Part shown: in pieces, positions 1 to 64,000 of the stretch | How positions within the stretch are numbered: position 1 is the stretch's first letter | How the letters are laid out: each line of letters opens with the position of its first letter | Assembly: GCF_009184635.1 (NCBI RefSeq) | Contig: NZ_WELI01000003.1 | Span: 558,001 to 622,000, forward strand | DNA length: 64,000 nt | Direction: 5' to 3' | DNA from: Rudanella paleaurantiibacter | GTDB taxonomy: Bacteria > Bacteroidota > Bacteroidia > Cytophagales > Spirosomataceae | The notes under the pieces: model-generated | The model's database searches: none | What the model was told of the DNA's origin: nothing | Seen by the model: the letters and a program-made list of their open reading frames with translations, nothing else | Made by a program: the position numbers and the translations under genes

Positions 1-134
1 ACTACACGGTTCGCATTACCGATCGGGCGTTGGGGTGCTTCCGCGATGTGACAGTAGCCCTCGTCGACACCTGTGCCTGCCCACCAACTCAGTGTTTGCC
101 CATCACGGCCGCTCGGCTGTCGGTTGAAAAATAA
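1..134 (+). CDS. C-terminal end of a giant secreted surface protein (5' end outside window)
   Basis: The frame is open from position 3 and gives 43 residues to a TAA at 132-134. The visible part contains YTVRITDRALGCFRDVTVAL, then a Cys-Ala-Cys-Pro segment and a short basic tail. It closely matches the C-terminus of the complete 1979-residue protein that starts at 831 (same YTVR, DR, GCFRDVTVAL and CACP elements, same distance to the end). It is therefore most likely the end of a tandem paralogue of that surface protein. The function of the shared C-terminus is unknown. It does not look like the usual type A or B T9SS sorting domain. A terminator-like hairpin follows at 183-226. Confidence 0.75.
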   Translation, partial: YTVRITDRALGCFRDVTVALVDTCACPPTQCLPITAARLSVEK

Positions 135-830
135 GAAGCCGACACTGAATCCACAGACCTTATTTTAGGTTGTTATTTAACCAATGGCTCTGGTTCTCGC
201 TATCAACTACGAGGATCAGAGCCATTACCGTTTTCTACTCACTTACAGCTTATTATCAGAAAATTAAAAGGACACTTTTCATTAAGTAAGAAATAACACA
301 ACACACGCCTGTTGCTGGCACAGTTTTTACTTATAAATACGCAAACTTTCAGGAACAGATATAGATATATTACCTCTATTCAGTCACCTGAATTACATCT
401 GTATCTAATCCCGCAAAAGCATTTCTTTATCTACCAAAATATGAACGTTAGTAAACAAATCAACTCGTTTGGGAAACGCATTTTGTCATCAACTCACCTT
501 GTTTCTTATATGTAATGCATGACGATGGCATAGTTTTTGGAGCACAGTCTGTAACTTTTTTTGAGATTTATTTTCTGGCAAACGGCAAATAACTATGTAT
601 TTATACCGCATTAATTTTTAGCCCTCTGATATACTTACTTTAGCGCCGGAAATAATGCACAGTACTCATAAACAATTACTTATAAATAATTTATAGGGTC
701 TATAAAAGTAATAGATAATTACTCAAATAAAAACATATAAATTCATTCATTTTTTGCATGGTCTTATAGTTGCTGGTTTGCAGTCAATTGGCAGAGTTGC
801 TGATCAAACTGCATCTCACATTAATGGGTC
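135..830. other. AT-rich intergenic region upstream of the giant surface protein gene
   Basis: Apart from the hairpin at 183-226, no convincing gene is seen. Short open frames here have no recognisable composition or neighbours. The stretch from about 235 to 830 is strikingly AT-rich next to the G+C-rich genes on both sides and presumably carries the promoter of the gene at 831. A TATAGTTG at 765-772 is one mismatch from the TAnnTTTG -7 box but has no clear -33 partner. No RNA gene was recognised. Confidence 0.5.
183..226 (+). terminator. Rho-independent-like terminator after the partial surface protein gene
   Basis: The arm AATGGCTCTGGTTCTC (183-198) pairs with GAGGATCAGAGCCATT (211-226) with one bulge or mismatch around a 12-nt loop, and a short T-containing stretch follows. 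It sits about 50 bp after the stop codon at 134, as expected for a terminator. Confidence 0.65.
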
Positions 831-3800
831 ATGAAAAAATTATACGTACTATTTTCTCAGCTACCAGCCCATCGATTCTTTTTTTCCGTAGTTCTGGTTC
901 TGTTAATCGCTGGTGGGGCGCAAGCCCAAACGATTACCGGAACAGTGTACCGGGATTTTGATTCGAACGGGATTTATGCGGCTATTCCTACCTCCGGTAC
1001 TTATGCGTACGGAGAGCCAGGTGTACCGGGCGTTGTTGTCACTGCTTACCCCAGTAGCGGTGCCCCCATCTCCGCAACCACAAACTCCGTTGGTTCGTAC
1101 ACGATCAACGTTGGTAATACCAACCCCTACCGGGTTGAATTTACCAACTTAGTCACGGGCGACTATGAGAGTTTCCGGGGGACCAACAGCCGAACCTCGG
1201 TTCAGTTCGTCGTCGGTGGGAATACGGGGGTTAACCTCGGGATCAACTACCCCCCGAACTACTGCGGGGTCCAGAATCCCTATCTAGCCACGTCCTGTTA
1301 CACCAACGGTGACCCCACCAAACCCAGCTCTCTGACCAACAACCCGGCCAACGACAACTGGATGGTAGGCTGGCAGTATGATGGCACCAATACCGGCCGG
1401 AATACCTACCTCTCCAAAGGAAGTATTGGTACTACCTGGGGCCTGGCCTATCAGCGCACCACCAACTCACTGTTTGCCGCTGCCTTTATGAAGCGCCACT
1501 CAGGTTTCGGTACGGGTGGCCCCGGTCAGATCTACAAAATTGACGTGACCAACCCAACCAGCGCATCGGGCACAATTGTTCCTTTCGTGAACCTGACCAC
1601 CGACCTGGGTATTCCGGTTGGTACCGACCCACGCGCCCTGACGGCTCTGCCCGTGAATAAGTTTACGCCCAACTACGACGCAGCCGCCTTTGATCTGGTG
1701 GGCAAAATGTCGTTGGGAGATATTGATATTTCAGACGATGAGCGCACCCTGTGGGTGATGAACCTCTTCGACAAGGCTCTGTACGAGCTGCCTATTGGCG
1801 TACCGGCCACTAAGCCTACTACGTTTACCAAGCACCTTTTACCCACAGGGGGCTGCGTGAGTGGTACGCTCCGGCCGTTTGCCACCAAATACTACCGAGG
1901 CAAGGTGTATGTAGGGGCCGTTTGTTCGGCTGAAACGGGTGGTACAGCCAGCAACCTGACGGCACTGGTGTACGCTCACGACCCCGCCGGGGCCGATGGT
2001 AACTTTACGCAGGTACTCTCGTTTCCACTTACCTACACCCGGGGCTATGCGTCGTCGCGGGGTACTAACCCAGGCACCGGACTTGCCGTACTGCCCGGCA
2101 CCTGGCGGCCCTGGATTGACCAATGGACCGACATTCCAAGTACGTTCCTGAAGGGTGCCTACGACCAGACGATTTGCCCACAGCCGATGCTCTCCGATAT
2201 TGAGTTCGACGTGAACGGTGAAATGGTCATCGCTATGATGGACCGCTTTGGTCACCAGGGGGGTAACCTCAACTACTCGACCATTTCTTCAACGACAGCG
2301 GTTTACGAAGCAACCGCAGCGGGCGATATGCTCCGGGCTGGTCGCCGGGCTGATGGCACGTACCAGCTCGAAAGCAATGCTATTGTAACGAACATCCCAG
2401 CCAACAGTGTGACGCCCATCACGGTTACGTCGCAGGGCACCAACCAGACCCCAGATCAGGGCCCAGGTGGCGCTGAATTTTACTGGCAGGACATGTACCC
2501 ACAGGTAGCCACCCCGAACTCATCAACGGCCGACGGTGGCCACCAGGAGATTCTGGTCGGCGGCATTACACTGCTGCCGGGCACGGGCGAGGTGGTCAGT
2601 ACGGCTTTTGACCCATTCAACGATTTCCGGGCGGCCGGTGCACGTTACTACAACAACGTGACGGGGGCGTCTAACTACGTGTACGAAGTTATTTCGCAGG
2701 ACGGCGGGTTTACCTCACAGACCCAGCAGGTGGCTACGTTTGGTAAAGCCGCCAGTCTGGGTGATTTGGAGGTATTCTGCGAGATTCCTCCGATTCAGAT
2801 TGGTAACCGCGTCTGGAGCGACCTCGACAACGACGGGGTTCAGGACGCCAACGAACCCGCCCTGGCTGGTGTTGTGGTCAACCTGAAAGGCCCCGGTCTG
2901 CCCACAGCGGGTGTGTCGGTCACAACCAGCGCTACGGGTGAATACTACTTCTCGAACGCAAGTGGCACCAATGCCACCGGATTTGCTTACAACCTGACCA
3001 CACTTACTTTGGGTGGCACATACACGCTCACGTTCCCACTTTCGGCCTCGGCCAATACACTGTATCTGAGTGTTAAGTCGAACGCAGCCACCGGCACCAA
3101 CGCTGACCTGATTGATACTGACCCCAACACGGCCGGTCTTATCACGTTTACGCTCGGTCAGGCCGGTGAAAACAACTTTAGCTATGATGCGGCCTATACC
3201 GACTGCGCTCTGACAGTTGGCCCTGTAACGCCAACCTGTAACACGCTGACCAACGGATACACTCTGACGGGTACCATCAGCTTCACGAACACCCCGGCCA
3301 CCAACCTGACCATTTCGGCAGCAGGGGCCACTACGGTGGTGAGCGTGACAGCCGGTCAGCCTTCGCTTACCTTTACCTTGTCGGGTACCAGCCTTATCAG
3401 CAACGGTCCCGCCAGCCGCACCCTGACCATTGTGTCGTCGGCATCGTCGTGCGGAACTGCTTCGGCTACGTACACCGTACCGGCTACCTGCACCGTTTGC
3501 CCCACGCTCACGGTTAGCCCCACTACCCTACTATCGGGCACGGTTGGGGTTGGTTACAGTCAAACCCTCACCACCACGGGCGGTGTCAGCTCGTACACAT
3601 ACGCCGTGGTTGGTGGTAGCCTGCCTGCGGGCCTGAGCCTATCACCAACCGGTGTAATCAGTGGCACCCCAACGGCCAGCGTAACCACCTCATTCAGTGT
3701 TCGGGTGACAGACGCCCTCAACTGTTCGGCCGTGGTACCGCTCAGCCTGACGGTTGTACCGGCTCCGGTATGTGGGCTTAGCCTGACCGTAACCCCGGGC

Positions 3801-6770
3801 CTCTGCCAGTCGGCTACAAACACCTATACGCTCACGGGCCGGGCTGCAACAGTCAACGTACCGGCAAGCGGAACCCTGACGATTAGCTCAGGGGCCTTCT
3901 CTCCAGCATTTGTTCAGACGATTCCGGCGGGTAGTAGCACGGGTAACTTCAGCTTCAGTGGTCTGGTGAGCAACGGCAATACCTTTACGGTGACGGCGTC
4001 GTTCTCCAACACGGCCTGCGCCCCGGTTAGCCAAACCTACACGGCCCCGGCCTCGTGCTCGGTAGCGCCCCCCTGTTCGCTCACGGTTAGCTCACGCGTC
4101 AGCGTATGCGACCCCGCCACGAACACCTACTCTTCGACTATCACGGTAGGCCTGACCAACCCGGTAGCGGGTGTGCTCACACTGACTGATGGCGTGCTGA
4201 GCCAGACCGTTGCGATTACCGGCAGCACTACAAGCGCGGTGGGTATTTTCAACGGATTAATCTCTAACGGCACGCTGCATCAGGTATCGGCCAGCCTGCC
4301 CAACTGCGGCACGTCAACGGCGACCTATACGGCCCCAGCTTCGTGCTCGGTGGCTCCCCCCTGCTCGGCAACACTGGCCGTAACACCGGGCCTATGCCAG
4401 TCGGCCACCAACGCCTACTCCGCAACGGCCACCCTGACGGTGGTGAACGTGACCACTCCGCAAACGGTAACCATTACGATTGCCGGGGTCAGCAGCCAGG
4501 CCATTACATTACAGGCAGGCACTAATCAGGTGAGCTTCGATGTAAGCAATCTGCCTTCGGATGGCCTGGTAAAAATTGCTACGGCAACCTTCTCGGGTAC
4601 TGTCTGTGCATCGGTCAGCAATACGTACACAGCACCGGCCTCGTGCTCGGTAGCGCCCCCTTGCTCGGTAACGCTCGCCGTAACACCGGGCGAGTGTAAC
4701 ACGCTCACCAACGCCTACTCGGCAACGGCCGTTCTGACGGCGGTGAACATCGACGCCCCCCGTTCGGTGACCATCAACGTAGCTGGTCAGACGCAGGTAT
4801 TCAGCCTCACGGCTACGGGTACCAACACCGTTGTGTATGTGGCCACTAACCTGCCATCGGACGGTGCGCTCAAAACCGCCACTGCTACGTTCTCAGGCAC
4901 TACATGCGCCAATACGTCGGCCACCTTTACGGCCCCGATGACCTGCACGAGCTGCGCGCTCATGGCCATCCCGACGGCAGGCTTGTGCCAGACGGCAACC
5001 AATAGCTACAGTTCGACGGTAGTGGTTGTGACCGGCTTGACCGGAGCCGGTGGAGTCCTCACCGTTACCGACGGCACCCGCAGCGTCACGCTGGCTGTAG
5101 CTGGTGGCCTGAGCAGCTTTACCGGCACGGCTGTATTCAACGGGCTGGTTAGCGACGGCACTACGCACACAGTAACGGCTACGCTCCCGGGTTGCGCATC
5201 GACCTCGACAACGTACACTGCACCGGCGTCATGCTCGATTGCTCCGGTTTGCTCGGCAACGCTCACAGTGACGCCTGGCCTGTGCCAAACGGCTACCAAT
5301 ACCTACTCGGCAACCTCGCTGTTGATTGTTGAAAACGTGACTGTACCGCAAACCGTTACCCTAACGGTAGGTGGTGTCAGCAGCACACCGGTATCACTGT
5401 CGGCAGGCCGGAATGAGATCAGCCTGACCACCATCGGTCTGCAATCAGATGGGTTGACCAAGGTAGCCACGGCGACCTTCTCAGGTACGGCCTGCGCTTC
5501 GGTAAGTGCTACGTTTACGGCCCCAATGACCTGCACCAGCTGTACGCTCATGGCCACCCCAACGGCGGGTCTGTGTCAGACGGCCACCAACACCTTCAGC
5601 TCGACGGTGGTTGTGGTAACGGGCTCAACCGGCACGGGCGGCACTATGACAATCAGCGACGGTAGCCAAAGCTTTACGCTGGCCGTAGCTGGCGGGCTAA
5701 ACAGCTACACCGGCACGGCGGTATTTACCAACCTGCCCAGCGACGGCTCGACCCGCACCGTAACAGCTACGCTGCCGGGTTGCGCGTCGACCTCCGCAAC
5801 CTACACCGCACCCCAGTCGTGCACAGCTACACCTACTTTTGATCTTCAGAAGCGGGTAAGCAGTGCCAAGGTACAGTTGGGCGATGTTGTCTCATACACC
5901 CTGATTCTGACCAATACCAGCACGGTGGCCGCTACCAATGTGGTCGTGAGCGATACAGCAACGGCAGGTGTGGTTGTTATTCCGGGCTCAGCCACGGCAT
6001 CGATCGGTACGTTTACCCAGACCCTCAACGGGGGCGACTGGGCGGTACCGAGCCTGCCAGCCGGCACTACGGCTACGCTTGTTTACAGTGTGAGCATGAC
6101 GGCCGAAGGGGTTGCGTTCAACACGGCGTTTATCCCCGGCAAAGACAACGATACGCAGGTATGTACCACCATTCCGTACAAGGTATGTAAGGGTCAGCCC
6201 TTCGCCTTCGAACTGTCGGCCCCGGCCGGTTACAGCCGCTACCAGTGGTATCTGACGGCCCCCGGTGCCGCAACGGCTACGCTCGTATCTGATAGTTCGC
6301 TCAACTCATTCACGGCTACCCTGCCCGGTGAGTACCGCGTTGTAATCAATGAAGGCGTGGTGGGTCAGTGCCCGCAAACGGGTTGCTGCCCCGTGGTAAT
6401 CGAAGAAACCGAGGTGCCGCTGTACACGGTACTGACCCAGAACCCAACCTGCGTTGGTTCGAACCCACAGGCTAACGGTCAGTTGCAGATTACGGGCTTC
6501 ACCGATGTACGCCGGTACCAGTTCCAGCTCTCATCGGGCACGAGCTTCGATGCCGCTACAGCTACGGTTGCCGCTTCGATTCCGGCTAACGGCATTATCG
6601 CCAGCAATCTGGCGGTAGGCAACTATACGGTTCGGGTAATTGACCGGCAGACGGGCTGCTTCCGGGATGTGACGGTGGCTCTTACCGCCAACTGTGCCTG
6701 CCCCGAAGAGATTTGCGTACCGGTAACGATTAAGAAAACCAAATCGCAAGGCAAAGTAGTGACGCCTTGA
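831..6770 (+). CDS. Giant secreted repeat protein with SdrD-like B domains (putative adhesin)
   Basis: The protein has 1979 residues. It starts with a signal peptide (residues 1-32, ending AQA). An SdrD B-like/prealbumin-like domain follows (about 34-115), then a large beta-rich, probably propeller-like region (about 135-645). A second SdrD B-like domain (about 655-787) begins IGNRVWSDLDNDGVQDANEP, a typical calcium-binding-type motif. Then come cysteine-bounded repeats of about 97 residues (791-889 and 981-1668), interrupted by one putative Ig (He_PIG) domain (890-978). A DUF11-like domain lies at about 1669-1770, followed by a Cys-rich C-terminus. The architecture suggests an extracellular adhesin or sheath protein. 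The start is chosen because it begins the signal peptide. The C-terminus matches the truncated gene at 1-134, implying a tandem family. No LPXTG signal or canonical T9SS domain is visible. Confidence 0.85.
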   Translation: MKKLYVLFSQLPAHRFFFSVVLVLLIAGGAQAQTITGTVYRDFDSNGIYAAIPTSGTYAYGEPGVPGVVVTAYPSSGAPISATTNSVGSYTINVGNTNPYRVEFTNLVTGDYESFRGTNSRTSVQFVVGGNTGVNLGINYPPNYCGVQNPYLATSCYTNGDPTKPSSLTNNPANDNWMVGWQYDGTNTGRNTYLSKGSIGTTWGLAYQRTTNSLFAAAFMKRHSGFGTGGPGQIYKIDVTNPTSASGTIVPFVNLTTDLGIPVGTDPRALTALPVNKFTPNYDAAAFDLVGKMSLGDIDISDDERTLWVMNLFDKALYELPIGVPATKPTTFTKHLLPTGGCVSGTLRPFATKYYRGKVYVGAVCSAETGGTASNLTALVYAHDPAGADGNFTQVLSFPLTYTRGYASSRGTNPGTGLAVLPGTWRPWIDQWTDIPSTFLKGAYDQTICPQPMLSDIEFDVNGEMVIAMMDRFGHQGGNLNYSTISSTTAVYEATAAGDMLRAGRRADGTYQLESNAIVTNIPANSVTPITVTSQGTNQTPDQGPGGAEFYWQDMYPQVATPNSSTADGGHQEILVGGITLLPGTGEVVSTAFDPFNDFRAAGARYYNNVTGASNYVYEVISQDGGFTSQTQQVATFGKAASLGDLEVFCEIPPIQIGNRVWSDLDNDGVQDANEPALAGVVVNLKGPGLPTAGVSVTTSATGEYYFSNASGTNATGFAYNLTTLTLGGTYTLTFPLSASANTLYLSVKSNAATGTNADLIDTDPNTAGLITFTLGQAGENNFSYDAAYTDCALTVGPVTPTCNTLTNGYTLTGTISFTNTPATNLTISAAGATTVVSVTAGQPSLTFTLSGTSLISNGPASRTLTIVSSASSCGTASATYTVPATCTVCPTLTVSPTTLLSGTVGVGYSQTLTTTGGVSSYTYAVVGGSLPAGLSLSPTGVISGTPTASVTTSFSVRVTDALNCSAVVPLSLTVVPAPVCGLSLTVTPGLCQSATNTYTLTGRAATVNVPASGTLTISSGAFSPAFVQTIPAGSSTGNFSFSGLVSNGNTFTVTASFSNTACAPVSQTYTAPASCSVAPPCSLTVSSRVSVCDPATNTYSSTITVGLTNPVAGVLTLTDGVLSQTVAITGSTTSAVGIFNGLISNGTLHQVSASLPNCGTSTATYTAPASCSVAPPCSATLAVTPGLCQSATNAYSATATLTVVNVTTPQTVTITIAGVSSQAITLQAGTNQVSFDVSNLPSDGLVKIATATFSGTVCASVSNTYTAPASCSVAPPCSVTLAVTPGECNTLTNAYSATAVLTAVNIDAPRSVTINVAGQTQVFSLTATGTNTVVYVATNLPSDGALKTATATFSGTTCANTSATFTAPMTCTSCALMAIPTAGLCQTATNSYSSTVVVVTGLTGAGGVLTVTDGTRSVTLAVAGGLSSFTGTAVFNGLVSDGTTHTVTATLPGCASTSTTYTAPASCSIAPVCSATLTVTPGLCQTATNTYSATSLLIVENVTVPQTVTLTVGGVSSTPVSLSAGRNEISLTTIGLQSDGLTKVATATFSGTACASVSATFTAPMTCTSCTLMATPTAGLCQTATNTFSSTVVVVTGSTGTGGTMTISDGSQSFTLAVAGGLNSYTGTAVFTNLPSDGSTRTVTATLPGCASTSATYTAPQSCTATPTFDLQKRVSSAKVQLGDVVSYTLILTNTSTVAATNVVVSDTATAGVVVIPGSATASIGTFTQTLNGGDWAVPSLPAGTTATLVYSVSMTAEGVAFNTAFIPGKDNDTQVCTTIPYKVCKGQPFAFELSAPAGYSRYQWYLTAPGAATATLVSDSSLNSFTATLPGEYRVVINEGVVGQCPQTGCCPVVIEETEVPLYTVLTQNPTCVGSNPQANGQLQITGFTDVRRYQFQLSSGTSFDAATATVAASIPANGIIASNLAVGNYTVRVIDRQTGCFRDVTVALTANCACPEEICVPVTIKKTKSQGKVVTP
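3205..5834 (+). repeat. Tandem ~290-bp coding repeats (Cys-bounded ~97-residue units)
   Basis: Inside the surface protein gene, a unit of about 285-300 bp recurs about eight times. Starts are near 3205, 3772, 4081, 4371, 4671, 4957, 5259 and 5544, and a He_PIG domain sits between the first two. Units begin with a motif like TPGLCQSATNTYSAT and end with TYTAPASCSVAPPCS or TFTAPMTCTSC. Two unit subtypes alternate in part: one has GVLTVTDG and TATLPGC, the other has VNV, SDG and KTATATFSGT. The linker DNA encoding APASCSVAPPC is nearly identical at about 4040, 4330 and 4640, which suggests recent duplication or gene conversion. Confidence 0.8.
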
Positions 6771-6851
6771 GCGATTGAGCGATTGAGTGATTGCGTGATT
6801 GCGTGATTGCGTGAATGGCGAAAGCGTGAGGGATGGTCCTTCACGCTTTCG
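6771..6851 (+). repeat. Octamer tandem repeat running into a terminator hairpin
   Basis: Directly after the stop codon at 6770, an 8-bp unit of the form G(C/T)GATTG(A/C) is repeated five times (6771-6810). It merges into a hairpin in which CGAAAGCGTGA (6819-6829) pairs with TCACGCTTTCG (6841-6851), followed by GTCGTTTTTA. The hairpin plus T-run looks like a Rho-independent terminator of the surface protein gene. The octamer array is one of the low-complexity intergenic repeats described in the findings. Confidence 0.7.
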
Positions 6852-6877
6852 TCGTTTTTACGCCAGGCAACATTCTG

Positions 6878-6919
6878 GTTTTGCCGGGCCGCGTTCGGCC
6901 GAACGCGGCCCGGCAAAAC
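6878..6919. repeat. 42-bp perfect palindrome
   Basis: Positions 6878-6898 are the exact reverse complement of 6899-6919, with no central spacer. The outer arm reads TTTTGCCGGGCCGCGTTCGG. The 12-mer TTTTGCCGGGCC recurs in two other intergenic gaps: as its complement at 20464-20475 and directly at 55628-55639. This suggests a dispersed element that is present here as a head-to-head pair. Confidence 0.8.
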
Positions 6920-7005
6920 GCGGCCTGCACCCTTTCACCGCCCGGCGGCCTAGTCTTTCACCACCTGACCAGCGGCTCACTCTTTCGCGCTTTCACTCGT
7001 TCGCA

Positions 7006-7038
7006 TTTAGGATTAACCCGCCCCTCGGGCTATCTTTG
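7006..7038 (+). promoter_or_regulatory. Predicted pyrB promoter
   Basis: TATCTTTG at 7031-7038 matches the Bacteroidota -7 consensus TAnnTTTG. A TTTAG at 7006-7010 is at -33 spacing (20-nt gap), though the consensus would be TTTG. The predicted transcript would have a leader of about 20 nt before the ATG at 7067. No Shine-Dalgarno sequence is seen. Confidence 0.5.
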
Positions 7039-7066
7039 CCAAACCGTTTGCCGCCCCTCTATTATT

Positions 7067-7987
7067 ATGCAATCGCTCAGTACGCGTCACCTGCTGGGAA
7101 TCAAAGACCTGACCGAATCCGACATTCAGCTCATTCTGGCCACTGCCAAGGAATTTAAGGATGTCATCAATCGCCCGATCAAAAAAGTCCCTTCGCTGCG
7201 CGACATTACGATTGCCAACGTTTTCTTCGAGAATTCGACCCGCACCCGGCTCTCGTTTGAACTGGCTGAAAAACGGCTCTCGGCCGATGTCGTAAACTTT
7301 TCGGCTTCGGGCTCCTCGGTCAAGAAAGGCGAAACCCTGCTCGATACGGTCAACAACATTCTGGCCATGAAGGTCGATATGATTGTGATGCGGCACAGCA
7401 GCCCCGGTGCGCCCCACTACTTAGCGAAACACATTCCGGCCAACGTAGTCAACGCGGGCGATGGCACCCACGAGCACCCGACGCAAGCCCTGCTCGACTC
7501 GTTTTCGATTCAGCAGAAACTGGGCGACGTAGCCGGTAAGCGCGTGGCTATTATCGGCGATATTACCCACTCGCGGGTGGCCTTGTCCAACATTTTCTGT
7601 TTGCAAAAGCAAGGGGCCGAGGTGATGGTGTGCGGCCCGGCAACGCTGATTCCCAAACACATCAGCGCTCTGGGTGTGCGCGTTAGCCACGATGTACGCG
7701 AGGCTCTCAACTGGTGCGACGTAGCTAACGTACTGCGTATTCAGTTGGAACGGCAACAGATCAAGTACTTCCCTTCGTTACGGGAATATTCGCTGTACTA
7801 CGGGATTTCAAAGCAGATGCTCGACGAGCTGGACCGCTCGATTGTGCTGATGCACCCCGGCCCGATAAACCGGGGGGTTGAACTCACCTCCGACGCTGCC
7901 GACTCGCACCACAGCATCATTCTCGATCAGGTTGAAAACGGGGTGGCCGTTCGGATGGCGGTCCTGTACCTGCTGGCGCAGTTGTAA
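7067..7987 (+). CDS. pyrB: Aspartate carbamoyltransferase catalytic subunit
   Basis: This enzyme joins carbamoyl phosphate and L-aspartate to form N-carbamoyl-aspartate, the committed step of pyrimidine synthesis, in the cytoplasm. The 306-residue product has the carbamoyl-phosphate motif STRTR (57-61), HPTQ (137-140) and the aspartate-domain motif HPGPINRG (263-270). An upstream in-frame start at 6833 exists, but it would read through the terminator and palindrome. The ATG at 7067 gives the usual family length and follows a good -7 box. No regulatory pyrI subunit is adjacent. The gene converges on gldA, with a hairpin between them. Confidence 0.95.
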   Translation: MQSLSTRHLLGIKDLTESDIQLILATAKEFKDVINRPIKKVPSLRDITIANVFFENSTRTRLSFELAEKRLSADVVNFSASGSSVKKGETLLDTVNNILAMKVDMIVMRHSSPGAPHYLAKHIPANVVNAGDGTHEHPTQALLDSFSIQQKLGDVAGKRVAIIGDITHSRVALSNIFCLQKQGAEVMVCGPATLIPKHISALGVRVSHDVREALNWCDVANVLRIQLERQQIKYFPSLREYSLYYGISKQMLDELDRSIVLMHPGPINRGVELTSDAADSHHSIILDQVENGVAVRMAVLYLLAQL

Positions 7988-8045
7988 CGAGTGTAGGATA
8001 AGTTCATACGAAAGACTTGCGAAAAAAGTTTTGGACAGGATTCCA

Positions 8046-8089
8046 GGATAAACCGGATTTATTCAGTTGGAAGAAAATCCGGTTTATCC
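8046..8089. terminator. Bidirectional hairpin between convergent pyrB and gldA
   Basis: GGATAAACCGGATTT (8046-8060) pairs perfectly with AAATCCGGTTTATCC (8075-8089) across a 14-nt loop. It has no strong T-run, but its place between two convergent genes fits a shared terminator. Confidence 0.55.
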
Positions 8090-8154
8090 GATACGTCGGC
8101 CCGGCTGTAATCCTCTGGGCCGCCAGGCGGTCAAAAAGAAACGTTAACCCCCGT

Positions 8155-9075
8155 TTACTTCTGCGTGAGTTCGCGGAAGATTCCCTCCAGATTACTCGCT
8201 TGTTGACGCAGGCCAACGAGTGTGAGCCCACGGTCGGCCGCGAGCCGAAATACCGACGCCCGCAAATCGGTGCCAGAATCGGCTGTCATGCGGTACTGCC
8301 CCGGTGCAATGCGCTCCACGGTTTGTACACCCGGTATCTGTTGGAGGGCTTCGGCATCGGCGAGGTCGGTTTCAAACTCGGCAACCACAGTTAGCCCTCC
8401 CTCGGCCTGAGCGCGCAATTCGGTCAGGGGGCTGTCGGCTACAAGCTCTCCCCCACTGATAATCACCACCCGGTCGCAGAGGGCCTCAACCTCCTGCATG
8501 ATGTGGGTCGAAAACAAAACAGTTTTGTCGCGACCTACCTCTCGGATCACCTGCCGGATTTCGGAAAGCTGATTGGGGTCGAGGCCAGTAGTAGGCTCGT
8601 CGAGGATGAGCACCGGCGGATTATGCAGCAGCGCCTGCCCCAAACCCACCCGCTGGCGGTAGCCTTTCGACAACTGCCCGATACGTTTGTGCTGCTCCTG
8701 CCCCAGTCCCACCCGCTCGATCACCTGGGTTATTTCGCGGGTGAGCCCTTCCCCCCTGAGGCCGTGCAGTTCGCCCGAAAACCGCAGGTATTCTTTCACG
8801 TACAGATCCAGATACAACGGGTTATGCTCGGGCAGGTAGCCTACACTCCGGCGCACGTCCATCGGGGCTGTCCGCACATCAAAGCCGTTCACCAGTACGG
8901 TACCCTCGGTGGGCGGCAGGTAGCCCGTTGCCACTTTCATGGTTGTCGACTTACCGGCTCCGTTGGGGCCCAGAAAGCCAACAATCTGGCCCGGCTCCAC
9001 CGAAAACGAAATCCCGTTGACGGCACGCTGCCCCGAATCGTACTGCTTGGTTAACTGCTGAACGCGTATTGACAT
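8155..9075 (-). CDS. gldA: Gliding-type ABC transporter ATP-binding protein GldA
   Basis: This is a 306-residue ABC ATPase with Walker A GPNGAGKST (36-44), Q-loop region LPEHNPLY (81-88), signature LSKGYRQ (135-141), Walker B LILDEP (156-161) and a D-loop. The sequence around the signature and the roughly 80-residue C-terminal extension resemble GldA, the ATPase that works with the membrane proteins GldF and GldG in Bacteroidota gliding. A generic ABC-2 exporter ATPase is the alternative, because gldF and gldG are not adjacent here. Upstream on the minus strand, a GTTG and a TAGCTTTT about 17 nt apart could be a weak promoter. The gene ends convergently with pyrB. Confidence 0.8.
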   Translation of the reverse strand: MSIRVQQLTKQYDSGQRAVNGISFSVEPGQIVGFLGPNGAGKSTTMKVATGYLPPTEGTVLVNGFDVRTAPMDVRRSVGYLPEHNPLYLDLYVKEYLRFSGELHGLRGEGLTREITQVIERVGLGQEQHKRIGQLSKGYRQRVGLGQALLHNPPVLILDEPTTGLDPNQLSEIRQVIREVGRDKTVLFSTHIMQEVEALCDRVVIISGGELVADSPLTELRAQAEGGLTVVAEFETDLADAEALQQIPGVQTVERIAPGQYRMTADSGTDLRASVFRLAADRGLTLVGLRQQASNLEGIFRELTQK

Positions 9076-9291
9076 GAATTGAAAAGCTAAAACACTGGCT
9101 ATTAGACAACCGACCGATGAGCCCTAAAAACGGGTGAGCCGGGGATGCCCCTTGAAGGCTATGAACTGGTAGCTCCCCAAGTTGGGCATACAAAGGCCAA
9201 TATCCAGCTTCTAACGTCTGACATCCAAAAAGTATTTCTATTTTTAGCGTTTAAACGAGAAAATCTCCCTTCCGTTGCTGTCTCTGCCTTT

Positions 9292-10956
9292 ATGAGCAAC
9301 TCTCTTTTTCGCAAAAAAACGGTAAACTCGGTTCTTGCCGAAGCCGAACACGGTGCCTCCTCACAAATGATGAAAATTCTGGGTGTCCGCGACCTTACCT
9401 CGCTGGGCATCGCGGCCATTATTGGGGCAGGTATTTTCAGTACTATCGGGCGGGCTTCGTTCAACGGCGGTCCGGCGGTATCGTTACTATTTGTTTTCAC
9501 GGCCATTGCCTGCGTGTTTACGGCCCTTAGTTACGCCCAGTTTGCCAGTACGGTGCCCGTGAGCGGCAGCGCCTACACCTATGCCTACGTGGCTTTCGGC
9601 GAAATTTTTGCCTGGATCATCGGGTGGTCGCTCATTCTCGAATATGCCGTTTCGAATATGGTCGTGGCTATTTCGTGGTCCGAATATTTTACGGGGATGC
9701 TGGCCGGATTCGGCGTCAGTTTTCCCGGATGGCTTTCCAGCGATTATGGGTCAGCGGCCCGCGCCTACGAGGCCGTGCAGCAGTCGGCGGCATCGGCTAC
9801 GGATGCCCAGCGTGTGCTGGCCGCAGCGTACGAGGCCGCTCCCAGCATCGGTAGCCTTAAAGTAATTATGGACTTACCGGCCGGGTTAATCACGGTACTG
9901 ATTACCGCTCTTGTGTACATTGGTATCAAAGAGTCGCGCAATGCGAGCAACGCCCTGGTGGTGCTTAAACTGGCCGTCATTGCCCTGGTAATTGGAGCCG
10001 GCGTATTTTATATCAAGCCCGCCAACTGGACGCCCTTTGCTCCGAACGGCGTGGGCGGGGTACTGAGTGGGGTAGCGTCGGTGTTTTTTGCGTTTATCGG
10101 TTTCGATTCCATCTCGACAACGGCCGAGGAGTGCCGCAATCCGCAACGCGACCTGCCGCGTGCCATGATTTACTGCCTTGTTATCTGTACGGTGCTTTAC
10201 GTACTTATTACGCTCGTACTCACAGGCATGGTGAATTACAAGGAGTTGGGCGTCGACGATCCGCTGGCATACGTGTTTCAGAAGGTAGGTGTGGATGCTA
10301 TGGCCGGGATTATCTCGGTGAGCGCGGTCGTAGCCATTACGAGTGCCCTGCTTGCCTACCAGCTGGGGCAACCCCGCATCTGGATGACCATGAGCCGTGA
10401 CGGACTGTTGTGGCCCATTTTCTCGAGCATCCACCCCAAATACCGCACGCCCTGGTTCTCAACCATGGTTACGGGGCTGCTCGTAGCACTGCCCTCGCTG
10501 TTTCTCGACATGCAGTTTTTCATTGACCTCACGAGCGTCGGGACGTTTTTTGCCTTTATTATGGTGTGCGGGGGGATTCTGTACCTCGACGCCAAGGGCA
10601 TTTCGGCCCAATCGAAGTTTAAAGTGCCGTATGTAAACGGCAAGTACCTGATTGGGATAGGCCTGATTGGGGTAGTAGCCTGGGGATTGTCGGGCGGATG
10701 GCTGTTTAGCTCAATGGCCGAGAAGCCTCTGCTGTATGTGTTTTACCTGACTTGGGCCGTACTGTCGGTGCTGGCCTTCCAACGCAATTTCTCCCTGTTA
10801 CCGGTGCTGGGTATCCTGACCAATCTGTACCTCATGACCGAGCTGGGCCTGAGCAACTGGCTCATTTTTGTGGTTTGGCTCGTAATCGGGCTGGTGCTTT
10901 ATTTTTCGTATGGCTACCGGAAGAGTAAGCTAAATCGAAGCCCGGTCCAACAGTAA
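9292..10956 (+). CDS. APC-family amino acid permease
   Basis: This is an inner-membrane amino acid transporter of 554 residues with 12-14 hydrophobic segments. The N-terminus is cytoplasmic, then TM1 carries the substrate-binding GIAAIIGAGIFSTIG motif typical of the cationic amino acid/YfnA-like branch of the APC superfamily. An EECRNPQRDLPRAM loop is also characteristic. The frame is open further upstream to 9145, but the added 49 residues are not family-like, while MSNSLFRKK at 9292 matches typical starts. Substrate cannot be read from sequence. It stands alone between gldA (divergent) and a convergent methyltransferase. Confidence 0.85.
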   Translation: MSNSLFRKKTVNSVLAEAEHGASSQMMKILGVRDLTSLGIAAIIGAGIFSTIGRASFNGGPAVSLLFVFTAIACVFTALSYAQFASTVPVSGSAYTYAYVAFGEIFAWIIGWSLILEYAVSNMVVAISWSEYFTGMLAGFGVSFPGWLSSDYGSAARAYEAVQQSAASATDAQRVLAAAYEAAPSIGSLKVIMDLPAGLITVLITALVYIGIKESRNASNALVVLKLAVIALVIGAGVFYIKPANWTPFAPNGVGGVLSGVASVFFAFIGFDSISTTAEECRNPQRDLPRAMIYCLVICTVLYVLITLVLTGMVNYKELGVDDPLAYVFQKVGVDAMAGIISVSAVVAITSALLAYQLGQPRIWMTMSRDGLLWPIFSSIHPKYRTPWFSTMVTGLLVALPSLFLDMQFFIDLTSVGTFFAFIMVCGGILYLDAKGISAQSKFKVPYVNGKYLIGIGLIGVVAWGLSGGWLFSSMAEKPLLYVFYLTWAVLSVLAFQRNFSLLPVLGILTNLYLMTELGLSNWLIFVVWLVIGLVLYFSYGYRKSKLNRSPVQQ

Positions 10957-10988
10957 AGAATAAAAGGGAGAATAGAATAAGTAAGGCT

Positions 10989-11726
10989 TCACTCCCCCTT
11001 TCCGTAGATCAAAATATGCTGTTGGGGCAGGCGTTTGTCGTTTTTAAGCAAACGTAACCCCACAGCCTTCATTTCTTTAGTCGCCTGCGCTTCCGACATT
11101 TTATGGTGCTCCTTGATCGGCACGTTGGGGTCTTCGGCCCGGTACTCTACCAGCACAACGCGCCCGCCCGGCCGCAACGACTGCACAATGTTCTCCATCA
11201 TCTCGCGCGGGTTCGAAAACTCGTGGTACGCGTCCACCATCAGCACCAGGTCTACGCTGTTGGCAGGTAGCTTCGGGTTGGTAATGGTGCCCAGTACCGG
11301 CTCTACATTGGGGGCTTTATTTTTGCGTTTGCCCGCTTCCAGATACTCGATCATTTCAGGTTGAATATCCACCGCCAGTACTTTGCCCTGCGGCACCAGC
11401 CGGGCCAGCCGAAAACTGAAATAGCCTGTTCCGGCTCCAATATCAGCCACCACATCGGTCGATTTGAGGGCCAAAGCGGCCGCCAGCAAATCGGTACGCT
11501 CTTCCTGCTGTCGCTCCGAACGTTCGAGCCAACCCGCGCCGAGGTGCCCCATCACTTCCGAAATTTCGCGGCCCATGTACACCCGCCCGATGCCATCGTA
11601 AGCGGGGGTCTTGGTCTGATAGTACCCGGCCGTATCGGGAGTGCGGGTTGTTGTTGGCGATTGTTGTGAAGCCCCCTGCCGACAGGCAACCGTGGTGAGC
11701 AACAAGAGAAATACGTAACGAATCAT
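10989..11726 (-). CDS. Class I SAM-dependent methyltransferase with a lipoprotein signal
   Basis: The protein has 245 residues. Residues 1-15 form a signal sequence ending LLTTVAC, a reasonable lipobox with Cys15 as lipidation site. A low-complexity Ser/Thr/Gln linker follows. A Methyltransf_11-type Rossmann domain begins with motif I DIGAGTG (95-101) and an acidic residue at the end of beta-2 (Asp120), both expected for S-adenosylmethionine binding. An exported methyltransferase is odd because SAM is cytoplasmic. Either the signal is not processed as predicted, or it acts on the outside with an unknown donor. The target is unknown. It is followed upstream by a dispersed palindromic repeat (11776-11898). 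Confidence 0.8.
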   Translation of the reverse strand: MIRYVFLLLLTTVACRQGASQQSPTTTRTPDTAGYYQTKTPAYDGIGRVYMGREISEVMGHLGAGWLERSERQQEERTDLLAAALALKSTDVVADIGAGTGYFSFRLARLVPQGKVLAVDIQPEMIEYLEAGKRKNKAPNVEPVLGTITNPKLPANSVDLVLMVDAYHEFSNPREMMENIVQSLRPGGRVVLVEYRAEDPNVPIKEHHKMSEAQATKEMKAVGLRLLKNDKRLPQQHILIYGKGE

Positions 11727-11775
11727 ACAGACTGAGGGGAAGTACTAATCAATGTATAATGAACAATGTACAGTT

Positions 11776-11898
11776 TCAGTACTGGACATTCGGACTTCAG
11801 ACACTGGACATTAGACTTACTACCTTTAGATATGGAGGTCTAACGTCTAATGTCCAACGTCTAATGTCTAATATCCAACATCTAATGTCCAGTACTGA
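11776..11898. repeat. Dispersed imperfect palindrome, GTCTAATGTCC family, copy 1
   Basis: The outer arms TCAGTACTGGACATT (11776-11790) and AATGTCCAGTACTGA (11884-11898) are perfect reverse complements. The interior consists of degenerate TCTAATGTCC-like units running in opposite orientation on each side. The same element recurs at 60857-60958 with the same ends. This copy has about 21 extra bases in the right half that look like one more tandem unit. A weaker fragment lies at 9201-9230. Confidence 0.8.
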
Positions 11899-11922
11899 GT
11901 ATTTTATATTCACTCAGGCCAC

Positions 11923-12639
11923 CTAGTCCTGCGTGGCGGCTTTCTTGATCCTTCGGCCAAACCAGTAGCCGAGCAACAATAGCCCACTTACAATTGTGAG
12001 GCCGATAAAGCCTTTCCGCATCAGGTCCTGACTCCGGCTAAAATACGCGATGAGCAACGTTAACGGAGTCACCCCCAGCAGAGTAGCCGTAATAAATTTG
12101 GGGTACGATAAACCCGATAATCCACCAACCAGACTAATGGCATCGCCCGAAATGAACGGGGTCATCCGGGCAAAAACAATCGACCAGAAACCGTTTTGTT
12201 TGACCCAGGCCCCGGCTTTACGTTCGGTTTTGTCGCCCACAAGTCGGCGAACCATGGCCTCGCCCACCCCGCTACCTACGCCGTAGCCTACCGTAGCCGC
12301 TACCCCCGACGCCACCAGCGAGATCAGGGTACCGTTGACCGGCCCATACGCCAGCATCGACACCGCAATGAGCACAAACGAAGGCACCACGACCATAAAA
12401 ATCTGCGCTACCATAGCAGCCACAATAATCAGCGGACCGCGCCAGCCAAACCGACTCACCCACTGCGAAATACGCGGCCGGTCATCGCTCGATAGCACCT
12501 CGACTGCCTCGCTGATAAATTGGTTAAACGCTGGTACCGCTACGTAAGCAACCCCGAGCCCACCCACGAGCAGCACCGTCAGGATGAGGGGTAAGTATTG
12601 AATCAGTTTGTGAGAATCGTGTTCGGTTGAATCAGACAT
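11923..12639 (-). CDS. TVP38/TMEM64 (VTT-domain) family membrane protein
   Basis: This is a 238-residue polytopic inner-membrane protein. The central part has the VTT (SNARE-associated/DedA-like) signature: a re-entrant glycine-rich stretch GYGVGSGVGEAMVRR, then FWSIVFARMTPFISGDAISLVGGLSGLSY, where the F-x-R-x-x-P motif is diagnostic. Family members are linked to lipid scrambling or membrane homeostasis, but the substrate here is unknown. It ends in a basic tail (GRRIKKAATQD). It is the only gene between the repeat element at 11776-11898 and the divergent holin-family gene at 12790. Confidence 0.85.
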   Translation of the reverse strand: MSDSTEHDSHKLIQYLPLILTVLLVGGLGVAYVAVPAFNQFISEAVEVLSSDDRPRISQWVSRFGWRGPLIIVAAMVAQIFMVVVPSFVLIAVSMLAYGPVNGTLISLVASGVAATVGYGVGSGVGEAMVRRLVGDKTERKAGAWVKQNGFWSIVFARMTPFISGDAISLVGGLSGLSYPKFITATLLGVTPLTLLIAYFSRSQDLMRKGFIGLTIVSGLLLLGYWFGRRIKKAATQD

Positions 12640-12789
12640 GTGCCATCAAATGGGTAGATGTTCCATTAACCCGCCCTGCTCCAATGTGTTTAGGGTCAGT
12701 TAGTCTGTAGATAGCCCGGCAGGTGTAGTTTTCGAAACAAAACTGCATATTGCATTCTTCTAACGGCAAACAATCCTTCTGTTCATTGT

Positions 12790-13179
12790 ATGAATTTCAT
12801 TCTACATCTCCTGCTCGATGCCGCCGTCATTTTCGGTCTGGCTTACGTGATGCCCCAAATCGAAGTAAAGAGCTTCGGTACGGCCGTACTCATTGCGTTG
12901 CTACTCGGCATACTCAACTTCTTTGTGGGCTGGCTACTGGCGTTTCCGCTTAACCTGGTCACGTTTTTTTTACTGACGGGCTTGGTACGACTGGTGGTTA
13001 CAGCCCTGCTGCTCAAGCTGATCGACAAGTTTATGGATAGCTTCACGATTCACGGTTTCTGGCCCGCCCTCGTGATTGCGTTGGCCGTTGCGGTAGCTGG
13101 TACCCTGATCGACCGGTCGGCCCCGAGCGAGCCCATGCGCGAGGCTGGCCACGTAGCCGTACTGGCCCCCGGCCGGTAA
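12790..13179 (+). CDS. Phage holin family 4 (YvlD-like) membrane protein
   Basis: The 129-residue product has four hydrophobic segments: MNFILHLLLDAAVIFGLAY, a segment around GTAVLIALLLGILNFFVGWLL, one around TFFLLTGLVRLVVTALLL, and a last one around WPALVIALAVAVAGTLI. This is the pattern of the Phage_holin_4_2 (YvlD) family, common in Bacteroidota chromosomes and not by itself a sign of prophage. No phage genes are nearby. The last 20 residues are hydrophilic. A strong terminator follows at 13202-13233. Confidence 0.8.
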   Translation: MNFILHLLLDAAVIFGLAYVMPQIEVKSFGTAVLIALLLGILNFFVGWLLAFPLNLVTFFLLTGLVRLVVTALLLKLIDKFMDSFTIHGFWPALVIALAVAVAGTLIDRSAPSEPMREAGHVAVLAPGR

Positions 13180-13201
13180 GCAACGTATACTCTTTTTTGC
13201 G

Positions 13202-13233
13202 AAAAGCACCTTGTCGGAAGATAAGGTGCTTTT
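13202..13233 (+). terminator. Rho-independent terminator
   Basis: AAAAGCACCTT (13202-13212) pairs with AAGGTGCTTTT (13223-13233), followed by further T residues. It lies after the holin-family gene and also faces the end of the convergent DUF1800 gene, so it may serve both strands. Confidence 0.85.
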
Positions 13234-13265
13234 TTCAATGTCATCTTTCTAAACAAGATGACAGC

Positions 13266-14921
13266 TTATACGACGTGGTACTCGGCCATGCGCAGGGCAA
13301 ATTTCATGAGATTTTCGAGCCGCCAAAGCACCGTATTTCGGCGGTACGAGTCGGTGGGGTCACGGCGGTACGCATTCCACTCAAACTCCCACGATAGCCG
13401 GGGAATCTCCTGCATCATGATTTTGTCGATCAGAAAATCCCTTTGACTCGCAAACAGGTCAGTGGCAAACACGCCGTCGAGCAGGGCCGCTACAACCTCT
13501 TCGCAGGTTACGGCCCGCGTGCCGGTAGGCGGGTTGGTGGGGGTCAGCGGAGGCACATCCGAAAAATTAGGCTGAATGGCTTCAATCCGGGCTACCCAGT
13601 CGGGCTTGAGCCGATACCCCGGTTCGACCTCAAAATAGCCCTGCACCAGATAATCAATCAAGGCTCCGCGTAGCGCAATGGTGGTGGTGTTGATCCAGAT
13701 TTTAGAGAAACCCGTCTGGTAATACGGCTCGTACCCAAACACCGTGGGCTGATCGAGCAACGGCTGCCCCAAGTCGCGGAGCCGCCAGTAAAAAATATCC
13801 ATGTACTTCCGGTACGAGGCCGGGCGGGTGACCATGTCGGGCGGGGGCAACTGCAACAGCCGCAACGTGCCCACCACCAGTTCGATGGGCGATTTAATCA
13901 TAGCTCCCTGGTTTTGGGGGCTGAAAAACACCTCGCTCGTCAGCAGTTTTTCCAGCACCGGCCGAATGGCCCAATCATTACTCGGCGAGGCTAAAAACAA
14001 GGCTAAGGGCTCAATTACAGCCGTTTCAACGTCGGGCGTCACATTCGGGTTGACGAACCAGCGGTAGAGCTTACGGCAGATAAACCGGGCGGTTTGTGGG
14101 CGGGCCAGCAGCATAGCTACCAGATCGTTCAGTTCATCGTCGCCCGCCGAAGGACCACTCCGCCCCCGAATCACGGTATGGTTGTAGTGCACCGAAAATA
14201 CCTTGTCCGTTGTATCGTGTTTGGTTGGGTCGAAGGTGGTGCCGATGGTCGTAGAGCCACTCACCCAATAGTTGCTGAATTTCCAGCCGGTAAGCACCCG
14301 CGCAGCCGCCTTCACGTCGTCTTCGGTGTAGTTGTACTGCCCGGCCGGGTCGAGAACTCCGACCGTAAACAGTTCCTGCAACTCCCGGCCGAAGTTCTCA
14401 TTGGGCGAACCAGCCTCGTTTTCGTTGCCGTTGAGGTATTTGAGCATGGCCGGGTCTTTGGTCACCTCGATCAGTAGCGTCCGGAAATTACCCAATGCGT
14501 GGGTCCGCAGCAGGTGCAGGTACCGCCCGATAAACCGGTAATCGTCGACCCCCTCGCGGGTGGTTACGAAGTGATTTTGCCAGAACAAGGTCAGTTTATC
14601 GAGCAGGCTAATTGGCTGCTGTTGACCCAGCATCACACCCAACCACCAGTACGACACAAAATACCCCAACTCCGAATTGCGGTCGCCGTCGTACGGTATG
14701 GTGCTGATAGGTTGCCCCACAGTAGGCTTAGCGTCGTTCAGGTCGATGGGGGGCGGTACGGTATAGTTTGCGTTACTCACCAGCCGCCCCACCGCCTGCC
14801 CCGCCGTAAGCCCAACCAACTCGGCTACCTCGGCCGATGTGGTCCCAAACGACGACCGCCGGAGCAAATGGGCCGCCGTTTGGGGGGTCAGGACAGAAGT
14901 ATAGGAGGTGAGAGAAGACAA
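13266..14921 (-). CDS. DUF1800 domain-containing protein (paralogue without DUF1501 partner)
   Basis: This 551-residue protein belongs to the DUF1800 family, shown by AAHLLRRSSFG near the N-terminus, LTLFWQNHFVT, GNENEAGSPNENFGRELQELF and the WINTTTIALR region. The biochemical role of the family is unknown. Its members usually form operons with DUF1501 genes and are thought to be exported or envelope-associated. It is a close paralogue of the gene at 18766-20439, with stretches of near-identical DNA (for example around 13691-13735 and 19208-19252). Unlike that copy, it has no DUF1501 gene directly downstream. It lies 89 bp after the histidine kinase on the same strand. Confidence 0.9.
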   Translation of the reverse strand: MSSLTSYTSVLTPQTAAHLLRRSSFGTTSAEVAELVGLTAGQAVGRLVSNANYTVPPPIDLNDAKPTVGQPISTIPYDGDRNSELGYFVSYWWLGVMLGQQQPISLLDKLTLFWQNHFVTTREGVDDYRFIGRYLHLLRTHALGNFRTLLIEVTKDPAMLKYLNGNENEAGSPNENFGRELQELFTVGVLDPAGQYNYTEDDVKAAARVLTGWKFSNYWVSGSTTIGTTFDPTKHDTTDKVFSVHYNHTVIRGRSGPSAGDDELNDLVAMLLARPQTARFICRKLYRWFVNPNVTPDVETAVIEPLALFLASPSNDWAIRPVLEKLLTSEVFFSPQNQGAMIKSPIELVVGTLRLLQLPPPDMVTRPASYRKYMDIFYWRLRDLGQPLLDQPTVFGYEPYYQTGFSKIWINTTTIALRGALIDYLVQGYFEVEPGYRLKPDWVARIEAIQPNFSDVPPLTPTNPPTGTRAVTCEEVVAALLDGVFATDLFASQRDFLIDKIMMQEIPRLSWEFEWNAYRRDPTDSYRRNTVLWRLENLMKFALRMAEYHVV

Positions 14922-14989
14922 CGGGAGAGGGGTTGGGGTTTATCGTTTTGGGGCGGTTGCGCGGGAGGGAAAGCAAGGCTGACGCGGAG

Positions 14990-15011
14990 GAGACGCAATA
15001 TCTTGCGTCTC
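14990..15011. repeat. GAGACGCAA hairpin at the end of the histidine kinase gene
   Basis: GAGACGCAA (14990-14998) pairs with TTGCGTCTC (15003-15011) around a TATC loop, abutting the kinase stop codon. The core resembles the TAGAGACGC...GCGTCTCTA dispersed repeat that I recall from Bacteroidota and cyanobacterial genomes (from memory, not searched). GGCTGACGC lies just before it at 14978-14986, a motif also found in other intergenic hairpins of this window. Confidence 0.6.
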
Positions 15012-17227
15012 TACGTCACCGGCAACGTAATCACAAACTCGGTAAACAGACCCGGCTCTGAGGTGAGGGTCATGGTGCCGCCATGTCCTTTGGTCACAAT
15101 GTCGTAACTGAGCGACAAGCCCAGGCCGGTGCCCTGCCCCGTAGGCTTGGTTGTGAAAAAAGGCTGAAACACTTTCCGGGCCACCTCGGCCGGAATCCCG
15201 GTGCCGTTGTCGCGAATCCGAATCACAAGGGTATCGGCCTGGGCGGCTGTGGATACCCAAACCGTGGGCCGGTAGTTGGACTGATCGGTAGTTTTTGCCT
15301 GCTGGTCAACGGCGTAAAACGCATTATTGAACAAATTGACCAGCACCCGACCCATATCTTCCTTCACCAGTTTGATGAGCGGAAGATCGGGGGCCAGCGC
15401 CGTTTCCAGATACACGTTGAAACGCCCCGTTGGCCCGCCTTTGTCTTTGGCCCGCATACCGTGATAAGCCAGCCGCTGATACTCATCGACCAGAGCGTTC
15501 AGGTCGGTGGGTTCCTTTTGGCCGCTACTGGCGCGGCTGTGCTGCAACATGCCCCGCACAATACTGGCGGCCCGTTTGCCGTGTTCGCTTATTTTCTGGA
15601 CGTTCTGCTTCAGGTCTTCCAGCAGTTCGGTTTCCAGGTCTTCGTCGCGGTGGGTGGGTCGGGCTCGTTCTTCGTGCAGCTCATCGAGCAGCTCCACACT
15701 CACCTCGGCAAAATTATTCACGAAGTTGAGCGGGTTCTGAATCTCGTGGGCAATACCGGCCGTCAGTTCCCCCAACGACGCCAGTTTTTCGCGCTGCACC
15801 AGTTGTTCCTGCGTGGCCTTGAGTTCTTCGAGCGACTGGTGTAGCTCGGCCGTTCGCTCCCGAACCTGTTGCTCCAACCGGTCGTTTTGCGTAGCCAGAA
15901 TCTGTTGTTTTTCCTGTTCCTGGGCCAATGTGCGGGCTGAGAGCTGCTGTACCTCGCGGAGATTGTCGGACAGAGCCTGGTACGTACGGGCGTAGTCGCG
16001 CACAAGCGAGAGCGACAACCCCACCGGAATACTGAACAGAATGACCACAACGAGCAGAAAAATGGGGATCAGAATTGAGCTATCGAAATTATTATTCGTG
16101 GTGAGCTCTAAAATGACTAGCACCACGCTGTACACCATAATCAGCCCCACACAGTATAGCGCTGTTTTAATCGAACGCCACGGCAAGCGGGAGTCGGCAT
16201 CACCCCGTCGGCGGCCAATCCAGCCAAGACGCACATAATCCGTCAGAATCAGCAGTAACGGCATTATCCCCAGACTTCCGTATCGTTGGCTGATACTAAA
16301 TTCATAGACCAAATTGGCCACGGCTATACCCACCAGCAGGTAGTAGGCCCGCCCCCGCCGGAGATGCAGGTACTGATAGGCGGTTGTGAGGAGCAAAATA
16401 AATCCAAGGCAGATCAGCACCTCTTCCAACAGATCGACCACTGCCTGCTGTGTCAGCGTCGCTGTATGGTTATACAACTCACCAATACTGAATGCCAAAG
16501 CAAAGGATAGCATCATCCAGGCCAGCGTGTAATGAATTCGCTGATTACGATTAACCCGATAAAACAAACCATGCAGAAGGGCCAGAATGGCAAAAACACT
16601 GGTAAAGAAAACATTACCAAGAATCGACCAGCGATCCTTTAGCAATGAAAGCCCGGCTTCATTAGCCGTTCTGAAATACACATACATGGGGGCAATATCA
16701 ACCGCATCAAACAGAACCGGATCGCGCCGAAACTGATAGCGAATGGCCAGCACATGCCTACTTGTATCGGCAACCCCCATCGAGACAAATTGGATCACCC
16801 GCTGCGAACCACCCGAATCGAATTGGGCAGGCTTGACCGTTGCCAGTAACCGGCCGTCGAGAAAGATTTCGGACCGGCCAAACTGCTGTACCACCAGCTG
16901 CATGTCTTTGCCCAACGCCGACGGCCGCATCCGAAAGGCCATCCGAAACCAACCCTTCCCGGCTTTCCAGAGTGCCTTATTAACCTGAAACGTGTTGGTG
17001 GGTGATTGGTGCTCCCAGTGGAGCGGTTCGTAAGCCGGGTCGGCCCAGCGCAGGCTATCGCCCGCTTTGAACCGCCACGACGCCCCCCGGAGGTCATCTT
17101 CGGCATCTACCCAGCGCGTGCGTTCCCGCTTTTGGCCCAGCACCGGCCCCAAAGCCAGCCAGAAACTCATCATGTACAGCAATACCCGGATCATACTGGC
17201 AAGATACAAAACAACCGGGACCCGCAT
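15011..17227 (-). CDS. Membrane sensor histidine kinase with 7TM-type sensor region
   Basis: The protein has 738 residues. An N-terminal signal (about 1-31) precedes a periplasmic beta-sandwich domain (about 35-190) like the galactose-binding-fold 7TMR-DISM extracellular region. About seven membrane segments span 200-410, then a coiled coil (415-480). The HisKA domain has AGIAHEIQNPLNF with phospho-accepting His494. The HATPase domain has the N box around NLFNNA (631-636), DNGTG (673-677) and GTGLGLS (699-705). It should autophosphorylate and pass phosphate to a response regulator, but none is adjacent, so the partner is unknown. An internal ATG at 17194 would give a more compact signal peptide and is an alternative start. 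It lies 15 bp after the DUF1501 gene, so co-transcription is likely. Confidence 0.88.
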   Translation of the reverse strand: MRVPVVLYLASMIRVLLYMMSFWLALGPVLGQKRERTRWVDAEDDLRGASWRFKAGDSLRWADPAYEPLHWEHQSPTNTFQVNKALWKAGKGWFRMAFRMRPSALGKDMQLVVQQFGRSEIFLDGRLLATVKPAQFDSGGSQRVIQFVSMGVADTSRHVLAIRYQFRRDPVLFDAVDIAPMYVYFRTANEAGLSLLKDRWSILGNVFFTSVFAILALLHGLFYRVNRNQRIHYTLAWMMLSFALAFSIGELYNHTATLTQQAVVDLLEEVLICLGFILLLTTAYQYLHLRRGRAYYLLVGIAVANLVYEFSISQRYGSLGIMPLLLILTDYVRLGWIGRRRGDADSRLPWRSIKTALYCVGLIMVYSVVLVILELTTNNNFDSSILIPIFLLVVVILFSIPVGLSLSLVRDYARTYQALSDNLREVQQLSARTLAQEQEKQQILATQNDRLEQQVRERTAELHQSLEELKATQEQLVQREKLASLGELTAGIAHEIQNPLNFVNNFAEVSVELLDELHEERARPTHRDEDLETELLEDLKQNVQKISEHGKRAASIVRGMLQHSRASSGQKEPTDLNALVDEYQRLAYHGMRAKDKGGPTGRFNVYLETALAPDLPLIKLVKEDMGRVLVNLFNNAFYAVDQQAKTTDQSNYRPTVWVSTAAQADTLVIRIRDNGTGIPAEVARKVFQPFFTTKPTGQGTGLGLSLSYDIVTKGHGGTMTLTSEPGLFTEFVITLPVT

Positions 17228-17242
17228 AGGCCGGGGTAGCCC

Positions 17243-18769
17243 CTACCCCGTAATACTCAGTTTGTAGGGTCCGGTAAACTGGATCTTGCCGTCCAGTTTC
17301 ACGTTCCGCACCGACACGTTCTGGCCAATGGTAACCGTGTGCCCGGCATTAACCCGCACAAATTCGCCCGGCATTGGCTGCCGGCCTACTGTCCAGACGG
17401 ACCGGTTGGTCCAGTCACCCGAGGCTACCGTTTCAACCACGTCGGAAAAGAGCGAAACCGTCGGGAAGTTTCTAAACAGCACCTGCCCCGTGGTGGCGGG
17501 GGCTGCGCCAAACCAATCGGTCAACAGATCGCCGTACACCCGCCGGAAGTCAATCTGCATTTTGATGTCTTTGTTGCCCCCGAAACTCGGAATCAGGTCG
17601 TTCAGATCGGGGTTGGTGCCAATGGTGGGGTGTTTTACGGCCTTGCCAAACACAAACATCGGGGCAGCCACCCCGTGGTCGGTACCGCGCGAGTTGTTGG
17701 AATTAGCCCGGCGGCCAAACTCCGAAAACGTCATGCCCACCACCCGGTCTTCGGTGCCCTGCAAGGCCAGGTCCTGCTGGAAAGCTGCAATCCCCGCCGA
17801 CAGCTTTCCGAGCAAACTGGCGTGTTCGCCCAGGGTCGGGTCGGCACTATCGACCTGCGTCGAGTGCGTATCAAAGCCCCCGAGCGACACAAAGTAAATT
17901 TTGGTTTTGAGCCCCCCGTGAATGAGCCGGGCCACAATTTTGAGCTGATCGGCCAGGTAATTTTTTTCGGTCGAAGCCGGGTACGTAGCCAAGTTGCGCC
18001 CGGCATCGGCCGCCCGTTTGATTTCGCCCGCGTACCCCACCGAAAGGGCCTGCTGCTTGCGGATGTACGCAATCAGATCGCCCGCATCGCAACAGGGCAA
18101 ATCGGCCGGAGAAGTAGACGTTGCCGCCCCCACCAGCTGGTAGAAACTATCAGGGTCGTTGATGGCAATACCCATCGACTGGGTGGGGCCGAGCAGGGCC
18201 GTAGAGGTCAGGTAGCCAATCTGAATGGCCAGTGGGTCTTCCATCTGCGGGTTGGGGTAGCCCACCGGATAGCCCGGAAACTGCGTGTTCAGGTAGCGCC
18301 CGGCCCAGCCCGTTTCGCTCGTCTGCTCGGCGTCGACGGCCGTCATCCAGATGTCTGTCGAGCGGTAATGCGACTGGTCGGGATTGGGGTACGATACCGA
18401 GTGAACAACCGTCAGCTTACCGTCGTTGTACAGGTTGCGCAAGCCGGTGAGCGAGGGATGTAGCCCGGTTTTATCATTACCCGACAGGGTCAGGACTTTG
18501 TTTTGCGGGATAGCCACGTTGGCCGTTGTGCCGTAGCCGCGCAGGGTGTTGTACGCACTCAACTGATCGAGCGGAATCACGGTATTCAGGCCATCGTTAC
18601 CGCCATTGAGGTAAATAATCACGAGCACCCGGTCGCCGTAGGCCGCGCCGGTCTGCATCAGCGACTGCACCAGAGCCGAGCTTTTGGCCATCGCCTTCAC
18701 CCCAAACCCATCGACCATAACCGGCAGCAGGGCCGACGAAGCCGCCCGCATAAAATCTCTTCGTTTCAT
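17243..18769 (-). CDS. DUF1501 protein with Tat signal and C-terminal beta domain
   Basis: This is a 508-residue DUF1501 (sulfatase/phosphatase-superfamily-like) protein. The N-terminus MKRRDFMRAASS has a twin-arginine motif, so folded export is expected. Family elements are NGGNDGLNTVIP, HPSLTGLRNLYNDGKL, FSEFGRRANSNNSRGTDHG and the surrounding GG-D motif. After about residue 440 it carries an extra beta-rich segment (SGDWTNRSVWTVGRQPMPGE, then AGHTVTI), a pattern seen in secreted Bacteroidota surface proteins. The start at 18769 is chosen because its ATG overlaps the TGA of the upstream DUF1800 gene, indicating translational coupling. An open frame further upstream lacks the Tat signal. The catalytic role is unknown. 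Confidence 0.9.
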   Translation of the reverse strand: MKRRDFMRAASSALLPVMVDGFGVKAMAKSSALVQSLMQTGAAYGDRVLVIIYLNGGNDGLNTVIPLDQLSAYNTLRGYGTTANVAIPQNKVLTLSGNDKTGLHPSLTGLRNLYNDGKLTVVHSVSYPNPDQSHYRSTDIWMTAVDAEQTSETGWAGRYLNTQFPGYPVGYPNPQMEDPLAIQIGYLTSTALLGPTQSMGIAINDPDSFYQLVGAATSTSPADLPCCDAGDLIAYIRKQQALSVGYAGEIKRAADAGRNLATYPASTEKNYLADQLKIVARLIHGGLKTKIYFVSLGGFDTHSTQVDSADPTLGEHASLLGKLSAGIAAFQQDLALQGTEDRVVGMTFSEFGRRANSNNSRGTDHGVAAPMFVFGKAVKHPTIGTNPDLNDLIPSFGGNKDIKMQIDFRRVYGDLLTDWFGAAPATTGQVLFRNFPTVSLFSDVVETVASGDWTNRSVWTVGRQPMPGEFVRVNAGHTVTIGQNVSVRNVKLDGKIQFTGPYKLSITG

Positions 18770-20439
18770 AACACGTGATATTCGGCCATGCGTAAAATGT
18801 ACTTCATCAGGGTCTGGAGCCGCCAGTTGATCGTATTGCGGGCGTTGGTAACCTGGGTGGTGGTGTAGTTGGCCGGATACGTGATGGTTCGGCGGTAGGT
18901 GTTCCACTCAAACTCCCAGCTGGTGCGGGGCGAGGAGTTCATCATCATAATCTGGTCGATCAGGAAGTCTTTCTGACTCCCAAACAGGTCCGTCGCGAAC
19001 AGATTCCGGGTAAAGGCGTCGAGTACCTGCACGCAGGTGACTGGGCCCGTGCCGCCCGTTCCTGAAGCGGGAATATCACTAAAATTAGGTTGCAGGCTCG
19101 TCACCCAGGCAATCAGGTCGATACCCAGTTTGTAGCCGGGCTCTACCTCCAGCCAACGCCAGATAAAAGCATCGGTATAGTCGTTGCGCAGGGCTACGGT
19201 GGTGGTATTGATCCAGATTTTAGAGAAACCCGTCTGGTAATACGGCTCGTACCCGAACACACTCGGTTGGTCGAGGAGCGGCTCCTGTAAGTCACGCATC
19301 CGCCAGAACACAAAGTCCATGTACTTTTTGAACGGGGTAATTTTGGTGCGCATATCAGGCGGCATCTGCCCGAAAAACCGCAACGCCCCAATCTGAAACT
19401 CCGCCGGTGACTTAATCATGGCTCCGATATTGGCCGGGTCGAAGAAGATGTCGCTCGTGAGTAGTTTCTCAATCACCGGCCGGATAGCCCAGTTATTCCC
19501 CGCCGATGCGAAAAACTGGGCCAACGGAATAATCACATTTGTTTCGATGTCGGGCGTAACCGTGGGGTTCACAAACCACCGGTAGAGCTTGCGGCAGATA
19601 AACCGGGCCGTTTGCGGGTGGTTCAGCAACATGGTCACCAGATCATTCAGCTCGGTATCGCCCGCTGTAGTGCCGGTACGGCCCGTAATCACGGCATTGC
19701 TGTAACTGGCCGAAAACGTTTTGTTCGTTGTATCGTGTTTAGCCGCGTTGAAGGTGGTACTGATGCTTGTTGACCCATTGACCCAGTAGTTGGTAAACTT
19801 CCAGCCGGTAAGCACCCGCGCGGCCGCCTTCACGTCGTCTTCGGTGTAATTCTTGTTGCCGTCGTAGTCGACCGCACCAACTGTAAACAGCTCCTGCAAC
19901 TCGCGGGCATAATTCTCGTTGGGCTTGCCCACCTCGTTTTCATTGCCGTTGAGGTATTTGAGCATGGCCGGGTCTTTGCTGATTTCAATTACCAGCGTCC
20001 GAAAATTACCCAGCGCGTTGGTTCGCAGCAGTTGCAGATACCGCCATACAAACCGGTAATCATCGACTACCTCGCGGGTAGTTACGAAGTGATTTTGCCA
20101 GAACAACGTCAGTTTATCGAGCAGGCTAATCGGCTGGTTCTGCCCGAGCATGAGCCCCAGCCACCAGTACCGGATGTAATGCCCAAAGTCGAAGTTCCGG
20201 TCACCATTGAACGCAAACCCCATGTAGGCCTGCCCGGCGGTGGGCTGGGTGCTGTCCAGATCAACGGGGGCGGGTGGGCTGTAATTGGCGTTGCCGATGA
20301 GGAGCTGCACGGCTTCGGCGGCCGTTTTACCCGTAAACTGCGTAATCTCGGCGGGTGTGGGGCCAAACGTTGCCCGGCGGAGCAGGTGGGCCGCCGTCTT
20401 GGCGGTCAGTACCGCACTGTACGGAGAAAGGTACGCCAT
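18766..20439 (-). CDS. DUF1800 domain-containing protein (coupled to DUF1501)
   Basis: This 557-residue DUF1800 protein is co-linear with the paralogue at 13266-14921 (same AAHLLRRATFG start region, LTLFWQNHFVTTRE, NGNENEVGKPNENYARELQELF and C-terminal WRLQTLMKYILRMAEYHVL). Its TGA stop at 18766-18768 overlaps the ATG of the DUF1501 gene in the typical DUF1800-DUF1501 arrangement. No signal peptide is obvious, so it may stay in the cytoplasm or leave by an unrecognised route. The DNA of the two paralogues is so similar in places that recent duplication or gene conversion is likely. The function of the family is not established. Confidence 0.9.
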   Translation of the reverse strand: MAYLSPYSAVLTAKTAAHLLRRATFGPTPAEITQFTGKTAAEAVQLLIGNANYSPPAPVDLDSTQPTAGQAYMGFAFNGDRNFDFGHYIRYWWLGLMLGQNQPISLLDKLTLFWQNHFVTTREVVDDYRFVWRYLQLLRTNALGNFRTLVIEISKDPAMLKYLNGNENEVGKPNENYARELQELFTVGAVDYDGNKNYTEDDVKAAARVLTGWKFTNYWVNGSTSISTTFNAAKHDTTNKTFSASYSNAVITGRTGTTAGDTELNDLVTMLLNHPQTARFICRKLYRWFVNPTVTPDIETNVIIPLAQFFASAGNNWAIRPVIEKLLTSDIFFDPANIGAMIKSPAEFQIGALRFFGQMPPDMRTKITPFKKYMDFVFWRMRDLQEPLLDQPSVFGYEPYYQTGFSKIWINTTTVALRNDYTDAFIWRWLEVEPGYKLGIDLIAWVTSLQPNFSDIPASGTGGTGPVTCVQVLDAFTRNLFATDLFGSQKDFLIDQIMMMNSSPRTSWEFEWNTYRRTITYPANYTTTQVTNARNTINWRLQTLMKYILRMAEYHVL

Positions 20440-20513
20440 GAAGGATTAAGTCAACAGTACGATGGCCCGGCAAAATGCCTGCGCCGGGAAAAGAGCAAGG
20501 CAATATATGAAAA

Positions 20514-20540
20514 AAGTGGCCTACTAAAAGCAGGCCACTT
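20514..20540 (-). terminator. Rho-independent terminator of the Zn-peptidase gene
   Basis: AAGTGGCCT (20514-20522) pairs with AGGCCACTT (20532-20540). Read on the minus strand, the stem is followed by TTTTTT, as expected for a terminator of the gene ending at 20578. The intergenic region also holds GGCCCGGCAAAA (20464-20475), the same 12-mer found in the palindrome at 6878. Confidence 0.8.
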
Positions 20541-20577
20541 CGGTAACGGTACGCGCCATGCGCGATTTAAGCATCTA

Positions 20578-21264
20578 TTAATCGTTCCGGCGAGCACCCA
20601 TCAGGATACTCACGTAGTAGAGCAACGTTGCCAGCGAGCCAATGGCTGCCACCACGTAGGTCATGGCCGCCCACCACAGGGCGTCTTTGGCGTAGTCGTA
20701 CTCGCGCTGGGTTACAATACCCCGGGTTTGTACCCACGCCAGCGCCCGCTTGCTCGCATCGAACTCAACGGGCAAGGTGATAAAGCTGAACAAGGTAGTA
20801 GCTGCAAACAATGCTACCCCGATGGTTAGCGGAATGAGCGACGTGTTGATGAGCAGAATACCCGCCAGAATTACCCACTGCATATACTGCGACGCCACCG
20901 ACACGAACGGCACAATGGCCGACCGGAACTTCAGCGGCCCGTAAGCCACCTTGTGCTGTACAGCGTGCCCGCACTCGTGCGCGGCTACGGCGGCAGCGGC
21001 TACGCTACGGCCGTAATACACGTCGGCGCTGAGGTTTACGGTTTTGTCCTGCGGGTTATAGTGGTCGGTGAGCATACCCTCTACCGAGAGTACCCGCACG
21101 TCGTAAATCCCATTTTCGTTGAGCATCCGTTGGGCAATCTCAGCCCCGCTAAGGCCGTTGCTCAGGCCAATCTGTGAATACTCGTTGAACTTGCTCCGCA
21201 GTCGCCAGCTCACGAAAGCACTGACTGCGAAAACGATGATACCAATTAAATAAGCACCTGCCAT
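20578..21264 (-). CDS. YugP-like zinc metallopeptidase (Zn_peptidase_2)
   Basis: This is a 228-residue membrane metallopeptidase. A first hydrophobic segment (residues 3-20) is followed by a cytoplasmic-type region with the zincin motif AAHECGHAVQH (about 93-103), where the two His and the Glu are the metal ligands and catalytic base. Three more hydrophobic segments follow. The order and length match the YugP/Zn_peptidase_2 family, whose substrates are not known. A terminator lies downstream at 20514-20540. The upstream gap to 21405 is about 140 bp and contains an AT-rich stretch that could hold the promoter. Confidence 0.9.
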   Translation of the reverse strand: MAGAYLIGIIVFAVSAFVSWRLRSKFNEYSQIGLSNGLSGAEIAQRMLNENGIYDVRVLSVEGMLTDHYNPQDKTVNLSADVYYGRSVAAAAVAAHECGHAVQHKVAYGPLKFRSAIVPFVSVASQYMQWVILAGILLINTSLIPLTIGVALFAATTLFSFITLPVEFDASKRALAWVQTRGIVTQREYDYAKDALWWAAMTYVVAAIGSLATLLYYVSILMGARRND

Positions 21265-21404
21265 TTTCAGAATAAGTTAGGTTCAGGGTTGTAAGCCCAT
21301 CGCAAGTATAACAAAAAAGTAGGCCGGTTTGTCCCAAAATCCCCAACACCCGGTACTGATGGCTCTACAGATAGCCGAGCGGCCCAAAACCGGGAAGAGG
21401 TGTT

Positions 21405-22220
21405 TTAGAGCTTAGCCCCGCAGTATTTGCAGTAAACGGCGTCGGGGTCGTGGCCCTGCCGACTACAGTTGGGGCAGGCTTGCGTCGAGACCGCCAACCG
21501 GCTACTGGCCGCACTAATACTCACGGCCACAATGCCCGTAGGCACGGCAATAATCACATAACCGAGCATCATGATGAGGGTGGCAATAAACTTACCAGCC
21601 GCCGTAGCGGGTACAATATCGCCGTAGCCAACCGTCGTGATCGTGATTACAGCCCAGTAGATACTAAGCGGAATACTCTCAAAGCCGTTGGTGCGCCCTT
21701 CCACTACGTACATCATGGCCCCCAGCACCACTACGAGCGACAGAATAGTGACGAAAAACACCGCGATTTTAGCCCGGCTCTCCCGCAGCGAATACGCCAG
21801 CAAGCGGGATGCCGCCGTGTACTCGCCCAGCTTCAGAATCCGAAAAATTCGGATGAGCCGCAGAATCCGGACGGCCATCAGCTCGTTGCCGCCCACCATA
21901 AACAGCCCCACGTAACCGGGCAAAATAGACAACAAATCGACCAGCCCGAAAAAGCTGAAAAGATACCCTAACGGTCGGCGGACACTGATTAGCCGCAGCA
22001 CGAACTCAATCGTAAACAGAATGGTAAACATCCATTCAACCTGTTCAAAGAAAGGGCCGAACTGGCTGGCCAACGAGGGCACACTTTCCAGAATCACAAT
22101 CAGCACGCTCAGCAGAATCAACACCAGCAGCGTCAGGTCAAAAACCCGCCCGGCCGGGGTGTCGGCCTCAAAAATGATTTCGTGCATCCGGTGCCGAATG
22201 CGTTCCCAACGTTCGTTCAT
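21405..22220 (-). CDS. Voltage-gated potassium channel (six-TM) with C-terminal zinc ribbon
   Basis: The 271-residue protein has six membrane segments. S4 carries the positively spaced voltage-sensor sequence RILRLIRIFRILKL (118-131). The pore holds the K+ selectivity filter TTVGYGD (195-201). The C-terminus is short and ends in a four-cysteine zinc ribbon, CPNC then CKYC (Cys249, Cys252, Cys264, Cys267), a feature seen in some bacterial Kv-like channels but not in most. The channel should conduct K+ across the inner membrane in response to voltage. The role of the zinc ribbon, perhaps tetramer assembly or redox sensing, is inference. The gene stands alone. Confidence 0.9.
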   Translation of the reverse strand: MNERWERIRHRMHEIIFEADTPAGRVFDLTLLVLILLSVLIVILESVPSLASQFGPFFEQVEWMFTILFTIEFVLRLISVRRPLGYLFSFFGLVDLLSILPGYVGLFMVGGNELMAVRILRLIRIFRILKLGEYTAASRLLAYSLRESRAKIAVFFVTILSLVVVLGAMMYVVEGRTNGFESIPLSIYWAVITITTVGYGDIVPATAAGKFIATLIMMLGYVIIAVPTGIVAVSISAASSRLAVSTQACPNCSRQGHDPDAVYCKYCGAKL

Positions 22221-22248
22221 TGTTTAAATGAAGTGAATTATGCATACT

Positions 22249-22347
22249 GGCTGACGCCAGGGCCTTCGACAGGCTCAACCGCACGCGGTCCGGGCTGACA
22301 TTCGGCTTGAGAGTCCCCAGTCAGCCTAAGCTCGTCAAGACCCTGGC
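22249..22347. repeat. Imperfect inverted repeat with GGCTGACGCC
   Basis: GGCTGACGCC lies at 22249-22258. The arm GCCAGGGCCTTCGACAGGCT (22256-22275) is partly complementary to AAGCTCGTCAAGACCCTGGC (22328-22347), with the best pairing at the outer 11 bases. CTTCGACAGGCTCA resembles a short dispersed repeat I recall from many bacterial genomes (unsearched). It lies between the K+ channel and M28 peptidase genes. Confidence 0.5.
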
Positions 22348-22453
22348 ACCAGCAAACACATGTTAAACAACTAGTTACAACACAAATCATCCATAATTCA
22401 CGTTAAATAAAGAATTGCGCCGACCTTCTGAAAACCCCGGCGCGATAAACCGA

Positions 22454-24139
22454 TCAACGACCAAATTTTGTCCCGAAAAAATCGCCCTTGTTCCAGACCG
22501 GCCGCTCGTCGGCCTGGGCTGTGAGGTAGCCAATCAGAAACTGCAACTGCACGTGCCGGGCGGCCGCACTCCAGTCGAACGGCTGGTTCATATCGTCTTT
22601 GGGCGTATGGTACACCGTAGCCCGCCAATCGAGGTTGAGTTTGGTACCGTCGCGGGTGTCGCCGGTAGTCGAGCCGCTTTTGATGTAAATAGCCGGGATT
22701 CCCTGCCGCACAAAGCTGAAATGGTCTGAACGCATAAACACAGCCTGCTCGGGAATAGGGTCTTTGGCAATCTGCACCCCCACAAACTGCGCGGCCGCAT
22801 TAACGGCCCCCACCATGCTCGAATGCTCCGACCCGTAGGGCACAATGTCGATAAGCGGGTGGAAGAAAAATGGCATATCCAGACACAGGTTAGCCACAAT
22901 TTTGTCTTTGGGCACGGTGGGGTTGCTGGCGAAGTAGTCGGAGCCGAGCAACCCCATTTCTTCGCCCGTTACGGCCACAAACAAAACTGACCGGCGGGGG
23001 GCCTTGGGCAGCGACGCAAAAAGCCGGGCTGCTTCGAGGTTGATGGCTACGCCCGACGCATTATCGTGTGCGCCGTTGTTGATCGAATCGGCGGGGGCAC
23101 TTTTAAGCGGCCGGGTAATGCCCAGGTGGTCGAGGTGCGACACGTACACCACGTACTCGTCTTTGAGCCGGGGGTCGGTACCGGGCAGCATCCCCACAAT
23201 GTTCTCACCCACCAGCCCGTCGTTCAGTTCCGTCTGCGTACGCGCCCGAACCGAGAGGTTGAGCGGAAACGCCTGTGGCTTACTCTGGGTGGCGGCAATT
23301 CGCGCCTGATCGAACGTTTTTTCGGCCCCGGCAAACAAGGTTCGGGCCGTTGAGTCGCCCATCGACGCAATTACTTTCAGTTGCGGGTAGGTACGCTGTG
23401 CCTGCCCTTTCGGGTCAACCCAGCGGTAGGTTGGTAGCCGGTTACGCGGGGCATTCGACTCAATGCGCGCCCGCATGTCGGTAGGCAGGCTAAACGTAAT
23501 GATGCCCACGGCCCCACGAGCTGCGGCTACCTCCTGCTTAGCCGAACCCGAATACGCCCGTTGATTCGACGGAAACGAGGCAGGTGCCCCGTTGAAACAG
23601 GCCACAATTTTACCGCGCACGTCGATGTTGGCGTAGTCGTCGTAGCCCAGTTCGGGGGCAGACACCCCAAAACCCACAAACACCACCGGAGCCGAGACCT
23701 CACTCGTGGCCCGCCCAAACTGCGGGCTCAGGATAAAATTACGGCCGTAGGTCAGCGTCTGAGCGGGGCCATCAAGACCGTCGGCACTCCGGCGCGTGAG
23801 GCTCATCGAACTCCCCTCTTCAACCACCTGTGCCCGACGTAGCGGCACGGCCTGCCGGTAGCTTTTGCCAACGGGGGTAAAACCAAGCTGCTTAAACTGA
23901 TTTTCAACGTACTGAGCGGCCAGCTCGTAGCCGGGTGTACCGGGTTTACGGCCCTGCAGTTTATCGTCGGAGAGGTGCCGCATATGGGCTTCGATAGCCT
24001 CCGGGCGCACGGTTTTGGCCGCTTTCTGGGCCTCAGCCGGAATGGCGGGCGTGCCGGATTGGGCCATTACGGCCAGGCTAAACAGAGTAGTTCCGAGTAC
24101 GGTAGGGAGTGCCCTGCGGGCAAGTGCGTTTACGCGCAT
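22454..24139 (-). CDS. Secreted M28-family zinc aminopeptidase with PA domain
   Basis: This is a 561-residue exported peptidase. A signal peptide (1-26, ending VMAQ) leads to a protease-associated (PA) insert (about 125-260, including VFVGFGV and GKIVACFNG). The M28 catalytic domain has SHLDHLG (His335, Asp337), AHDNASGV (bridging Asp359), TGEEMG (catalytic Glu393, ligand Glu394), LDM (Asp421) and YHTPKDD (His511). These are the expected two-zinc ligands. It should remove N-terminal residues from peptides in the periplasm or at the surface. The start is the only one giving a signal peptide. The FAD oxidoreductase gene lies 79 bp upstream on the same strand. Confidence 0.92.
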   Translation of the reverse strand: MRVNALARRALPTVLGTTLFSLAVMAQSGTPAIPAEAQKAAKTVRPEAIEAHMRHLSDDKLQGRKPGTPGYELAAQYVENQFKQLGFTPVGKSYRQAVPLRRAQVVEEGSSMSLTRRSADGLDGPAQTLTYGRNFILSPQFGRATSEVSAPVVFVGFGVSAPELGYDDYANIDVRGKIVACFNGAPASFPSNQRAYSGSAKQEVAAARGAVGIITFSLPTDMRARIESNAPRNRLPTYRWVDPKGQAQRTYPQLKVIASMGDSTARTLFAGAEKTFDQARIAATQSKPQAFPLNLSVRARTQTELNDGLVGENIVGMLPGTDPRLKDEYVVYVSHLDHLGITRPLKSAPADSINNGAHDNASGVAINLEAARLFASLPKAPRRSVLFVAVTGEEMGLLGSDYFASNPTVPKDKIVANLCLDMPFFFHPLIDIVPYGSEHSSMVGAVNAAAQFVGVQIAKDPIPEQAVFMRSDHFSFVRQGIPAIYIKSGSTTGDTRDGTKLNLDWRATVYHTPKDDMNQPFDWSAAARHVQLQFLIGYLTAQADERPVWNKGDFFGTKFGR

Positions 24140-24218
24140 GATGAGGTGTTTGTGTTACGAAAGGGCAAGTTCGGAAAGTTCGGTCAAACTGGAAACAAAC
24201 CCAATCGTGCAGGGCAGG

Positions 24219-25682
24219 TTAACCGGTCGGGTAAAGCCGCACGGGTACGTCGAGCCCAAACTGTTCGCGCAGGGCAACACGGGCCGCGTGGTAGCCACTC
24301 ATACCATGCACCCCTCCGCCCGGCGGGGTTGCCGACGAGCAAATGTACACCCCTCCGCCCCCCAGCGAGTACGGCGAGGCAGACCATACCGGCCGGGTAA
24401 ACAACTGCCCTAAATCGAGGATGCCCCCGTTAATATCGCCCCCCACATAATTGGGGTTGTAGTGCTCCATCTGGGCCGTGTTCATCGTATGCCGGGCCAG
24501 AATCAGGTCGCGGAAGCCGGGCGCAAACCGCTCCACCTGTTGCTCAATGGCCTGAGTCATGTCGACGGTTGAGCCGTGGGGAACGTGGCAGTAGGCCCAG
24601 CCCGTATGGTGTCCGGCAGGTGCCCGCGTCGGGTCGAACCGGCTTTGCTGGGCCAATAACACAAACGGCCGGGGGGTATGTACACCGGCATAGGCCGCTT
24701 GCTCCGAAGCCGTGATGTCGGCCATCGACCCACCCAAATGCACGGTTCCTGCCCGATGCAGTTCGGGATTGGTAAACGGTATCGGGCGCGACAAAGCCCA
24801 GTCAATTTTGAACACACCCAGCCCGTAGCGGTACCGGTTCAGTTGCCAGCGGTACAGGCGGGAGAGCTTATGCCCCACAATGGGCAGTATCTGACGGGGA
24901 GTTAGGTCGAAAAGTAAGGCACGGGCGGTTGGCAAATCGCGCATGGTACGAACCGGGCGATCGGTCTGAATCTCCCCACCGATGGATTGGTAATAGCCAG
25001 CCAACGCGGTAGCAATTGCCTGTGCACCGCCTACAGGCAAGGGCCACCCCTGCCGATGCCCCAGGGCCAGCAGCACCAGCGCAATGGCCGAGGTGGTGAG
25101 GCTGGTAAGCGGTAGCATCGAATGCGCGGCCATACCGGCCAGAAACCCACGCGCGGCTTCGGTTTTGAACGACCGGGCCAGCCACGTCACGGGCGGCAGG
25201 GCTTTAAGCCCAAACTGAGCCAGCGGAAACGGGTTTTTGGGTATTTGCAGCGGTCCCAACAGGCTCGTTACCAGCGAGGGCCATTGGTGCACGATGGGAT
25301 CAATCAGATGGCGGTAGGTATCGGCATCGGGGCCGAGGTGCCGGGCTGTCTCCTCAACGGAACGGGTCAGCAGAGCCACCGAACGGTCGTCGAACGGGTG
25401 CGCGGCTGCCACCGGTGGTTCTATAAACTGAAGCCCAAACTGTGCAAGCGGCAGTTGCTGCAAAAACGGCGAACCTGCCGTGAGCGGGTGAATGGCCGAG
25501 CATACATCGTGCACGAAACCCGGCAGAGTCAGTTCGGCGGAGCGCAAGCCGCCCCCTATGGTGGGTTTGGCTTCGAGCACCAGCGTCCTGAGCCCGGCCC
25601 GCTGCATCAGAATAGCCGCACTCAGGCCGTTGGGGCCAGCCCCCACAATCACAGCATCGTAGGCAGTGGCAGATGGCTTCAT
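24219..25682 (-). CDS. Phytoene-desaturase-like FAD-dependent oxidoreductase
   Basis: This is a 487-residue flavoenzyme. The Rossmann dinucleotide-binding motif DAVIVGAGPNGLSAAILMQRAG is at 9-30, followed by the LEAKPTIGGGLRS segment of the Crt/PYROXD2 branch. A second FAD contact, GGGVYICSSATPPGGGVHGMSG, lies near the C-terminus. The family includes carotenoid desaturases and mammalian PYROXD2-like enzymes, but no carotenoid genes are adjacent, so the substrate is unknown. It starts 21 bp after rfaE2 on the same strand and is probably co-transcribed with it. Confidence 0.85.
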   Translation of the reverse strand: MKPSATAYDAVIVGAGPNGLSAAILMQRAGLRTLVLEAKPTIGGGLRSAELTLPGFVHDVCSAIHPLTAGSPFLQQLPLAQFGLQFIEPPVAAAHPFDDRSVALLTRSVEETARHLGPDADTYRHLIDPIVHQWPSLVTSLLGPLQIPKNPFPLAQFGLKALPPVTWLARSFKTEAARGFLAGMAAHSMLPLTSLTTSAIALVLLALGHRQGWPLPVGGAQAIATALAGYYQSIGGEIQTDRPVRTMRDLPTARALLFDLTPRQILPIVGHKLSRLYRWQLNRYRYGLGVFKIDWALSRPIPFTNPELHRAGTVHLGGSMADITASEQAAYAGVHTPRPFVLLAQQSRFDPTRAPAGHHTGWAYCHVPHGSTVDMTQAIEQQVERFAPGFRDLILARHTMNTAQMEHYNPNYVGGDINGGILDLGQLFTRPVWSASPYSLGGGGVYICSSATPPGGGVHGMSGYHAARVALREQFGLDVPVRLYPTG

Positions 25683-25703
25683 GGGCTGATGCCGACGGGC
25701 GGT

Positions 25704-26183
25704 TTAGAAGCTCTGCTTGATTTTTTCGATCAAACTCGTGGTCGAGTAGCCTTTCACAAGCGGAATGGTCTCGACAGACCCACCATTGGCCAGCACAAAA
25801 TCGGCCCCGACAATGGTGGCCACGGTGTAGTCATCGCCTTTCAGCAGAATATCGGGCCGAATCAGCTCGATTAACTCCTTGGGGGTTGGCTCATCGAACA
25901 GGGTCACCAGATCGACAAATTCGAAAGCGGCCATCATTCGGGAGCGGGCGTACTCGTTCACCACCGGGCGCAGGGGGCCTTTGATCCGGCTCACCGACGC
26001 ATCGGTGTTGAGGCCCAGCACGAGCCGGTCGCCAAGCGCGCGGGCTTTTTCGAGGTAGTCAATGTGCCCCAGGTGAACAATATCGAAGCAACCGTTGGTA
26101 AACACGATGCGCTGCCCCTCGGCCCGCCACTCGGCCGCCTGCCGAATGGCCTGCTCACGGGTTTGTATTTTGGAAGAAGTCAT
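25704..26183 (-). CDS. rfaE2: D-glycero-beta-D-manno-heptose 1-phosphate adenylyltransferase
   Basis: This 159-residue nucleotidyltransferase makes ADP-heptose from heptose 1-phosphate and ATP for lipopolysaccharide or S-layer-type glycans. It has the nucleotidyltransferase signature FTNGCFDIVHLGHIDYL (28-44) with the HxGH pair, and ends with KGYSTTSLIEKI. It is the free-standing RfaE2 form, not fused to the kinase half. Its ATG overlaps the TGA of the upstream ParE-like toxin gene (ATGA at 26180-26183). This is unusual for a housekeeping gene and makes it translationally dependent on the toxin gene. Confidence 0.93.
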   Translation of the reverse strand: MTSSKIQTREQAIRQAAEWRAEGQRIVFTNGCFDIVHLGHIDYLEKARALGDRLVLGLNTDASVSRIKGPLRPVVNEYARSRMMAAFEFVDLVTLFDEPTPKELIELIRPDILLKGDDYTVATIVGADFVLANGGSVETIPLVKGYSTTSLIEKIKQSF

Positions 26184-26500
26184 AGATTAATGCGCTCACG
26201 AAGGCGCTGAGGGCTTTCTTTTTGATGGAAAATAGCAATAATTTCCACTTCGTTATTTACCTCATCAACAGCATAATACAAATTGTACCCTGACCGACGA
26301 AGTGGGGCGCGTTTCACAAACGCGAAATAATCCTGATACAAAAACGGATTATCCGTAAGAAAGGCCCTCGCCTTGCGAATATCGTCTGAGAAAGGAAGTA
26401 GTTTGGTAGGTTGTTCTGTTGCCAGATACGCAACAATTGACTTGAGGTCAGCCTCTGCTGAATCGGAGATTAGAACCTGAAATGATTTATCTCCAGTCAT
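26180..26500 (-). CDS. RelE/ParE-family toxin
   Basis: This 106-residue protein has the short alpha/beta layout of the ParE/RelE toxin superfamily: FQVLISDSAEADLKSIVAYL, a middle RRSGYNLYYAVDEVNNEVEIIAIFH strand region and a C-terminal helix. ParE members poison gyrase and RelE members cut mRNA. The sequence does not settle which. It overlaps its antitoxin gene by 14 bp and overlaps rfaE2 by 4 bp. The local DNA is clearly more AT-rich than its neighbours, consistent with acquisition by transfer. Its expression probably depends on the promoter at 26752-26759. Confidence 0.8.
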   Translation of the reverse strand: MTGDKSFQVLISDSAEADLKSIVAYLATEQPTKLLPFSDDIRKARAFLTDNPFLYQDYFAFVKRAPLRRSGYNLYYAVDEVNNEVEIIAIFHQKESPQRLRERINL

Positions 26501-26735
26501 ACTTTTTTTCCAGCTCAGCCATTACCTCATCCAGCGGCCGCCCTTTAGCCTTCCTTGTTTCTTTGTCGGCCAGTCGTTGCGCCAGAACCACCTTGATAAG
26601 TTGTTCACGCTCTTCCTGTTCCGCATCATGTGGGGGCTTTTCGTTCAGCCATTGCTCAATGGTATGAAGCAGCTCTTCCTGTTGCGCCTGATTCAGTTCA
26701 TCAATTCTCCGATGCAATTGCTCTGCAATACTCAT
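26487..26735 (-). CDS. Antitoxin of the ParE/RelE-type module
   Basis: This 82-residue acidic protein has a helical N-terminal dimerisation part (MSIAEQLHRRIDELNQAQQEELLHTIEQWL) and a charged C-terminus (VMAELEKKYDW) of the type that wraps a toxin. No DNA-binding motif is obvious, so it may regulate weakly. The start at 26735 is preferred over one 30 bp upstream because a TATATTTG -7 box at 26752-26759 would place transcription start between them. The module is inserted between the UPF0104 membrane protein and rfaE2. Confidence 0.7.
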   Translation of the reverse strand: MSIAEQLHRRIDELNQAQQEELLHTIEQWLNEKPPHDAEQEEREQLIKVVLAQRLADKETRKAKGRPLDEVMAELEKKYDWR

Positions 26736-26751
26736 AACCGTTGCTTTTGAA

Positions 26752-26759
26752 CAAATATA
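26752..26759 (-). promoter_or_regulatory. -7 box of the toxin-antitoxin promoter
   Basis: On the minus strand the sequence reads TATATTTG, a match to the Bacteroidota -7 consensus TAnnTTTG, about 17 bp before the antitoxin ATG. No convincing -33 element was found. It gives the toxin-antitoxin pair and rfaE2 their own promoter inside the run of genes. Confidence 0.5.
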
Positions 26760-26773
26760 ACCCAAACCAGCTA

Positions 26774-27793
26774 TTAAATCACTTCTGATTCGGCCACAGC
26801 TGCCCGCCGGTTTTTAGCCAGTACGATCAGGAAACTAATGCCGCCGTACAAAATCACAAACAACCACTGCGACAGCAACATAAGAGTTGCCAGGGTCTGC
26901 CCGTCCTGCGGGCTGAGGCCATACAGCGCCAAAGCCGAACCCACCAGAATATTAAACGCCCCGAGGCCACCCTGCGTAGGCGCGGCCATCCCGATGGTGC
27001 CCATTGTCAGGATCGTCAGACCCGCCAACGGACCGAGTTTGGCCGTTTGCGGCATGGCAAAAAACAGAACATACATGGTGGCGTAGTACATGCCCCAGAT
27101 CAGCAGCGTATGAAACAGAAACAGCCCCGGACTCCGCAGCTTCCTGACACTCAGCAGGCCATCGAGCAAGCCCATACCAAAGCCAATTAGTTTGCTCAGT
27201 AAGGGGTTTTGCATGAGCCGGTCTTTGTAGCGGCCAAACAGCCACCAGGCGGCTATAGCCCCGCCTACCAGCAATAGAGCCCCCCCAAGCACCAGACCCG
27301 TGTTATCCTGCAACTTGGCTAGGTTGAACTTGCTCCCCAGAAACTCGGTCAGGAAGGTGCTCAACCGGCCGAACTCCAGCACAAACGTGAGCCCAATGAG
27401 CAACACCAGCATGATTACGTCGAAGATCCGCTCGGCTACCACCGTCCCGAAGCTGACGTTCACGGGCACATCGTCGGTACGGTTAAGGGTACCACAACGG
27501 GTTACCTCACCCATGCGTGGAATGAGCAGATTGGCAAAATAGCCCGTCAGCACGGCCAGAGTCAGGTTCGTAGCCGACGGCCGATAACCCACCACCGGCT
27601 CCAGCAGCAACCCCCACCGTACGGCCCGGCTCCAGTGAGCTACCAGAATCAACACCCCGTACAGGGCCACCGGACGGTAGTCGGCCTGCCCGATAGCCAC
27701 GAGCATGGCATCGAGGTTGATGTCTTTGAAAACGTACCAGAGCAGCCCACCGGCCACCACTAAGGAAATAAGGTATTTGAGAAGTTGCTTCAT
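26774..27793 (-). CDS. UPF0104 / lysylphosphatidylglycerol-synthase-TM family membrane protein
   Basis: This is a 339-residue polytopic membrane protein with about eight hydrophobic segments, related to the flippase-like transmembrane domain of MprF/AglD. Recognisable parts are HWSRAVRWGLLLEPV, LLIPRMGEVTRCGTLNRTDDVPVNVSFGTVVAERIFD and GAAPTQGGLGAFNI-type glycine patches. The substrate, possibly a lipid-linked sugar, is unknown. The start at 27793 (MKQLLKYLI) is used. A longer frame upstream only reads through the polypurine hairpin at 27815-27865. In other Bacteroidota I recall this gene sitting near panD and rfaE2, so the toxin-antitoxin pair looks like an insertion (inference). Confidence 0.85.
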   Translation of the reverse strand: MKQLLKYLISLVVAGGLLWYVFKDINLDAMLVAIGQADYRPVALYGVLILVAHWSRAVRWGLLLEPVVGYRPSATNLTLAVLTGYFANLLIPRMGEVTRCGTLNRTDDVPVNVSFGTVVAERIFDVIMLVLLIGLTFVLEFGRLSTFLTEFLGSKFNLAKLQDNTGLVLGGALLLVGGAIAAWWLFGRYKDRLMQNPLLSKLIGFGMGLLDGLLSVRKLRSPGLFLFHTLLIWGMYYATMYVLFFAMPQTAKLGPLAGLTILTMGTIGMAAPTQGGLGAFNILVGSALALYGLSPQDGQTLATLMLLSQWLFVILYGGISFLIVLAKNRRAAVAESEVI

Positions 27794-27814
27794 AAGGGGG
27801 AGGGAGGAAAAAGA

Positions 27815-27865
27815 GAAAGGAGAAGGGAGAAGTATGCGTAGAGCCACCTTTTCCCTTCTCCTTTC
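27815..27865. repeat. Polypurine/polypyrimidine hairpin between panD and UPF0104 genes
   Basis: GAAAGGAGAAGGGA (27815-27828) is the perfect complement of TCCCTTCTCCTTTC (27852-27865), and the pairing extends imperfectly outwards with more GGAG/GAAG-type purine runs. It fills most of the 81-bp gap between the panD stop and the next start. It belongs to the low-complexity intergenic hairpin class. Confidence 0.7.
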
Positions 27866-27874
27866 GCCCTTTTC

Positions 27875-28228
27875 CTATCCTTTTATTAGTCGATTATTTT
27901 CATCGGGAAACACCACAGTTGGTTTGTGGGCGCGGGCCTCGTCGGGGGTCATCATGACGTACGAGATAATGATGATGATGTCGCCAACCTGCGCCCGGCG
28001 GGCAGCCGCTCCGTTGAGGCAAATGATACCGGAGCCGCGCTCGCCCTTGATCACGTAGGTAATCAGGCGCTCGCCATTGTTGTTATTGACAATGTGCACC
28101 TGCTCATTTTCCATAATGCCGGCCGCATCCATGAGGTCTTCGTCGATGGTAATGCTTCCCACATAGTTGAGTTCGGCCTGAGTCACGCGGACCCGGTGCA
28201 GTTTCGATTTTAATACGGTAACGAACAT
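27875..28228 (-). CDS. panD: Aspartate 1-decarboxylase
   Basis: This 117-residue proenzyme decarboxylates L-aspartate to beta-alanine for pantothenate and coenzyme A. The chain is cut at Gly24-Ser25 in YVGSITID to create the pyruvoyl cofactor at Ser25. Lys9, the substrate-contact SKLHRV segment and ICLNGAAAR near residue 70 are conserved. Length matches the family. It faces the carboxynorspermidine dehydrogenase gene across a 237-bp divergent intergenic region. Downstream, a polypurine hairpin separates it from the UPF0104 gene, so it may or may not be co-transcribed. Confidence 0.95.
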
Positions 28229-28304
28229 GAAGTAGACAATTGCCGGGCAAAAGTAGTGGATTTTCCACTCTAAGCAGGCACCCCTGAAACACCGCCCCCC
28301 CGCC

Positions 28305-28338
28305 TTTGGTTGCAGAACTATCGAAAGGGCTATCTTTG
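28305..28338 (+). promoter_or_regulatory. Predicted promoter of the carboxynorspermidine dehydrogenase gene
   Basis: TATCTTTG (28331-28338) matches the -7 consensus TAnnTTTG. TTTGGTTG (28305-28312) is at suitable -33 distance, with an 18-22 nt gap depending on which TTG is used. The transcript would start about 120 nt before the ATG, and this leader holds the repeat at 28352-28438. Confidence 0.55.
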
Positions 28339-28351
28339 CGAAGCCGTTACG

Positions 28352-28438
28352 GGTTTGTGGTTTATCATGTATCGGTTTTCATAGGCAGGAGGCTCCACCC
28401 GTTGCAGTTTCGGCCTGAGCGACCATAAACCACCAACC
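28352..28438. repeat. Imperfect GTTTATGG-type hairpin in the leader of the dehydrogenase gene
   Basis: GGTTTGTGGTTTAT (28352-28365) is complementary to ATAAACCACCAACC (28425-28438) at 13 of 14 positions, with more AACCATAAAC units following up to 28460. It resembles the repeats at 29684 and 37997 in vocabulary but not in exact sequence. Confidence 0.55.
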
Positions 28439-28465
28439 ATAAACTTCAAAACATAAACCAATCTC

Positions 28466-29674
28466 ATGTCCCGAGTTTTGATTATTGGCGCCGGGGGCGT
28501 CGGCAGTGTAGTAGCGCACAAATGCGCCATGAACAGCGACGTTTTTACCGACATCATCCTGGCCAGCCGCACGAAGTCGAAATGTGATAAAATTGCCGCC
28601 GAAATTAGGGAGATGCACGGCGTAACCATCCGTACCGATGCCGTTGATGCCGATGTGGTGGCCGAGATGGTCGCCCTGATTCGGAAGTACGAGCCCAAGC
28701 TGGTGATCAACGTGGCCCTGCCCTACCAGGACCTGCCCATCATGGACGCCTGCCTCGAAACGCGCACGCACTACATGGATACGGCCAACTACGAGCCGAA
28801 AGATGTAGCTAAGTTTGAGTACAGCTGGCAGTGGGCCTACAAAGAGCGGTTTGAGCAGGCCGGTATCATGGCGTTGCTCGGCTGCGGGTTCGATCCCGGT
28901 GCCACGCAGGTGTTTACGGCCTATGCCGCCAAGCACCATTTCGACGAGATGCACTACCTCGACATTGTGGACTGCAACGCGGGCAACCACGGCAAGGCAT
29001 TTGCGACCAACTTCAACCCCGAAATCAATATCCGCGAGATTACCCAGCCGGGCCGCTACTGGGAGAATGGCGAGTGGGTCGAAATTCCGGCCATGAGCCA
29101 GCACAAACCCATCGATTACCCCGAAATCGGGCCGAAAGAGTCGTACGTGCTGTACCACGAAGAACTCGAATCGCTGGTGAAGAACTTCCCGACCCTGAAG
29201 CGGGCGCGTTTCTGGATGACCTTCGGGCAGGCGTACCTCACCCACCTCGAAGTGCTGCAAAACGTGGGCATGACGAGCATTCAGCCGATTAACTTTGGAG
29301 GGCAGCAAATTGTACCGCTCGAATTCCTCAAAGCTGTACTCCCCGCCCCCGACACCCTCGGCGAAAACTATTCGGGCCAAACGAGTATTGGTTGCCAGAT
29401 CAAAGGCGTGAAAGACGGTGAAGACCGCACCTATTACATCTGGAACAACTGCGACCATGCCGAGACCTACAAAGAGGTGCGCGGACAGGCCGTGAGCTAC
29501 ACGACGGGTGTACCCGCCATGATTGGCGCTATGCTCATGCTGCGGGGCGACTGGATGAAGGCGGGTGTCTGGAATTGCGAAGAGCTCGACCCCGATCCGT
29601 TCATCGAGCAAATGAACAAACAGGGGCTTCCCGTGCAGGAGCGCGTCAACGTACCGCTGCCGCACGAGTACTAG
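28466..29674 (+). CDS. Carboxynorspermidine (carboxyspermidine) dehydrogenase
   Basis: This 402-residue saccharopine-dehydrogenase-family enzyme makes carboxy(nor)spermidine from a diamine and aspartate semialdehyde by reductive condensation. The dinucleotide-binding motif GAGGVGSVVAHKCA (8-21) is followed by ASRTKSKCDKI and, later, GCGFDPGATQVFTAY. These fit the CANSDH group rather than lysine-pathway saccharopine dehydrogenase. The matching decarboxylase, nspC, lies 1.8 kb downstream on the same strand, which supports the assignment. Whether the product is spermidine or norspermidine cannot be read from sequence. The mRNA leader contains an imperfect repeat, and a perfect 24-bp-arm hairpin follows the stop. 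Confidence 0.87.
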   Translation: MSRVLIIGAGGVGSVVAHKCAMNSDVFTDIILASRTKSKCDKIAAEIREMHGVTIRTDAVDADVVAEMVALIRKYEPKLVINVALPYQDLPIMDACLETRTHYMDTANYEPKDVAKFEYSWQWAYKERFEQAGIMALLGCGFDPGATQVFTAYAAKHHFDEMHYLDIVDCNAGNHGKAFATNFNPEINIREITQPGRYWENGEWVEIPAMSQHKPIDYPEIGPKESYVLYHEELESLVKNFPTLKRARFWMTFGQAYLTHLEVLQNVGMTSIQPINFGGQQIVPLEFLKAVLPAPDTLGENYSGQTSIGCQIKGVKDGEDRTYYIWNNCDHAETYKEVRGQAVSYTTGVPAMIGAMLMLRGDWMKAGVWNCEELDPDPFIEQMNKQGLPVQERVNVPLPHEY

Positions 29675-29683
29675 GGTTTATCG

Positions 29684-29745
29684 TTTATGGTTTTTAGTTT
29701 ATCGTTTTTAGTGAGTACCAGAAACGATAAACTAAAAACCATAAA
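29684..29745. repeat. GTTTATGG-type hairpin after the dehydrogenase gene
   Basis: The 24-bp arm at 29684-29707 (beginning TTTATGGTTTTTAG) is the perfect complement of 29722-29745, with a 14-nt loop. It lies 9 bp after the TAG at 29672-29674 and could act as a terminator. The left flank repeats the same vocabulary (GGGTTTATCG), so the locus looks like a tandem unit copied in inverse. Confidence 0.75.
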
Positions 29746-29782
29746 CCCACTATATTGGTCTGACGTTTAGCTCCTTTTTGCC

Positions 29783-30511
29783 ATGCGAAAATTCGTTATG
29801 TTTTGCCCGGCGCTGTTGCTTGCCTTGCCCGCGCCGGCCCAGACCACTACCCCGGCCGCGCCGGTCACAGTTCAGAACATGCAGCAGTGGGTAGGCTCCA
29901 ACACCTTCGGCGTGATGCAGCGCATCGATACCCGCTACGAAGGCGTGCAGGGCAGCCCCTACTTCCTGAACGACTGGAGCCTCGGCCGGATTGATCTTGT
30001 TACGGGCCGCAACTACGAGAGCGTGCCCATCAAGTACGATGCCTTCAGCCAGAATCTGGTACTCAAGCGCCCCCAGGCCAACGATTCGATTATCGTGTAC
30101 CCGAATCAGGTAAAGCAGTTTGTGCTCCGCTCCGACGACGGGGCCGAGTGGCTGTTCCGGCGTTTTGCCGACCTCAAAACCGACGATGTTAAACTTCGGG
30201 GGAGTTATTTTCTGGTTTTGTACGACGGAAAAACATCGCTGCTCAAACGCGTAGGCAAAGAGTTTCGGCAAGCCGATTTTAAGTCGCCCTACTCGACCGA
30301 TACCCGCTACGATGCCTACACCAACGAGTACACGTATTACGTGCTGAAACCCGATCAGACAATCAACAAAGTCAAAAAAGGAAAAAAGGGTATCATAGAA
30401 GCACTGGGCGATAAAAATGGCCCACTCGAAACGTACATCAAGGGTGAAAAACTGGACGCCAAAACGGATACCGAGCTGGCCCAGATTGTGAAGTATTACG
30501 ACAACTTATGA
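29783..30511 (+). CDS. Secreted protein of unknown function
   Basis: This 242-residue protein has a signal peptide (MRKFVMFCPALLLALPAPAQ, residues 1-20) and a mature part rich in beta strands (SIIVYPNQVKQFVLR, SYFLVLYDGKTSLLKRV, RYDAYTNEYTYYVLKPDQT). It resembles hypothetical secreted proteins common in Cytophagales, but I recognise no named domain. It is 108 bp downstream of the polyamine dehydrogenase and 51 bp upstream of a tonB gene on the same strand, so it could work with envelope transport. Function is unknown. Confidence 0.7.
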   Translation: MRKFVMFCPALLLALPAPAQTTTPAAPVTVQNMQQWVGSNTFGVMQRIDTRYEGVQGSPYFLNDWSLGRIDLVTGRNYESVPIKYDAFSQNLVLKRPQANDSIIVYPNQVKQFVLRSDDGAEWLFRRFADLKTDDVKLRGSYFLVLYDGKTSLLKRVGKEFRQADFKSPYSTDTRYDAYTNEYTYYVLKPDQTINKVKKGKKGIIEALGDKNGPLETYIKGEKLDAKTDTELAQIVKYYDNL

Positions 30512-30562
30512 AATAGACAGGGCATCTGCATCCAACAGAAACACGCTAAAATCTGCTGGATT

Positions 30563-31378
30563 ATGCAAACGCCCTCGACATTAAACGACATTGTTTTTGA
30601 ATCGCGCAACCGGGCCTACGGGGCCTACCTGCTGCGGAAACGGTATCAACCGACGCTCACCCGCGCTTTGGGGCTGGGCGTCGGTTTGTTTTTGTTGGGG
30701 GTGTCGGCCCCCACGTTGTACGCCCGGCTGAAACCGCAAACCGGGCCGTCGGAATACATTCGTGAGGTCACCCTCGAAAACGCCCGGCTCGAAACGCCCA
30801 CCGCCGAGAAACCCGTTGAACTACCGCCGGTCGAGGAGTTACCAACCCCCAAAACGATTCGGAGTTTGCCACCCGAAGTACTGCCCGACAACGAGGTTAC
30901 GGCCGCTGACCTCCCCCCGACCGTTGAGGAATTGGCCGACGCCACCCCGAGCGACCAAACCCGCGAAGGAACCGGCGACGAAACAGCGATTATAGCTCCG
31001 CCCGAAGAAGCTGCAGCCCCAACCAAAACCGAGTCGGCCATTGACGTAACGCCCGAAAAAGAGCCCGAATTTCTGGCCGTTGAGCAGCAACCTGAGTTTG
31101 CGGGTGGCCTGGAAGCCCTAACTCGTTACCTCACCAACAACCTCAAATACCCACGGCAGGCCACTCAGGCGGGCATCAGCGGGCGCGTGTATGTAGGGTT
31201 TGTGGTTAACTCGGATGGCTCGCTCACCGACGTGCAGATTCTGAAAGGCATTGGCTTCGGCTGCGACGAGGAAGCCCGCCGGGTGGTACAGCAAATGCCC
31301 CGCTGGAAACCCGGCCGTCAGTCTGGACGACCGGTGCGGGTCCGGTTTACACTGCCCATTGCTTTTGCGCTGGAATAG
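30563..31378 (+). CDS. TonB-family energy transducer
   Basis: This is a 271-residue protein of the Bacteroidota TonB type. A cytoplasmic N-terminus with IVFESRNRAYGAYLLRKRY is followed by one membrane segment (about 34-56). A long periplasmic Pro/Glu/Thr-rich stretch comes next (about 58-170). The C-terminal TonB domain (about 180-271) contains YPRQATQAGISGRVYVGFVVNSDGS and WKPGRQSGRPVRVRFTLPI. It should pass proton-motive force from ExbB/ExbD to outer-membrane receptors such as the SusC proteins further on. No exbB or exbD is adjacent. Confidence 0.9.
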   Translation: MQTPSTLNDIVFESRNRAYGAYLLRKRYQPTLTRALGLGVGLFLLGVSAPTLYARLKPQTGPSEYIREVTLENARLETPTAEKPVELPPVEELPTPKTIRSLPPEVLPDNEVTAADLPPTVEELADATPSDQTREGTGDETAIIAPPEEAAAPTKTESAIDVTPEKEPEFLAVEQQPEFAGGLEALTRYLTNNLKYPRQATQAGISGRVYVGFVVNSDGSLTDVQILKGIGFGCDEEARRVVQQMPRWKPGRQSGRPVRVRFTLPIAFALE

Positions 31379-31503
31379 GGTAGAACAGCCGCCAACAGAG
31401 CCGGAGCAAGGGTACCCCGTGAGCAAAGGCGGGGCCATCTGCTTACCGTTGCCTATTCGGAGAACTGTTTGCGGCCGGGCGGCTACCAAGTTTCCAGATT
31501 GAC

Positions 31504-31511
31504 TACCTTTG
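31504..31511 (+). promoter_or_regulatory. -7 box immediately before nspC (possible leaderless transcript)
   Basis: TACCTTTG at 31504-31511 matches TAnnTTTG and ends only 4 bp before the ATG at 31516. If functional, transcription would start at or next to the start codon, giving a leaderless mRNA. A good -33 element was not found, so the call is weak. Confidence 0.4.
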
Positions 31512-31515
31512 CGGT

Positions 31516-32664
31516 ATGAATACAACCATCGAATCCATCATCAACGACATACCCTCGCCCTGCTTCGTTCTCGAAGAGGACAAACTCCGCCAAAACCTCC
31601 AACTAATCGACTCGGTGCAGCAAGCCGCTGGTGTACAGATTATTCTGGCGCTCAAAGGATTTTCGATGTTCAGCGCGTTTCCGATTGTGCGCGAGTACCT
31701 GAGCGGGGCCACGGCGAGTTCGCTCAACGAAATCAGGCTCGTGAACGAGTACATGGGTATTCCGGCCCACGCCTACATTCCGGCCTACCGCGACGATGAG
31801 TTTGAGGAGGTTTTGAACCGCAGCAGTCACATCACCTTCAACTCGTGGAGTCAGTGGGAGCGGTTTGGCCAACGGGCGCGGGAACGGGGTGTATCGTGCG
31901 GCATTCGGGTCAACCCGCAGTATTCGGAGGTAGCTACTGATATGTACAACCCCTGCGTGCCGGGTTCGCGGCTGGGTGTCACACGCGACAAACTACCCGA
32001 CCAATTGCCCGACGGTCTCGAAGGAATTCATTTCCACACGCTCTGCGAAAACGACTCGTACACCCTCGAACGGACGCTCGAAGCCCTCGAAAGCCGCTTT
32101 GCCCCGTTGCTGCATCAGGCTAAATGGGTAAATATGGGCGGAGGCCACCTCATGACCCGCGAAGGCTATAATACCGAGCACCTGATTGGGCTCCTGAAAA
32201 CCTTCCGGGAGAAATACAATGTGGAGGTGATTATGGAGCCCGGTTCGGCCATCGGCTGGCAAACGGGCGTTCTGACGGCTACGGTTCTCGACGTGTTCGA
32301 CAGTCAGGGGATTGAGGTGGCTGTGCTCGACACCTCGTTTGCAGCTCACATGCCCGATACCCTCGAAATGCCCTACAAACCCCGCATCCGGGGGGCATAC
32401 CATGAACCCGTAGCCGATAAACCCACCTACCGGCTCGGTGGCATGACCTGTTTGGCCGGCGATTTCATGGGTGATTATTCGTTTGACCAACCACTACAGG
32501 TAGGCGATACGATTATCTTCGAAGACATGATTCACTACACGATGGTGAAAACCACCACCTTCAACGGGGTGGGCCTCCCCGCCATCGGGATTCTGAGAGC
32601 CAACGGCACCTTCGACCTCGTGCGTCAATACGGCTACGAAAGCTTTAAGGATAGACTCAGTTAA
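31516..32664 (+). CDS. nspC: Carboxynorspermidine decarboxylase
   Basis: This is a 382-residue fold-III PLP decarboxylase that removes CO2 from carboxy(nor)spermidine to give (nor)spermidine. The PLP lysine is Lys47 in LALKGFS. MGGGHL and EPGSAIGWQTGVL are the phosphate- and substrate-site segments, and GMTCLAGDFMGDY the C-terminal catalytic-Cys region. The N-terminus starts like known NspC proteins (PSPCFVLEEDKLRQN), which supports the ATG at 31516. It pairs with the dehydrogenase at 28466. No Shine-Dalgarno sequence is seen, and a -7 box sits just before the start. A long hairpin fills the gap to the convergent gene. Confidence 0.93.
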   Translation: MNTTIESIINDIPSPCFVLEEDKLRQNLQLIDSVQQAAGVQIILALKGFSMFSAFPIVREYLSGATASSLNEIRLVNEYMGIPAHAYIPAYRDDEFEEVLNRSSHITFNSWSQWERFGQRARERGVSCGIRVNPQYSEVATDMYNPCVPGSRLGVTRDKLPDQLPDGLEGIHFHTLCENDSYTLERTLEALESRFAPLLHQAKWVNMGGGHLMTREGYNTEHLIGLLKTFREKYNVEVIMEPGSAIGWQTGVLTATVLDVFDSQGIEVAVLDTSFAAHMPDTLEMPYKPRIRGAYHEPVADKPTYRLGGMTCLAGDFMGDYSFDQPLQVGDTIIFEDMIHYTMVKTTTFNGVGLPAIGILRANGTFDLVRQYGYESFKDRLS

Positions 32665-32666
32665 GT

Positions 32667-32760
32667 AGCGATGAGTTATGAGCGATAAACGATGAGTGGG
32701 CTGACGCCATAAAATGGTTGTGTCAGCCCACTCATCGTTTATCGCTCATAACTCATCGCT
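32667..32760. terminator. 39-bp-arm hairpin filling the gap between nspC and the DUF4136 gene
   Basis: Positions 32667-32705 are the exact reverse complement of 32722-32760. The arms start just after the nspC stop (32664) and end one base before the minus-strand stop codon (32761), so the hairpin occupies the whole intergenic space. Each arm contains ATGAGTTATG and GATAAACGAT words and ends in GGGCTGAC near the loop. It probably ends transcription in both directions. Confidence 0.8.
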
Positions 32761-33321
32761 CTACCGACCTCGGCCGGTACTGCTCTCGGTGGTGGCCATG
32801 AGCGGGTACTGATCGAAAATAGATCGGACGATACCTTTGAAGTAGTTATTCTTGAAGTTGGGGTTCCGCATCATCTTCGATGCGTAGCCTTTCCAGATTA
32901 CCTGATACGTTTCAGCGTCGATGAGCGAAATCATCAGGGTTCCCTCGTCGAGGTTGTAATCAATGCGTTTATAGGTCGCGTCGTCATCTTCCCGAACCAC
33001 CCAGTCTTTGATAACCGGCTGCTGATACCCCCGGAAGCGGAGATCGGAGCGGAAAATATTGTACGAAATCAACAGATTGGGATTACGGTTGCTCACTTTG
33101 TACCCGCGTGCCTCCATCTGATGGCGGATGGCGTCCTGAATGTCGGAGCACAGCAATGTAGAGTCAATAAACTCACACTCCAGAAAATTGAAGGACGTAT
33201 AGTTTTTGAAATGGCCTTCGTAGCTGTAATCATGCTCAACGAACAACTTACCGGGTGTACAGCCAATCGAACTTAGGCCGACAACGGCCAATACAATGAG
33301 AGCGCCAAAGATTTTCCGCAT
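32761..33321 (-). CDS. DUF4136-type lipoprotein
   Basis: This 186-residue lipoprotein has a signal peptide with the lipobox LSSIGC (Cys at about residue 21) and a beta-rich mature part. The mature part includes HFKNYTSFNFLECEF, IQDAIRHQMEARGYKVSNRNPNLLISYNIF and GTLMISLIDAETYQVIWKGYASK, a pattern typical of DUF4136. It should be anchored in the inner or outer membrane. Its function is unknown. It converges on nspC across a perfect hairpin, and 131 bp of AT-rich DNA separate it from aroB. Confidence 0.78.
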   Translation of the reverse strand: MRKIFGALIVLAVVGLSSIGCTPGKLFVEHDYSYEGHFKNYTSFNFLECEFIDSTLLCSDIQDAIRHQMEARGYKVSNRNPNLLISYNIFRSDLRFRGYQQPVIKDWVVREDDDATYKRIDYNLDEGTLMISLIDAETYQVIWKGYASKMMRNPNFKNNYFKGIVRSIFDQYPLMATTESSTGRGR

Positions 33322-33452
33322 GACCTGAGGAGAAGTAAATGTTTAACTGATACTGCTGAAATTACAGGTTGATAATACAACTATCGTTCAAACGCAATGT
33401 ACCCATCAGTTGTTTGAGAACCAAGCTTATACCGCGGAATTATTTCAAAAAT

Positions 33453-34481
33453 CTACCCGCGATAATAAAATAAGCCCTGCTTCATTTCAGCCTTTGTAAC
33501 CGGTACGTCGAACGCGCAACTACCCCGCCCATCGAGCAACGCCATCCGGACTTGGCCGGCCCGGTTTTTCTTATCCTGAAGGGTCAACGTCAGGATCGGG
33601 TCCATGTCTTCGTCTTTTAGTCGGGTTCTTCCATATACGGCAAACAGGTACTCTTCGATTTCGGTGAGCAAGGTTTCGTCGATCATTCCTTTTTTGAACG
33701 CGATGTAAGCTTCGGCGACCATCCCGGCGGCAATAGCCTCACCGTGCAACAACCGTCGGCGGGAGTCTTCCAGAAAATGGGTTTCGATGGCGTGGCCGAG
33801 GGTATGACCAAAATTCAGAATCTTCCGCAGGCCCTTTTCGGTGGGGTCTTGTGCCACTACCCGCTCTTTCACGGCCACCGAGTGCGCCACCAGCTCGGGC
33901 CAGTTTTGTTCGTTCAGCTCCAGCCGCCGAATTTTTTGCCACTGCTCGGCATCAGCAATAAGGCAGTGCTTGATGATTTCGGCAAAGCCCGACCGTAACT
34001 CCCGCTCGGGCAGGGTAGCGAGCATGGCCGGGTCGATAAGCACGGCATCGGGCAGCTTGAAAACACCGATATGGTTTTTGAGCCCCTGAAAGTCGATACC
34101 GAGTTTACCGCCCACACTCGCATCGACCTGCGAGAGTAGCGTAGTGGGTAATTGCGCAAACGCGATGCCCCGCTTGTAGGTAGCCGCGCAGAAGCCCCCC
34201 ATATCGCCAATTACACCCCCGCCGAGGTTGAGCAGGAGCCCGTGCCGGTCGAAGTTGGCGCGGGTGAGGGCGTCCCATATGGTTTGGCAGGTAGCTAAGT
34301 GTTTCTGCTCTTCGCCCGCCCGAATCCGAATGAGCGTGTGTTTGGGCAGAATCGATTTCAGCACCGGGTAACAGTGCCGGTAGGTATGATTGTCGACCAG
34401 AACAGCAATGGCCGATGGGTCGATTTGGGCGATGAAAGCAGGCAGGCTTTCGGGCAGAGAGGCTATGATTACCGATGACAT
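33453..34481 (-). CDS. aroB: 3-dehydroquinate synthase
   Basis: This 342-residue enzyme converts DAHP to 3-dehydroquinate, the second step of the shikimate pathway, using NAD and a divalent metal. It shows GEEQKHLATCQTIWD, the NAD/Zn-region LNLGGGVIGDMGGFCAATYKRGI, LLSQVDASVGGK and the metal-binding NFGHTLGHAIE. The start at 34481 (MSSVIIASL) gives family length. A longer frame upstream is only the reading-through of the GGAGTGAGG-type repeat at 34540-34610. The repeat-filled 200-bp gap separates it from the upstream aminotransferase gene. Confidence 0.94.
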   Translation of the reverse strand: MSSVIIASLPESLPAFIAQIDPSAIAVLVDNHTYRHCYPVLKSILPKHTLIRIRAGEEQKHLATCQTIWDALTRANFDRHGLLLNLGGGVIGDMGGFCAATYKRGIAFAQLPTTLLSQVDASVGGKLGIDFQGLKNHIGVFKLPDAVLIDPAMLATLPERELRSGFAEIIKHCLIADAEQWQKIRRLELNEQNWPELVAHSVAVKERVVAQDPTEKGLRKILNFGHTLGHAIETHFLEDSRRRLLHGEAIAAGMVAEAYIAFKKGMIDETLLTEIEEYLFAVYGRTRLKDEDMDPILTLTLQDKKNRAGQVRMALLDGRGSCAFDVPVTKAEMKQGLFYYRG

Positions 34482-34539
34482 AGCACAAATATAGGAGAAT
34501 ACAGGAGTGAGGAGTAAGGGAGAAGGGAGTGAGGAGAAG

Positions 34540-34610
34540 GGAGTGAGGAGATAGGAGTTGCTGACGCGTAAGCAATACTCGTGCGTCAGCAACTCCTATC
34601 TCCTCACTCC
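34540..34610. repeat. GGAGTGAGG-type hairpin between aminotransferase and aroB
   Basis: A 28-bp arm at 34540-34567 (containing GGAGTGAGGAG and GTTGCTGACGC) is the exact complement of 34583-34610 across a 15-nt loop. More purine-rich GGAG/AGGAG units extend the symmetry imperfectly from about 34500 to 34681. GTTGCTGACGC carries the GCTGACGC core shared with hairpins at 14979, 22250 and 32700. Confidence 0.8.
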
Positions 34611-34681
34611 TATCTCCTCACTCCCTTCTCCCTTACTCCTCACTCCTATCTCCTCACTCCCTTCTCCTTCCTCCCCCTTTC

Positions 34682-35866
34682 CTACGAAATCACTTTCAGC
34701 CCATCGGCGAAGGCCTTCATCTGCTCCATGGTGCCCAGGCTCACCCGGCACCAGTATTGCCCATCGAATTTCCACTGCCGCACACTCACCCCCTGCTCCA
34801 TCATTTTAGCCGTAAAATCTTCACCTTTCATCCGAATCGGGAACATCACAAAGTTGGCGTCTGAAGGCAGGGCCTCGTACCCATTGTCTTTGAGCACCTT
34901 GGCCAAAAATGCCTTCGATTCGGCCGTTTTGCCCAATGACCACTGCAAAAACGCTTTGTCGGGCATACTGGTGAGTGCCGCCCGAACCGAGGTCATGCTG
35001 ATGCCCCCGCCATTGGGCGAGAAAGCCGCAATCTGCACAAGCGTTTCGGGTTTGCCCAGCAGGTACCCGATGCGCAACCCCGCAAAGCCATGTACTTTCG
35101 AAAAGGTTCGGCTGATGAGTACGTTCTTTCCTTTCCGCACCAGATCGACCATTGAGGCCGCTTTTGGGTCGGCTACGTAATCAATGTAAGCCTCGTCTAC
35201 AAAAACAGGCGTTTTATCGGCCGTGGCTTCAATAAAGCTCCTAAGTTTAGCCGGGTCGGTCAGAATAGCCGTGGGGTTATTCGGATTGCAGAGGTACACC
35301 AGACTCGTTTTGGCCGAAATCCGGTCGCTTAGTTTTTGCAGATTCTGATCGTACCCATCGGCCGCCACCAGCGGCACGCGCTCGGCCGTCATGCCGTGGC
35401 GCAGAGCCGCGCGGGGCAGAGCCTCAAACGTAGGGTCTGGAAACACCAGATTGTTGCCCGCCGGGGTTTTATAGGCATAATACATCGCTGTAGCATTCAG
35501 CAGCTCCCCCGAACCGGCTCCCAGCAAGACGCACTCCTCGGGCACACCCTCTTCCTGAGCCACCATTTTTTTGAACTGCCGGGTGTACTCCATAGCGTAC
35601 AGGTACCCATCGGGGGCAGCTTCGCCAATGGCCTTGAGCACCTTGGGCGATGGCCCATACGGATTTTCGTTAGCTGACAGCCGCGCTTTCAGAGCCACCG
35701 TTTTAGGCGGTACATCAGTTGGGGCTTCGCCGTTCAGAAAAGCGGCTTCATCGAGCCAGGGCTCACACGATGTACCGGCCAACGCATTGGAGAGGGGCAT
35801 ACCGGCCAGTCCGAGCCCGGAAATCAGACCAGCCCGTAGCCAGTCACGACGATTGATTGATTGCAT
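34682..35866 (-). CDS. Tat-exported histidinol-phosphate-aminotransferase-like protein
   Basis: This is a 394-residue fold-I PLP aminotransferase. The N-terminus INRRDWLRAGLISGLGLAG carries a twin-arginine signal (RR at 6-7), so the folded enzyme should be exported. The catalytic domain has LSANENPYGPSP, CNPNNPT (193-199), FVDEAYIDY (222-230) and the PLP lysine in SRTFSKVHG (Lys257). It resembles HisC/aromatic aminotransferases, but an exported enzyme would not serve histidine synthesis, so its periplasmic substrate is unknown. It lies downstream of an inverted repeat and upstream of aroB on the same strand. Confidence 0.88.
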   Translation of the reverse strand: MQSINRRDWLRAGLISGLGLAGMPLSNALAGTSCEPWLDEAAFLNGEAPTDVPPKTVALKARLSANENPYGPSPKVLKAIGEAAPDGYLYAMEYTRQFKKMVAQEEGVPEECVLLGAGSGELLNATAMYYAYKTPAGNNLVFPDPTFEALPRAALRHGMTAERVPLVAADGYDQNLQKLSDRISAKTSLVYLCNPNNPTAILTDPAKLRSFIEATADKTPVFVDEAYIDYVADPKAASMVDLVRKGKNVLISRTFSKVHGFAGLRIGYLLGKPETLVQIAAFSPNGGGISMTSVRAALTSMPDKAFLQWSLGKTAESKAFLAKVLKDNGYEALPSDANFVMFPIRMKGEDFTAKMMEQGVSVRQWKFDGQYWCRVSLGTMEQMKAFADGLKVIS

Positions 35867-35885
35867 AAACGTGGTTAGTGATGAA

Positions 35886-35955
35886 CGATGCGAGATAAAC
35901 GATGAGTGATGAATCCTCTTGTAACAGTGAACCGTTCATCGCTTATCTCGCATCG
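35886..35955. repeat. CGATGAG-type imperfect hairpin
   Basis: CGATGCGAGATAAACGATGA (35886-35905) is complementary to TCATCGCTTATCTCGCATCG (35936-35955) at 19 of 20 positions, with a 30-nt loop. It fills the gap between the lipoprotein stop (35960) and the aminotransferase start (35866). It shares GATAAACGATGAGT with the hairpin at 32667. Confidence 0.7.
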
Positions 35956-35959
35956 CAGT

Positions 35960-36496
35960 TTAATTAATTCCCTGCACGCGAGATAACCGACTGAACCCCT
36001 GACCCTTGTGCGAACCAGTCCAGGTAAGCAGCACCACGCTACCCGAACGGGGAGCCGCAACGCCCAACTCCGACCAGGTTTTAGATAGGGTAGCCCGGCC
36101 CCGGCTATCGGTTGTGACATCGCCCAGGGCCGTACCGTTGCGGAGGGTCACTTTCAAAGCCAGGCCCGCCACCGGAATCGAGTCAATACCTACTTTGTTG
36201 TTCAGGATTCCGTCTTTATTCAGCTCCAGAATCCGAACGCCAACACTCACCGCGCCACTTACCTTTTGCGACAGCACGGGTTCGCCCGTAAGGCCCCCCC
36301 CATCGCCGGTCGCGTTTTCGATAATTACCAGCACCGGGGCCGCTACCCGGTCGACAAACGGATCGTCGACCTTCTGACAGGCCGAAGCGCCCAACAGGCC
36401 CGTGATGCCTGCCAAACCCCAGGCTAACAACCGGCTTTTACAATTTAGCCAAACCCGGCCAGTTAAACGTTTATTTTTCAACCCGTTTCGTTTCAT
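35960..36496 (-). CDS. Lipoprotein of a SusC/SusD operon, unknown function
   Basis: This 178-residue protein has a long basic N-terminus and a hydrophobic segment ending LLGASAC (Cys at about residue 40), consistent with a lipoprotein signal. The mature part looks beta-sandwich-like (VLVIIENATGDGGGL, LALKVTLRNGTALGDVTTDSRGRATL, SGSVVLLTWTGSHKGQGF). It starts 27 bp after susD and may be an accessory surface-binding lipoprotein of the same transporter system, comparable to SusE/SusF in position only. I do not recognise a domain. Confidence 0.6.
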   Translation of the reverse strand: MKRNGLKNKRLTGRVWLNCKSRLLAWGLAGITGLLGASACQKVDDPFVDRVAAPVLVIIENATGDGGGLTGEPVLSQKVSGAVSVGVRILELNKDGILNNKVGIDSIPVAGLALKVTLRNGTALGDVTTDSRGRATLSKTWSELGVAAPRSGSVVLLTWTGSHKGQGFSRLSRVQGIN

Positions 36497-36522
36497 GTTT
36501 TTTAGAGGTTAAAGCCGACATC

Positions 36523-37980
36523 CTATTTTTCTGACCACCAGAGTTTAGCCTTCGTGTCGTTTTTTCCGCCGATCATTGTCAACGCTTTAGCCAGGTTGGC
36601 GTTGTTAAGCGAAGCTTCAGAGGTCGGATACGGCAAGCGGGTAGGTAACACCCCATCGTTTTCAAACACGGCCCGCGGGTCTTTAGCGGGCAATACGGGC
36701 AGGCCCGTCCGGCGATACTCAGTCCAGGCTTCCAGGCCCTGCCCAAACAAGGCAATCCACTTTTGCTCCATCACCTTCTCACGGGTTACCGTACCCACGG
36801 TTTTGAGGTAGGTATCGGTCATTTTAAGGCCGTACTGCTCAAACGAAGCGGTCATCCCCTTTTCAAAGTACGTTTGGGCGCTCCCCGAGATGTCGCCATC
36901 GAGGGCTGCTTCGGCCAGAATCAGGTTCAGCTCCCCGTATGTCATAATCACCTGGGGCGATGTTTTCTGGATAAAGTACGTGCCAATGTTGGAGCTGCTG
37001 CCCAGGTAAGTGGTCGCAATGGCATCGGGCAACCCGTTGGCATGGCCTACATATTTGCCGTCCTTGTTCGGCTGCGCGTACACGGTCAGGCGTGGGTCGG
37101 CCAGGTCGGTGAGCTTGTCGACAAGGGTTTTGCTCACGTTCCAGTCGGTGCGGCTGTCGTTGACCATCACCAGATACAACTCATTGTTGCTCGACAGCAC
37201 CTCGGTGCATTTAAGCGAGGCATTATCAGCATTGCTCGCAAAAACAGGATACTTGGCCGGGTCGCCCAGAATCTCGGCCATAATCGCCCGCGACTCCGTG
37301 GCTTTCTTGGCCGCCTGCCGGTTGGCGAGCCTCAGCCGTAGCGAGTTGGCAAACTTCTTCCATTTCAGAATATCGCCGTTGTACAGAATGTCGCCCGACA
37401 CAGCCGGGCCGCCCACCACTAGTTTTTCGTTGGCCGTTTTCAGGTCGGCCAGCATCCCGGCATACACCTTGTCCATTTCGTCGTACGTGGGCGAATACAC
37501 AGGCTGTTCGGCGGTACCTTTGAGGGCTTCGGTGTACGGAATTGGCCCGTAGAGGTCGGTCAGGAGCGAAAACGTCCAGGTCCGCATCACCATCGCAATC
37601 CCCTCGTAATTGGTGTTCTGAAACTTGCCTCCCGGTTGCGACAGGCTCACCATCCGCTGAAAATTGACCAGACCGTCGTTGTAGAGGGCTTTCCAGTTGT
37701 TGTTGTAAAACGCCACAGAAAGACCGTAGTTATCGCCCTCGTTGGAATAGATATTCCGGGTGAGGTACTGCATCCAGAGCATGGCCCCATCGAGGTTGAG
37801 CCGCTCAAACCGGTCGCGGCCACCCCACGAGCGATCTACCACCTTCTCGATCCCGTACGGCAACAAGTACTGCGGACTGAGGGCCGTCGGGTTATTGGGG
37901 TCCGTGTTCATCGCGTCGAAATCGCCCGTGCAGGACGAGACCGTTAGCATGACCCCTATGAATAGGAAAAAGGCTTTCAT
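36523..37980 (-). CDS. SusD/RagB-family outer-membrane lipoprotein (system 1)
   Basis: This 485-residue SusD-like protein (SusD-like_2 type) is the substrate-binding lid that pairs with SusC. The lipobox is LTVSSC (Cys at about residue 17), followed by FDAMNTDPNNPTAL and QYLLPYGIEKVVDRSWGG. The fold is helical TPR-like throughout. The partner susC is upstream, separated by a GTTTATGG-type hairpin in the 102-bp gap. The downstream lipoprotein follows after 27 bp. The substrate cannot be inferred, because no enzyme gene is attached to the system. Confidence 0.9.
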   Translation of the reverse strand: MKAFFLFIGVMLTVSSCTGDFDAMNTDPNNPTALSPQYLLPYGIEKVVDRSWGGRDRFERLNLDGAMLWMQYLTRNIYSNEGDNYGLSVAFYNNNWKALYNDGLVNFQRMVSLSQPGGKFQNTNYEGIAMVMRTWTFSLLTDLYGPIPYTEALKGTAEQPVYSPTYDEMDKVYAGMLADLKTANEKLVVGGPAVSGDILYNGDILKWKKFANSLRLRLANRQAAKKATESRAIMAEILGDPAKYPVFASNADNASLKCTEVLSSNNELYLVMVNDSRTDWNVSKTLVDKLTDLADPRLTVYAQPNKDGKYVGHANGLPDAIATTYLGSSSNIGTYFIQKTSPQVIMTYGELNLILAEAALDGDISGSAQTYFEKGMTASFEQYGLKMTDTYLKTVGTVTREKVMEQKWIALFGQGLEAWTEYRRTGLPVLPAKDPRAVFENDGVLPTRLPYPTSEASLNNANLAKALTMIGGKNDTKAKLWWSEK

Positions 37981-37996
37981 CTGTATTAGTTTAGGG

Positions 37997-38077
37997 TTTA
38001 TGGTTTGTAGTTTATGGTCCGTTTGCCCCTAACTGATCGCAGCTGGTGACCAAAAACCATAAACTACAAACCATGAA
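37997..38077. repeat. Hairpin between susC and susD (system 1)
   Basis: TTTATGGTTTGTAGTTTATGG (37997-38017) is complementary to 38057-38077 at 20 of 21 positions, separated by 39 nt. It lies between susC (stop at 38083) and susD (start at 37980), where it could reduce or tune susD expression relative to susC. The second system, by contrast, has only 12 bp between susC and susD. Confidence 0.65.
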
Positions 38078-38082
38078 CGCAT

Positions 38083-41000
38083 TTAGAAACTGAGGTTCAG
38101 GTTAATACCAAGGCTGCGGCTGCTGGGCAGTTCGCCGTACGCGAAACCCTGCGCGTTGCCGCCGAAACGGTCCACTTCGGGGTCAATGTGGGGGTTGTTG
38201 CGGAACAGCATGAGCAGGTTACGCCCCACAACCGACAGCTTGGCCGACCGGATAAACTTACCCGCCAGCAGAGCCGGTGGCAGCGCGTACCCGATGGATG
38301 CCTCGCGCAGCTTCACGTACGACCCGTCGAAGATGGCGGCTTCGTGGTAGCGCCGGGGGTTGTTGTAGCCGTAGAGCGTAGTGGCTGGTACAATCACCGT
38401 ATTGGGTACGTACTGCGGGCTTTCGGGCGTCCCAACGTTCACCACGCCTTTACCAATAATGCCTTCCTCGCGGCCCACGGCCGTTTCGGCCAGCTGCCCT
38501 GTCCAGCGGGCGGTACCGGTGCCTTCGTCGAAGAAGTCACCCCCCATTTTCACATCCACCAGTGCCGACACCACAAACCCTTTATAGTTGAGGGTGTTGA
38601 GCCAGCCACCCGTCCAGCGGGGTTGAATATTACCCAGCACCCGCGCCGTTGTCGACACAACGGGCAACCCATTGTTGTAGATGATCTGCCCATCGGGTGC
38701 CCGTTCAAAACCAATCCCGAACAGCGTGCCGTAGGCTTCGCCCACGCGGGCTTCGGAATTGAGTCCCTGCCGGGCGTTGAGCACGTACGTTGTAAGCCCC
38801 TCGGCCAGCTCAACCACCCGGTTGCGGTTGCGGGCAAAGTTGAGCGTTGTTTCCCAGGTCAGGCCCGAGGGGAGCTTCACGGGTGTGCCCGACAAAACAA
38901 TCTCAATCCCTTTGTTTGTGAGCATTCCGGCATTGAGCACCCGCTGATTGTAGCCACTCGCTTTGGAAATATCGACGGCCAGAATCTGGTTGCGTGATGT
39001 CTGATCGTAGTAGGTAACGTCGAGTCCGATGCGCCCTTTCAGGAACCGCAGATCAAGCCCAAACTCCTTCCCCGTGGTGATTTCGGGCTTGAGGGTAGCA
39101 TTGGCGATTCGGATGTTTTCGTAAAACTCCGGCACCGACCCATTCCACGAGCCACCCGACCGGAACGTTTGCGTCAGTTGATAGGGATCGGCATCATTAC
39201 CGACCTGCGCCCACGACGCCCGCACCTTCCCGAACGAGAGCACGCCCGAAGAGAGGTTGAGCAGGTCGGTCAGCACGGCCGACGCCGACACCGACGGGTA
39301 GAAATAGCTGCGGGCGTTGGACGGCAGCGTACTCGACCAGTCGTTACGGGCGGTTGCGTTCAGAAACAGGGCGTTGCGCCAGCCAAACTCGGCCGAGGCA
39401 AACAAGCTGTTCATCTGCGATTTCTGAATGGCACTTTCGACCGCATTCTGGCTCACGTTGGAGTTGGCCAGATTGTAAAGGCCGTCGACCACCAGTTCGC
39501 CTACGTAGGTGTAGTTGCGTTTGTAATAGTTCGTGCGTTGTACCCCACCTACCTGTACATTGGTGGTGATGTCGGGGGTTATGGTTTTGTTGTAGGTTAG
39601 CATGACGTCGTGGTTCGTCTCCTGCCGGCGGAGCACTTCTTCCGAATAGCGGCCGGGGGTGCGGTTGCCGTTGCGAACCCGCTCAAAATTGACCACGTTG
39701 ATACGGGTATCCGTCCAGAAATCGGTACCGCTACGGAGCAGCAGGCTCAGGCCCGGCATCAGCTGGTAGTTGAGCGCCAGATTACCCACCATCCGATCTT
39801 TGTCATTGGTGAAGGGTAGCATCTCGGTGCTGAAATAGGGGTTTGTGAAGAACGTGTGCTGCCAGTTGGGCGGGTCGGTATCGGCGGGCCGGCCGGGCAA
39901 GGCACGCTGAATATGCACGGACGTGTAGTCGCGCCAGTTTTTCAGGCGGCTCCAGTCGGTCTGGCGGTGCGCCCAGATAAACTGTTGCCCTTCCTGATAC
40001 CCCCGGTTACCGCCCGATTTGACGTACTCGCTCGAAATCGTGACGGTTAGTTTAGGCGTGAAATTGTAGCTCCCGTTGAACTTAAAATTGTCGCGCTGGA
40101 AGTCGTTGTAAAGCATAATGCCCTGTTGGGTAAGCCGCCCAAGCGACAGCCGGAAGTTACCCTTATCGTTGCCTCCCGAAAGGGCCACGCTGTTGGTAAA
40201 CGTTTTGCCAGTTTGCCAGTAATCGTGCCAGTTGTTGGGCATGGGGGTCAGCGGAGCCACCTCGGTCCCACTCCACCAATGCCGCACCAACCGCCCATCC
40301 ATAGGGGCTCCCCAGCTCTCGTCGGTGCCCTCGGTACCGTTGAGCGGAGCATTCGGGCCATAGGCGGCCCGGTATTGGGCTAATTCTTTAGGATCAGTGA
40401 TGGCCCCGCTCCAGCCATCGTTGTACCAGGTTCGGTAGCCGTTGCCGCCACCGTAGGTATTCTGAAACTCGGGCGAAATCCAAGCCCGGTCTACGGTCAC
40501 GTTGGAGTTAATTTCCACACCAATTCCTTTGGCATTGGCTCCCGTTTTTGTCGTGACCAGAATAACGCCGTTGGCCGCCCGCGAGCCGTACAAAGCAGCC
40601 GCGTTGGGCCCTTTGAGCACACTGATTTCCTTGATATTGTCCGGGTTAATCTCCGACAGCCCTCCGCCAAACTGTTTTTCGGACGTTTGCTGAATCGGAA
40701 CGCCATCCACCACAATCAAGGGTTGGTTATTCCCCGAAATCGACGCAGCTCCCCGTATCTGAATACTCGACCCGCTACCGGGCCCGCCATTGCTGCCAAT
40801 GCGCAGACCGGCCACTTTACCCGAGAGCGCATTGGCCACGTTGGTTGCCCGCGCTTCGGTGAGCGACGAGCCCTTGATTTCCTGCACCCCGTAGCCCAGG
40901 GCCTTTTTTTCTTTGGCGATACCAAAGGCCGTTACCACCACCTCGGCCAATTGCCGGTTATCAGACCGGAGCGTAATGGCCAAACTCGTGCGAGTACCTA

Positions 41001-41262
41001 CCGATATCTCTTCGGTGGCAAAGCCAATAGCGCTGACCACCAGCATGGCTTTATCGTCGGGGATACGTAGCGAAAACGTTCCCCGGGCGTCGGTTGTGGT
41101 ACCGGTTGTGCGGCCCGACGTTTCGGAGCCTTTTAACACCACGTTGACACCCGGCAGGGCGCCTTCTTCAGCCGATGTGATGGTACCCGTCAGAACGCGC
41201 TCCTGCGCATGGGCTACCAGCGTCAACAACCCTAAAAGAAAGGTGAGTAGTCTTGTTTTCAT
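38083..41262 (-). CDS. SusC/RagA TonB-linked outer-membrane transporter (system 1)
   Basis: This is a 1059-residue TonB-dependent transporter. A signal peptide (1-21, ending AHAQ) leads to a carboxypeptidase-regulatory-like domain (about 24-95, GTITSAEEGALPGVNVVLKG). The plug has the SusC signature IRGAASISGNNQPLIVVDGVP, and a 22-strand barrel follows. The start at 41262 (MKTRLLTF) is chosen because it begins the signal peptide. A longer frame upstream reads through the inverted repeat at 41292-41381. With SusD at 37980 it imports an unknown glycan or peptide. A long stem-loop lies in its presumed leader. Confidence 0.93.
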   Translation of the reverse strand: MKTRLLTFLLGLLTLVAHAQERVLTGTITSAEEGALPGVNVVLKGSETSGRTTGTTTDARGTFSLRIPDDKAMLVVSAIGFATEEISVGTRTSLAITLRSDNRQLAEVVVTAFGIAKEKKALGYGVQEIKGSSLTEARATNVANALSGKVAGLRIGSNGGPGSGSSIQIRGAASISGNNQPLIVVDGVPIQQTSEKQFGGGLSEINPDNIKEISVLKGPNAAALYGSRAANGVILVTTKTGANAKGIGVEINSNVTVDRAWISPEFQNTYGGGNGYRTWYNDGWSGAITDPKELAQYRAAYGPNAPLNGTEGTDESWGAPMDGRLVRHWWSGTEVAPLTPMPNNWHDYWQTGKTFTNSVALSGGNDKGNFRLSLGRLTQQGIMLYNDFQRDNFKFNGSYNFTPKLTVTISSEYVKSGGNRGYQEGQQFIWAHRQTDWSRLKNWRDYTSVHIQRALPGRPADTDPPNWQHTFFTNPYFSTEMLPFTNDKDRMVGNLALNYQLMPGLSLLLRSGTDFWTDTRINVVNFERVRNGNRTPGRYSEEVLRRQETNHDVMLTYNKTITPDITTNVQVGGVQRTNYYKRNYTYVGELVVDGLYNLANSNVSQNAVESAIQKSQMNSLFASAEFGWRNALFLNATARNDWSSTLPSNARSYFYPSVSASAVLTDLLNLSSGVLSFGKVRASWAQVGNDADPYQLTQTFRSGGSWNGSVPEFYENIRIANATLKPEITTGKEFGLDLRFLKGRIGLDVTYYDQTSRNQILAVDISKASGYNQRVLNAGMLTNKGIEIVLSGTPVKLPSGLTWETTLNFARNRNRVVELAEGLTTYVLNARQGLNSEARVGEAYGTLFGIGFERAPDGQIIYNNGLPVVSTTARVLGNIQPRWTGGWLNTLNYKGFVVSALVDVKMGGDFFDEGTGTARWTGQLAETAVGREEGIIGKGVVNVGTPESPQYVPNTVIVPATTLYGYNNPRRYHEAAIFDGSYVKLREASIGYALPPALLAGKFIRSAKLSVVGRNLLMLFRNNPHIDPEVDRFGGNAQGFAYGELPSSRSLGINLNLSF

Positions 41263-41938
41263 TCGATAAGGCGGTTTGAAAAGTGAGTATCCCTTTGTCA
41301 GACTGCCCCGGCAGGCGCAAACCATACGCACACTGGCCGCCCGGTGCGCACAACTGCCCCAACCGGGCAGTCTGACAAAGGCCCGTTGACCGACTCCGGG
41401 GAGTACGGCAAAGCAGACCAGCCTAACCCAAGCGCCAGAAATAGAAGGCAATATCTACCCGGCCCGGCTCCAGAAGCCAGTTTTTGAGTTGGTTACGAGA
41501 AACGAATGGTACGAAGGAGCCCCCCGAACGGAGGCATCGGTTCATGCGGGTTTCGCCGGACTGTCCATCGAGTGTGGTACAGCTTGTAGCGAGACCTCAG
41601 TCGGCCCTGACCCAAGTGCGGCCAGTAATCAGCGCCGAAGCGGTAAGCCGGTTTTGTTGTACGTCAAATATAGGTACCGTTCCTGCATATCCAAATTATA
41701 TTTTATGATTTTTATTAATAGCCGACCAAAATTTTATCATTTACACAAATAACCAAATTAACTCCTTAGCCATTTTTTATTTATTCCTTAGAAAATACAA
41801 CTTTTTACTAATCTACCGGATACAGGGAGAATTATTGACGAAAATCACCCTCTTAGCAAGCCGTATCCTTTTTATTTCGGTAGAAAGGGGCCAATTTTGC
41901 CCCAAAACGGATTATTCTATATTTTATCAACTTTCATT
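41263..41938. other. 676-bp divergent intergenic region between the two susC genes
   Basis: This holds the promoters of both SusC/SusD systems. The part near the minus-strand gene carries a 17-bp-arm inverted repeat (41292-41381). The part from about 41690 to 41935 is AT-rich and probably contains the plus-strand promoter, but no clear TAnnTTTG was found. GGGGCCAATTTTGCCCC (41887-41903) is a small 5-bp-stem palindrome just before the second susC. No convincing coding frame or RNA gene is seen. Confidence 0.5.
41292..41381 (-). promoter_or_regulatory. 17-bp inverted repeat in the susC leader (possible attenuator)
   Basis: CCTTTGTCAGACTGCCC (41292-41308) is the perfect complement of GGGCAGTCTGACAAAGG (41365-41381) across 56 nt. 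On the minus-strand mRNA it would make a stem-loop about 30 nt upstream of the susC ATG. It could be an attenuator, a binding site or a mobile-element remnant. The arms are not low-complexity, unlike the other hairpins. Confidence 0.5.
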
Positions 41939-44900
41939 ATGATGTTTTCTTTACGAAAACTCCTGATGATGTTCATCCTGTTTAGCGTAGTGGCTCTGGG
42001 AGCCCACGCTCAAAATGACTTCATCACGGGTAAAGTAACAGCTGCCGAAGACGGTGCCCCCATTCCGGGCGCGAGTGTGGTAGTTAAAGGAACTTCGCGC
42101 GGTACTAATACCGACGCCAACGGTACGTTTCGCATCCAGGCCAACCGGGGTCAGGTACTGCGTATAAGCTATATCGGCACCAAAACCCAGGACGTAACGG
42201 TAGGCAACGCCACCGTGCTGAACGTAAAACTGGAGCAGGAAGCTGGTAGCCTCAACGAAGTCGTAGTAACAGCACTCGGTATCCAGCGCGAAAAACGTCA
42301 GTTGGGGTATGCCGTAACGGAGCTGAAAGGCGAAGATTTGGCCAACTCACAACGCGACAACTTCATCAACGCCCTACAAGGCCGAGTAGCTGGCCTTACG
42401 GTAGGTACGTCGAGCGGGATGCCCGGTGCTTCGTCGGGGGTGCAGATTCGCGGTATCAACTCAATTTCGGGAAGCAACCAGCCGCTGTACGTGATCGACG
42501 GGATGCCTATTGACAACCGTACCGCCCAGAACAACCAGTTTGTAGCGGGCGGTATCTCGGGGCAATCGTTCGAAAACCGGAACATCGACTTTTCGAACCG
42601 GGCGCAGGACATCAACCCCAACGACATTGAGACCATCACGGTACTGAAAGGCCCCGAAGCAGCCGCCCTCTACGGGGTCGAAGCCGCCAACGGTGCCATT
42701 GTCATTACAACCAAGAAAGGCAAAGCCGGTGCCGGACGGATTAATTATACCAGCACGTACACGATTCAGGAGGTAGGGCCACTACCCGAAACCCAGAAGG
42801 TGTACAGCCAGGGCAACAACGGGGTAAGCCAAAACACCAGCTTCAACGCATTTGGCCCACGTTATGCCGAAAACACACCCCTTTACGACAACGCGAACTC
42901 GTTTTTGCAGACCGGTATCGGGCAGCGGCACAACATCTCGTTCGACGGTGGGTCGGACCGGTACACGTACCGGCTTTCGGGCGGGTATTTCAACAGCAAA
43001 GGGGTAGTGCCTACTACGGAGTATAAGCGATTGAATGTGAGCCTCGGCGGTACTGCCAAGATGAGCAACAAACTGTCGCTCGAATCAACGTTGCAGTACA
43101 TCAATACCGACAACGTGAAAGTATCGAAAGGGGCCAACTCGTTTTTGCTGGGTCTGCTGTCGTGGCCTGCGAGCGACGATATGACGAGCTACCTCAACCC
43201 CGATGGGTCGCGCCGGAAGGTAACTTCGGCCACGAGCGAAATCGAAAACCCGTTCTTCGACGTGAACAAGAACAAGCTCCGCGACCGGGGCAACCGCGTG
43301 ATTACGAACGTGGGTGCCAACTTTGCAGCTACCGATTGGCTTACGTTTACGGGCCGGGTGGGTCTTGATGTGTACTCAACGCAGTACATGTTTATGTACC
43401 ACCCCGAATCGAACCGGTCGGGTGGGGTAATCGGCGGAGCCATTGACCAGTCGACCGACAACAACCGGACGTTTACCGCTCAATACTTTGCTACCGCCAA
43501 GAAACAGTTTGGTAAGCTGAGCACATCGGTACGGGTAGGTCAGGCTATTTATGACTACAACTACCGCTCGCTGGCGACGCGGGGTGAGAAATTCCTCGAC
43601 CCTAACTTTGTTTCGATCAACAACACCGACCCCCTCACCCAGAAATCGCGCGAGTTTGTACGTCAGCGTCGGTTGGTGGGTGTGTTTGGCGACGTAACCC
43701 TCGGTTATAACGATGTTGCGTTTTTGACCGTAACCGGCCGTAACGACTGGTCGAGCACGTTCCCGAAAGCGTCACGTTCGTTCTTCTATCCCTCGGCTTC
43801 GTTCAGTCTGGTGTACACCGACCTGATACCACAGGGCCGTTTCCGCGACGTGTTGAGCTACGGTAAGTTCCGTATTTCGGCCGCTCAGGTGGGTAAAGAG
43901 GCTCCCGAATACTCAACCTCGCAGGCCTACGAAAGCCAAACCACTACGGGCGGTGGCTTTAGCTACGGTTTCACGGCACCTAACCCATTCCTCGTTCCCG
44001 AAAAGGTAACGTCGTTTGAAGTGGGTACGGAGATGAAGTTTTTCAACAACCGGCTCGGCTTCGATCTGTCATACTATAAGACCAACAGCGTCAACCAGAT
44101 CATCCGCGATTTGCGCATCAGCTACGGTACGGGCTTCATCCTGAAGGTAATCAACGGCGGACGGCTCTGGAACGAGGGTGTCGAGCTGTCGGTCAATGCC
44201 GAGCCTGTTCGCACAGGCAACTTCAACTGGAACATTGTCGCCAACTTCACCAAAACCAACAGCCGTTTGGCCGAGCTGCCCAGCGGTCAGTCTGAGTTTT
44301 ACAACTCCGACACCTGGGTGTTTGGCAACGTGCGCAACGGTGCCCGCCTGAACGGCCCCCTTACCACGCTGACCGGCAACAGCTACGTGCGCAACACGCG
44401 GGGCGACATTCTGATCAGCCCCGTATCGGGCTTGCCCCTGACCGAAACCGTCTGGAACGTGGTGGGCGACCGTAACCCCGATTTTGTAATGGGTTTGGTG
44501 AACTCGTTCTCGTACAAAAACTTCGGCCTCAACTTCGTACTCGACGTGCGTAAGGGGGGTGATGTGTTCAACGCAACCGAGCTGTACCTCTACAACCGTG
44601 GTCTGAGCCCCAAAACCCTCGACCGTGAGAAGCCCTACACGTTTACCGGTGTATTGAAGGACGGCCTCGAAAATACTGCCAACCCAACGCCCAACACCAT
44701 TCAGGTGGTGCCGTACTACAATAACAGCTTCTACACAGCCCTTGCCGACGAAGAGTTTATTGAGCGCGACGTGAACTGGATGCGCCTGAAAGAAGTAACC
44801 CTGCGCTACAACTTTGCCCCCTCGCTGCTGCAACGGTCGCGGGTAATCAAAACAGCAGGTCTGTTTGTCACGGCCAACGACCTGTTTATGATCACCAACT

Positions 44901-45028
44901 ACACGGGTGGCGATCCGGGCGTTAACGCGGCCAATACCGTAACCGGTGGTTCGGGCGGTATGGGCATTGACTACGGCAACTTACCCCTGCCGCGCGTGTT
45001 CAACATCGGGGTGAATATTGGTTTTTAA
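41939..45028 (+). CDS. SusC/RagA TonB-linked outer-membrane transporter (system 2)
   Basis: This is a 1029-residue TonB-dependent transporter. The signal peptide (MMFSLRKLLMMFILF to GAHAQ) is followed by a carboxypeptidase-regulatory-like domain (GKVTAAEDGAPIPGASVVVKG). The plug has IRGINSISGSNQPLYVIDGMP, and the large barrel ends in the aromatic NIGVNIGF. Start at 41939, with a possible alternative one codon later. It forms an operon with susD (12 bp downstream) and a DUF4397 lipoprotein, and is divergent from system 1. The substrate is unknown. Confidence 0.93.
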   Translation: MMFSLRKLLMMFILFSVVALGAHAQNDFITGKVTAAEDGAPIPGASVVVKGTSRGTNTDANGTFRIQANRGQVLRISYIGTKTQDVTVGNATVLNVKLEQEAGSLNEVVVTALGIQREKRQLGYAVTELKGEDLANSQRDNFINALQGRVAGLTVGTSSGMPGASSGVQIRGINSISGSNQPLYVIDGMPIDNRTAQNNQFVAGGISGQSFENRNIDFSNRAQDINPNDIETITVLKGPEAAALYGVEAANGAIVITTKKGKAGAGRINYTSTYTIQEVGPLPETQKVYSQGNNGVSQNTSFNAFGPRYAENTPLYDNANSFLQTGIGQRHNISFDGGSDRYTYRLSGGYFNSKGVVPTTEYKRLNVSLGGTAKMSNKLSLESTLQYINTDNVKVSKGANSFLLGLLSWPASDDMTSYLNPDGSRRKVTSATSEIENPFFDVNKNKLRDRGNRVITNVGANFAATDWLTFTGRVGLDVYSTQYMFMYHPESNRSGGVIGGAIDQSTDNNRTFTAQYFATAKKQFGKLSTSVRVGQAIYDYNYRSLATRGEKFLDPNFVSINNTDPLTQKSREFVRQRRLVGVFGDVTLGYNDVAFLTVTGRNDWSSTFPKASRSFFYPSASFSLVYTDLIPQGRFRDVLSYGKFRISAAQVGKEAPEYSTSQAYESQTTTGGGFSYGFTAPNPFLVPEKVTSFEVGTEMKFFNNRLGFDLSYYKTNSVNQIIRDLRISYGTGFILKVINGGRLWNEGVELSVNAEPVRTGNFNWNIVANFTKTNSRLAELPSGQSEFYNSDTWVFGNVRNGARLNGPLTTLTGNSYVRNTRGDILISPVSGLPLTETVWNVVGDRNPDFVMGLVNSFSYKNFGLNFVLDVRKGGDVFNATELYLYNRGLSPKTLDREKPYTFTGVLKDGLENTANPTPNTIQVVPYYNNSFYTALADEEFIERDVNWMRLKEVTLRYNFAPSLLQRSRVIKTAGLFVTANDLFMITNYTGGDPGVNAANTVTGGSGGMGIDYGNLPLPRVFNIGVNIGF

Positions 45029-45040
45029 CGCGACAAACGA

Positions 45041-46579
45041 ATGAACCTGAAGAAATTCTCCGCACTACTGCTGGCCGGTTTAGGCCTGTCGCTCAGTAGC
45101 TGCGATAAATACCTGGACATCAACAAAAACCCCAACAACCCCGATCAGGTTGAAGCTGCGTTGCTGCTGGCTCCTATTCAGAACCAGTATGTTCTCGGCA
45201 TTCAATTCGACGCCCGCTACATTGGTTCGTATGTGCAGAACTGGCACAACGCAACTGCAGGTGTGGTTTGGGACGTACACAGCTACGCCGTCAACAGCGA
45301 TGCCGGGGGCGAAATCTGGCGGAACGTGTACTGGCGCGGGGGCCGCAACACCCTCAACATGATGGCCGATGCCCAGGCTAACGAGCGCTGGGATTACCTC
45401 GGCGTGGGACAGGTGATGCAGGCCTGGGGCTGGCAAATGCTCACCGACGTGCACGGCGAGATTATCCTGAAAGAAGCCTTTGATCAGGACCCGAACAAAA
45501 ACACCTTCAACTACGACACCCAGGAAGCTGTGTACGCTGAAGTGGTGCGGCTGTTGCAGGAAGGGATCAAAAACCTGAACCGGGCCGACGGTCGCGTATC
45601 AACGGCTTCGCTCGGCCGGGGCGACCGGATTTACGCGGGCGACCGCCTGAAGTGGAAGAAGTTTGCGTACGGTCTGCTGGCGATCAACGCACATCACCTG
45701 TCCAACAAACCATCGTTGTACAAGCCCGATCAGGTAATCGCCTACGTCGATAGCGCTTTTACGAGCAACGCCGACGACGCCCTGTTTACCTTCAACGGCC
45801 TTAGCACCGCGGATGGCTCGTTTTTCGGGCCGCTGCGGCAGAACCTGCAAGCCTACGGGCAGGGTGCTTTCCCGGTGCGGCTCATGGACGGTACCGTGTT
45901 CACCGGCGTGCGCGACCCCCGGTTGCCTATTCTGCTGGCTGCCAGTGGCGACGGCACATTCCGGGGTATCAACCCCGGCGCAGGTCAATCGACAGCGACC
46001 AGTGTACCTGTGCCTATACGGGTTCCTTCGCCCTGGGGGACGCAGGTGGCGGTATTGCCCCCGGCTGGCACCACGGGTAAGTTTATCTTCACCGACAAGG
46101 GGCCGTTTCCGCTCATGACCTATGCGCAGCTTCAGTTCATCAAGGCCGAAGCCGCGTTTATCAAAGGCGACAAAGCAACCGCCCTGGCCGCGTACCGCCG
46201 GGGTATCGAAGCGCACATGAGCGCATCGTGGGTCAACGTTCCCACAGCCGACCGCACGGCGTACCTGGGCAACCCGCTGGTGGTACCCACCTCAGCTGCC
46301 AGCCTGACGCTGAGCCAGATCATGTTGCAGAAGTACATAGCCCAGTGGGGCTGGGGCTTCCTGGAGCAGTGGTCTGACCTGCGCCGGTACAACTACAGCC
46401 CGGATGTGTTTACGAGCTTCCAGCTGCCCACAGTAGCCACGGTTAACAACGGCAAACCGGCTCAGCGTATCCGGCCCCGGTATAACTCGGAGTACGTCTG
46501 GAACCTCGAAGCCCTCCGCCCGCTGGGTGGCCTCGAACTCGATTATCACACCAAACCTGTTTGGTTTACCCAACCTTAA
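45041..46579 (+). CDS. SusD/RagB-family outer-membrane lipoprotein (system 2)
   Basis: This 512-residue SusD-like_2 protein has a lipobox LSLSSC (Cys at about 21) and continues DKYLDINKNPNNPDQVEAALLLAPIQNQYVLG, typical of the family. It should form a lid over the SusC barrel and bind the ligand. It is only 12 bp after susC, so the two are surely translated from one mRNA. The C-terminal region has YIAQWGWGFLEQWSDLRRYNY, typical of RagB/SusD proteins. The ligand is unknown. Confidence 0.92.
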   Translation: MNLKKFSALLLAGLGLSLSSCDKYLDINKNPNNPDQVEAALLLAPIQNQYVLGIQFDARYIGSYVQNWHNATAGVVWDVHSYAVNSDAGGEIWRNVYWRGGRNTLNMMADAQANERWDYLGVGQVMQAWGWQMLTDVHGEIILKEAFDQDPNKNTFNYDTQEAVYAEVVRLLQEGIKNLNRADGRVSTASLGRGDRIYAGDRLKWKKFAYGLLAINAHHLSNKPSLYKPDQVIAYVDSAFTSNADDALFTFNGLSTADGSFFGPLRQNLQAYGQGAFPVRLMDGTVFTGVRDPRLPILLAASGDGTFRGINPGAGQSTATSVPVPIRVPSPWGTQVAVLPPAGTTGKFIFTDKGPFPLMTYAQLQFIKAEAAFIKGDKATALAAYRRGIEAHMSASWVNVPTADRTAYLGNPLVVPTSAASLTLSQIMLQKYIAQWGWGFLEQWSDLRRYNYSPDVFTSFQLPTVATVNNGKPAQRIRPRYNSEYVWNLEALRPLGGLELDYHTKPVWFTQP

Positions 46580-46636
46580 GCTGGCCGGGGCTGGTGGCCC
46601 TTCAGCTACCAGCCTCAGCCCGAACTGTTTGACATC

Positions 46637-47395
46637 ATGCTCAAAAATATTCTGTTTATCTTCTCAGCTGCGGTGCTGCTCTTCTCCTGCGAGAAAAACG
46701 CCCTGCAACTGCCCACCGAGCCCGTCGAAGCCGGAGCCCGGTTGAAGCTGATTCACGCAGCCCCCGACCTGCCGGGTATCGACCTGCTGATTGGCGGTAA
46801 AAAGTTTAGTGCCTTTACGCCCGTTGGCGCCACGACTACCAACCCCGGAACGCCCGCGGGTGTGCCCTACAACAACACGTTTCCGGGTAACTTAGCCAAC
46901 TACGCGCTGGTAACGCCGGGACAGGCCGCCATCACGATTTCGACCCCGGCCAGCACCACGGCGGGTAGTGCTACGGTAGTTACGGAACAATCGATCACGC
47001 TGGACGATACTAAGTACTATTCCCTGTTTGTGGCAGGCCCCACGGCCAAGCCCGAGGTTCTGTTACTCACCGACGATTTTGGCTCGGCTCTCGATGCCAC
47101 CAAGACGTACGTACGATTCATCAACCTGACTTCGGGGGGGACGTATGACTTTGCTCTTTCCAACGGCACCATGCTGGCACCCGCACTGGCTTTCAAAGGA
47201 GTTACGTCGTTTATCGCCATTGATCCGGCCATCACGCCTTCGTTTGTGTTTCGGGCACCGGGTACTACCGCCAACCTGGGCACGATTACACTTACCAACA
47301 CGGCTGCCGGTCGGGTAATCACCATCTTTACCCGTGGGGTAGTAGGTCGAACCGGCACAGCTGCACCTGGTATCAACCTGTATATCAACCGGTAA
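46637..47395 (+). CDS. DUF4397-type lipoprotein of SusC/SusD system 2
   Basis: This is a 252-residue lipoprotein with lipobox VLLFSC (Cys at 18) and a DUF4397-like beta domain (LKLIHAAPDLPGIDLLIGGKKFS, AGSATVVTEQSITLDDTKYYSLFVAG). DUF4397 proteins are surface-exposed and of unknown role. It follows susD after 57 bp and ends at a strong terminator, so it is the last gene of the operon and probably an accessory binding protein. Confidence 0.85.
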   Translation: MLKNILFIFSAAVLLFSCEKNALQLPTEPVEAGARLKLIHAAPDLPGIDLLIGGKKFSAFTPVGATTTNPGTPAGVPYNNTFPGNLANYALVTPGQAAITISTPASTTAGSATVVTEQSITLDDTKYYSLFVAGPTAKPEVLLLTDDFGSALDATKTYVRFINLTSGGTYDFALSNGTMLAPALAFKGVTSFIAIDPAITPSFVFRAPGTTANLGTITLTNTAAGRVITIFTRGVVGRTGTAAPGINLYINR

Positions 47396-47412
47396 CAGAC
47401 AGATACACACCC

Positions 47413-47444
47413 AAAAGCCGCCCTGCACTTGCTGGGCGGCTTTT
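47413..47444 (+). terminator. Rho-independent terminator of SusC/SusD system 2
   Basis: AAAAGCCGCCC (47413-47423) pairs with GGGCGGCTTTT (47434-47444), followed by TT and GTTTT. It is a strong hairpin and T-run just after the lipoprotein stop at 47395. Confidence 0.9.
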
Positions 47445-47511
47445 TTGTTTTGGTGGGAAAAGCGCTGAGTTTTTTTGTACAAGACAGCTATGGATAGAGC
47501 CAGAAAACAGC

Positions 47512-47519
47512 TAATTTTG
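47512..47519 (+). promoter_or_regulatory. -7 box of the PIN toxin-antitoxin module
   Basis: TAATTTTG at 47512-47519 matches TAnnTTTG and lies 24 bp before the antitoxin ATG. No convincing -33 element is seen at the usual distance. Confidence 0.45.
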
Positions 47520-47543
47520 TTAAGATAGCACAACCGAAAAAAG

Positions 47544-47729
47544 ATGCCTGTTCATAAAACAACCCAACACCTCCCCCCACTGGTGATACGCGGACGTAAT
47601 GCGACGGGTAAAATTATTGAGGGCATCATCCCCGCTGGAGAGCGTCCTGCGGAAGACCCTGGCTTAGCCATTCAAAAAATACTGGCTAAACGCAAAAACA
47701 TCACACCCACGCCAATACTCCCCGAATGA
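47544..47729 (+). CDS. Putative antitoxin of a PIN-domain module
   Basis: This small 61-residue basic protein contains VIRGRNATGKIIEGIIPAGERPAED and no recognisable fold. It is called an antitoxin from its position: its TGA overlaps the ATG of the PIN-domain gene (ATGA at 47726-47729), the usual VapBC layout. It lacks an obvious AbrB or ribbon-helix-helix motif, so it may be a divergent or shortened antitoxin. The module is less G+C-rich than its surroundings and lies after a terminator, consistent with acquisition by transfer. Confidence 0.55.
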   Translation: MPVHKTTQHLPPLVIRGRNATGKIIEGIIPAGERPAEDPGLAIQKILAKRKNITPTPILPE

Positions 47730-48172
47730 TCAGTACTCCGCCAAACTCGTTTGTGCTGGTTGATACGGGAGTAATGAGTCGTTTCCTTTTGGGAAAGCCA
47801 CAAATTGTTGAAGCTTACACCCGACTTACAAATACCTCTGTGCCAGTCATTTCAGCCAGTATTTATATTGAGCTTATGCGATGGCTGGTTAATATCCGTG
47901 GGCGCAAGGTTGATCCCATCACCAAAAATGAGTTTGACTTTATTCGGAGACAACTCGATAAGTATGTGCAGCTCAATCACGCAGAATGCATCGAACTGGC
48001 GGTTGAAGTGTCTCGGATTTATCCAGACACTGGTCTAGGGGACTGTTTCACGATTGGTGTTAGCTTGTTTTTCGATATTCCTGTATTCACGCTCAACCAG
48101 AAACACTTCGAGCGGATACCGGGCTTGCGGCTGTACCGCCCCGACAATTACGACCTTCTGGAAACTAATTGA
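47726..48172 (+). CDS. PIN-domain (VapC-like) ribonuclease toxin
   Basis: This 148-residue PIN-domain protein has the acidic residues of a Mg2+-dependent RNase: Asp13 in FVLVDTGVM, Glu49 in YIELMRW and Asp106 in LGDC. It also has a TLNQKHF segment in the place of the usual T-x-N/D-x-x-H/D-F motif. VapC-like toxins cut tRNA or rRNA. It is translationally coupled to the small gene at 47544. Coding DNA here is somewhat AT-rich. A generic PIN nuclease is an alternative. Confidence 0.8.
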   Translation: MISTPPNSFVLVDTGVMSRFLLGKPQIVEAYTRLTNTSVPVISASIYIELMRWLVNIRGRKVDPITKNEFDFIRRQLDKYVQLNHAECIELAVEVSRIYPDTGLGDCFTIGVSLFFDIPVFTLNQKHFERIPGLRLYRPDNYDLLETN

Positions 48173-48356
48173 GCACTCTCCATCTCACTTAATCTACATC
48201 CCTAGCTATTCAGTACAATTATACCCATTCCTACAGCACGTAGGAACAATCAGAGGCTAAACCCGCTTTTACCTCTACCCGGTACGCTTGCGGGCTTACC
48301 CTGAGCGGGCCAATTTGGCCGTACCCGGTGTTTATTACCCGACTCAACCGTTTGCC

Positions 48357-49328
48357 ATGAACGTGCTGCTGACCGGGGCGAATGGCTTTCTCGGAAGCCA
48401 TATTGCCCGCCAACTCATCGACCGGGGCTACACCGTGCGGGCTCTGCTCCGACCCAACAGCCCCACCCCTACCCTCCACGACCTACCTATTGTACCCGTT
48501 GCGGGTGACCTCCGCGACCGGGCTTCGGTTATCCGCGCGGCCGACGATTGCCAGTACATCATCCATGCCGGGGCGTTGGCGTCGGTCAATCCGGCCCGCA
48601 ACCAAACCGTCTGGGATATCAACCTGGCCGGAACCGAGAACGTGCTGCGGGCCGCTCACCTCACGGGAGTTGAGCGGCTCGTGTATGTGGGTACGGCCAA
48701 TGTGTTTGGTTTTGGCACAAAAACCAATCCGGGTAACGAAAACAGCCCTTACGTGGGTACCCGGTACGGCCTCGATTATATGGACAGCAAAGAAGCCGCT
48801 ACCCGTCGGGTAATGCAGTCGGGCGTGCCGGCCGTGGGCGTACACCCGACGTTTATGCTCGGTTCGATGGACCACAAACCTACGTCGGGCGCGCTGTTGC
48901 TGGGGCTTTACAAACGGCAGGTGGCTGGTACACCGGTAGGCGGCAAAAACTACGTACATGTGGCCGATGTGGCCACGGCAACCGTCAACGCTCTGACCAA
49001 AGGGCGCGTGGGCGAGCAGTATATTCTGGGTAATCAGAACCTGAGCTATGCCGAGGCTTTTGCCCTGATGGCCGAAGTAATGGAGTGCCGGCCCCCCTCG
49101 GTAACCATTCCGAAAGGTGTGGCCTGGGTGGCCGGGCAACTGAGTCAGCTTCAGGCCACGATAACCCGTAAACCGGCCCGGCTTAACCCGGCCATGGTAG
49201 CCGTGGCCAACGATGGGCATTATTTCGACGTGCAAAAAGCCGTTCGCGAACTCGAACTCCCCCAAACGCCGGTTCAGGAGGCTATCCGCGACGCATTCGA
49301 CTGGTTCCGGGCTAACGGCTACGTCTAA
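48357..49328 (+). CDS. NAD-dependent epimerase/dehydratase
   Basis: This 323-residue short-chain-dehydrogenase-like protein has the motif TGANGFLGSHIA (6-17) for NAD(P) and the catalytic YMDSK (YxxxK) about residue 141. It resembles dihydroflavonol-4-reductase/hopanoid-associated-epimerase relatives. The start at 48357 gives the natural MNVLLTGANG beginning. A longer frame upstream adds unlikely sequence. It is followed after 53 bp by a DegT-family aminotransferase, so the pair may make a modified sugar or lipid head group. The exact substrate is unknown. Confidence 0.8.
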   Translation: MNVLLTGANGFLGSHIARQLIDRGYTVRALLRPNSPTPTLHDLPIVPVAGDLRDRASVIRAADDCQYIIHAGALASVNPARNQTVWDINLAGTENVLRAAHLTGVERLVYVGTANVFGFGTKTNPGNENSPYVGTRYGLDYMDSKEAATRRVMQSGVPAVGVHPTFMLGSMDHKPTSGALLLGLYKRQVAGTPVGGKNYVHVADVATATVNALTKGRVGEQYILGNQNLSYAEAFALMAEVMECRPPSVTIPKGVAWVAGQLSQLQATITRKPARLNPAMVAVANDGHYFDVQKAVRELELPQTPVQEAIRDAFDWFRANGYV

Positions 49329-49381
49329 ACCACGCAAATTTCCCCGTTCTGAATAGCCCGAATGCGAGTACTCAGCGTATT

Positions 49382-50635
49382 ATGGACGAAACACAGTCCA
49401 TCATGCGTGAATCCACTCAAACTGTGCCTCTGGCTTTACACGGCGGCCCCAAAACGGTGCAGTCCGAATTTGCATGGCCTATTTTCGACGAACGGGAGGT
49501 GAACACCGTAGCCGAACTGGTCCGTACCGGACAGTGGGGCAACCCCGACTGTGCGGGGCTGGTAGCCGAGTTCGAAGCCCAGTTTGCGGCTTATTGCGGC
49601 ACCAAATACGCCATTAGCTGCGTCAACGGGTCGGTATCGCTACGGCTGGCGCTGATGGCCTGTGGGGTGCGCCCCGGCGACGAGGTCATTGTGCCCCCTT
49701 ACACGTTTATTGCCACAGCCTCGACCGTGCTGGAGGTGAACTGCGTGCCGGTTTTTGTGGACCTTGACCCCGACACGTATAACCTCGACCCGGCCCACAT
49801 CGAAGCGGCCATTACCGACCGCACCCGAGCCATTATCCCGGTTCATTTTGCAGGATTACCCTGCGATATGGACGCTATTCTGGCCATTGCCCAACGGTAC
49901 AACCTGCGGGTTATTGAAGATGCCGCCCACGCACACGGGGCCGAGTACCGGGGCCGTAAACTTGGTTCGATAGGCGATTTGGGCAGTTTCAGCTTTCAAT
50001 CGTCGAAAAATCTGACCTCAGGTGAAGGCGGCATGGTTATCACCAACGACGATGCCCTGTACCGCACCGTCGAATCGCTGCGCAACGTGGGGCGGCTACC
50101 CGAAGGGCAGTGGTACGACCATTTTAACCCCGGCTGTAACTACCGAATCAGTCCCCTTCAGGCCGGATTGCTCATCGAACAGCTTAAGCGGCTGGACGAC
50201 CAAACCCGCCAACGGCACGAAAATGGGCTTTACCTCGACTCGCTCCTCGGTGCCATCGACGGAATCAGGCCCATGAGTCGGGGCGACGCGCCCCTCGTGC
50301 ACGCCCGGCATCTGTATATGTTTCGGTACGACAACCGGGTATTTGGCAATCTGCCCAAAGCCGAATTTGTACAAATGCTGGCAGCCGAAGGTGTCCCCTG
50401 CTCAGGTGGGTATCCGCACCCGCTGTACAAACAGCCTCTGTTTCAAAACCGCAACTGGATGTGCTACGCCATCCCCGACTCGGTGGATTATACAGACGTA
50501 CATTGCCCCGTGGCCGAACGGGCCTGCTCCGACGAAGGCATCTGGATTTTTCAGCACGCCCTGCTCGGCTCCCGCACCGATATGGATGCCTTTGCCGAGG
50601 CCATCCGCAAAATCCAGCAGGCTGTGAATAGATAA
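49382..50635 (+). CDS. DegT/DnrJ/EryC1/StrS-family sugar aminotransferase
   Basis: This 417-residue fold-I PLP enzyme of the sugar-aminotransferase family adds an amino group to a keto-sugar. It has WGNPDCAGLVAEFE, GDEVIVPPYTFIATAS, VIEDAAHAHGAEYRGRK and the PLP lysine region SFQSSKNLTSGEGGMV. The start may be 49382 or eight codons later (MRESTQTV). It shares a probable operon with the epimerase upstream. The stop codon runs into an AATGAGT heptamer array, so the end of the gene has served as seed or target for the repeat. Confidence 0.87.
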   Translation: MDETQSIMRESTQTVPLALHGGPKTVQSEFAWPIFDEREVNTVAELVRTGQWGNPDCAGLVAEFEAQFAAYCGTKYAISCVNGSVSLRLALMACGVRPGDEVIVPPYTFIATASTVLEVNCVPVFVDLDPDTYNLDPAHIEAAITDRTRAIIPVHFAGLPCDMDAILAIAQRYNLRVIEDAAHAHGAEYRGRKLGSIGDLGSFSFQSSKNLTSGEGGMVITNDDALYRTVESLRNVGRLPEGQWYDHFNPGCNYRISPLQAGLLIEQLKRLDDQTRQRHENGLYLDSLLGAIDGIRPMSRGDAPLVHARHLYMFRYDNRVFGNLPKAEFVQMLAAEGVPCSGGYPHPLYKQPLFQNRNWMCYAIPDSVDYTDVHCPVAERACSDEGIWIFQHALLGSRTDMDAFAEAIRKIQQAVNR

Positions 50636-50703
50636 TGAGTAATGAGTAATGAGTAATGAGTAATGAGTAATGAGTAATAGATAATGAATAATGGACAATG
50701 ATA
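50634..50703 (+). repeat. AATGAGT heptamer tandem array
   Basis: AATGAGT is repeated six times without gaps (50634-50675), then four degenerate copies (AATAGAT, AATGAAT, AATGGAC, AATGATA) continue to 50703. The first copy overlaps the aminotransferase stop codon. Beyond it, TGATTATCAAC and CTATTCATTC-like words (to about 50765) have counterparts at 60990-61024, so the array is part of a larger repeat. Confidence 0.85.
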
Positions 50704-50919
50704 CACTATCCCTGATTATCAACAGGTTCACTATTCATTCTACACTGTACATTATACAGTTGGTTTTGACTCAGTAAGACAATTTAAAGTGCAAGTAGAT
50801 ACGGATTTCTTCCTCTTTTTAACCGCCTTTTTTCACCCCCCGACACCGGGACACCGGCCGCCAAACACTAAAAACCGGCATACCAGTCGCCGTAAACCCC
50901 ATTACCCCCACCTCACTGT

Positions 50920-53262
50920 ATGAAACGCTTTGTACCGGTTTTCCGGCTCTTTTCACTCCTTTCCACCTTCCTGCTGATTGGCTCCGGCAATGCCCGGAGT
51001 CAATCTATTCAACTGCAACAGGCCGCGTTGCTCGTATCGCCGGGCATACCCGCTCCCATGCGCGAAACCGCCCCGCAGGTACTTCAGGAAGAAATAGCCA
51101 AACGAACGGGAATCCGACCCACAACACGCACCGATTGGCCTAAAAGTACGGTGGTGGCCTTTGTACTCGCAACCGACACCGAGCTGTACGGTATCCCCGT
51201 GCCAACGACCCATAAACCCGACAAACCGGAGAGCTTCGCGATTGTGACCGACGTGCAGCCCCGCCAAACCACCGTCTGGGTGATTGGGCACGATAGCCGG
51301 GGGATTCTGTTTGGTACGGGCTGGCTGTTGCGTAACCTGCGGCTTTCGCCCAAACAAGCCGAGTTACCCGGTCCGGTGGCGCTGGTATCGGCCCCGGCCT
51401 ACCCCATTCGCGGGCATCAGTTGGGCTACCGCACCACTGCCAACTCGTACGATGCCTGGAGTGTGGCCCAGTACGACCAGTACATCCGCGAACTGGCCCT
51501 GTTTGGCACCAATGCCGTAGAGGCTATTCCCTTCCACGAAGACGACAAACCCAGTCCGCACTTTAAAATTCCGGCGGCCGAGATGCGTATTCGTATCGGC
51601 GAAATCTGCCAGAAATACGACATTGACCACTGGGTCTGGACACCGGCTACCTTCGACCTGACCGACGCCCCCAAACAGCAAGCCGAACTGGAGCGGCACG
51701 AAGCCTTTTACCGGGCCTGCCCCCGACTCAATCATATTTTTGTGCCCGGTGGCGACCCCGGTCACAACCACCCGCGCGACCTGATGCCGTTTCTGCGCGA
51801 CCTGCACACCCGACTGGTACGCTACCACCCCACCGGGCGGGTGTGGCTCTCGTTGCAGGGGTTCAGCGTGGACCAGATGGACTACGTGTTTCGCTACCTG
51901 AACACCGAGAAGCCTACCTGGCTGGCCGGGCTGGTACACGGGCCGGGTAGCCCGCCCCTCGCCCAAACCCGCTTTCGGTTGCCCAAGCAATACCAAATGC
52001 GGCAGTACCCCGACATCACCCACAACGTTCGCTGCGAGTTTCCGGTCGAACGGTGGGATCAGGCCTTTGCGCTCACCCTCGGCCGCGAAGCCGCTAACCC
52101 GCGCCCGTTTTTCTTTGCCCGCACACAGGCCACCTGGGCCCCGTTTACCGACGGCTTCGTGTCGTACTCAGACGGGTGCCACGACGATGTAAACAAGGTG
52201 GTCTGGAGTATGCGCGGCTGGGACCCCACCAAAGATGTGCGGGAAATTCTGGCCGAATACAGCCGGTTTTTCTTTGGGCCTACGCTGGCCGAGCCCGCAG
52301 CCGATGGTATAGCCGCACTGGAGCAGAACTGGCACGGCCCACTGGCCGAAAACGGGGGTGTAGAAGCGTCGTTTGCGTTCTGGCAGAAGCTGGAAACTGG
52401 CGCACCGGCCCTGTCGGCCAACTGGCGGTGGCAACTACTTTTGTTACGGGCCTATTACGATACCTACACCCGCCGACGGCTGCTGTACGAGCAACGGCTC
52501 GAACAGGAGGCCAACGCCCTACTCTTGCGGGCCACCGATCCCAAAACAGCCATGCGTCAGGCATTGACGCTTGTTAACCAAGCCGATAGCCAACCCACGG
52601 CTCCCGCGCTCCGACGCCGGATAGATCAGTTGTGTACCGATTTGTTTGCGTCGGTGGGGCTACAGACGAGTGTCGAGCGGCATCAGGCCCGCAGTCACGA
52701 GCGGGGCTGTGTTCTCGATTTTGTCGATTACCCACTCAACAACCGCTGGTGGCTGGCCGATCAGTTTGCCCGGATTGACTCGCTACCCGACAAGGCAGCC
52801 GCCCAACAACGCCTGCACGAAATTGCCACCTGGGAAAATCCGGGACCGGGTAGTTTCTACGACGATGTGTCGAACGTGAGCAAGGGGCCACGCATCAAAA
52901 CCATCTCCGACGATGCCACCGACATTGCCTGGTGGAACAACGGCAGCAGCCGGGCCCGGCTATCGTCGCAAACGTTTCAGCGTTGCCCAGCTCTCGATTA
53001 CGACAACCTCGACCCCGGTGCCCGCTACACCCTGCGCGTAGTTGGATTTGGAGAGGCCCTGCTGCGGGTAGATGGCCAACGGCTCGAACCGACCGTGTAC
53101 AACCGCCAAGCCGATACTGTGAAAGAGTGGGTAGTGCCGCTCACAGCCACACAGGACGGCCGGATTCAGGTCACGTTCGATCAGCCCGAGGAGTCGCACC
53201 TGAACTGGCGGCAGAACTCCCGGATCTCTGACATCTGGCTTATCAAGGAAAAACTGGAATAG
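50920..53262 (+). CDS. Putative secreted glycoside hydrolase (alpha-glucuronidase/GH20-like)
   Basis: This is a 780-residue protein with a signal peptide (about 1-28). A zincin-like alpha/beta domain like the N-terminal domain of alpha-glucuronidases or GH20 enzymes follows (about 30-165, with VWVIGHDSRGILFGTGWLLR). A TIM-barrel-like region comes next (about 170-520, containing PIRGHQLGYR, FVPGGDPGHNHPRDLM, VWLSLQGFS and a TDGFVSYSDGCHDDV segment). The C-terminal third is less clear and may be a beta domain (about 660-780). Catalytic residues cannot be assigned. It lies next to the XylR-like regulator (convergent), ROK and GH20 genes, so it may act on the same glycan. The exact family is uncertain. 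Confidence 0.6.
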   Translation: MKRFVPVFRLFSLLSTFLLIGSGNARSQSIQLQQAALLVSPGIPAPMRETAPQVLQEEIAKRTGIRPTTRTDWPKSTVVAFVLATDTELYGIPVPTTHKPDKPESFAIVTDVQPRQTTVWVIGHDSRGILFGTGWLLRNLRLSPKQAELPGPVALVSAPAYPIRGHQLGYRTTANSYDAWSVAQYDQYIRELALFGTNAVEAIPFHEDDKPSPHFKIPAAEMRIRIGEICQKYDIDHWVWTPATFDLTDAPKQQAELERHEAFYRACPRLNHIFVPGGDPGHNHPRDLMPFLRDLHTRLVRYHPTGRVWLSLQGFSVDQMDYVFRYLNTEKPTWLAGLVHGPGSPPLAQTRFRLPKQYQMRQYPDITHNVRCEFPVERWDQAFALTLGREAANPRPFFFARTQATWAPFTDGFVSYSDGCHDDVNKVVWSMRGWDPTKDVREILAEYSRFFFGPTLAEPAADGIAALEQNWHGPLAENGGVEASFAFWQKLETGAPALSANWRWQLLLLRAYYDTYTRRRLLYEQRLEQEANALLLRATDPKTAMRQALTLVNQADSQPTAPALRRRIDQLCTDLFASVGLQTSVERHQARSHERGCVLDFVDYPLNNRWWLADQFARIDSLPDKAAAQQRLHEIATWENPGPGSFYDDVSNVSKGPRIKTISDDATDIAWWNNGSSRARLSSQTFQRCPALDYDNLDPGARYTLRVVGFGEALLRVDGQRLEPTVYNRQADTVKEWVVPLTATQDGRIQVTFDQPEESHLNWRQNSRISDIWLIKEKLE

Positions 53263-53295
53263 ACCGGCATCGCCGGCCGCTACCGCTCCTCGCCT

Positions 53296-54459
53296 TTACT
53301 TCCCGGCGAGGTAACGGTGCCGGTATTCGAGCGGGGTGCAGCCTTTAATCTGCTTAAACTGCCGGGCAATATTTTTGGTATCGTTGAGGCCAAGGTCCAT
53401 CGCGATCTCAAACACGGCCTGATCGGTTTCGAGCAGCTTTTTAGAGAACTTTTCGATGCGCAGGTTCTGAATGTACTTGTAAATAGGGTAGCCAATCACC
53501 TGCTGAAACCGCATTTCGAGCGACCGCCGGGAGAGCGGCACCTGCTTCACCACCTGATCGACCTGTAGGTTTTTGTCAATATTCTGGTGAATGTACTTGA
53601 GCGACAGGGCAATGTATTCGTCGTGGGTGGCGTAAATATCCGTCGACTGCCGGGTGATGATCTGCGTGGGCTCCACCACAATATCGTAAGCCTGCTCAAT
53701 ATCCTTGCGAATGAGCCGGTCGAGGAGCCGGGCCGCATCGTAGCCCCCTTTTTCGGCATCCAGCGCAATGCTCGACAAGGGCGGGTCAGAAAGTTCGCAC
53801 AGGGTTTCGTCGTTATCGACACCCAGCACGGCCACCTCGTCGGGTATCCGAATACCCGAATGCCGGCAAGCCTCAGTGATGTGTTGCCCCAGGCGGTCGT
53901 CGCAGGCCAACAGGGCTATGGGTTTGGGCAACGACAGCAGCCATTCGCTGAGCGAACTCGGTTTGTAATACCACAACTCGCTCGACCGCACCTTGTTGTG
54001 CTCAAAATACGTGACCTCGTGCCCTGCCCGTGCCACCCGTTCCTCGAAACCCTCCGCCCGCTCCCGCGACCAGACAATGTTTTTGAATCCGTAGAACGCA
54101 AAATGCCGGAAGCCTTTTTTGAGGAAATAGTCGGCCGCCATAGCCCCGGTTTCGCGGTAGGCCCCGGTGATGTTCGGAATTTCGGTGAATCGTTCTTTAA
54201 AGTCCTGCGCAATAACCGGAATACCGGCTTCCACGAGTTTCTCAGCACAGCCATCGTTGTATAACTGCCCGATGATTCCGTCGGCCTCCCAATCGCGAGC
54301 CCAGTCGAGAATACCGTCGATACCCTGTGTTTCGCGGTGAAACAGCGGCATCCGGCAAAAAATCCAGGGGCCATGCTCCCGCGAGTACTTGGTGATACCC
54401 TTCAGCAGACTCTTGCTGTAATCTTCGGCAAAATCGATCAGAAGAATAACCTTGTGCAT
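53296..54459 (-). CDS. XylR-type AraC-family regulator with a sugar-binding-like sensor
   Basis: This is a 387-residue regulator. The N-terminal two thirds (1-270) look like a LacI/XylR periplasmic-binding-fold sensor (GIIGQLYNDGCAEKLVEAGIPVI, DYFLKKGFRHFAFYGFKN, DEVAVLGVDNDETLCELSDPPLSSIALD). The C-terminal AraC helix-turn-helix (about 285-385) has LSRRSLEMRFQQVIGYPIYKYIQNLR and FSKKLLETDQAVFEIAMDLGLND. The start at 54459 is preferred. A longer upstream frame only reads the repeat at 54477-54633. It probably senses a sugar and controls the nearby ROK, GH20 and transport genes (inference). Confidence 0.88.
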   Translation of the reverse strand: MHKVILLIDFAEDYSKSLLKGITKYSREHGPWIFCRMPLFHRETQGIDGILDWARDWEADGIIGQLYNDGCAEKLVEAGIPVIAQDFKERFTEIPNITGAYRETGAMAADYFLKKGFRHFAFYGFKNIVWSRERAEGFEERVARAGHEVTYFEHNKVRSSELWYYKPSSLSEWLLSLPKPIALLACDDRLGQHITEACRHSGIRIPDEVAVLGVDNDETLCELSDPPLSSIALDAEKGGYDAARLLDRLIRKDIEQAYDIVVEPTQIITRQSTDIYATHDEYIALSLKYIHQNIDKNLQVDQVVKQVPLSRRSLEMRFQQVIGYPIYKYIQNLRIEKFSKKLLETDQAVFEIAMDLGLNDTKNIARQFKQIKGCTPLEYRHRYLAGK

Positions 54460-54476
54460 GATGTAAAGAAGTTTGA

Positions 54477-54633
54477 GACCACCCCCTAACCCCATCCTGA
54501 AAAACAGGATGGGGAATAACAACGACCACCTTGCTATACAAACCAGATGCTTGAGAGCTCTTTGTTTGTCTGGTAAATTCCCCCTCCTGAAAAACAGGAG
54601 GGCGGTCCGGCGTTCCGGGGTTAGGGGGTGGTC
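54477..54633. repeat. Composite repeat: 17-bp inverted ends and two CCTGAAAAACAGG hairpins
   Basis: GACCACCCCCTAACCCC (54477-54493) and GGGGTTAGGGGGTGGTC (54617-54633) are perfect inverted ends. Inside lie two hairpins with the same loop: CCCCATCCTG-AAAAA-CAGGATGGGG (54490-54514) and CCCTCCTG-AAAAA-CAGGAGGG (54582-54602). The stem bases differ in a compensatory way (A-T versus C-G). It lies between the regulator and the ROK gene. I recall similar ACCCCCTAACCCC repeats from other Bacteroidota, but this was not checked. Confidence 0.8.
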
Positions 54634-54749
54634 AGCCGTAGCCAGAGGGTACGCCAACAACACAAAAAACCGTAGTACTTACGATAGCAAATATCTTTCG
54701 GCTCAATATTCGTTTAAAGAAACCAGAGTTACTATGCCAATCACGAACC

Positions 54750-55589
54750 CTACGCCAGCTGATGCACCAGTACCGAGGCACCCAGCAAGGCAATAGACTC
54801 GTTTTCAGACTGCACCAGCCGCAACCGCTGCAAGGTAGTGGGGTACGCAAAATCGGCCATACTTTGCAGCATACCGGCCCGAAAATACGGGTACGCTTTA
54901 GCAATGGAACCTCCCAGCACAATCACTTCGGGGTCGTAGGTGTACAGCACGGCTTTGATAGCCTGCCCAAAGTGCCCACCAAATTCGGCCCACAACGCCA
55001 GCGCGTCGGGGGCGCCAAGCCCGGCTGCCTGACTTAACTCCCAGGCCGACGTGCCGTGTATACTCTCGAAAAAATGGGTTGACGCATACGATTCCATCGT
55101 TTTGTCGCGGTAGGGCAAAAGGCCAATCTCCCCCGCCCCGCAGTTGCTGCCCGTGTAGAGCTGATTGTCGATGATAACGCCCGAACCGAGCCCCGTACCA
55201 ATGGCCAACCCCACCGCTGAGCGGCACCCCCGCGCTAGGCCAAACTGATGCTCCCCCAGAATAAAGCAGTTAACGTCGTTGTTGACAAACACCGGCCGGT
55301 CGAACTCCTCCTCCAGAATATCGCGCAGAGGCACCTCCTGCCACGACGGAATATTAGCCACGTTGTACACAATACCCCGTTCCAAGTCAACCACCGACGG
55401 CACCCCGATCCCGATGCTGCTCACTTCGGGGCTCAGAAACGGCCGAATCAGCTCGATCAGTTGACCCAACGTGGCCGACAGCGAATCTTTTTGCCGGAGC
55501 TGGCCACTCACTTTGTGCAACACGGTGCCCTTTTCGATCAGGCCCACCCGCACGTTGGTACCTCCCAGATCAACCCCAATCGTTTTCAT
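54750..55589 (-). CDS. ROK-family sugar kinase
   Basis: This is a 279-residue ROK-family protein with the N-terminal ATP-binding motif GVDLGGTNVRVGLIE (5-19), the substrate/catalytic segment FVNNDVNCFILGE (Asp about 107) and GLAIGTGLGSGVIIDNQLYTGSNCGAGEIG. The usual ROK zinc motif CxCGxxGCxE is missing, as in some sugar kinases. It has no DNA-binding domain, so it is an enzyme, likely a gluco- or N-acetylglucosamine kinase. It lies 50 bp downstream of the GH20 gene on the same strand, which fits a role in phosphorylating released sugar. Confidence 0.88.
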   Translation of the reverse strand: MKTIGVDLGGTNVRVGLIEKGTVLHKVSGQLRQKDSLSATLGQLIELIRPFLSPEVSSIGIGVPSVVDLERGIVYNVANIPSWQEVPLRDILEEEFDRPVFVNNDVNCFILGEHQFGLARGCRSAVGLAIGTGLGSGVIIDNQLYTGSNCGAGEIGLLPYRDKTMESYASTHFFESIHGTSAWELSQAAGLGAPDALALWAEFGGHFGQAIKAVLYTYDPEVIVLGGSIAKAYPYFRAGMLQSMADFAYPTTLQRLRLVQSENESIALLGASVLVHQLA

Positions 55590-55640
55590 CGTCTCAGTTC
55601 AAGGTTTGGTGTCAGTATGTTGCCGGTTTTGCCGGGCCAC

Positions 55641-58214
55641 TCAGGGCGGAGTCAGTACCGTAGCCCGGCTGGCGCGTCCGGCCGCGTCAAAACTCTTCAG
55701 TTTAACCGGGCCACTCACCCGTACCGGTTTCTGGTACAGGGCTGAGGTGCTGTTCGGCTCCAAACCATCGGTCGTGTACCGGATCTGAAGCCCCGGCAAC
55801 TCGACATTAGCCTCCAGCAGACCGTTCTGGATGCGGGCACCCGGTGGTGACAGACGGTAGTTGTACCCTCCGTTCAAGCGGGCCAGCCGGGGCAGGTCGC
55901 GCTGGGCCAGGGTGTTGGCAAACACATTCCAGCCAGCCGCAATGGCCCGCTCACGCGCGGCCCGGTCGTCAATCGTTTCCCAGGGACGTTCGGGAGCCCA
56001 GGCACTCTCGGCAAAGCCCATCAGCTTGGGTAGCATGTAGTACTCAGCCATATCGCGACCTTTCACGGTCTCGCTCCAGAGTTGCGCTTCTACCCCCCTG
56101 ATGTTCGGGCGGGCGTCGGGTCGGAGTCGCTCCCGGCCCGTAAAATCGAGTGGGTCGCCCATGGCCGTTTTGTACGTCGTTTTAAACATATCATTGGGCG
56201 CAAAGGTCCAGTTGCTGCGCGTATCCACGTAGCCCGCCCAGTACAGGCCAGGCTCTTCGGGGTCGTTATTATAGGCCAGGTCGAAATAGAAATTCGATAC
56301 GTTGCAGAGTACCACGGGGTAACCCGCGTTGGCCAGCCGATTACCCAGGTCAGGGTCGAACAGGTTATTCCAAATGTAGGGCACTACCCGACGGCCCACA
56401 AACTCCCGATTAGGCACGTAAGCACCGTTGGCCGCTTTGGTGAGGGCTACCTCTTCCCAACCATGAATTTCGAGTTGGCGCGGTTCGAGTCGTTTGAGCA
56501 AGGTACGCACAAAGTAAGCCTGCAAGTTTTTGGGATCTTTGATGGCCGGATTCTCACGCAGGAGTTTGGCCGCCACCGGCGACTGTGTCCAGGCCCCTTC
56601 GGGCACTTCGTCGCCCCCAATGTGCATCACCTCCATCGGCACGCCCGCCTGTTTGTACATCCGGGTTACCTCGTCCACTACCTTTTCGTAAAACCGGTAC
56701 GTCGATTCGAGGCCCACGCTCACCACATTGTCTTTGTAGCCCTGTGCCGACTGATACACCGAGCGGTCGGCCGGGTCAATGAGCCGGTACTCGGCGGCTT
56801 CGGCGGGTTTACCCTCTTTCATCAGCCGTTGGTAGCGGGCCTCCATCGCTTTGATAGCCGCCCGCGCATGACCGGGAAAATTCAGTTCGGGAATCACCCG
56901 GATGTGCCGGGCGTGGGCGTATTTCAGAATCTCGATAAAATCAGCTTTGGTATAAAAGCCGCTACCGTATTTGCCTTCTTCGTTTGCTTTCGGGCCAGAA
57001 CCGTAGGCCGGATGCAGGGCCGGAGCCTCTTTGCCCGACGTATGCTGGCGTTGGGCACCCACCTGCGTCAGTTCGGGCAGACCGTCGATTTCGAGCCGCC
57101 AGCCTTCGTCTTCAGTGGTGTAAAACAAAAACTGATTGACCTTGTAAAACGCCAGCAGATCAAGAACCCGCAGAATGGTTTCTTTGGTCTGGAAGTTTCG
57201 GCTCACATCGAGGTGCAACCCCCGAAACCCGAACCGGGGGGCGTCATCAATCTCGGTAAAAGGCAGCGCCACCGGTTGGTCGGGGGCTTTGTACGCTTCA
57301 AGGGGCAACAAAGCCAGCAGGCTCTGCGTGCCGTAAAATACTCCGGCGGCATCGCTGCCGGTGATGCTTACACCCTCAGCCTGAATCCGCAACTGGTAAG
57401 CCTCCCGGCTTTTACCCGCCACCTGAACCGGTCCCGTTTTGAGGACAATAGCAGGGCCGGTGGGGGGAGTCGTCACCGTCTGAAACGTTTTGCCGGTCAT
57501 CTGCTTCAGCTTTTCGGCCAGCAACGCGGCTTCGCCCGCGAGGCCGGGGCCGGCATAAATCGGCATCGACGCCGACAGGGCCAGCGTACCGGAGCTTGTC
57601 GACAAGCGCACCGGGGCCGGAATCACCCGCTGCAACTGAGCGGCCGGCAGTAAAGTGGCCGTTTGGTTTTGCCGAAAAACGCCCTCCGGCGAATACGGGG
57701 GCTCGTGGTCGGCGGAGCCACGGAGCCGCTGCTCATTACGGACAAACGGCCGAACGGTGTAGTTAGCAATGGGCACGATTTGCTCTTCCCGCCCGGCATC
57801 GTCGTACAGCACCATATACGGCCCAAGCGGAGCATCGGTCACTTTGGCCACGCCCTCGGTGCCCTCGTACCGGATGGTTACGGTAGCACCCGGATCAAGC
57901 CGGAAGCCCGCGTTGGGCGTGAGCTTATACCAGTCGCCGTTGATGTGCTGTACCGTGCCCGGCTGCGGGCTGCGGGGTTTGAGCATTGGTCGGGGCGACA
58001 TGTTGAAAAACAAGGCCCAGTTGCGATCGGTGAGCGGTGTGTCGCCGGTGTTGGTCAGATCAAAGCGGGCTTCGAAACCGTTGGGTACGGGTGTGAAGTT
58101 GCTTACCAGCTCCCAGCTCAGGGTGACCGACCCGGCCGACTCGTTTTTCTGGCAACTTACGCCAGCCAGTAACCCAATCAGACAGATCAGGGCAGAGTAC
58201 AGTACGGTGCGCAT
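55641..58214 (-). CDS. GH20 beta-N-acetylhexosaminidase (lipoprotein)
   Basis: This is an 857-residue lipoprotein (lipobox LAGVSC, Cys21). In order it has a chitobiase-type carbohydrate-binding domain (about 28-155), a GH20b domain (about 195-315) and a GH20 TIM barrel (about 325-770). The catalytic HIGGDEV has Asp535-Glu536, for substrate-assisted catalysis. A C-terminal chitobiase-type beta domain ends the protein. It should release terminal N-acetylhexosamine residues in the periplasm or at the cell surface. It sits in a block with a ROK kinase, an AraC/XylR regulator and a divergent NagX/HGSNAT-like gene, all consistent with amino-sugar use. Confidence 0.92.
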   Translation of the reverse strand: MRTVLYSALICLIGLLAGVSCQKNESAGSVTLSWELVSNFTPVPNGFEARFDLTNTGDTPLTDRNWALFFNMSPRPMLKPRSPQPGTVQHINGDWYKLTPNAGFRLDPGATVTIRYEGTEGVAKVTDAPLGPYMVLYDDAGREEQIVPIANYTVRPFVRNEQRLRGSADHEPPYSPEGVFRQNQTATLLPAAQLQRVIPAPVRLSTSSGTLALSASMPIYAGPGLAGEAALLAEKLKQMTGKTFQTVTTPPTGPAIVLKTGPVQVAGKSREAYQLRIQAEGVSITGSDAAGVFYGTQSLLALLPLEAYKAPDQPVALPFTEIDDAPRFGFRGLHLDVSRNFQTKETILRVLDLLAFYKVNQFLFYTTEDEGWRLEIDGLPELTQVGAQRQHTSGKEAPALHPAYGSGPKANEEGKYGSGFYTKADFIEILKYAHARHIRVIPELNFPGHARAAIKAMEARYQRLMKEGKPAEAAEYRLIDPADRSVYQSAQGYKDNVVSVGLESTYRFYEKVVDEVTRMYKQAGVPMEVMHIGGDEVPEGAWTQSPVAAKLLRENPAIKDPKNLQAYFVRTLLKRLEPRQLEIHGWEEVALTKAANGAYVPNREFVGRRVVPYIWNNLFDPDLGNRLANAGYPVVLCNVSNFYFDLAYNNDPEEPGLYWAGYVDTRSNWTFAPNDMFKTTYKTAMGDPLDFTGRERLRPDARPNIRGVEAQLWSETVKGRDMAEYYMLPKLMGFAESAWAPERPWETIDDRAARERAIAAGWNVFANTLAQRDLPRLARLNGGYNYRLSPPGARIQNGLLEANVELPGLQIRYTTDGLEPNSTSALYQKPVRVSGPVKLKSFDAAGRASRATVLTPP

Positions 58215-58239
58215 AATTTTTGTGTGTCAGTAGCCTTTA

Positions 58240-58259
58240 TAGTACTCTGTTCCGTACTA
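58240..58259. promoter_or_regulatory. Operator-like inverted repeat in the GH20 / NagX-like divergent promoter
   Basis: TAGTAC (58240-58245) and GTACTA (58254-58259) are perfect inverted halves around an 8-bp spacer, in the 84-bp gap between two divergent genes of the amino-sugar block. GAGTACAGTAC-type words occur nearby at the GH20 start. It could bind a regulator such as the XylR-like protein, but no link is shown. Confidence 0.35.
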
Positions 58260-58298
58260 AAAATACCATTCGGCCCATGCGGCTTTTTTGATACGTTT

Positions 58299-59396
58299 AT
58301 GATTCAACCCACCAACCGACTTATCTCGCTCGATGCCGTTCGGGGCTTCACCATCGCGGCCATGATTATGGTCAATTTTCCGGGCACCGAAGAGCACGTG
58401 TATTTTACGCTCCGGCACTCCAAATGGAACGGCCTGTCGTTTACCGACCTCATTGCCCCGGTGTTTCTGTTTGTGGTGGGCGTGTCTATTGCCCTCGCCT
58501 ATTCGGGCAAACGCGACTCAGCCGCCCCACGCGGGCCGTTGTACCGCAAAATTGTGATACGGGCGCTCAAGATTTACGCCGTCGGGATGTTTCTGAACCT
58601 CATGCCCGACTTTAATCTGGCCGACGCCCGCTGGACCGGCACCCTCCACCGCATTGCCTTTGTGTTTCTGTTCTGCGCTCTGCTGTACCTCAACACCAAC
58701 TGGAAACAACAGGTCTGGATTGCCGCGCTCACGCTGGTAGCCTACTGGCTTGCCCTCACGCTTATTCCCTCGCCCGACCTGGGCCGAGTGGTGCTGGAAC
58801 CGGGCCAAAACCTGGTGGCCTGGTTCGACCGGCAGTTTCTGCCCGGCCGGATGTGGCAGGGCACCTGGGACCCGGAGAGCATTTTAAGCACCTTTCCGGC
58901 CACGGTCACGGGCATTACGGGCCTACTCGCCGGGCGGTGGATGCTCAGTTCGGCCAGCCCCACCGAAAAAGTGGCCTACCTCATGACCGTTGGCTTTTTT
59001 ACCACCGCTGCCGGGTATTTCTGGGGACTTACATTCCCGGTCAACGAAGGGCTCTGGACCAGTTCGTTTGTGCTTGTCACCTCCGGGTTTGCGGCTATGC
59101 TGTTGGGGGCACTTTACTTTCTGGTCGATGTACTCGGCTACCGAAACGGCACCGCACCGGGCATTGTATTTGGGGCTAACGCTATTGCTGTATACGTCAT
59201 GGCCGATGTACTGGCTCTGTTTTTCTACCGGCTCAAATTTGGCGGCCTCCCCCTCAACGAACTCGTGGTAGAAGAGCTGATCAACGTAGGTTTCCAGCCC
59301 GAACTCGCCAGCCTATTGTACGCCCTGTTCTTTGTGGCCGTCAACTACATACCGGCCTATTGGCTTTACCAACGCAAGATTTTCATTAAACTGTAA
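58299..59396 (+). CDS. NagX/HGSNAT-like membrane acyltransferase
   Basis: This is a 365-residue protein with ten or so membrane segments of the heparan-alpha-glucosaminide N-acetyltransferase-like (DUF5009/NagX) family. The N-terminus has RLISLDAVRGFTIAAMIMVNFPG and the family hallmark LRHSKWNGLSFTDLIAPVFLFVVGVSIAL, with the catalytic histidine in RHSKWNG. Relatives move acetyl groups onto glucosamine residues across a membrane or accompany GlcNAc catabolism (NagX). The start at 58299 is used because earlier sequence is not family-like. It is divergent from GH20, so a shared regulator is likely. Confidence 0.85.
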   Translation: MIQPTNRLISLDAVRGFTIAAMIMVNFPGTEEHVYFTLRHSKWNGLSFTDLIAPVFLFVVGVSIALAYSGKRDSAAPRGPLYRKIVIRALKIYAVGMFLNLMPDFNLADARWTGTLHRIAFVFLFCALLYLNTNWKQQVWIAALTLVAYWLALTLIPSPDLGRVVLEPGQNLVAWFDRQFLPGRMWQGTWDPESILSTFPATVTGITGLLAGRWMLSSASPTEKVAYLMTVGFFTTAAGYFWGLTFPVNEGLWTSSFVLVTSGFAAMLLGALYFLVDVLGYRNGTAPGIVFGANAIAVYVMADVLALFFYRLKFGGLPLNELVVEELINVGFQPELASLLYALFFVAVNYIPAYWLYQRKIFIKL

Positions 59397-59400
59397 TTCT

Positions 59401-59434
59401 GTTGGGCCGGCCTCAAAGCAGAGACCGGCCCAAC
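59401..59434. terminator. Bidirectional terminator hairpin
   Basis: GTTGGGCCGG (59401-59410) is the perfect complement of CCGGCCCAAC (59425-59434). It lies between convergent genes ending at 59396 and 59444. Confidence 0.7.
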
Positions 59435-59443
59435 GAGATTATC

Positions 59444-60820
59444 TCAACCCTTGCCGCCCAGTTTACGGGCTTTATACTCCTGAAACCGCTTCTGGTATTG
59501 CTCGGCCTGTTCGGGCGTGAAGCGCTTCTGATATTCGGCGGGCAAATCGAGCCGTTCGGGGGCTAAAGCCGGGGCCTGGTCAATAAGGGTGTTTTGTCCT
59601 TTGGCGTTTTTAGCCAGTACAAACGAGTCGTATTTCTCGCCCGTAACGGTGTATGCCTGATACGTCAGCCGGTCGCCATCAATGGAGATGGCTTGATAGA
59701 GCTGCGTGTTCGACGCAGCCCGGTCCATCCAGGTTTGCAGCCCAATATCGTACATTTTCGGCCCACTCACCGACACTACGTAAATGGGGCCATCCGGACG
59801 TTTGCGGCTCTTGCCCAGCGGCATGTTAATACCCCGGCCGTAAGTATGGTCGTGCCCCTGCAACACCAAATCAACGTTATATTTCTTGTAAATGGGTTCC
59901 ATCCGGTCGCGCCACTCGTTGTTATCACGGCCCTGCTTGGTCGAATAAATCGGGTGGTGATGCGTTACGATGGTCCACCGGTTGGGGTTGTCTGCCAACG
60001 TTTTGTTCAGCCATTCGGCCTGAAGGCGCATCACGGCCGAGTCGAGAATGGCGGCCTGCGAATTGAGCGACACAAACCGAACGCCCTGATAATCGAGGTA
60101 ATAAGCGGTTTCTTCCAACCCTTTGGGGCCATTTTCGGGGAGCGAAAACGACGGTCGCCAGTGCCGTGATACCCGCACCTTACCCGTTTCATCCCGGAAA
60201 TATTCGTGATTACCGGGCGCGGGCAAGGCGGGCAACATCCCGTTGATCCAGCCCCCTGCTTCGAACCACTCCCCCCATTGCCAATCAGCATTGGACGTGG
60301 TGATGAGGTCGCCGGCATGAATCATCAGACTCGCCGTAGGCAAGGTGGTGTAGGCCCCGCGTACCGCCCGCGACCACAGCGACCGAATGTCGTTCTGGGC
60401 ATCACCAAAGTACAGAAACGAAAACGGCGCGGGTTTGTCGGTAGCCGTTTTAAACTGAAACCACTCGCTCCAGAGCTTTCCATCGCCCACCCGATAGCTG
60501 TATTTGGTCGCGGGTTTCAACCCGTTGAACTGCACCGAATGGTACAGCACCGTGCGGCCATCGAGCACCACCCGTTCGGTGGTGGCAGTCACAAGGCTGG
60601 CACTCGCCACAAAGTCGCCGGAGGGATCGGCTTCAGCAATAGCCCCCACGGCCCCGGTCACGGTGGAGTCGGTGCGCCAGTTGACCGATTGCGACGTGGC
60701 GGGGTTGGCCTGCCAGCCGAGAATCAGGCGGTCGGGGTACGGCCCCGGCGGGTACTCTTTGTGCACCTGCGCCATAGCCGTTGTCAGGCTCAGACCCAAA
60801 CACAGTAAAATGAATTTCAT
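59444..60820 (-). CDS. Purple acid phosphatase-like metallophosphoesterase
   Basis: This is a 458-residue secreted phosphatase. After a signal peptide (1-17) it has a fibronectin-like N-terminal domain (about 28-125; GWQANPATSQSVNWRT, LKPATKYSYRVG). The calcineurin-like domain carries FGDAQND (Asp140), HAGDLI (Asp171), GNHEYF (Asn204-His205), THHHPIY and GHDHTYGR, the full set of dinuclear metal ligands. It should hydrolyse phosphate esters in the periplasm. A coiled, charged C-terminal tail of about 40 residues is unusual. It is convergent with the NagX-like gene. Confidence 0.9.
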   Translation of the reverse strand: MKFILLCLGLSLTTAMAQVHKEYPPGPYPDRLILGWQANPATSQSVNWRTDSTVTGAVGAIAEADPSGDFVASASLVTATTERVVLDGRTVLYHSVQFNGLKPATKYSYRVGDGKLWSEWFQFKTATDKPAPFSFLYFGDAQNDIRSLWSRAVRGAYTTLPTASLMIHAGDLITTSNADWQWGEWFEAGGWINGMLPALPAPGNHEYFRDETGKVRVSRHWRPSFSLPENGPKGLEETAYYLDYQGVRFVSLNSQAAILDSAVMRLQAEWLNKTLADNPNRWTIVTHHHPIYSTKQGRDNNEWRDRMEPIYKKYNVDLVLQGHDHTYGRGINMPLGKSRKRPDGPIYVVSVSGPKMYDIGLQTWMDRAASNTQLYQAISIDGDRLTYQAYTVTGEKYDSFVLAKNAKGQNTLIDQAPALAPERLDLPAEYQKRFTPEQAEQYQKRFQEYKARKLGGKG

Positions 60821-60856
60821 AAATACGGGGGAGAAATAAATGTATAATGAATAATT

Positions 60857-60958
60857 TCAGTGCTGGACATTCGGACTTCAGACATTAGACGTTAGACGTA
60901 CTACCATTCTGTAGGGAGGTCTAACGTCTAATGTCCAACATCTAATGTCCAGTACTGA
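60857..60958. repeat. Dispersed imperfect palindrome, GTCTAATGTCC family, copy 2
   Basis: This has the same ends as copy 1 at 11776-11898: TCAGTGCTGGACATT (60857-60871) and AATGTCCAGTACTGA (60944-60958), with one base change at one end. The right half matches copy 1 apart from the missing 21-bp tandem unit. A second small inverted repeat (GTAAAGTG 60969-60976, CACTTTAC 61017-61024) follows, carrying TGATTATCAAC shared with the region after the heptamer array at 50712. Confidence 0.82.
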
Positions 60959-61115
60959 GATGAATACGGTAAAGTGTACAATGAAATAACTGATTATCAA
61001 CCGGCATTCATTATTCACTTTACATGGTACATCCACTCAGGGAACGCCTGAAAACACTCTATAAAACAGGAAACCGGGGGCGCTATACTGATGACCGCCC
61101 ACCGGGGGTAGTTCC

Positions 61116-63362
61116 TCATCGGCTGGCAACGGGCCCGTCGATGGGGGCCGTAATTACTCCCAAATACCGGCCCATCCAGTACGGTAACAGCCAAATATCG
61201 CCCGCGCTATGTTCCGACACGCCGTTGCTGCGGGTGCGGTCGAGGCTAAACATATTGCCGTTATGCCGCTGAATAGGCCGCTCGTCGGGTGGCAGCACCT
61301 CCTTAGTAGTCTGCCGACGGAAATTGTCGGGAATGCGCTCAATGTCTTTGCGGTGGCTGTTGCGAATGTCCCAATCGATAAGGTCGAGGGGGTGCTCGCG
61401 CAGGTACCAGGCAGCCTCGTTGAGGTCAAAAGTTTTGGTGCCAGTCAGGGCCGTAAAGATATTCCAGGCTCCTTCTTTTTCGGGCCGCTCGGCTTCCCAG
61501 TGGTCGATTATCGATTTTTTGAAATGCGTGCGCAGGGTGTCGTTAAACGCATACCGGTACAGGCCCCAGTAGCCAACAAAGTACATCTCATCGTCGGAGT
61601 GATTCCAGCCATCCGACATTAGTTTGCTGTGCTCGTCGGCATTGTCGGGGGCTTTCCCGATATGGCTCATGGGCCGCATCAGGTTCTCGAAATAGCCGTG
61701 CTTGTTCATCAGCTCGAAGGCCTTCTGCTTGTACTTCTCTTTTTTGGTGAAATGATAGGCCGTCTGCAGCATGGCCACAATGTTCGATGAGTTCAGCTTG
61801 CGGTCGCCAACGTTGGTCGGGAAACTGTTGACGTACGAAGGGTTCCACTTACCCCACATAGTCGGCTTACCATCGTAATCAATCAGGTACATATCGTGGG
61901 TGATGATATGGCTCATGAGCGTGTCGATGAGCGTAATGGCCCGGCTCTTGAGGTTGCGATCATCCATCAGTTCGGCCATTGCCCCGAAGGCGAAAATATG
62001 CCCGATCACCTCGTCGCTACTGGTGGTGGCCTTGAAGTCCCAGCCCGGCTGGGGCGAGGGCTGCCAGCGTTCGGGGTCGCTCAGGCGGGCAATGTAGCCT
62101 TTGCGTTCAAACGAGCGGGCCGGAAAACCCGGTACGGGCGTTACGGTGTACAACCGCTCCATGGCGTCGAGCGATTCGCGGCAGTTTTGCAGAGCCTCTT
62201 TGTCTTTCGTGACGGCATACCGGAAAATTTCGCCCGCCAGATACATCGACGTCCATAGGCCATCGTTATCGGAGTCGGCCAGGAACCCCGTATCGATATT
62301 GCCTTTTTCCATGCCACTCAACGACGCGTTGAAGCCATTGCGAATATGCCGCGACCGCACCTGGGTGTCGTAGAATTTGGCCTTATCGTATAAGGTCATC
62401 CGTTTGCTCTCCATGCGGGTGAGTCCGGCCGTGGTCAGAATCAGCACCGAACCCGCTGGCCCGGCCGTAATCTGGGTCACGGCGTTGCCCGGTAGCCAGC
62501 GTTCGCCGTTGTAATAATCATACTTTCCGTCGGGCCGGAGCGCAAAGGCGCCCTGCGATGTACCAAACCAGAGCCGCCCGTTTACGTCGGCCACGGCCGT
62601 AATATCAGTGGCTGGGAGTTTCCGACGCACCGCCCCCACGGGCTTGCGCGTAGCCGGATCGAACTCCAGATACCCGTCTGTAGTACCCAACACGAGCTTC
62701 TGCCCTTTATCGGTCAGGTCGAAGGCCGTAAACGGGCCTCCTGTGTACACGGTCGTCAGGGCCGGGTTGCGCAGGGGCAGCACCTGCACCGACCGCTCGC
62801 CCAGAATCCAGAACTGCCCCGCCGACGGCTGGTACCGAATGGCCACTACCTGATCATTGGTCAGGCTGCCTTTCCAGCGGATCGTCTTGTCCTGCACCAA
62901 ATGCAGCGCTTTCCCATCGGACACGAGAAACGTGAAATCGGGCGCCCCCGCAAAGAGCCGGGCACCGGGCAACTGATGCTCAGCATGGAGCTTGCCCGCC
63001 CAGGCATTGCTCAGAACGGCCCGGTCGTCGAGGTACACGAGTTGGCCCTCGTGCATTCCGACAGCGGTTAGTTTGCGGTCTTTCATGGGCCGGTAGCTGC
63101 GGTCGGGGCGTACCTGCCCCGGTACCAGAAACTGCCCACCGGCGGGCCGCTCTAACCCCGCCCCCGACAGTAGTTGTATCACCCCGTTGCGGTCGCAGGC
63201 GAGGCCCGTCAGGCTCGCATCGGGCTTGTCGGTATAGTATTTTACGCTGTACTCCTGGACAAACGGTTTGTCCTGATAAACGGACTGTGCTGCGGCTGAG
63301 AGTGCGCCAAAAAGCAGGGCTCCCCCAGACACCAAGGCCGCGCAGAAAGAATGAAATCGCAT
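61116..63362 (-). CDS. Secreted beta-propeller plus six-hairpin protein (putative glycan enzyme)
   Basis: This is a 748-residue protein with a signal peptide (about 1-25). The first half (about 30-330) is a propeller-like set of short repeats (QLVYLDDRAVL, FTFLVSDGKALHLVQ, FWILGERSVQVLPL, VLGTTDGYLEFDP, LWFGTSQGAFALRPDGKYDYY). The second half (about 360-720) is alpha-helical and resembles the (alpha/alpha)6 barrel of glycoside hydrolases or lyases (DGLWTSMYLAGEIFRYAVTKDKEALQNCRESLDAMERLY). Catalytic residues are unclear. It follows the metallophosphoesterase repeat region on the same strand. An exact function is not assigned. Confidence 0.65.
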   Translation of the reverse strand: MRFHSFCAALVSGGALLFGALSAAAQSVYQDKPFVQEYSVKYYTDKPDASLTGLACDRNGVIQLLSGAGLERPAGGQFLVPGQVRPDRSYRPMKDRKLTAVGMHEGQLVYLDDRAVLSNAWAGKLHAEHQLPGARLFAGAPDFTFLVSDGKALHLVQDKTIRWKGSLTNDQVVAIRYQPSAGQFWILGERSVQVLPLRNPALTTVYTGGPFTAFDLTDKGQKLVLGTTDGYLEFDPATRKPVGAVRRKLPATDITAVADVNGRLWFGTSQGAFALRPDGKYDYYNGERWLPGNAVTQITAGPAGSVLILTTAGLTRMESKRMTLYDKAKFYDTQVRSRHIRNGFNASLSGMEKGNIDTGFLADSDNDGLWTSMYLAGEIFRYAVTKDKEALQNCRESLDAMERLYTVTPVPGFPARSFERKGYIARLSDPERWQPSPQPGWDFKATTSSDEVIGHIFAFGAMAELMDDRNLKSRAITLIDTLMSHIITHDMYLIDYDGKPTMWGKWNPSYVNSFPTNVGDRKLNSSNIVAMLQTAYHFTKKEKYKQKAFELMNKHGYFENLMRPMSHIGKAPDNADEHSKLMSDGWNHSDDEMYFVGYWGLYRYAFNDTLRTHFKKSIIDHWEAERPEKEGAWNIFTALTGTKTFDLNEAAWYLREHPLDLIDWDIRNSHRKDIERIPDNFRRQTTKEVLPPDERPIQRHNGNMFSLDRTRSNGVSEHSAGDIWLLPYWMGRYLGVITAPIDGPVASR

Positions 63363-63817
63363 AAGCGGAACGGGTTTTCGGAATGAATGAATAGAAGATC
63401 GGTGGGCCTATACCTGAGCAGACCCGCGCCCAGCTTACTACCCGCCGGGCATGGCCGGACAATAGCTCCGGCTACAAACTATGTTGTAGGTTATACGCCA
63501 GGCCAGACGGATTAGGCTATTAACAAAAAAGGAATTTTTTATCCTTTACCAACATTCGTTCAACCAATCGGTTGCGGTCGAAAAAGCCTTCTCTGAACGC
63601 ATACACCAATTAATATTCTGCGCAAATAGAGGGTATTTTTACGCAAAGTGCGAAAATCCGTCCGAACCAAACCCTCTATATTTGTTTGATCCTAAGCCAG
63701 ATACACCCAATTTAATTTTGACCTAAACCCTTAAAACAATATAAAATACACTGCCCGACAACAGGCTTGTATTATTATTTTGTTAACTATTCTGCTGAAC
63801 CCTTACCTTTTCTTTCC
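63363..63817. other. AT-rich intergenic region before an ECF sigma factor gene
   Basis: No convincing gene is seen. The region becomes AT-rich after about 63520. TATATTTG at 63677-63684 matches the -7 box TAnnTTTG and could serve the sigma factor gene at 63818, although no clear -33 element is present. The 5' region of the minus-strand gene at 63362 must also lie here. No RNA gene was recognised. Confidence 0.45.
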
Positions 63818-64000
63818 ATGACTGTCGACCTCGCTACCCGAACTCTTATTGGTCATGTTGTCCATGGCGATCAGGCTGCGTTTGCTCAGCTTTACCGCAC
63901 TTATCGGACGCCAGCCCTGAAGTTCTGCCTGCATCTGCTCAAAGACCGCGACGAGGCCGAAAACATGGTACATGATCTGTTTGTGAAGTTGTGGGAACGG
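63818..64000 (+). CDS. ECF-type RNA polymerase sigma factor, 5' part (truncated by window end)
   Basis: The first 61 residues of an extracytoplasmic-function sigma-70 are visible: GDQAAFAQLYRTYRTPALKFCLHLLKDRDEAENMVHDLFVKLWE, i.e. region 2 with the core-polymerase contact and -10-binding helix. In Bacteroidota such genes are often followed by a FecR-like anti-sigma and a SusC/SusD pair. What follows here lies outside the window. ATG at 63818 starts the usual MTVDLATRTLIGHVVHGD sequence. Confidence 0.85.
   Translation, partial: MTVDLATRTLIGHVVHGDQAAFAQLYRTYRTPALKFCLHLLKDRDEAENMVHDLFVKLWER

What the first reader, a model, noticed from the sequence alone, without database searches (positions are those of the whole stretch)
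6771..61030. A recurring class of low-complexity intergenic hairpins, different in each gap
Eleven gaps carry inverted repeats made of short repeated words: 6771-6851, 11776-11898, 27815-27865, 28352-28438, 29684-29745, 32667-32760, 34540-34610, 35886-35955, 37997-38077, 50634-50765 and 60857-61024. The arms of a given hairpin are nearly or fully identical (39 of 39, 28 of 28, 24 of 24, 20 of 21, 19 of 20), yet each locus has its own word set. Several fill the gap from stop codon to stop codon. Perfect arms that share no sequence across loci point to a mechanism that creates or repairs inverted copies locally, for example template switching or snap-back replication, with selection for terminator-like folding. 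I know no named element with this design.
Basis: partly seen in the sequence, partly recalled or inferred. Interest (0 to 1): 0.75.

Follow-up and report, generated by a model that had tools for sequence, protein, structure and literature searches.

The report
Gene-end hairpins of seven-base words
Behind many genes of this bacterium sit hairpins whose two arms are built from repeated seven- or eight-base words; a close relative often keeps a hairpin in the same place but with other words, and word use shifts across whole genomes, which suggests an unknown copying process on top of ordinary replication errors.

Summary
Nine of the 11 stretches fold far better than shuffles; 28352 does so only weakly and 50634 not at all. 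11776 and 60857 are copies of one dispersed element. Over longer stretches, period 7 dominates intergenic arrays. The hairpins sit just after stop codons and avoid divergent gaps, as other hairpins do, but mostly lack a U-tract. Against a close relative (about 90% identical DNA) both arms often change together, a few loops are inverted, and some gaps hold a hairpin of another word class. Word sets are genome-wide: an octamer dialect differs sharply between congeners in three genera, and one heptamer set is nearly confined to this species and that relative. Local slippage plus template switching can explain matching arms, but not shared words around different loops; I infer a trans-copying step, agent unknown (no reverse transcriptase match). 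Heptamer intergenic repeats, also as inverted pairs, are known in Xanthomonas, so this is a new variant of a known kind. A function at gene ends is inferred.

The parts
6771..6820 (+). octamer array (GCGATTGA / GTGATTGC words), one-armed, directly after the stop codon at 6770
   Evidence: lag-8 self-match 0.64; the relative has GTGAAAGA words in the same place
6814..6856 (+). ordinary hairpin beside the array, followed by a T run; conserved in the relative
   Evidence: z -6.7 for 6805-6860
11776..11898 (.). copy of a dispersed hairpin element (ends TCAGTACTGGACATT...AATGTCCAGTACTGA) with heptamer-periodic interior; 35 nt longer than in the relative
   Evidence: 40 strong matches in own genome; z -8.95
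27808..27872 (.). purine-word heptamer hairpin (GGAGAAG class), 2 nt downstream of the stop of the gene at 27875-28228 (-)
   Evidence: z -7.5
29683..29746 (.). heptamer hairpin, GTTTATG/GTTTTTA class, 8 nt after the stop at 29674; in the relative the loop is inverted (judged by hand) and another hairpin is inserted
   Evidence: z -12.2
32667..32760 (.). heptamer hairpin, GATGAGT/GATAAAC class, 39/39 arms, fills the convergent gap; the relative has an octamer GTGAAAGA hairpin here
   Evidence: z -19.2
34495..34675 (.). heptamer hairpin, GGAGTGA class, with inner clamp GTTGCTGACGC/GCGTCAGCAAC; compared stretch 63 nt (9 x 7) longer than in the relative
   Evidence: z -14.9 for 34530-34620
35886..35955 (.). 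heptamer hairpin, GATGAGT/GATAAAC class, 4 nt from a stop codon; words differ in both arms in the relative
   Evidence: z -5.6
37996..38078 (.). heptamer hairpin, GTTTATG class, 4 nt from a stop codon; both arms carry a different word set in the relative
   Evidence: z -8.4 for 37997-38077
50634..50765 (+). AATGAGT heptamer array plus a fragment with a TGATTATCAACAGGT core; not a stable hairpin
   Evidence: lag-7 self-match 0.63; z +1.05; the relative has unrelated sequence at this place
60857..61024 (.). second copy of the 11776 element, next to or inside an AATG-type element; the relative has only the AATG-type hairpin
   Evidence: z -10.4 for 60857-60960
28352..28438 (+). doubtful member: carries GTTTATC/CATAAAC-type words and a lag-7 signal, but folds weakly, lies in a divergent gap and is almost unchanged in the relative; perhaps a leader of the saccharopine dehydrogenase gene
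   Evidence: searches (0.42; 2 of 127 differ; z -3.2), Pfam

Best explanation
These are heptamer (some octamer) array hairpins at gene 3' ends. I propose two steps. (1) A short array of the genome's current word set is copied in trans to a place just behind a stop codon, giving one-armed arrays. (2) Replication slippage lengthens it in 7- or 8-nt steps, and template switching at the fork writes the same words in reverse complement on the other side of whatever local sequence lies there, which becomes the loop. Repeated switching keeps the arms matched and sometimes inverts the loop. Hairpins are kept at gene ends because they act there, most likely in ending or protecting transcripts; the words themselves are free to change. 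Shown: period, placement, co-changing arms, inverted loops, turnover at orthologous gaps, genome-wide word sets. Inferred: template switching as the agent, the trans-copying step and its enzyme, and the function.
For: Period: intergenic arrays in 760 kb, period 7 = 26, period 8 = 3, other periods 4-13 = 0-2 each, one shuffle 0; in 43 Cytophagales loci period 7 = 58, 14 = 16, others 0-3 (17 of 43 loci have a period-7 array). Placement: share of gaps with a periodic hairpin, convergent 20/95 and 19/76, tandem 43/430 and 42/343, divergent 4/126 and 1/101 (G000, G001); in tandem gaps 74 of 86 lie nearer the stop codon, median 8 nt from it. Co-change: 12 of 35 gaps have a hairpin in both species; arm identity within a species 0.95, between species 0.67 and 0.64, flank 0.93; 38 Watson-Crick double changes vs 4.3 expected in 656 pairs of 29 hairpins, 11 of them transversions. 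Loops: of 42 gaps tested 5 inverted (one dismissed as trivial, one near-palindromic), 13 direct, 18 unresolved, 6 too short. One-armed arrays: 71 of 169 array loci (both species together) lack a partner arm. Trans: GAAA/GATT octamer counts G000 29/94, G001 206/17, and similar contrasts within two more genera, G010 8/71 vs G056 104/5, G028 12/51 vs G049 39/4; GTTTATSG set 17 in G000, 14 in G001, 1 in G058, 0 in 58 other genomes. Loops: 12 of 82 match elsewhere in the DNA held of the same species; 5 of these are the mobile types and 5 are arrays running into the loop.
Against: No trans-copying agent was found: no RVT_1 match in either genome; of six loci with REP-type transposase genes four have palindromes of other sequence beside them, but two have purine-word inverted repeats, one with a period-7 array, some hundred bases off, so a link to the purine class is not excluded. 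Co-change could also come from selection on RNA pairing; 27 of 38 double changes are transitions, and 88 of the 656 pairs changed on one side only. Non-periodic hairpins show the same preference for gene ends, so placement is not special to this class, and the 'periodic' set holds some ordinary terminators. Few have a U-tract (>=5 T of 8: 10% vs 8% background), though the mean is slightly raised (2.80 vs 2.27, p 0.0004), so a termination role is doubtful. 18 of 42 loop pairs are unresolved. Loop uniqueness was tested only on the DNA held. Dialect polarity rests on two further genomes of the genus, one mixed and one 71% complete. Not every genus flips: some genomes are mixed (G031 97/101, G055 63/44) and many have no such octamers. 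Several octamer loci are unchanged in both species. Only part of each genome was compared for gaps.
Confidence: 0.5

Rival explanations
1. Purely local origin: each hairpin arises and evolves by slippage and snap-back or template switching at its own gap, with no exchange between loci.
For: Arm co-change, inverted loops, length changes in units, e.g. 63 nt at 34495 and 35 nt at 11776, loops mostly not shared in the DNA held.
Against: The same words at many dispersed loci of one genome and sharp dialect differences between congeners; class switches at orthologous gaps.
Confidence: 0.15
2. All are copies of mobile elements (MITE- or REP-like) that insert at gene ends.
For: True for 11776 and 60857 and for AATG-type elements with empty sites in the other species. 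Nested insertions occur.
Against: The other hairpins share words but, in the DNA held, hardly any loops, change words in place, and rarely show clean empty sites: 3 of 55 gaps, all AATG-type.
Confidence: 0.2
3. Ordinary intrinsic transcription terminators whose arms happen to be of low complexity.
For: Placement after stop codons and depletion in divergent gaps, shared with other hairpins; strong folds; mean T count after the hairpin slightly above background (2.80 vs 2.27 of 8, p 0.0004).
Against: >=5 T of 8 in 10% of periodic hairpins, 8% of background, 27% of other hairpins; mean of other hairpins 3.42. A period of exactly 7 is not required for termination.
Confidence: 0.15

Closest known systems
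Heptanucleotide intergenic repeats of Xanthomonas and Nostoc (GGGAATC, GGGGAYT; PMC4692102)
   Same: Degenerate heptamer arrays, mostly intergenic, close behind the upstream gene, underrepresented between divergent genes, with inverted pairs of repeat sites (70 cases in one strain with 186 repeat patterns); length and sequence vary between close species.
   Different: That paper describes one G-rich word family per organism; here several word classes stand side by side, arms match over about 20-70 nt, and dialects and classes switch between relatives. The G-quadruplex idea does not apply to most words here.
TAACTGA direct repeats of Beggiatoaceae, Cyanobacteria and some Bacteroidetes (PMC4679880)
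   Same: Intergenic heptamer arrays in unrelated lineages; indels mostly in 7-nt steps in Cyanothece; a range of mixed heptamers in Microcystis.
   Different: In the main Beggiatoaceae genome mostly just upstream of start codons and direct; here downstream of stop codons and often inverted.
Template-switch mutations that create and maintain hairpins (PMC8794818)
   Same: Matched arms in single events, multi-base paired changes and loop inversion.
   Different: Shown there for microRNA and rRNA stems; here on tandem arrays with words shared between loci.
REP/RAYT systems
   Same: Dispersed intergenic hairpins; Y1 transposase genes are present.
   Different: Four of six transposase loci carry other palindromes beside the gene; heptamer arms are not REP palindromes as I recall them.

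Membership tests
Heptanucleotide intergenic tandem repeats | tandem units of 7 nt | tested here: met
   10 of 11 loci; genome stretch. 6771 has 8-nt units and so does not meet it.
Heptanucleotide intergenic tandem repeats | intergenic, close to the upstream gene's end | tested here: met
   (hairpins); arrays 26 intergenic and 4 in coding sequence at period 7
Intrinsic terminator | hairpin downstream of a stop codon | tested here: met
Intrinsic terminator | U-tract after the hairpin | tested here: not met
   10% have >=5 T of 8, background 8%, other hairpins 27%; mean slightly raised
Intrinsic terminator | transcripts end there | not testable with these tools
   needs 3'-end mapping
REP/RAYT | same hairpin beside the Y1 transposase gene | tested here: inconclusive
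   four of six loci have other palindromes; two have purine-word inverted repeats some hundred bases off
MITE-like element | many near-identical copies and empty sites | tested here: met
   only for the 11776/60857 element and the AATG type; not seen for the other hairpins in the DNA held
Template-switch hairpins | joint changes of both arms and loop inversion | tested here: met
   the direct cause is not shown and single-arm changes are commoner (88 of 656 pairs)
Reverse-transcriptase-made repeats | a reverse transcriptase gene in the genome | tested here: not met
   no RVT_1 match in G000 or G001, while the search rang in 3 of 14 control genomes

The most novel reading that the evidence does not exclude
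Each genome runs a changing lexicon of seven- and eight-base words that some unknown trans-acting copying process writes behind stop codons all over the chromosome; the second arm is then made locally, so hairpin structure is conserved while the words are replaced genome-wide within the span of a genus.
Probability: 0.3. Interest if true: 0.8.

Novelty: new variant of a known kind. Interest (0 to 1): 0.6.

Why it matters
If right, intergenic hairpins can keep their place and shape while their sequence is rewritten in both arms and across much of a genome. That would make two open questions testable: why bacterial intergenic repeats favour a unit of seven, and how short dispersed repeats are homogenised without a known transposase or reverse transcriptase. 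It also warns that sequence conservation is a poor guide to functional gene-end structures in these bacteria.

Tried and rejected
Chance: rejected by shuffles. Known RNA family: no Rfam match at gathering thresholds. Reverse transcriptase writing repeats from an RNA template: no RVT_1 match in either genome. REP transposase as mover: four of six loci have other palindromes; two have only purine-word inverted repeats, one of them with a period-7 array, so this is weakened and not excluded. Stop codons in all frames as the reason for periods 7 and 8: all three frames in 25% of 87 hairpins against 10% of shuffled arms, too weak to be the cause. Hairpins moving as whole units: 12 of 82 loops match elsewhere in the same species' held DNA; 5 are mobile types, 5 are arrays running into the loop, 2 other (the whole genome was not searched with loops).

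Counts to read with care. In one search the second genome block was in the wrong orientation and gave no orthologues; it was redone. One search, an earlier and looser loop test, gave 6 inverted, 17 direct, 18 neither; one search replaces it. Of the five inverted I dismiss 121418 (score 3), and 471713 is near-palindromic (direct p 0.007); 587674 was judged by hand after the automatic test left it unresolved. One search counts 8 class switches in 55 gaps; on inspection two of them (447040, 160538) look like mobile insertions, leaving 6, while three gaps scored 'one side unclassified' (12840, 33515, 706689) look like switches; 31 hairpins had no orthologue in the DNA held. One search counted only the listed part (100 of 213 matches in G001, 50 of 145 in G000); whole counts are. 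The 29 hairpins exclude pairs with arm identity under 0.5 and use only hairpins found from the G000 side; they include 590667, a class switch, which gives 6 of the 38 double changes, and 595996, which gives 7.
Full report
WHAT IS THERE. The window lies in a 6.72-Mb Bacteroidota genome (SusD and TonB-dependent proteins). The closest named records by AroB protein (83-85% identity) are a strain labelled Flavobacterium sp. SUN052, a Cytophagales bin and a Rudanella bin, followed by Fibrella and Fibrivirga; a Rudanella-like genus is my inference. Of the 11 stretches named, nine fold far better than shuffles, 28352 weakly, and 50634 not at all; at 6771 it is an ordinary hairpin beside the array that folds. 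Ten of 11 show a period of 7 and one a period of 8.

CLASSES. The loci fall into recurring word classes: GTTTATG/GTTTTTA (29684, 37997), GATGAGT/GATAAAC (32667, 35886), purine words GGAGTGA/GGAGAAG (27815, 34540), octamers GAGTGAAT/GAGCGATT (6771). 11776 and 60857 are copies of one dispersed element with 40 strong matches in the genome, only 40 of 78 candidates having been scored. 50634 is an AATGAGT array with a fragment of an AATG-type element. 28352 has GTTTATC-type words but lies in a divergent gap upstream of a saccharopine dehydrogenase gene and is almost unchanged in the relative. So the claim of unrelated word sets is wrong, but the claim of a recurring hairpin design is right.

MORE THAN CHANCE. 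In 760 kb of the contig, 48 intergenic hairpins of all kinds reach score 17, against none in 20 shuffles; of the 52 listed 19 have best period 7 and 7 have best period 8, so heptamer hairpins are a large minority among several kinds. Intergenic arrays: 26 of period 7, 3 of period 8, 0-2 for each other period from 4 to 13; in coding sequence 4 of period 7 and 3 of period 8. In G001 the intergenic counts are 20, 6 and 0-1. The same bias to 7 (58 arrays, and 16 at 14) appears over 43 Cytophagales loci; 17 of the 43 have a period-7 array, among them 2 of 10 Algoriphagus loci; of 48 strong hairpins there 22 have period 7 and 22 none.

PLACE. With a hexamer-trained gene caller, periodic hairpins occur in 20/95 and 19/76 convergent gaps, 43/430 and 42/343 tandem gaps, 4/126 and 1/101 divergent gaps (G000, G001; divergent against rest p 0.0018 and 2e-5). 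Gaps with other hairpins only show the same bias (34/95, 50/430, 8/126 in G000), and the periodic set holds some ordinary terminators. In tandem gaps 74 of 86 lie nearer the upstream stop, median 8 nt from it. T-rich tracts (>=5 of 8) follow 10% of periodic hairpins, 8% of background places and 27% of other hairpins; the mean is slightly raised (2.80 against 2.27, p 0.0004). This suggests a gene-end role but not classical intrinsic termination.

CLOSE RELATIVE. G001 (same genus) is collinear at about 90% DNA identity. In 12 of 35 gaps both species have a hairpin; the arms agree at 0.95 within a species but 0.67 and 0.64 between species, with flanks at 0.93. The 12 include an ordinary terminator, a mobile-element site and a GTAGAGACGC hairpin, and the within-species value is partly built in by hairpin detection. 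In 29 hairpins with recognisably homologous arms there are 38 Watson-Crick double changes where about 4 are expected, beside 88 one-sided changes, of 656 pairs. Loops: 13 direct, 5 inverted, 18 unresolved and 6 too short of 42; I dismiss one of the five (score 3) and one is near-palindromic; a further inversion (587674, window 29684) shows when its true loop is compared by hand. Of 55 orthologous gaps, 25 keep their class, 8 switch class (6 after inspection), 3 show nesting, 3 clean presence or absence, 10 are unclassified on one side and 6 on both. The gap behind the DUF4136 gene (window 32667) holds a GATGAGT hairpin here and octamer hairpins in G001 and L025; among the other relatives examined, Fibrivirga (L027) and Fibrella rubiginis (L029) have hairpins of other words (heptamer-like by eye), Fibrella forsythiae (L026) a GC-rich hairpin, Spirosoma oryzae (L037) a one-sided array, Arsenicibacter (L030) a short plain hairpin, and in L024 none was detected.

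GENOME-WIDE WORDS. Octamers with GAAA against GATT: G000 29/94, G001 206/17, G002 26/42, G003 8/38. Similar contrasts occur inside two other genera (G010 8/71 against G056 104/5; G028 12/51 against G049 39/4). Not all genera behave so: G031 has 97/101, in one genus G006, G040 and G055 have 113/1, 48/5 and 63/44, and 35 and 30 of 61 genomes lack the two patterns. The reversed control pattern gives 0-6 per genome. Side by side, some octamer loci are unchanged in both species and others are rewritten in both arms, which points to replacement and not to uniform mutation. The GTTTATSG heptamer set occurs 17 and 14 times in G000 and G001, once in G058 and not in 58 others; its reversed control gives 5 in G008 and 0 elsewhere. 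The GTTTACA set is rare everywhere: 9 of 61 genomes, at most 5 matches. In the DNA held, 12 of 82 loops match elsewhere in the same species, nearly all in mobile types or where arrays run into the loop, and 71 of 169 array loci have only one arm. These facts suggest that arrays spread in trans and that the second arm is made locally.

WHAT COULD DO IT. Template switching with loop inversion is described for hairpins (PMC8794818, passages seen). A slippage origin of the seven-base unit was proposed in work cited by PMC4692102 (section read). The trans step has no known agent: no RVT_1 match; REP transposase genes have other palindromes beside them at four of six loci, and purine-word inverted repeats at two. 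Ectopic recombination or uptake of relatives' DNA remain open.

LITERATURE. PMC4692102 (sections 10 and 16 read; other passages seen) and PMC4679880 (abstract and section 10 read) describe intergenic heptamers; PMC13155455 (passages seen) reports inverted repeats after stop codons across bacteria. The listings showed nothing on genome-wide dialects or class switching of such hairpins; several listings were capped, and the library is partial. Older work on cyanobacterial heptamer repeats is recalled only, apart from its mention in PMC4692102.

Noticed in passing
28352-28438: Structured stretch between panD and a saccharopine dehydrogenase gene, 2 of 127 positions different in the relative while the surrounding aligned stretch differs by about 8%; possibly a regulatory leader. 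No Rfam match.
   Followed up: partly
11776-11898, 60857-61024: Dispersed hairpin element with 40 strong matches in the genome; often sits inside AATG-type arms that also exist with a different core (TGATTATCAACAGG). AATG-type elements show empty sites with a possible 4-bp CTTA target duplication (judged by eye).
   Followed up: partly
L167, L168, L169, L172: Y1 (REP-type) transposase genes with their own palindromes nearby (CCGTAGG, CCCTACGGG, GGCCGATAGGCC types), unrelated to the heptamer hairpins; L170 and L171 have purine-word inverted repeats instead.
   Followed up: partly
G000:C26:15489-15573 and others; 85247-85336 and others: Other dispersed long hairpins of non-heptamer type in the same contig: AACCACTGCCAGGGTCTTCGACCACTGG, CCTTCGACAGGCTCAGGCTGAC and GTAGAGACGC families.
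   Followed up: no
c12 block 314570-314784 (G000:C12:714570-714784): An octamer hairpin with the 11776-type element in its loop, in both species: nested hairpins.
   Followed up: partly
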